A stretch of DNA of 21,911 nt, from positions 1 to 21,911 of the forward strand of contig JABANP010000694.1 of NCBI GenBank assembly GCA_013115135.1. Direction: 5' to 3'. The position numbers were made by a program, and so were the translations under genes. Origin of the DNA: Perkinsus olseni (Eukaryota; Perkinsozoa; Perkinsida; Perkinsidae). The stretch's first letter is position 1. The number at the start of each line of letters is the position of its first letter. Below the pieces are notes generated by a model. The model saw only the letters and a program-made list of their open reading frames with translations, was not told where the DNA came from and ran no database searches. Shown here piece by piece: positions 1 to 21,911 of this stretch.

Positions 1-27
1 TTGATATTTGAGCTCCGTTGTTGGAAT

Positions 28-437
28 AACGCAATTGCGTTGGGATAGACGTTCCATCCCTTCTTTAGACCTCCATGGCAATGAGTTGAGTCGCAGGCGG
101 CCCAAGTCTGACACTCTGGAAACGGATGATTCTCAAGACGGCTCGTTAGGAACGATTCGTTACCTAACAACTATAACTGATAGTTATTAACTATTGAGAT
201 ATGCGAATGGTAGGTATGAAAAGTACGCCATAGATATACTGTATTCACTTAGTGGAGTTTCACCTGATTTACGAGTAAAACGGTTTTACGCGAAGTGTTT
301 TACACGAAAAACGCGACATGTTGTGTTGAGATAACACTTCGCGTCATTGTCGTGTCGCGATAACGCACGCGTGATACGCAATATCGCGAAAAACTCTTAC
401 GCGATAACGCGTCATAACGTGTTTACCGCGTGACGCG
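28..437. other. Hairpin- and CGCG-rich non-coding tract
   Basis: No gene seen. It contains an even 14-bp palindrome at 28-41, a bulged hairpin around 149-172, a 15-bp odd palindrome at about 273-287 and many 'acgcg'/'cgcgt' words between 285 and 437. Some of these pair as larger stems, for example the cgcgaagtgtt / aacacttcgcg pair. The mirror tract is about 21471-21880. Function unknown; dense ACGCG words could be protein-binding sites, but nothing here proves it. Confidence 0.5.
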
Positions 438-456
438 AATTTTGGACTCCAAAATT
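438..456. repeat. 19-bp perfect odd palindrome (9-1-9)
   Basis: Arms aattttgga / tccaaaatt around one central base. The mirror copy at 21452-21470 keeps both arms but has the complementary centre, as expected for the reverse strand. It lacks the third unit found in the 22-nt modules. Confidence 0.8.
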
Positions 457-749
457 AAAAATTCAAAAACCCCCTTCGGAAAAAACTGCGCACAGAAGTC
501 TCAGGTTCCCTCTTCCGAGTGACGCACACGACGGTAGCGTCACGACCCGAAATTGCCCACACCCCCCCGAAGGGTCAACGCAATTCACAGCTGGTAGGGA
601 AGAGCCCCAGCGTTGGTGCAGTTGAGGCAGTCGCCTTTGCTGGTTCGTCAATTACTGCGGCGCGCAAGTGCCTGGGAGAAGGGCTTCCTCGATTCCTGGT
701 CTCTGATTCTTTAACAATTTTTCGTGAGGTCGGCTTATGGCTAGTAGGA
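457..749. other. 3' flank of the LRR gene, no gene recognised
   Basis: About 290 nt downstream of the LRR stop codon, conserved in the right arm (about 21163-21451). Both strands contain open frames of 60-110 codons (for example 519-770 plus). They overlap the LRR terminal exon antisense, have no recognisable domain, and differ in length between arms. I see no supported gene, tRNA or snRNA. Confidence 0.4.
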
Positions 750-1109
750 CTACTTATTTATTCGTTTTGAGTCACTGGCTGCTGATCGAGGGTGCCTGAT
801 TCGTCTATCCGTACTTCTACTTATTATTACTTCGTTATCAGCCAATATCTCTTCCCAAACAGATTCAAGGTAATCGCGGATAAGTTTCTCGAGGTGCGTG
901 TCGAAGAACTCGAGACTATCCGTCAACGAAGTCCGTTCCGGTTGCACGACGTTCTCGGCGCACCTGCAGGTGGGCAAAGCCTGAGCGGCGGAGCGTACGG
1001 TTGCTTCCAAACCTCCGCCGACCGAGTGCGAGGACTCCATCGATTGGCTCGAGGCTATTCGAGATTTCCCGGCTCCCTTTGATAACGTCAGCCAGCTGGC
1101 GCTCGAAAG
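750..1109 (-). CDS. LRR protein gene, C-terminal exon (left copy)
   Basis: Terminal exon of the gene whose LRR-bearing exon is 1354-1866. I place its start at 1109 because the preceding bases read ...gtatcag on the minus strand. That is an AG acceptor giving a phase-0 join with the phase-0 donor at 1354/1353. The frame is open from there to the stop at 750-752, giving about 119 residues. The product has no recognised domain. Its second half (LEFFDTHLEKLIRDYLESVWEEI) is a predicted amphipathic helix, and it ends in a basic Ser/Arg/Lys-rich tail (STDRRIRHPRSAASDSKRINK). The right-arm copy is nearly identical. The splice model is inferred, and a minority chance remains that an internal Met at about 1040 starts a separate small protein. 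Confidence 0.6.
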   Translation of the reverse strand, partial: LSSASWLTLSKGAGKSRIASSQSMESSHSVGGGLEATVRSAAQALPTCRCAENVVQPERTSLTDSLEFFDTHLEKLIRDYLESVWEEILADNEVIISRSTDRRIRHPRSAASDSKRINK

Positions 1110-1353
1110 CTGATACCTGAATCGGACCGATTCAATCGGTTCGTGTCCGGCTACATGAGTTGTTAATGATTGAAGGGCTGGACACTCCCCGGACTCAGGA
1201 GTCCTGAGAATCGCTTCTCAACTGCAGCCGCGAAGTGTGTCGATGTCCCAGCTAGTTCGAGGTCTCAGTCTTTGCAGGCCATGCTGCATATGCCTAGATC
1301 GCCTTGTTGAACCAACACGTTCATCGGTACAGATTCGAGAGAGCTCAACTCAC
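1110..1353 (-). other. Intron of the LRR gene (244 nt)
   Basis: The minus-strand donor gtgagt follows codon Glu at 1354 directly, and a phase-0 AG acceptor ends at 1110. The right-arm intron (20557-20800) has the same length, 244 nt. The intron contains a 22-nt palindromic module (1119-1140) just inside the acceptor, an odd palindrome around 'ctcagga' near 1195, and a segment (about 1134-1180) repeated at 7554-7601. Confidence 0.6.
1119..1140. repeat. 22-nt palindromic module, T=gaatcggt
   Basis: Exact (T-1)(T')(T-1) structure. The right-arm copy at 20770-20791 has one changed outer base. Lies in the LRR intron, ending 8 nt from the predicted acceptor side. Confidence 0.9.
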
Positions 1354-1866
1354 CTCTTTGTTGTCCAGTAGGTCGAGTTCGGGCAGTTTCGACACAATCG
1401 CGGCACGGTAGTACAGTCGAGTCGCCGAACTGGCGCTTCCCATATTCACTAGGTCGTTATTCCCCTCCCCACAGTCTATAGAGAAGTCTTCTAGCTCGGG
1501 ATGGCCCTCAGCTAGGAGCGCCAGGAATCTCTGAAGATGCGAGAGGCTCTGCAGAACCCCTCGCATTAGACCATTATGGGACAGTCGCACTGACTTGAGA
1601 GATTGAAACTGACCGGCACCGGAGCGAGACATGCACGATTTCTCTGGCTCAGTGAGTCGAAACACCTTGGCGAGATTCTGGCAGAAACTCCTGTCCAAGA
1701 GGAGGCTCTCCAGCGTGAGGTAATTGAGACTCAGCGAGACGACGTCCCTTTGATACTTCTTCTTCTCCAAGGCATCCAATCCCCTGCCGTATATGTGCAA
1801 GTCCAAAGATTCCCCACGTTTAACGTAACCGTAACTGACCGCCACTCTGTCATATAAGAAGCTCAA
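1354..1866 (-). CDS. LRR protein gene, LRR-bearing exon (left copy, partial)
   Basis: About 170 codons of leucine-rich repeat protein. Typical LRR phrases are visible: VVSLSLNYLTLESLLLD, FQSLKSVRLSHNGLMRG and LQRFLALLAEGHPELEDFSID. It ends in an LRRcap-like LPELDLLDNKEV, the usual close of SDS22/LRRC-type repeats. The last codon is followed at once by a consensus GT donor (gtgagt, minus strand), so the exon ends at 1354. No ATG is convincing at the 5' end. The frame continues upstream, and a pyrimidine-rich tract plus 'acag' just before VAVSYG suggests an acceptor, so upstream exons probably exist. LRR proteins of this kind are usually intracellular protein-protein adaptors (phosphatase or cytoskeletal partners in the SDS22 group). 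The partner here is unknown. Confidence 0.65.
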
Positions 1867-1895
1867 ACTTGGATCCCCGAGGCCCTTTATGTCCT

Positions 1896-1917
1896 GCTCG
1901 GGCCCCGTGCCACGAAT
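1896..1917. repeat. Decayed 22-nt module, T about cccgtgc plus one base
   Basis: Left copy and right copy (19994-20015) have decayed at different bases. Combining them restores the module rule at all but the outermost base. Lies just upstream of the LRR exon. Confidence 0.55.
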
Positions 1918-2198
1918 CCTGGCACAAAACCTGGACGTTTCAAGGCTGACTCACTTCGGGCTACGCGGCCTGCCCTCCTCTAGGGCCTCGTGCCACTCAG
2001 CGATGACTTTGGATATTACCTACGAAGTTCAGACTTCTGATCCAACGACGCCTGACCAGGGTGTCGAATGGGCCTCCTTCTAGCCGCCCATGAGACGAGC
2101 CTCGTGATTCATAAGTTATGGTATTCCGGAACCAAATCCCGAAGCTAGGAAGAGCATTGGCTCTGCTGCAGCACTGATGCGGCCATCTTTTAGGTAGT

Positions 2199-2236
2199 GA
2201 GAGCTCATTGAAAGAGTCTCTTTCAATGGGCACTCG
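2199..2236. repeat. Long odd palindrome (37 bp in the mirror copy)
   Basis: Core 2206-2228 is perfect 11-1-11. The right-arm copy (19651-19687) has 18-bp arms around a single central base with one mismatch. Confidence 0.85.
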
Positions 2237-2239
2237 CTC

Positions 2240-2261
2240 AAGCCGGACCTGCTTAGCAGGT
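2240..2261. repeat. 22-nt palindromic module, T=aagcaggt
   Basis: One mismatch in the first unit. The right copy at 19625-19646 keeps the same structure. Sits immediately beside the 37-bp palindrome. Confidence 0.8.
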
Positions 2262-2295
2262 AGTACGGATGTATGGATATGCAGATGCATAGTCT

Positions 2296-2322
2296 GAGAC
2301 GATGGCGGGCCGTCATCGTCTC
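2296..2322. repeat. 27-bp odd palindrome (13-1-13)
   Basis: Left copy has one broken pair. The right copy (19565-19589) is a perfect 12-1-12, showing that the palindrome is ancestral and decaying on the left. Confidence 0.8.
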
Positions 2323-2343
2323 CGAGATAATTTCGCTGCAACC

Positions 2344-2379
2344 TCCATATCATATGGAGTCCATATTATGGACCATATG
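2344..2379. repeat. Nested pair of 22-nt modules, T=tccatatg then T=atatggac
   Basis: 36 nt = 22 + 14. Positions 2352-2373 are an exact module with T=atatggac. Deleting its extra 14 nt leaves an exact module with T=tccatatg. The mirror copy is 19507-19542, identical. Confidence 0.93.
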
Positions 2380-2395
2380 ACCTCGCGAGGAAAGT

Positions 2396-2414
2396 TGCTT
2401 TGTAATACAAAGCA
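2396..2414. repeat. 19-bp perfect odd palindrome (9-1-9)
   Basis: Arms tgctttgta / tacaaagca around one base; no third unit. Conserved near 19472-19490. Confidence 0.8.
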
Positions 2415-2422
2415 TCGACGGG

Positions 2423-2444
2423 GCTCGAGACTCGAGCCTCGAGT
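2423..2444. repeat. 22-nt palindromic module, T=gctcgagt; empty in right arm
   Basis: Exact module. The right arm at 19456-19463 has only the 8-bp site (as actcgagc), so the arms differ by exactly 14 nt here. Confidence 0.93.
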
Positions 2445-2601
2445 CACGGGACTCCCGTCACAGGAGCCTTCCGTCGGGATGTTGGCCTCCCACTTGAATG
2501 CGACCGGATGCCCGGTTGTTCGACGGTGACGACAGCTCGAGCGCGATACGATTATTCGTACTGCCTTTGCCGGGTAGAGAGCTGACCTGAGCGTTCCTAC
2601 C

Positions 2602-2623
2602 CGAACGTCACGTTCGGAACGTG
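2602..2623. repeat. 22-nt palindromic module, T=cgaacgtg
   Basis: Exact on the left. The right copy (about 19288-19308) has lost one base in the outer unit. Confidence 0.9.
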
Positions 2624-2765
2624 AATACCAAGACAAGGACTTACTTCCGTTTTGGACGCACCACCAGCTGTGACTCGAATACGTTCCATTGTATGGCAGT
2701 ATAACGAGAAGCGTTCCTGAGCTTCACAAATCAATCACCAGCGTGCATCGCTGCTAGCTCAGCTC

Positions 2766-2787
2766 AGTTCATCATGAACTGTTTATG
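2766..2787. repeat. 22-nt palindromic module, T=agttcatg
   Basis: One mismatch in the third unit (gtttatg for gttcatg). Same in the right arm, 19124-19145. Confidence 0.8.
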
Positions 2788-2952
2788 TTTGACCCGTTCA
2801 TGCACTTGAACTTTGAGTCAGCTGACAACTCATTACCGCTTTTGAAACAATGGATTAGTCCTGCCACTTGATGGTTCGACTGACTGTCTACCAGTGAAAG
2901 ACTCCCATTAATTGATCAAACTCAAGTAAACAAATTCCTTGTCTACTCTACC

Positions 2953-2974
2953 GTATGGTGGCCATACTACGGCC
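2953..2974. repeat. Decayed 22-nt module, T about gtatggcc
   Basis: Two mismatches on the left. The right copy at 18937-18958 has decayed at other bases, and the consensus of both restores most of the rule. Confidence 0.7.
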
Positions 2975-3067
2975 TGTGTCTCCAGCCGGACTAAATACTT
3001 TCAGCCTCTGGGATCCGTATCATCTACTATGTACAATCTGACGTATTATCGCTGAGCGTGCACTTCA

Positions 3068-3089
3068 ATATATCCGACATATTATATTG
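3068..3089. repeat. 22-nt palindromic module, T=atatatcg
   Basis: The left copy keeps the correct spacer base but has lost bases in the arms. The right copy (18822-18843) keeps all arms but has a changed spacer. Their consensus is an exact module. Confidence 0.75.
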
Positions 3090-3640
3090 ATGATGCTTCA
3101 GCGCAATATCTGGTCGTATTCACGAAGACAACGCTTGTGTGACTATCGATGCGTTCCAGCCAACATACTCTTTGTACTAGAATTAGCCAACTCGACTCTA
3201 CCTTTCCGCCTCGGAATAGTATCACTGTATAATGAGGTATTAGACATTACGCAGGAGAGATTATACGAATGGGAATAAACCTTGAACAATAAATGATAAC
3301 AATCACCTCACAGCACAGACAGTATTGGTCAATCATGTACTTGGATAACGACAGCTAGATTGAATATGAATCTTAGCCACACTAAGCTGTGTTGTGTTGA
3401 AAAGGGACAGTAATAATTGTGTATGTAAATCGTGACGATAATAGTATCGGTTCTTGTACACTCTTGGAGCTGCCTCTAACTTAGAGCTGCCTCTAGCCCA
3501 GCTTCAACCTTTCAGAGATTACCTCTGAGCCTGTCATCCGGTAACCATAACAACCAGATGAATTACCATAACGTCATCGGTGAAGTTGATCCCAATCTTA
3601 TATCCTCCCAGATATTAACAGTTCAATAACAGATCACTCA

Positions 3641-3662
3641 CTATGGCGGCCATAGTATGGCC
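3641..3662. repeat. 22-nt palindromic module, T=ctatggcc
   Basis: Exact in both arms (right copy 18559-18580). Confidence 0.92.
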
Positions 3663-3716
3663 TGAGGTAGCATCTCAGGCACCGGTTTCATTTCGCCACC
3701 TTTTGTTGCCACTAGA

Positions 3717-3755
3717 AGCGTTGGAGTTCCTACCACTGGTAGCAACTCCAACGCT
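3717..3755. repeat. 39-bp odd palindrome with one conserved mismatch pair
   Basis: 19-bp arms around one base. The same single mismatched position is present in the right copy (18247-18285). On the left it is followed by a further 15-bp odd palindrome of the ctggtag / ctaccag type. Confidence 0.85.
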
Positions 3756-3825
3756 GGTAGGCTACCAGCTCACAGAATCGAACCAACTTCATCAAAGTTC
3801 GTCGCCGATACCCGAAGAGACCCGA

Positions 3826-3847
3826 GTTCTTGGCAAGAACTTCTTGC
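3826..3847. repeat. 22-nt palindromic module, T=gttcttgc; empty in right arm
   Basis: Exact module. The right arm at 18169-18176 has only the 8-bp site, overlapping the last base of the stop codon of the 91-codon frame. In the left arm the module is followed by a further 152-nt left-only block. Confidence 0.9.
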
Positions 3848-3999
3848 TCGAGAACAGTTCCACAACACAATACCCTTTGCAACAGTGAAATAAATCTTGA
3901 AAAAGTGAACGTAAACTAAGTGAATCGGGTTAGTTGAAAGTTTCAACTTGAAACCCCACTGAGATAAGAGAAAACAGCTCGACCAGCCGCTCGGCAAGC
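3848..3999. mobile_element. 152-nt left-arm-only insertion with inverted ends
   Basis: Absent from the right arm, where gttcttgc is followed directly by tagtcg. The ends are weakly inverted (cttgctcgag at the 5' side against ctcggcaag at the 3' side). It contains its own exact 22-nt module at 3933-3954. No open frame of note. It could be a small non-autonomous transposon or the product of a rearrangement at the module; no clean target duplication is visible. Confidence 0.4.
3933..3954. repeat. 22-nt palindromic module, T=gttgaaac
   Basis: Exact; lies inside the 152-nt left-only insertion. Confidence 0.92.
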
Positions 4000-4274
4000 T
4001 AGTCGTACAATACACCAGTTATAGCGACATTCTGTGAGAATAAATCTTTGTGGACATCACTCAATGCTCTAACCTGCAGGACGACTTGATATTCCCAGCC
4101 TTCGCCCATCCTTTTCGAAGAAATGGACGGTGTGGCCACGAAGGACTGGTCCCCAGCCATCCCGGAGGAAGTGAAGAATAGAAGCTCGCTGCTGGCGTCA
4201 CCCCCGACTGGGAAAAATGGGGTCGAAGCTACGTGGAGGATATTTGGGGAAGTCGCAGTCACGCTCGATGTCAA
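3999..4274 (-). CDS. Conserved 91-codon frame (left copy), probable 3' exon
   Basis: Unrecognised protein of about 91 residues, ending ...NVAITGVLYD. The same frame is kept in the right arm (17894-18169) with few changes, and a broken version lies in the third copy (11445-11660). The text is rich in short beta-type segments (FFPVGGDASSELLFF, GEGWEYQVVLQVRAL) and has no signal peptide. No ATG begins it. The first codon offered is TTG and the frame stays open upstream, and 'gatcag' just before is a possible splice acceptor. I therefore read it as the last exon of a larger gene, or as a remnant. It lies downstream of the secreted-protein gene on the same strand. Function unknown. Confidence 0.45.
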   Translation of the reverse strand: MTSSVTATSPNILHVASTPFFPVGGDASSELLFFTSSGMAGDQSFVATPSISSKRMGEGWEYQVVLQVRALSDVHKDLFSQNVAITGVLYD

Positions 4275-5229
4275 ACTGATCTTTTCCCTTTTCCGGGGAA
4301 AGTTTTCCCGGATTCTGCCCCTTATTAAGCTCCGAAACCAGGACCTAGAGGAAAGACGTACCTAGTACAACGTACTATGTACAGCACGATTCATGAGGCG
4401 AGCTTCTATCGAGTCCTAATTGAGGTTTTGGAGTATTCCACCTCGTCAGCGACTGGCACGGCGGGAAACGCCGATGACGGTCCTTAGCGGCAGAATTGCT
4501 GCACAGTTCACGATGCGAAAGAGAGACACTGGTGCAACGCAAAACATGACCAGTTGGTGACAGAGGGACGCACTACCCTTTGAGAGGGTACGCACTACTG
4601 AGATGATATCAACCAGTTCCATTCGAAAAGAAAATGAAAAAAGACGAATCTAAGGCCTACTTGTCGGACTTACTCCGCAGAAGCATACACAAACTTGCGT
4701 CGCTGGATGAGGCAGGACTGTGATTCATACAGTCCGGCTGCTTACAAAACCCACCCACGCACGGCGCAGGTGGAGACGGACATGCGTCCAACAACGAGAA
4801 ACATGAAGTCTCTCGGATGACTCTCGACTTAGCACAGCTCTTCACACTGCAATGAAGCGATTCCATACCGAGCTGGCAGTGTAAGGCGATGTTGTGCCAT
4901 CGCTACCACACTGTGGTAACCACAGTACTCTGCAACGCCACCAGAACTCCTTTCGATACAGCAGTGCACGTCGTACGTCGTTTCATCACAGACTTGAGTT
5001 CACCATAAGATCTCGGAGAATTTTCTTCTGAACAAAATACCAGGCAGACGGTGCTGCTGGAGCACGGACTCATAATGAGGAGATAAAACGAATGATAACG
5101 GGGACGATCGAGTGATTTGTTGTCATACTCTTGAGCGAGAGATACACACCTGCCGTCGGATATTACGAACTACAGAATTACAGGCCACTGACTGCTCATC
5201 ATTCAGAGGCTCTGTGTAAAAAAACAGTT
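4275..5229. other. Non-coding region 3' of the secreted-protein gene
   Basis: About 950 nt between the 91-codon frame and the secreted-protein gene, present in all three copies with many indels between them. Small frames on both strands are not conserved across the copies, because 14-nt and other non-triplet indels break them. Contains one module (4904-4925) and a 6-6-6 stem (gcgatg / catcgc) next to it. No gene supported. Confidence 0.5.
4904..4925. repeat. 22-nt palindromic module, T=taccacag
   Basis: Exact; also in the right arm (about 17234-17255). The third copy at 12356-12363 has only one 8-bp site (taacacag) within a 36-nt shorter segment, so the comparison is not a clean 14-nt difference. 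Confidence 0.88.
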
Positions 5230-6033
5230 CTAGTTGACGATCCTGTCGAGAGGCAAGAGTATTGAGTTCCGGCCTGGAATCGGATAAGACATGTAGACCC
5301 TGTCCTCGTCCGCGAAGGCTAACACCCTAAAAAGGCGGTCTGCACGCTCTCCGTCGAAGTCGTCAATACCGCAGAGCTCAACTACGTCCTGCCGGAAGGT
5401 CACAATAGAGATTCCTCTAGTAGACCTTGTAAAGTACAACCTGTATGGAAAACGGCCTTCTTCTAGGCTGAATATTGCGCTGACGCCTTCAAGTCCGCGG
5501 CAACTGAAGTTAATTTCCACACGTCCATCAGAGTCGATGCTGGAGGTCACCTCGTTCAGATCTCCCGTGGTCTCACGAAATCTGAACACTCCCGGGGACA
5601 GAGTACGGGTATTCCAGAGAAACTGCAGCTGTTGGCCTTGAAAGCTAGCAAAGACAATTCCGAAGTCTGTGAATACGGGGTCGGTCAAATCTCCGTTCTC
5701 AAAATTAGCTTGCGGGAAGAGAAGTGAGACCGGCCGGAGGAACTTGCGCTGTCGGAGACCTCGGAAACGTCTACGACCAAAGTCGACGGTGTACTTCGTG
5801 CTGAAAAATCCATCAGTGTCTAATTGTGAAGACACTTCCCTGAGAGGGAATGATGTACCGCGGACTCGTCGTCCGTCTGGACCCTCGGCACTTAGGCTGA
5901 CATCACCGTCCTTGTCCACATGGTAGGCCAGACGTACGCCCTCTACTTCGGTAGCGAATTCGCCCGAGAGCTGGCATGTCGTAGTTACAAAAAGTGAAGT
6001 GAAGATCAGACAGGTCGAGAAAAGGTCCATCAT
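5230..6033 (-). CDS. Secreted protein of unknown family, 267 aa (left copy)
   Basis: Complete frame from ATG (6033) to stop (5230). The N-terminus MMDLFSTCLIFTSLFVTTTCQ is a signal peptide with probable cleavage after Cys/Gln near residue 21, so the product is likely secreted or sent to a surface compartment. No transmembrane segment follows. The rest alternates short beta-like strands (VRLAYHVDKDGDVSLSAEG, GIVFASFQGQQLQFLWNTRTLSPGVF, DGRVEINFSCRGLEGVSAIFSLEEG). It has a single repeated Cys pair (SCRG and LCGI) and ends VYMSYPIPGRNSILLPLDRIVN. I do not recognise a named domain. The style recalls lineage-specific secreted families of parasitic protists; that is inference. Eleven residues differ from the right-arm copy. 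A third copy at 12682-13180 has lost its first 100 or so residues. Confidence 0.8.
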   Translation of the reverse strand: MMDLFSTCLIFTSLFVTTTCQLSGEFATEVEGVRLAYHVDKDGDVSLSAEGPDGRRVRGTSFPLREVSSQLDTDGFFSTKYTVDFGRRRFRGLRQRKFLRPVSLLFPQANFENGDLTDPVFTDFGIVFASFQGQQLQFLWNTRTLSPGVFRFRETTGDLNEVTSSIDSDGRVEINFSCRGLEGVSAIFSLEEGRFPYRLYFTRSTRGISIVTFRQDVVELCGIDDFDGERADRLFRVLAFADEDRVYMSYPIPGRNSILLPLDRIVN

Positions 6034-6103
6034 GGCGAAAGAGTGGAGTTGGTGTCCAGAAAGGAGCTACAGAGGGTGGGAGACTGATTTGAGAATGGTG
6101 AGG

Positions 6104-6126
6104 CAACCTGGCAGGTTGAAACCTGC
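6104..6126. repeat. 22-nt palindromic module, T=caacctgc (one extra base)
   Basis: The left copy has one extra A. The right copy at 16036-16057 is exact. Lies 70-95 nt upstream of the secreted-protein start codon. Confidence 0.9.
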
Positions 6127-6202
6127 TAGAACAGAACAGAGCTAATACCATTTCATAAGTTTTGTTCAACTCAGAGTCATCCGCCAGCCAAGGAGAGCAA
6201 CA

Positions 6203-6224
6203 GTATCTAGTAGATACTATCTAC
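6203..6224. repeat. 22-nt palindromic module, T=gtatctac
   Basis: Exact in both arms (right copy 15943-15964). Confidence 0.93.
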
Positions 6225-6468
6225 CGAGCGTACCACTTGATCAAAGTCCGATGATCGTCAGCAAAGCCACAGCCGGCGCACGCAAGTGCAAAGCTAGCAA
6301 CGCTATGCGCTATAGTGACGACGTAGTGCTGACTATTCGCTATGTAAAATTTGCCGCCCGGCTCAGTACTACTCAGCTATTAGACTATCATTGCTGCGTA
6401 TCACTTTGTCTGCTACTGCGTATTATTAGTTCCGGATAACCGTCCGACCCCATTCTGCGCATTCCCTC

Positions 6469-6817
6469 GCGCACTATAGAGACAACTACCTCCATTTCTG
6501 CTGCGTACACACCTAGCCCCCTGTACGCCTTTGTTCGCTGCGCGTTCGTCCGTGCCAGCAAAAACTGCGTTCCTTGTCATGTAGGGAACACAGTGTGAGA
6601 CTGTTGCATTATAACTCAGTACAGTGTGGCTATTTGAGATGGCGGTCAAAGCAGGAACCAGCTGATCTTGTTGAGAATTCGGTGCGAGCGTATCTTCAAT
6701 AGCATGACAAGGAATGCAAGTGTTCGCTGGGACGAATGAACGCACAGCGAACAGAGGCGCAAAGGGCAAGGTGGGTACGCAGCGGCAATGGAGGTAGTTG
6801 TCATTTCAGTGCACTCG
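6469..6817. mobile_element. Foldback (MITE-like) element, left copy
   Basis: About 112-bp imperfect terminal inverted repeats (about 6469-6580 and 6704-6815) flank a spacer of about 123 bp. The arms share phrases such as gacaactacctccatt, the gttcgctg...gcgttc segment and ccttgtcatg. No transposase frame. Open frames through it (118 and 136 codons in the two arms) are by-products of the repeats. The outer right end abuts a 22-nt module at 6818. It was present before the arms duplicated (mirror copy 15361-15699). I cannot name a superfamily or see a target duplication. Confidence 0.65.
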
Positions 6818-6839
6818 TGTGCTTCAAGCACAGTGCTTG
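6818..6839. repeat. 22-nt palindromic module, T=tgtgcttg
   Basis: Exact in both arms (right copy 15336-15357). Directly abuts the foldback element. Confidence 0.93.
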
Positions 6840-6932
6840 AGTGCGTTTTAGAGAACTTTATAGAATCTCATTGTCGATCAACACCACTCGAGTCAAGCTT
6901 TTTCCTACTCCTCGACCCCCGTCTCGATTAGT

Positions 6933-6979
6933 CACGGCTGTACTTAGCTACTTGCTGCAAGTAGCTAAGTACAGCCGTG
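6933..6979. repeat. 47-bp perfect hairpin (23-1-23)
   Basis: Perfect inverted repeat around a single T. The right-arm copy (15197-15241) is also perfect over 22-bp arms, with the central base G. A weaker stem (gtgcaag / cttgcac) overlaps its downstream end. Confidence 0.92.
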
Positions 6980-7122
6980 CAAGCAACTTGCACATGTATG
7001 AGCACAGCAGCAGACGTTCTTTGACGGAAACTGGACGCGCTCGAGGGAGTTCTTCGCGGGGGTAAGACGCATCGTATCAACCACAGGTCTACTCTGAGGG
7101 GCGCTGTAGTCGGGCGAGGAAT

Positions 7123-7144
7123 AGTCAAACTTTGACGGTCAAAG
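7123..7144. repeat. 22-nt palindromic module, T about cgtcaaag, at arm breakpoint
   Basis: One outer base deviates (a for c). Inverted-repeat similarity ends at 7126, inside the first unit. Confidence 0.8.
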
Positions 7145-7843
7145 CGAATCCTGAAAACAGTAAATTGTTGGCAATGAGTAGCAAGTCTCGAGCTCTTTGT
7201 ATGTGTCGTGGTGACGCTGACGCGCAGCTCAACTAAAGAGCGTGCATTTTTCTTAGGCAAATCCGAAAAATGAAGATTTTTTGTTCGCATCAATCATCTG
7301 GATTTGAAGGTTGGGAGGTATATACAATTTTAAGTATATTGCGCCCGTATTGCGGGCGGTCAGTAAGGCCCGTGCCGGCACTAAATATACCGAACTTGGA
7401 ACTTGGCTAGCAGCACGGGGGTGACAAAGTGAAAGAGCCGCTGCAAGCACCGCTCATGACGTGGTTGGGCGAGAACTGACCATTCTGCAACGTGCGGGGT
7501 AGGCCGCCTGTTGCTCATAGTCCACGCAAGGCGAGAAGGAGTGTGAAGTCAGCCAATCGGTTCGTGTCCGCCGGACACTGTCCGGCTACATGAGCTGCTA
7601 ATGATAGAAGGACCGTCGGTGACCACAACGGTCAATGCCACCTGTGGTCGGCTGGACTACAGCCCTGGTACTGATCGGATGATCACACCTGGGTACGTAT
7701 GCGTATCCTGAGTTCGGACTCACTGAGGTGAGCTTACTCAAGGCGAGAGTTTGACTTGTGAGTTGAATAAAGGCCTGAGATGGCGCATCCGAGCTTGAGT
7801 TACCGACTCTGATACACATGGTTGAGTTATGAGTCTGAGCAGC
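7145..7843. other. Unassigned DNA between left arm and retrotransposon
   Basis: No supported gene. Contains a segment (7554-7601) repeated from the LRR intron, and from about 7690 onward a low-complexity tract of degenerate gagt/tgagt/actc words. That tract continues into the retrotransposon end and may be its 3' untranslated region. The exact 3' end of the element is not determinable by eye: no poly-A tail or clear target duplication was found. Confidence 0.4.
7564..7585. repeat. 22-nt palindromic module, T=gtgtccgg; empty in both LRR introns
   Basis: Exact module. The related segments in the LRR introns (1143-1150 and 20760-20767) have only the 8-bp site, a difference of exactly 14 nt. Confidence 0.93.
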
Positions 7844-7865
7844 TGAGTGTCACACTCACAGTGTG
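7844..7865. repeat. 22-nt palindromic module, T=tgagtgtg
   Basis: One mismatch in the third unit. Lies in the gagt-rich tract just 3' of the reverse transcriptase stop codon, where low complexity makes it less certain than the others. Confidence 0.65.
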
Positions 7866-7923
7866 AGCAAACGGCTTGAGTCGTGAGTCTGATCCTGATA
7901 ACTGAGTCGACTCACGGATCGAA

Positions 7924-9393
7924 TCAAGCTCGTGATTCAATAGGATGATTCGTGAGTGAGTGCTCAAGTACTTCAGTTGTAGCTCTTGAGTCAGATTCAA
8001 GGGCCTTGGTCTCGACCTTACTGATGTCCCAGTCCCGGTGGAGCCATTGCTTAGAAGCGCGCACACGGACAGATTCGGAAATCGGCTTCAACCCGCTGAT
8101 TCGGTACATGACTGATGTCGGTGTGCTTTTCAGCGCGCCCCACATCAGCTGCTCCATAAAAGCCTGAAGCTGTATGCATTTTTTCTCGAACCTCTCTCTC
8201 CCCGCGACGGTGCCCCAGGTGGGAGCGCCGAACGTCAGACGAGGGGTCATCACTGAGTTCCAGATCCAACGCAGCTGCTGCGAGCCAAGGCCCCAGCGGC
8301 GTCCCACGAGAGAGCGCAGCCTGATTGCCAGCTTGCGTATACGGGCTATGCTCTCAGTAACGTTAGTGTTCCAGCTCAGGTTTTGATCGAGCCATAGTCC
8401 TAGAAACTTGATGCACTTCTTGACCGATCCTGCCAGCGCGGCATGCCCCCTGTCGCGCAGGGCTGATCGAACTTCGTCAGCCCAGGCGTCCACCCAAATC
8501 TCATTTTTCTCCTCCGAGAGGGTCAGGTCTACGGACCTAGCCCAGGTATCCGTTACTTCCCATACACGTATGACCGTGTTCACAAGGCTGAGAAGGCCAG
8601 GGGCCCTCAGAGCTATTGCCGAATCGTCAGCGTATATCACTGGTTTGACGATGATCCCGTGGAGTGGATCATTCAGGGCGAGAAGTTTCTCTCCTAGTTC
8701 GATAGTGCTGTAGCTATACAACCTTGGCGAGAGAATAGAGCCCTGTTGGATCCCCTTCACGGAGTACCGTCGGACCCCTCCAAAGCTCGACCATTGCCCA
8801 CTGAGGAACGAGCGCACCAATTTCGCAAAACCACAGTTGGCTAAACGGCCAACAGCTGCACAAATTGGGTCGTGGCTAATGGAGTTAAACGCCGCCACCG
8901 CATCAAACGCCGCGACGGCCCGCAGTCCTAGGCTCCCAGCATTGTTTTCTAGAGCACTTGAGAGATGCTTCCATGCTGTGTCGGTAGACCTATTGGATGC
9001 GAATCCATGCAGGAAGGGAGGGAGGGCGCCTATGGACCCCTCAAGCCGTCCGCTTATGACTGCTTCACAGACTTTGGCAAGTGTCAGCGAGAGCGACACG
9101 GGTCTAAATTTTGACCAACCCGTTCGGTTTCCTTTCTTCCTCAGCAGAATTACCTCAGCGCCCTGAAAGCACCTTGGGAAATATTGGAAACGGAGGATCG
9201 CTGTCATGAGCAGGCTCAAAGCGGCAGCCCAACGGCCGTTACATCTCCAAGCTACGTGGATGTGTTCGTATGCGACGCCGTCAGATCCAGATGCTCGGCC
9301 TTTGGGGCGAGCAGCTATAGCACTTTCGAGCTCTTCTCGAGAGACTGGTCCTCCTATATCCTCAAGTGAGGCCCGAGTGCTGGGAGTGTACAC
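7924..9393 (-). pseudogene. LINE ORF2, reverse transcriptase part
   Basis: 489 residues of reverse transcriptase in a frame shifted by one relative to the endonuclease part upstream. Motifs in order: FRPVSL near residue 96, the first catalytic Asp in AAFDAVAAFNSI (D164), KGIQQGSILSP near 213, catalytic YADD at 254-257, and KFLGLWLDQNLSW near 329. A LINE thumb region follows with FGAPTWG and TPTSVMYRISGLKPISES. The enzyme would copy element RNA at a nicked genomic target. The nominal start is a GTG inside the protein, so this is not an independent gene; the frame stays open upstream to about 9455. The C-terminus runs into gagt-rich sequence, and no C-terminal zinc knuckle is seen. Confidence 0.88.
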
Positions 9394-9394
9394 C

Positions 9395-10723
9395 CTAGGG
9401 GAGACGGTGTCCCCGAAGAATGTGGACTTCTTCGGCGTCGACCGATTCTACGTTGACCGGTGCCTCTTCCAGAAGGGACTTCAGGGCTCGTGTGTCCCCA
9501 AGGCGGCTGACCCAGTCCCTGAAGCTCTTACCTTTGGCTTTCTTGATCGCATGAGTGTAACGTCTCCTAGCTATTCTTGATGCTTCTGCAATAGCCTCGA
9601 TGTTGAGCCTACCTTGGTTCCGGGCCTTGCGTAGAGCAGCCTGCTTTCTTGAGCAATCTCGTCTTAAGCGTGACAGCTCCGGGGACCACCATTGAGCATT
9701 GCCGTCTCTCTTGCGCTCCCGGGTGTATACCGGAGTCGCTACTCGCACCGCTCTCGCTATCACTGCTTGGAGCCGTTTCGCGAGCGCTTCGACCTCGTTG
9801 ATCGACGCTGGTTCCAAAGACGATCCCATTTTGTGTACTTCAGCTTCAAAGTTGAGCCAGTCTGTGTTATTGGCGTAACGCCGTTGCCGACGGAGGCGTC
9901 CGCCGCAAAATTTGCGGTCGGCCGCAAGAGGGTCATCTCCCCAGTGTACGTCCCATAGAAGGGCGCAGTGGTCTGATACAGAGCTAGGGAGGGCTAAAGC
10001 AGCGGACGAGCGAATGTTGGCTGAGACGCACGCCGCATCTATCCAGCTGACATCCCCGCGTGCGTTCTGAAAAGATGGAGTCTCTTTGTTACCATTGACC
10101 ACCTCCAGATCCCATCTGCTGAGGAAAAGTTCGACAGTCTCACCCCTGTCGCGCATGCGAGACGGTACCTGGCTAGCCTTAGAGTGCCACAGAGCAGAGG
10201 CCGAGTTGGTATCAGCCCCTACTATAATACCTTCAGATCTATGAGAGAGCAGGGCCTCCTGCGATATGCGTTCTAAAATTTTCGATGGCTCACTATATAC
10301 TGGGATGTAAAGCGAGATGCATGTAAGCCGTCTGTCCTCGAGGAGGACATCGAGGGCTACGAAGTCAACACCTCTGACTATAGCCTTAACGGGGGTCTCA
10401 GGCGGCACCAGTATCGCAGCTCGCGGCCGCGATTCTTGAGCCCCGGTACCCTTACCTAAGGACCTAACTACGGTAAAACCGGCCCAGTGGTCCCTTAGAG
10501 CCCATGGGGGCTCCTGTAGAGGGACAACTGCATCCCCAAGGTCTACTTTTGATTGCAGATCCTCGAGCGCTGCGATTGATTTACAAGAGTTGAACGATGT
10601 GAATTTCATCTTCGGGGCAATGGTACGCTGTTGATAATCGGAATCCGCGTGAACTTCAATATCGGGAATGCAGCTCGAATTGGGTTCAGGGCGACCTCTG
10701 GGGTCGCCCTCTTGCCTGGCCAT
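9395..10723 (-). pseudogene. LINE ORF2, AP-endonuclease part
   Basis: 442 residues. The apurinic-type endonuclease spans about 40-260: Asn in TSFNSCKS (N45), the catalytic Glu in PLQEPPW (E71), GADTNSASALWH (D171, N173), SWIDA (D229) and the terminal VSDH (S250-D251-H252). All usual catalytic residues are visible. A linker with DWLNFEAEV and basic Arg-rich helices leads toward the reverse transcriptase, as in other LINEs. It would nick target DNA to prime reverse transcription. The frame ends at a TAG (9395-9397) just where the RT frame takes over, so a single-base frameshift breaks ORF2. The ATG at 10723 overlaps the ORF1 stop codon. Confidence 0.9.
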
Positions 10724-11292
10724 TACTGAACGCCGCCACCCACACCTGGGGTAACGGCTTCAATTGCGGGCACCATGTCCCGCGAGTCGGTCTCCATAGC
10801 AGTCGGAGCACCCTCGGCTGCTGGAGCCGGGTTGGTTACTACATTTCTGGCAGCCTGGGAGGCCAGAGACCTACACTTCATGAACTCCTGGGCGCTGTGC
10901 CCCGAGAGGTCACACACCGTGCAGCTCCTCCCTTCCCAATCTCGAGGACGGTCACATCGCTGCACGGTGTGCCCCTTGCCACCGCATTTAATACAGCATA
11001 TTTCCCCTTGACACGGCGAGGATGCCGAGTGATGCTTACCACACTGGTTGCACAGCCTTTTGAACTGATGTTCCACCACTTTCGCGGAGCCGAGGCCTAC
11101 GAAAATGAGGCCTTTTGAGAGGATATCCGCGATAACTTTCTCGGGCCCCCTCAGGTATACGGATCCGCTGCGAGCAATTTTTAGAACCCTAACATCAACG
11201 GGATCAATACCGTTACGCAGTCGCAGGCTGTCTAGAATGTCTTGGTCATTGGAAGCCGTACCTGGCTTACAAATCAACCGACAGTCTTTCAT
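10723..11292 (-). CDS. LINE ORF1, CCHC zinc-knuckle nucleic-acid-binding protein
   Basis: 189 residues, acting as a gag-like RNA chaperone in LINE particles. The N-terminal half (CRLICKP...DPVDVRVLKIARSGSVYLRG) resembles the fold preceding the knuckles in other ORF1 proteins. Three knuckles follow. The first is irregular (C81, C84, H87/88, C94). The second is canonical CX2CX4HX4C (C100, C103, H108, C113). The third has an extended last gap, CX2CX4HX7C (C124, C127, H132, C140). The tail is acidic and Ala/Pro-rich. Families of this type are usually longer, and the frame is open only about 10 codons upstream of this Met before a stop, so the true N-terminus may be lost. Its TAA overlaps the ORF2 ATG. 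Confidence 0.8.
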   Translation of the reverse strand: MKDCRLICKPGTASNDQDILDSLRLRNGIDPVDVRVLKIARSGSVYLRGPEKVIADILSKGLIFVGLGSAKVVEHQFKRLCNQCGKHHSASSPCQGEICCIKCGGKGHTVQRCDRPRDWEGRSCTVCDLSGHSAQEFMKCRSLASQAARNVVTNPAPAAEGAPTAMETDSRDMVPAIEAVTPGVGGGVQ

Positions 11293-11444
11293 GCGACCTT
11301 TGAGTTCCCGAAATCTTAGTTACTGTTCTTTCAATTGTACGGTTAAGTTAAGTCTTCAACAACTCTGTGTGAGTTGAGTTGTAGTGGTATCGACAACATT
11401 CACTACAGCAACATTCTGCGAGAATAAATCTTTGTGGGCATCAC

Positions 11445-11660
11445 TCAATGCTCTAACCAGGTTAGACTAACCTGCAGGACGACTTGATATTCCCAGCCTT
11501 CGCCCTTCCTTTTCAAAGAAATGAACGGCGTGGCCACGAAGGACTGGTCCTCAGCCATCCCAGAGGAAAGGAAGAAGAGAAGCTCGCTGCTGGAGTCACC
11601 CCCGACTGGGAAAAAGGGAGTCGAAGCTACGTGGAGGATATTTGGGGAAGTCGCAGTCAC
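11445..11660 (-). pseudogene. Broken third copy of the 91-codon frame
   Basis: Matches the arm copies from TATSPNILHVAST to GEGWEYQVVLQV and then goes out of frame into SLTWLEH and a stop. The divergence point is the 14 extra nt of the module at 11452-11473. The 5' side is likewise disrupted by the module at 11668-11689. Both events are non-triplet, so this copy cannot make the arm-type product. Confidence 0.75.
11452..11473. repeat. 22-nt palindromic module, T=tctaacct; empty in both arms
   Basis: Exact module. The arms have only the 8-bp site at 4067-4074 and 18093-18100; otherwise the flanks match, a clean 14-nt difference. Confidence 0.95.
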
Positions 11661-11667
11661 GCTCGAT

Positions 11668-11689
11668 GTCGAACAGTTTGCCTCAAACT
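11668..11689. repeat. 22-nt palindromic module, T=gtcaaact; empty in both arms
   Basis: Two mismatches. Arms have the single site at 4270-4277 and 17891-17898, a clean 14-nt difference. Confidence 0.85.
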
Positions 11690-11891
11690 GATCTTTTCCC
11701 TTATCCGGGAAAAGTTTTCGGAAAACTTTCGGGAAAATTTCCCATCTTCTGCCCCTTATTAAGCTCCGAAACCAGGACCCAGAGGAAAGAAGTACCTAGT
11801 ACAACGTACTACGTACAGCACGATTCATGAGGCAAGCTTCTATCGAGTCCTAATTGAGGTTTTGGAGTATTCCACCTCGTCAGCGACTGGC

Positions 11892-11913
11892 ACGGCGGCC
11901 CGCCGTCGGCGGG
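11892..11913. repeat. 22-nt palindromic module, T=acggcggg; empty in both arms
   Basis: Exact module. Arms have the single site at 4458-4465 and 17703-17710, a clean 14-nt difference. Confidence 0.95.
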
Positions 11914-12681
11914 AAACGCCGGTGACGGTCCTTAGCCGCAGAACTGCTGCAGCAGTTCACGATGCTAAAGAGAGACACTGGTGCAACGCAAAACATGGCC
12001 AGTTGGTGACAGAGGGACGCACTACCCTTTGAGAGGGTACGCACTACTGAGATGATATCAACCAGTTCCCTTCGAAAAAGAGAAGATGAAAAAAGACGAA
12101 TCTGAGGCCTACTTGTCGGACTTACTCCGCGAAAGCATACACAAACTTGCGTCGCTGGATGAGGCAGGACTGTGATTCATACAGTCCGGCTGCTTACAAA
12201 ACCCACCCACGCACGGCGCAGGTGGAGACGGACATGCGTCCAACAACGAGAAATGAAGTCTCTCGGATTACCCCTGGCTGGCTTCTCGGAGAGGCCCTCT
12301 CCTCAGCATGGCCGTTGACACTGCAATGTAGCGACTGCATATCGAGCTGGCAGTGTAACACAGTACTCTGCAAAGCCACCAGTACTCCTTTCGATACAGC
12401 AGTGCTTTGTTTCATCACAGACTTGAGAAGAAAATACCAGGTAGAAGATGGTGCTTGATGACGGACTGATAGCGAGGAGAAAAAATGATAACGGGGACGA
12501 TCGAGTGACATATCGTCATATTGTCATTGGGGCCGGTTGTGAGAGACCTCGGTGTGAGAGTGTGAGAGACATACAGAGGCCAACCATCTGTGAAAGGTGA
12601 CCTGTCGTCGAGTAATATGAACAACAGAATTACAGACCACTGAGTGCTGATCATTCTGAGACTCTGCGTGAAGAATCAGGT
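11914..12681. other. Non-coding part of the third copy
   Basis: Corresponds to the 3' flank of the secreted gene in the arms. Open frames on both strands (about 100 codons) are not shared with the arms. One further module lies at 12281-12302. No gene supported. Confidence 0.5.
12281..12302. repeat. 22-nt palindromic module, T=gcctctcc
   Basis: One mismatch in the first unit. Falls in a segment 24 nt longer than in the arms, so the comparison with the arms is not clean. Confidence 0.75.
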
Positions 12682-13180
12682 CTAGTTGGCGATCCTGTCG
12701 AGAGGCAAGAGTGCTGAGCTCCGGCCCGGAATCGGATAAGGCACGTAGATTCTGTCCTCGTCCGCGAAGAGCACCACTTGAAACAGGTCTGCACCCTCTC
12801 CGATACCGCAGAGCTCGACTACCTGCTCTCGGAAGGTCACAATGGAGCTACCTTCGGTAGACCGTAGAAAGTATACCCTGATTGGATCACGGCCTTGTTC
12901 TAGGCTGAATGTTGCGCTGACGCCTTCAAGTCCGCGACAACTGACGTTGATTTCCACACGTCCATCGGAGCCGATGCGATAGGTCAGCTCGTTCATACCA
13001 CCCCTTCTCTGACGAAACCTGAATACGCCCGGAGACAGACTACGGGTATTCCAGATGAACTCCAGTTCTTGGCCTTGAAGGCGGGCTAAGATAATCCCGA
13101 AGTCTGTGATTGTGAGGTCGGTCAGATCTCCTCTCTCAAGATTAGCATCCGTGAGGAGGCGTGAGACCGGTAGGACGAGT
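12682..13180 (-). pseudogene. Truncated third copy of the secreted protein
   Basis: Reads in one open minus-strand frame from PVSRLLTDANLERGDLTD through FIWNTRSLSPGVFRFRQ to the end VPYPIPGRSSALLPLDRIAN, matching the last 160 or so residues of the arm proteins. The signal peptide and the first 100 or so residues are missing: similarity ends near 13172 and AT-rich minisatellite follows. A short internal deletion removes the DFDGE segment near the C-terminus. An internal Met at 12996 could start translation, but no signal peptide would be made. Amino-acid divergence is clearly greater than between the arms. Confidence 0.8.
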
Positions 13181-13203
13181 ACAAAATTTAACTGTAAAGT
13201 GAA

Positions 13204-13590
13204 GGCCAGTCACAGAGGAAAGGCTCTTGAAAATCTATTAAAAAATCCAATTATAAACTTAAGGCCAGTCACAGAGGAAAGGCTCTTGAAAATCTATTAA
13301 AAAATTCAATTATAAACTTGAGGCCAGTCACAGAGGAAAGGCTCTCGGGGTTTTATTACAAAACTTAACTGTAAAGTCAAGGCCAGTCACAGAGGAAAGG
13401 CTCTTAGAAATTTATTAATAAAATTCAATTATAAACTTGAGGCCAGAGGAAAGGCTCTTAGGAATTTATTAATAAAATTAACTATAAGGTCAAGGCCAGT
13501 CACAGAGGAAAGGCTCTTGAAAATCTATTAAAAAATTCAATTATAAACTTGAGGCCAGTCACAGAGGAAAGGCTCTTAGGTAATCAGAGC
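13204..13590. repeat. Minisatellite, about 59-bp unit, 7 copies
   Basis: Units begin 'ggccagt' at about 13204, 13263, 13322, 13381, 13441, 13494 and 13553 (spacings 59, 59, 59, 60, 53, 59; one unit carries a short deletion). Each unit has a conserved half containing cacagaggaaaggctct (with an agag / ctct stem) and a variable AT-rich half. Two unit subtypes alternate irregularly (tgaaaatctatt and ttaggaatttatt). No spacer-type variation, so not a CRISPR array. Confidence 0.95.
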
Positions 13591-14298
13591 AACACACACG
13601 ACATCCAGCCATCCGCACTACAATTCAATCCCCATCCATTTCCAATCCACTTCTATCGGTCAGGGGACATAACTGACTTCCGGACGCCACTTCCATGATC
13701 GAGGAGAGCATCAAGTCAGCAACTAGTCGGGATGAATCGTGCTAAGGGAGAAGAGCGGAGGTAGCCAGACTTCAGGACCTTTAGACGTTTCGGAGCGGCG
13801 CAAACATGAACTTGGAGGCCAAGATTGATCTTACGAATCTTGCTCTATCACAGGGCGCGCGCTTTTGTGAGTGCGCACTTTTTACGAGACAGGTCTGTTG
13901 GGGGTAACTCCCAAAATCCAAGGAAGCGTTTTCAGGGATCTGCATTACTTGGGCAACAGTTCGGGTTTCTGGTTGACTTGGGTAACAGTTCCGGGATCGG
14001 GTTGCCCTGTCCGGTTTCGGGAGGGGTTTCTGGTTTCCCGTTCCTGCCTTCACCCGCAATCCAGGGGTTTCTTGTATTGCTTTTGCCTCCCTGTCGCACG
14101 CGCTTCCTTGGATTCTGTACCTTTCCCTTGGATTTTGTACCTCACCCCTGTTGGGCACCTAAGTGAGACTGCGGGGCCGAAAGCGAAAGTTGTCGCCGAC
14201 GACTTGTCGGCATTACCTCCAATCTTACCAACTACTAAACCCAGCTCGAAAGCAGCATTGCGCATGCTGGCAGGCAAGCCGGCATCCTTCAAAGGCAT

Positions 14299-14320
14299 GT
14301 CTAAATTTTAGACTCTAAAA
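14299..14320. repeat. 22-nt palindromic module, T=gtctaaaa
   Basis: Exact module. Overlaps the stop codon of the possible 13871-14311 frame. Confidence 0.93.
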
Positions 14321-14588
14321 TGACCATGCACTTCTCGATGCATAAGGTTCCAATCGGCCTAGTAGGCACTGCTACTGAGCTTCGCTGGATGACCCGTCCG
14401 GAAGAAGAACGTTAGAGTCTACCGATACATGGCCGTCGTCGATGTCCACATAAGCCGCACTGATGGCCTCCATGTTATCTCCTAACCCAACTATCGCCAC
14501 CATAGTCCAAATCAACATCATCGATATCGTAGGCTGAATACATCCAGGAAGTATTACAGAACGAAGAGACTTTAATAGTCCATACTGA

Positions 14589-14610
14589 AGGAAAAATTTT
14601 CCTGCAAAAT
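14589..14610. repeat. 22-nt palindromic module, T=aggaaaat
   Basis: One mismatch in the third unit. Confidence 0.8.
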
Positions 14611-15196
14611 TGAAGTATTCACTTTGAAGTACTAGAATATAGCAGAGTAAGGGACAGATGCATACAAATTCAGCGTTAGAGAGAATAGGACTGGGCGAGC
14701 GACTGCACGGTATCACTGATTTAAAGTTGAACCCAAAAGAGTTCCTTCGGATTAGCGGTTACGCTGCGAAAGCGCGGTAGGTGTTGTGCTCACTGACAGT
14801 CGATAGCAGTAATGTGCCCAGAAGGGAGAGACACCGGCTTTCACTGATTCAACCTCTGATTAGCGTAGTCGAGCTCGGACTGGCGGAACCACCTCCCGTT
14901 ATCACACCATACGTAGTTTTAATGCACAGGCTCAGAAATAGGGAAAATCTAGTGTGCTCACGTGAGTACCACAGATTTACAGAGAAACCTCAGGAATGGA
15001 GATATGCCTCAGAATGCGGCCCGGACCACAGGATAAACTAATTTTCCGACTATTCCTCGCCCGACTACAGCGCCCCTCAGAGTAGACCTGTGGTTGATAC
15101 GATGCGTCTTACCCCCGCGAAGAACTCCCTCGAGCGCGTCCAGTTTCCGTCAAAATAACGTCTGCTGCTGTGCTCATACATGTGCAAGTTGCTTGC

Positions 15197-15241
15197 ACGG
15201 CTGTACTTAGCTACTTGCGGCAAGTAGCTAAGTACAGCCGT
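15197..15241. repeat. 45-bp perfect hairpin, right copy
   Basis: 22-bp arms around a single G; mirror of the left hairpin at 6933-6979, with arm sequence fully kept. Confidence 0.92.
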
Positions 15242-15335
15242 AACTAATCGAGACGGGGGTCGAAGAGTAGGGAAAAGCTGGACTCGAGTGGTGTTGATCG
15301 ACAATGAGACTCTATAAAGTTATCTAAAACGTACT

Positions 15336-15357
15336 CAAGCACTGTGCTTGAAGCACA
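15336..15357. repeat. 22-nt palindromic module, right copy (T=tgtgcttg)
   Basis: Exact; mirror of 6818-6839, abutting the foldback element. Confidence 0.93.
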
Positions 15358-15360
15358 CGA

Positions 15361-15699
15361 GTGTACTGAAATGACAACTACCTCCATTGCCGCTGCGTAC
15401 CCACCCTGCCCTTTGCGCCTCTGTTCGCTGTGCGTTCGTTCGAACACGTGCGTTCCTTGTCATGCTATTGAAGATACGCTCGCACCGAATTCTCGACAAG
15501 AACAGCTGGTTCCTGCTTTGACCGCCATCTCAAATAGCCACACTGTACTGAGTTATAATGCAACAGTCTCACACTGTGTTCCCTATATGACAAGGAACGC
15601 AGTATTTACTGGCACGGACGAACGCGCAGCGAACAAAGGCGTACAGGGGGCTAGGTGTGTACGCAGCAGAAATGGAGGTAGTTGTCTCTATCGTGCGCG
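15361..15699. mobile_element. Foldback (MITE-like) element, right copy
   Basis: Inverted repeats at about 15361-15472 and 15588-15699. The 136-codon plus-strand frame through it (15344-15754) is much longer than in the mirror copy, where it is broken, so I do not call a gene. Confidence 0.65.
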
Positions 15700-16127
15700 A
15701 GGGAATGCGCAGAATGGGGTCGGACGGTTATCTGGAACTAATAATACGCAGTAGCAGACAAGGTGATAAGCAGCAATGATAATCTAATAGCTGAGTAGTA
15801 CTGAGCCGGGCGGCAAATTTTACATAGCGAATAGTCAGCACTACGTAGTCACTATAGCGTATAGCGTTGCTAGCTTTGCACTTGCGTGCGCCGGCTATAG
15901 CATTGCTGACGATCATTGAATTTTGATCAAGAGGTACGCTCGGTAGATAGTATCTACTAGATACTGTTGCTCTCATTGGCTGGCGGATGACTCTGAGTTC
16001 AACAAAACTACTAAAATGGTATTAGCTCTGTTCTAGCAGGTTCAACCTGCCAGGTTGCCTCACCATTCCCAAATCAGTCTCCCACCCTCTGTAGCTTCTT
16101 TCTGGACAGCAAATCCACTCTCTCGCC
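15700..16127. promoter_or_regulatory. 5' flank of the secreted-protein gene (right copy)
   Basis: Contains modules at 15943-15964 (T=gtatctac, exact) and 16036-16057 (T=caacctgc, exact). No clear core promoter motif seen. Assigned by position only. Confidence 0.35.
16036..16057. repeat. 22-nt palindromic module, right copy (T=caacctgc)
   Basis: Exact here, while the left mirror has one inserted base. 71 nt upstream of the secreted-protein ATG. Confidence 0.93.
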
Positions 16128-16931
16128 ATGATGGACCTTTTCTCGACCTGTCTCATCTTCACTTCACTCTTTGTAACTACGACATGCCAGCTCTCGGGCG
16201 AATTCGTTACCGAAGTAGAAGGCGTGCGTCTGGCCTACCATGTGGACAAGGACGGTGATGTCAGCCTAAGTGCCGAGGGTCCAAACGGGCGACGAGTCCG
16301 CAGTACATCATTTCCTCTCAGGGAAGTGTCTTCACAATTAGACACTGATGGATTTTTCAGCACGAGGTACACCGTCGACTTTGGTCGCAGACGTTTCCGA
16401 GGTCTCCGACAGCGCAAGTTCCTCCGGCCGGTCTCACTTCTCTTCCCGCAAGCTAATCTTGAGAACGGAGATTTGACCGACCCCGTATTCACAGACTTCG
16501 GAATTGTCTTTGCTAGCTTTCAAGGCCAACAGCTGCAGTTTCTCTGGAATACCCGTACTCTGTCTCCGGGAGTATTCAGATTTCGTGAGACCACGGGAGA
16601 TCTGAACGAGGTGACCTCCAGCATCGACTCTGATGGACGTGTGGAAATTAACGTCAGTTGCCGCGGACATGAAGGCGTCGGCGCAATATTCAGCCTGGAA
16701 GAAGGCCGCTTTCCATACAGGTTGTACTTTACAAGGTCTACTGGAGGTAGCTCTATTGTGACCTTCCGGCAGGACGTAGTTGAGCTCTGCGGTATTGAAG
16801 ACTTCGACGGAGAGCGTGCAGACCGCCTTTTTAGGGTGTTAGCCTTCGCGGACGAGGACAGGGTCTACATGTCTTATCCGATTCCAGGCCGGAACTCAAT
16901 ACTCTTGCCTCTCGACAGGATCGTCAACTAG
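16128..16931 (+). CDS. Secreted protein of unknown family, 267 aa (right copy)
   Basis: Same architecture as the left copy: signal peptide at residues 1 to about 21, then a beta-rich extracellular-type body without a further membrane segment. The start is the first of two adjacent Met codons. Differences from the left copy counted by eye: A/V and D/N early, G/S, K/R, F/L, then F/V, L/H, S/G, R/G, I/S and D/E. They are spread along the chain, with no stop or frameshift in either copy. That pattern fits two retained genes evolving separately, or two alleles. The role is unknown; likely exported from the cell. Confidence 0.82.
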   Translation: MMDLFSTCLIFTSLFVTTTCQLSGEFVTEVEGVRLAYHVDKDGDVSLSAEGPNGRRVRSTSFPLREVSSQLDTDGFFSTRYTVDFGRRRFRGLRQRKFLRPVSLLFPQANLENGDLTDPVFTDFGIVFASFQGQQLQFLWNTRTLSPGVFRFRETTGDLNEVTSSIDSDGRVEINVSCRGHEGVGAIFSLEEGRFPYRLYFTRSTGGSSIVTFRQDVVELCGIEDFDGERADRLFRVLAFADEDRVYMSYPIPGRNSILLPLDRIVN

Positions 16932-17893
16932 AACTGTTTTTTTCACACAGAGCCTCTGAATGATGAGCAGTCAGTGGCCTGTAATTCTGTAGTTCGTAAT
17001 ATCCGACGGCAGGTGTGTATCTCTCGCTCAAGAGTATGACAACAAATCACTCGATCGTCCCCGTTATCATTCGTTTTATCTCCTCATTATGAGTCCGTGC
17101 TTCAGCAGCACCGTCTGCCTGGTATTTTGTTCAGAAGAAAATTCTCCGAGATCTTATGGTGAACTCAAGTCTGTGATGAAACGACGTACGACGTGCACTT
17201 CTGTTTCGAAAGGAGTACTGGTGGCGTTGCAGAGTACTGTGGTTACCACAGTGTGGTAGCGATGGCACAACATCGCCTTACACTGCCAGCTCGGTATGCA
17301 ATCGCTTCATTGCAGTGTCAAGAGCTGTGCTAAGCCGAGAGTAATCCGAGAGACTTTATGTTTCTCGTTGTTGGACGCATGTCCGTCTCCACCTGCATGG
17401 AAAGTGCGTGGGTGGGTTTTGTAAGCAGCCGGACTGTATGAATCACAGTCCTACCTCATCCAGCGACGCAAGTTTGTGTATGCTTTTGCGGAGTAAGTCC
17501 GACAAGTAGGCCTTAGATTCGTCTTTTTCATCTTCTCTTTTTCGAATGGAACTGGTTGATATCATCTCAGTAGTGCGTACCCTCTCAAAGGGTAGTGCGT
17601 CCCTCTGTCACCAACTGGTCATGTTTTGCGTTGCACCAGTGTCTCTCTTTCGCATCGTGAACTGTGCAGCAATTCTGCGGCTAAGGACCGTCACCGGCGT
17701 TTCCCGCCGTGCCAGTCGCTGACGAGGTGGAATACTCCAAAACCTCAATTAGGACTCGATAGAAGCTCGCCTCATGAATCGTGCTGTACATAGTACGTTG
17801 TACTAGGTACGTCTTTCCTCTAGGTCCTGGTTTCGGAGCTTAATAAGGGGCAGAAGCCGGGAAAACTTTCCCCGGAAAAGGGAAAAGATCAGT
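16932..17893. other. Non-coding 3' region of the secreted gene (right copy)
   Basis: Mirror of 4275-5229. Includes the module at about 17234-17255 and empty 8-bp sites at 17703-17710 and 17891-17898, where the third copy has modules. A 60-codon plus frame from 17546 exists, but its counterpart is broken in the third copy. No gene supported. Confidence 0.5.
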
Positions 17894-18169
17894 TTGACAT
17901 CGAGCGTGACTGCGACTTCCCCAAATATCCTCCACGTAGCTTCGACCTCATTTTTCCCAGTCGGGGGTGACGCCAGTAGCGAGCTCCTATTTTTCACTTC
18001 CTCTGGGACGGCTGGGGACCAGTCCTTCATGGCCACGCCGTTCATTTCTTTGAAAAGGAAGGGCGAAGGCTGGGAATATCAAGTCGTCCTGCAGGTTAGA
18101 GCATTGAGTAATGCCTATGAAGATTTATTCTCACAGAATGTTGCTATAACTGGTGTATTTTACGACTAG
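17894..18169 (+). CDS. Conserved 91-codon frame (right copy), probable 3' exon
   Basis: Mirror of 3999-4274 with few amino-acid changes (for example M/T, V/M, DVHK/NAYE). The frame is open upstream of the nominal TTG start and 'gatcag' precedes it, consistent with a splice acceptor. Stop TAG at 18167-18169, whose last base begins an 8-bp site that carries a module in the left arm. The empty site at 17891-17898 overlaps the 5' edge. Function not recognised. Confidence 0.45.
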   Translation: MTSSVTATSPNILHVASTSFFPVGGDASSELLFFTSSGTAGDQSFMATPFISLKRKGEGWEYQVVLQVRALSNAYEDLFSQNVAITGVFYD

Positions 18170-19993
18170 CAAGAACTCGGGTCTCTTCGGGTATCGGCGA
18201 CGAACTTTGATGAAGTCGGTTCGATTCTGTGAGCTGGTAGCCTACAAGCGTTGGAGTTGCTACCAGTGGTAGGAACTCCAACGCTTCTAGTGGCAACAGA
18301 AGGTGGCGAAATGAAACCGGTGCCTGAGAGAATGCTTATGCTATGCCACTCCACTGTCTCTTCGTCTGTGCACGCATGCGCATCAGCCTGGCTGTTGGTC
18401 GCACGCATGCGCGCCAGTCTTATTACTAGTTATGATAGTACGTACTTATCTCTTTCCCCTATAGTGTTGCCAGTCGGACTCGGGCGAAGCGGGCACGCAC
18501 TCTATCTCCTCATGCGTCGGGGAAATCGGACCCACAACAACATTATCATGCTACCTCAGGCCATACTATGGCCGCCATAGTGAGTGATCTGTTATTGAAC
18601 TGTTAATATCTGAGAGGAGATAAGATTGGGATCAACTTCACCGATGACGTTATGGTAATTCATCTGGTTGTTATGGTTACCGGATGACAGGCACAGAGGG
18701 GATCTCTGAAAGGTTGAAGCTGGGCTAGAGGCAGCTCCACGAGTATGTTGGCTGGAACGCATCGATAGTCACACAAGCGTTGTCTTCGTGAATACGACCA
18801 GATATTGCGCTGAAGCATCATCGATATAATATATCTGATATATTGAAGTGCACGCTCAGCGATAATACGTCAGATTGTACATAGTAGATGATACGGATCC
18901 CAGAGGCTGAAAGTATTTAGTCCGGCTGGAGGCACAGGCCATAGTATGACCACCATACGGTAGAGTAGACAAGGAATTTATTTACTTGAGTTTGATCAAT
19001 TAATGGGAGTCTTTCACTGGTAGACAGTCAGTCGAACCATCAAGTGGCAGGACTAATCCATTGTTTCAAAAACGGTAATGAGGTGTCAGCTGACTCAAAG
19101 TTCAAGTTCATGAACGGGTCAAACATAAACAGTTCATGATGAACTGAGCTAAGCTAGCAGCGATGCACGCTGATGATTGATTTGTGAAGCTCAGGAACGC
19201 TTTTCGTTATACTGCCATACAATGGAACATATTCGAGTCACAGCAGGTGGTGCGTCCAAAACGGAAGTAAGTCCTCGTCTTGGTATTCACTTCCGAACGT
19301 GACGTTCGGGCAGGAACGCTCTCTACCCGGCAAAGGCAGTACGAATAATCGTATCGCGCTCGAGCTGTCGTCACCGTCGAACAACCGGCCACTCGGTCGC
19401 ATTCAAGTGGGAGGCCAACATCCCGACGGAAGGCTCCTGTGACGGGAGTCCCGTGACTCGAGCCCCGTCGATCCTTTGTATTACAAAGCAACTTTCCTCG
19501 CGAGGTCATATGGTCCATAATATGGACTCCATATGATATGGAGGTTGCAGCGAAATTATCTCGTAGACGATGGCGGCCCGCCATCGTCTCAGACTATGCA
19601 TCTGCATATCCATACATCCGTACTACCTGCTAAGCAGGTCCGGCTTGAGCGAGAGCCCATTGAAAGAGACTCTTTCAATGAGCTCTCACTCTCTAAAAGA
19701 TGGCCGCATCAGTGCTGCAACAGAGCTAATGCTCTTCCTAGCTTCGGGATTTGATTCCGGAATACCATAACTTATGAATCACGTGGTTCGTCTCATGTGG
19801 GCGGCTAGAAGGAGGCCCATTCGACACCCTGGTCAGGCGTCGTTGGATCAGCGGCGCATATCCCAGATCAGAGGTCTAAACTTCGTAGGTAATATCCAAA
19901 GTCATCGCTGAGTGGCACGAGGCCCTAGAGGAGGGCATGCCGCGTAGCCCGAAGTGAGTCAGCCTTGAAACGTCCAGGTTTTGTGACTCGGCT
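18170..19993. other. Long hairpin-rich non-coding tract (right copy)
   Basis: Mirror of 1918-3830. Holds module copies at 18559-18580, 18822-18843, 18937-18958, 19124-19145, 19288-19308, 19507-19542 and 19625-19646, and long palindromes at 18247-18285, 19565-19589 and 19651-19687. A right-only block of about 215 nt (18334-18549) has possible 5-bp direct repeats 'atgct' at its ends and two copies of a gcatgcgc-type word. Open frames here are not conserved. Confidence 0.6.
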
Positions 19994-20043
19994 CCCCGTG
20001 GCACGGGTCTCGTGCAGGACATGAAGGACCCCGGGGTCCAAGT

Positions 20044-20556
20044 TCGAGTTTCTTATATAACAGAGTGGCGGTCAGGTACGGTTACGTTAAACGTGGGGAA
20101 TCTTTGGACTTGCACATATACGGCAGGGGATTGGATGCCTTGGAGAAGAAGAAGTATCAAAGGAACGTCGTTTCGCTGAGTCTCAATTACCTCACGCTGG
20201 AGAGCCTCCTCTTGGACAAGAGTTTCTGCCAGAATCTAGCCAAGGTGTTTCGACTCACTGAGCCAGAGAAATCGTGCATGTCTTGCTCCGGTGCCGGTCA
20301 GTTTCAATCTCTCAAGTCAGTGCGACTGTCCCATAATGGTCTAATGCGAGGTGTTCCGGAGGGCCTCTCGCATCTCCAGAGATTCCTGGCGCTCCTAGCT
20401 GAGAGCCACCCCGAGCTAGAAGACTTCTCTATAGACTGTGGGGAGGGGAATAACGACCTAGTGAATATGGGAAGCGCTAGTTCGGCGACTCGACTGTACT
20501 ACCGTGCCGCGATTGTATCGAAACTGCCCGAACTCGACCTACTAGACAACAAAGAG
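20044..20556 (+). CDS. LRR protein gene, LRR-bearing exon (right copy, partial)
   Basis: Mirror of 1354-1866. The frame is open before the GTG at 20065 (reads ...SSSFLYNRVAVRYGYVK), so an upstream exon is likely; an acceptor-like pyrimidine tract with 'acag' precedes AGTGGCGG. LRR phrases are as in the left copy. The LRRcap-like LPELDLLDNKE is followed by the donor gtgagt at 20557. Only a few residues differ from the left copy (for example VSYG/VRYG, QRDV/QRNV, LDRS/LDKS, MSRS/MSCS). Confidence 0.65.
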
Positions 20557-20800
20557 GTGAGTTGAGCTCTCTCGAATCTGTACCGATGAACGTGTTGGTT
20601 CGACAAGGCGATCTAGACATATGCAGCATGGCCTGCAAAGACTGAGACCTCGAACTAGCTGGGACATCGACACACTTCGCGGCTGCAGTTGAGAAGCGAT
20701 TCTCAGGACTCCTGAGTCCGGAGAGTGTCCAGCCCTTTAATCATTAACAGCTCATGTAGCCGGACACGACCCGATTGAATCGGTCCGATTCAGGTATCAG
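20557..20800 (+). other. Intron of the LRR gene, right copy (244 nt)
   Basis: GT donor gtgagt and AG acceptor (...gtatcag). Phase 0 on both sides and the same length as the left intron. Contains the module copy at 20770-20791 and the empty site at 20760-20767. Confidence 0.6.
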
Positions 20801-21160
20801 CTTTCGAGCGCCAGCTGGCTGACGTTATCAAAGGGAGCCCGGAAATCTCGAATAGCCTCGAGCCAATCGATGGAGTCCTCGCACTCGGTCGGCGGAGGTT
20901 TGGAAGCAACCGTACGCTCCGCCGCTCAGGCTTTACCCACCTGCAGGTGCGCCGAGAACGTCGTGCAACCGGAACGGATTCCGTTGACGGATAGTCTCGA
21001 GTTCTTCGACACGCACCTCGAGAAACTCATCCGCGATTACCTTGAATCTGTTTGGGAAGAGATAATGGCTGATAACGATGTAATAATAAGTAAAAGTACG
21101 GATAGACGAATCAGGAACCCTCGATCAGCAGCCAGTGACTCAAAACGAATAAATAAGTAG
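20801..21160 (+). CDS. LRR protein gene, C-terminal exon (right copy)
   Basis: Mirror of 750-1109. Reads LSSASWLTLSKGARK... from the predicted acceptor, passes the internal Met at 20870, and ends in the basic tail RIRNPRSAASDSKRINK. Few substitutions against the left copy (TS/IP, IL/IM, EV/DV, SR/SK, H/N). A helical central part suggests a protein-interaction tail following the LRR domain. No known domain recognised. Confidence 0.6.
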   Translation, partial: LSSASWLTLSKGARKSRIASSQSMESSHSVGGGLEATVRSAAQALPTCRCAENVVQPERIPLTDSLEFFDTHLEKLIRDYLESVWEEIMADNDVIISKSTDRRIRNPRSAASDSKRINK

Positions 21161-21911
21161 TCCTACTAGCCATAAGCTGACCTCACGAAAAATCGTAAAA
21201 GAATCAGAGACCAGGAATCGAGGAAGCCCTTCTCCCAGGCACTTGCGCGCCGCAGGAATTGACGAACCAGCAAAGGCGACTGCCTCAACTGCACCAACGC
21301 TGGGGCTCTTTCCTACCAGCTGTGAATTGCGTTGACCCTTCGGGGGGTGTGGGAAATTTCGGGTCGTGACTCTACCGTCGTGTGCGTCACTCGGAAGAGG
21401 AACCTGAGACTTCTGTGCGCAGTTTTTTCCAGAAGGGGTTTTTGAATTTTTAATTTTGGAGTCCAAAATTCGCGTCACTCGGTAAACACGTTATGACGCG
21501 TTATCGCGTTAGAGTTTTTCGCGATATTGCGTTTCACGCGTGCGTTATCGCGACACGACAATGACGCGAAGTGTTATCTCAACACAACATGTCGCGTTTT
21601 TCGTGTAAAACACTTCGCGTAAAACCGTTTTACGCGCAAATCAGGTGAAACTCCACTAAGTGAATACAGTATATCCATGGCGTACTTTTCATACCTACCA
21701 TTCGCATATCTCAATAGTTAATAACTATCAGTTATAGTTGTTAGGTAACGAATCGTTCCTAACGAGCCGTCTTGAGAATCATTCGTTTCCAGAGTGTCAG
21801 GCTTGGGCCGCCTGCGACTCAACTCATTGCCACGGAGGTCTTAAGAAGGGATGGAACGTCTATCCCAACGCAATTGCGTTATTCCAACAACGGAGCTCAA
21901 ATATCAACTAT

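What the first reader, a model, noticed from the sequence alone, without database searches (positions are those of the whole stretch)
1119..20791. A 22-nt module built by one rule from any 8-bp target: (T-1)(T')(T-1)
Seen directly: 26 independent loci in the window, with unrelated sequences, obey the same construction. Take an 8-bp T. Write it without its last base, then its full reverse complement, then T without its first base. The result is two overlapping odd palindromes with 1-nt centres 7 nt apart. Sixteen loci are exact: T = gaatcggt, tccatatg, atatggac, gctcgagt, cgaacgtg, ctatggcc, gttcttgc, gttgaaac, taccacag, caacctgc, gtatctac, tgtgcttg, gtgtccgg, tctaacct, acggcggg, gtctaaaa. Each exact case fixes 14 bases, so about 22,000/4^14 (about 0.0001) would be expected by chance. 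The T set shows no consensus to my eye. I know of no described repeat class with this rule.
Basis: seen in the sequence. Interest (0 to 1): 0.97.

Follow-up and report, generated by a model that had tools for sequence, protein, structure and literature searches.

The report
Genome-wide scars of departed hAT transposons
This genome, likely that of the clam parasite Perkinsus olseni, is peppered with 22-letter marks built by one rule from unrelated 8-letter sites; they are likely the scars left when hAT "jumping genes" cut themselves out and their hairpin-sealed ends were rejoined through the duplicated 8 letters, which would make the genome a log of past jumps.

Summary
Scanning T(1-7)+rc(T)+T(2-8) for T of 4-14 bases spikes at 8: 20 exact modules in the window (15 distinct T, because the contig has inverted arms), none in five randomised sequences. 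It is genome-wide: 63 exact in 200 kb of other contigs, about 19,000 if extrapolated. Close paralogues show plain 8-bp T where the module is a 14-bp insertion; 9 of 9 insertions of exactly 14 bp between paralogues are modules, and some modules sit inside older ones. T carries a weak consensus, T at 2 and A at 7 (p=2e-10), the published hAT target nTnnnnAn. Two hAT elements here have exact 8-bp duplications. The rule is what hAT chemistry predicts if both flanks become hairpins with a 1-nt loop, are opened, and re-anneal through the duplicated T (inferred). Palindromic hAT scars are known, but mostly short and of several kinds; here one full-length product dominates and outnumbers recognised elements roughly a thousandfold. 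No site with element in one copy and scar in another was found. New variant of a known kind.

The parts
1119..1140 (.). exact module, T=GAATCGGT; a paralogous stretch at 7554-7611 has an uninterrupted site there, CAATCGGT (one base different)
2344..2379 (.). older module T=TCCATATG interrupted by the younger nested module
   Evidence: collapse of 2352-2373 reveals it exactly
2352..2373 (.). exact module, T=ATATGGAC, nested in an older module; mirror copy at 19513-19534
2423..2444 (.). exact module, T=GCTCGAGT; the other arm (19396-19523, 99.2% identical) has plain T
2602..2623 (.). exact module, T=CGAACGTG; the other arm holds it with one base missing
3641..3662 (.). exact module, T=CTATGGCC; paralogues L041 and L042 carry a younger module inside it
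3826..3847 (.). exact module, T=GTTCTTGC; paralogue L042 (84%) aligns with plain T, by a small score margin
3933..3954 (.). exact module, T=GTTGAAAC; paralogues L041 and L042 have an uninterrupted site (GCTGAAAC)
4904..4925 (.). exact module, T=TACCACAG; mirror copy 17237-17258; L045 (81%) has uninterrupted CACCACAG
6203..6224 (.). exact module, T=GTATCTAC; mirror 15943-15964; also present in paralogue L046
6818..6839 (.). exact module, T=TGTGCTTG; mirror 15336-15357
7564..7585 (.). exact module, T=GTGTCCGG; the paralogous stretch at 1120-1176 has plain GTGTCCGG
11452..11473 (.). exact module, T=TCTAACCT; plain T at 4020-4135 and 18033-18148 and in L042
11892..11913 (.). exact module, T=ACGGCGGG; plain T at 4398-4524 and 17644-17770
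12281..12302 (.). one-mismatch module, T=GCCTCTCC; paralogue L043 (96%) has plain T, L044 has the module
14299..14320 (.). exact module, T=GTCTAAAA
15336..15357 (.). exact module, mirror of 6818-6839
15943..15964 (.). exact module, mirror of 6203-6224
17237..17258 (.). exact module, mirror of 4904-4925
18559..18580 (.). exact module, mirror of 3641-3662
19513..19534 (.). exact module, mirror of 2352-2373

Best explanation
Where a close paralogue can be read a module is a 14-bp insertion at an 8-bp site T, and it is most likely the excision scar of a hAT-type DNA transposon whose hairpin-capped flanks were rejoined through the complementary copies of its duplicated T. Steps: (1) the element inserts and duplicates T (T-element-T; shown for two hAT elements of this genome). 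(2) On leaving, hAT transposase nicks one base outside each end and seals the flanks as hairpins, so the left flank reads t1..t7-t8'-t7'..t1' and the right flank, in top-strand sense, t8'..t1'-t2..t8 (published chemistry, inferred here). (3) The hairpins are opened several bases from the tip (inferred). (4) Because both flanks come from the same T, the opened strands are complementary over T and anneal; trimming and fill-in give exactly t1..t7 + T' + t2..t8 wherever each hairpin was nicked, provided the opened arms overlap (inferred). This would explain the 1-nt palindrome centres, the missing last and first base, the fixed length 8 and the single product. Few elements jumping over and over, or families now extinct, would explain many scars and few elements (inferred).
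For: Spike at exactly 8 in the window and in 20 stretches of other contigs; 0 modules in 50 kb of E. coli K-12. Plain T at paralogous sites, e.g. GCTCGAGT in the other arm at 99.2% identity and CCCAGATA within L023 at 98.9%; among 160 insertion sites between paralogues, 9 of 9 of exactly 14 bp are modules and 0 of 4 of 15 bp. Nested modules: 4 of 118 collapsed exact modules (two of the four are mirror copies) against 1 of 590 random deletions. T at 2 or A at 7 in 126 of 310 positions, p=1.8e-10, the nTnnnnAn preference of Hermes (PMC10368747, passages). 21 hAT dimerisation-domain hits; two family-1 elements of about 2.68 kb with exact 8-bp duplications CCTGATTC and TAGGGCTT, and 9 of 9 paralogous sites read lack the element, 6 with the exact T. 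Published hAT scars have palindromes centred on the complement of the base next to the element, as here (PMC5873905, passages and Discussion section; PMC1978519, passages).
Against: No locus was found with the element in one copy and a module in another: of 12 hAT flanks sought, 19 paralogous stretches for seven of them were read, and none has a module; two further partial matches could not be read. Recognised hAT copies are few: 21 domain hits (a lower bound), 14 exact family-2 ends, 2 family-1 ends; in 222 kb no element with 8-bp duplication and inverted ends rose above background. The two family-1 duplications do not fit T2/A7, and for family 2 only one side of the duplication was read. Published hAT scars are mostly short (in Candida 28 types in 128 clones, arms of at most 3; in one Arabidopsis line 11 of 17 share one short scar), whereas here the classical 2-base scar is not above background (4 seen, 6.5 expected). 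A Ku-like exon is present, so loss of ordinary end joining is not supported as the reason for uniformity.
Confidence: 0.83

Rival explanations
1. A domesticated hAT-like transposase makes hairpins at 8-bp sites without any mobile element, and repair writes the module directly.
For: Recognised elements are few against thousands of modules; hAT target preference; uniform product. A domesticated hAT transposase that makes hairpins (Kat1) was seen only as a title in a reference list.
Against: The module holds T twice, which ordinarily needs an insertion with target duplication; two hAT elements with 8-bp duplications are present and nearly identical, so recent.
Confidence: 0.08
2. Scars of another DNA transposon superfamily with 8-bp duplications (for example Merlin; its duplication length is recalled).
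For: One search lists a paper on Merlin (PMC8101967) that reports it in Alveolata and names Perkinsus four times; seen in the listing only.
Against: Flank hairpins with a 1-base offset plus nTnnnnAn are described for hAT; nothing of the kind for Merlin came from these calls.
Confidence: 0.05
3. Replication template switching copies an 8-base stretch in inverted and then direct sense.
For: The product is formally a double strand switch (sequence).
Against: Switch lengths would be expected to vary, yet exact modules of lengths 7 and 9 number 1 and 0 against 63; no reason for T2/A7.
Confidence: 0.03
4. Chance, low complexity or assembly artefact.
For: The window contig is mostly one large inverted duplication.
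Against: None in randomised sequence or E. coli; modules shared between paralogous contigs, decayed by point changes, and depleted in long open frames.
Confidence: 0.01

Closest known systems
Ac/Ds (hAT) excision footprints in yeast, Candida and plants
   Same: Duplicated target, palindromic P-nucleotides centred on the complement of the base next to each transposon end, microhomology joining (PMC5873905, passages and Discussion; PMC1978519, passages).
   Different: There mostly short palindromes (though yeast arms can reach 20) and usually several products; here almost only the full 8-base product, at thousands of sites by extrapolation, and no classical 2-base scar above background.
Hermes (hAT) transposition
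   Same: 8-bp target with T at 2 and A at 7 (PMC10368747, passages).
   Different: The local family 1 has DUF4371 plus Dimer_Tnp_hAT and no sequence match to solved structures; the family that made the scars is not identified.
mPing excision repaired through target-duplication microhomology
   Same: Joining is guided by the duplicated target (PMC4561436; title and start of abstract in the listing).
   Different: mPing repair is called precise there and belongs to another superfamily (PIF/Harbinger; start of abstract of PMC2836001); no module is mentioned in what was seen.

Membership tests
hAT excision footprint | Site held an 8-bp target that is now duplicated | tested here: met
   Plain T at close paralogues of several modules; T(1-7) and T(2-8) both present
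hAT excision footprint | Target preference nTnnnnAn | tested here: met
   T2/A7 in 126 of 310, p=1.8e-10; p=1.5e-5 for exact modules only, 1.9e-13 at up to 2 mismatches
[quoted passage not shown]
   By the rule itself; perfect palindromes with arms of 7 or more: 376 with 1-nt centre against 16-43 for each other centre size from 0 to 12
hAT excision footprint | hAT elements with 8-bp duplications in the same genome | tested here: met
   CCTGATTC and TAGGGCTT on both sides of two elements; sites without the element at 9 of 9 paralogues read
hAT excision footprint | Element present in one copy and scar in another copy of the same site | tested here: inconclusive
   12 flanks sought, 19 paralogous stretches read, no module among them
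Classical Ac/Ds-type short scar T(1-7)-t8'-t1'-T(2-8) | 2-base centre between the target copies | tested here: not met
   4 seen against 6.5 in randomised sequence, versus 129 against 4.5 for the 8-base centre
Dispersed repeat or MITE family | Copies share sequence | tested here: not met
   155 distinct T at up to 1 mismatch; flanks without consensus

The most novel reading that the evidence does not exclude
In this protist lineage hAT departure is repaired by one near-deterministic route, re-annealing of two opened hairpins through the duplicated target, so that the genome keeps a readable, datable log of tens of thousands of transposon visits by elements that hardly ever multiply; 14-bp palindromic insertions are then a standing mutation class of the species.
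Probability: 0.6. Interest if true: 0.85.

Novelty: new variant of a known kind. Interest (0 to 1): 0.78.

Why it matters
How cells repair hairpin-capped donor sites after hAT excision has been studied in assays with tens to hundreds of events. Here a natural genome would offer thousands of independent outcomes with one product, which points to a specific way of opening and annealing hairpins. It would also give a way to count and date the jumps of cut-and-paste elements that leave no copies behind, and a scan (a rule, no sequence needed) that can be run on any genome.

Tried and rejected
Excess of 6-base direct repeats at distances 44, 45, 56 and 57 looked like further scar sizes; rows shown for those distances come repeatedly from a tandem repeat in L022, which was left out of later counts. 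In one search the unfiltered counts are uneven (for instance 803 at centre length 21), probably tandem repeats, so the count with complementary end bases was used. Insertions of 25 bp or more between paralogues (16 shown) had no 8-bp duplication. A de novo search for elements with inverted ends and 8-bp duplications in 222 kb gave 1 against 1 in one randomised copy (12 against 10 with lax ends). Loss of Ku as a cause of uniform repair is not supported: one Ku exon over the cut-off. Solved-structure search with the hAT transposase: no match. Naming the organism by 18S rRNA failed because the machine was busy; the name rests, where a protein named Perkinsus olseni lies on a contig of 15,660 bases, the length of contig C816 here, and (P. 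marinus relative). One search's indel part failed on a BLAST option and was redone. Literature: the papers shown include none whose title or abstract start describes this scar class or such scars in Perkinsus; two searches were shown in full, the others only in part (20 of 5,123; 15 of 30; 15 of 717; 12 of 18; 12 of 491; 8 of 8,902), and most subscription papers are not held, so this is weak evidence of absence.
Full report
What was checked. The rule T(1-7)+rc(T)+T(2-8) was scanned for T lengths 4 to 14. Exact matches in the window are 7,1,0,0,20,0,0,0,0,0,0, so length 8 stands alone; five randomised sequences gave none at 8 with up to two mismatches. The 20 exact modules have 15 distinct T, 24 at up to one mismatch, 30 at up to two; the difference is due to the two inverted arms that make up most of the contig.

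It is genome-wide. The window is contig C661 of a 61.5-Mb, 968-contig genome. In 20 stretches of 10 kb taken by contig number (19 of them the first 10 kb of a contig), 63 exact, 109 up to one mismatch and 156 up to two mismatches were found at length 8, against 1, 6 and 36 at length 7 and 0, 1 and 3 at length 9; 3 of the 20 stretches (L017, L022, L026) have none at up to two mismatches. 50 kb of E. coli K-12 gave 0, 0, 0. Scaling 63 and 109 per 200 kb to 61.5 Mb gives about 19,000 and 33,500; this is an extrapolation from mostly contig ends. The organism is likely Perkinsus olseni: a protein found with the hAT transposase of this genome is named P. olseni and lies on a contig of 15,660 bases, the length of contig C816 here.

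What a module is. For each module the flanks were compared with the other stretches held. Of 130 comparisons 61 scored as empty, 66 as module, 3 undecided; many of the 'module' rows are mirror or duplicate copies, and a number of the low-identity 'empty' rows are diverged sites and prove nothing. The clean ones have exact plain T: window 2423 against the other arm (99.2%), 11452 and 11892 against their copies in both arms (93-97%), 12281 against L043 (96%), L023 2609 against L023 1379 (98.9%), L029 434 and 989 against L032 (98%, 94%). Among 160 insertion sites between paralogues (at least 85% identity), lengths 13 and 16 occur 0 times, length 15 four times (none in a module) and length 14 nine times, all nine in modules of up to two mismatches; six further insertions of 1-9 bases also fall within modules. 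Modules sit inside older modules: collapsing 118 exact modules to T revealed an older exact module in 4 cases (two of them mirror copies), against 1 of 590 random 14-bp deletions. So the event is T to T(1-7)T'T(2-8), at unrelated sites and at different times. Modules are rare in long open frames, 5 of 142 against 17.7% expected, p=4e-7 (mirror copies not merged, so the p-value is too small), as expected of frame-breaking insertions under selection.

Why hAT. Among 155 distinct T (up to one mismatch) position 2 is T in 67 and position 7 is A in 59; together 126 of 310 against 0.243, p=1.8e-10; T at 1 and A at 8 are depleted, 42 of 310, p=3e-6. Hermes, a hAT element, prefers nTnnnnAn and makes 8-bp duplications (PMC10368747, passages). 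Scars of Ac/Ds, also hAT, contain palindromes centred on the complement of the base next to the transposon (PMC5873905, passages and Discussion), with cleavage at the 5' flanking nucleotide, hairpins, and microhomology joining (PMC1978519, passages). Writing this out for two flanks that both end in the same T gives the module: the hairpinned left flank reads T(1-7)T', the right one T'T(2-8), and the opened strands are complementary over T. Any pair of nicks that leaves overlapping arms gives the same product after trimming and fill-in, so a single length could arise without a measuring device. This step is inference.

hAT elements in this genome. 21 matches to Dimer_Tnp_hAT, all over the cut-off (a lower bound). 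Family 1 starts CAGTGGCGGCGCCAGGG and is about 2.68 kb; two copies, on C816 and C941, share 99.8% over 1,910 and 99.4% over 807 aligned bases and are flanked by CCTGATTC/CCTGATTC and TAGGGCTT/TAGGGCTT. Its transposase frame is open over 595 residues in the piece read and carries DUF4371 and Dimer_Tnp_hAT. Of ten paralogous places that span these two sites nine were read; all nine lack the element and any module, six have the exact T (L071, L072, L074-L077) and three a T with one or two changes. Family 2 ends in TAGAGATGGGCAAA, 14 exact ends in the genome; the octamers beside nine distinct ends have T at position 2 in seven and A at position 7 in three (counted by eye; its other end was not found, so these duplications were read on one side only). 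Ten paralogous stretches of five family-2 flanks also show no module. In 222 kb no intact element with 8-bp duplication and inverted ends stood above background. Thus modules outnumber recognised elements by roughly a thousand to one, with non-autonomous elements not counted. A few elements that jump often and rarely multiply would do this; so would families that have died out. Neither is shown.

What does not fit or is missing. No site was found with element in one copy and scar in another. Family 1's duplications lack T2/A7. Elsewhere hAT scars are mostly short: 28 types among 128 Candida clones with arms of at most 3, two of them making up 53; in yeast 47% have arms of 3 or more, up to 20; in one Arabidopsis line 11 of 17 share one short scar. 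Here the 8-base centre is seen 129 times against 4.5 expected, the classical 2-base centre 4 times against 6.5, and no other centre length from 2 to 40 comes near (next highest 12 and 12 against 4.8 and 6.5). A Ku exon is present. Why this host gives one product is open; the likeliest reason, hairpins opened well away from the tip and then annealed, is untested.

Verdict. A real feature of many contigs, very likely hAT excision scars of an unusually uniform kind. Individual palindromic hAT scars are known; a single full-target product at this scale was not met in the papers shown, several of which were shown only in part.

Noticed in passing
window 1-7126 and 15048-21907: The contig is a large inverted duplication with arms about 97% alike; a further copy of 4020-5665, 78-97% alike by pieces, lies at 11404-13102.
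   Followed up: partly
window 7924-11292 (-): Non-LTR retrotransposon-like genes in adjoining frames: reverse transcriptase, endonuclease (Exo_endo_phos_2) and a 189-aa frame without Pfam match; no module of up to 3 mismatches inside; a 97% copy of the endonuclease on C231.
   Followed up: partly
window 13154-13635: Tandem array with a 59-base period.
   Followed up: no
window 6933-6978 and 15196-15241; L021:5685-5715; L023:2788-2818: Longer palindromes with a 1-nt centre (arms 15-22) without a second T copy; possibly single opened hairpins.
   Followed up: partly
L022: Tandem satellite with a unit of about 101 bases (inferred from spacings 44/45 and 56/57 of CACTCA), free of modules at up to 2 mismatches.
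   Followed up: partly
L030:2563 and 2662; L039:1226 and 1325: Two modules lie inside a repeat of 616 bp with a hAT-like end (TACACATGGGC / TATACATGGGC) and different flanks, and are shared by both copies, so the repeat was probably copied after the scars formed.
   Followed up: partly
G000:C523:70226-70354: Ku-like exon just over the Pfam cut-off.
   Followed up: no
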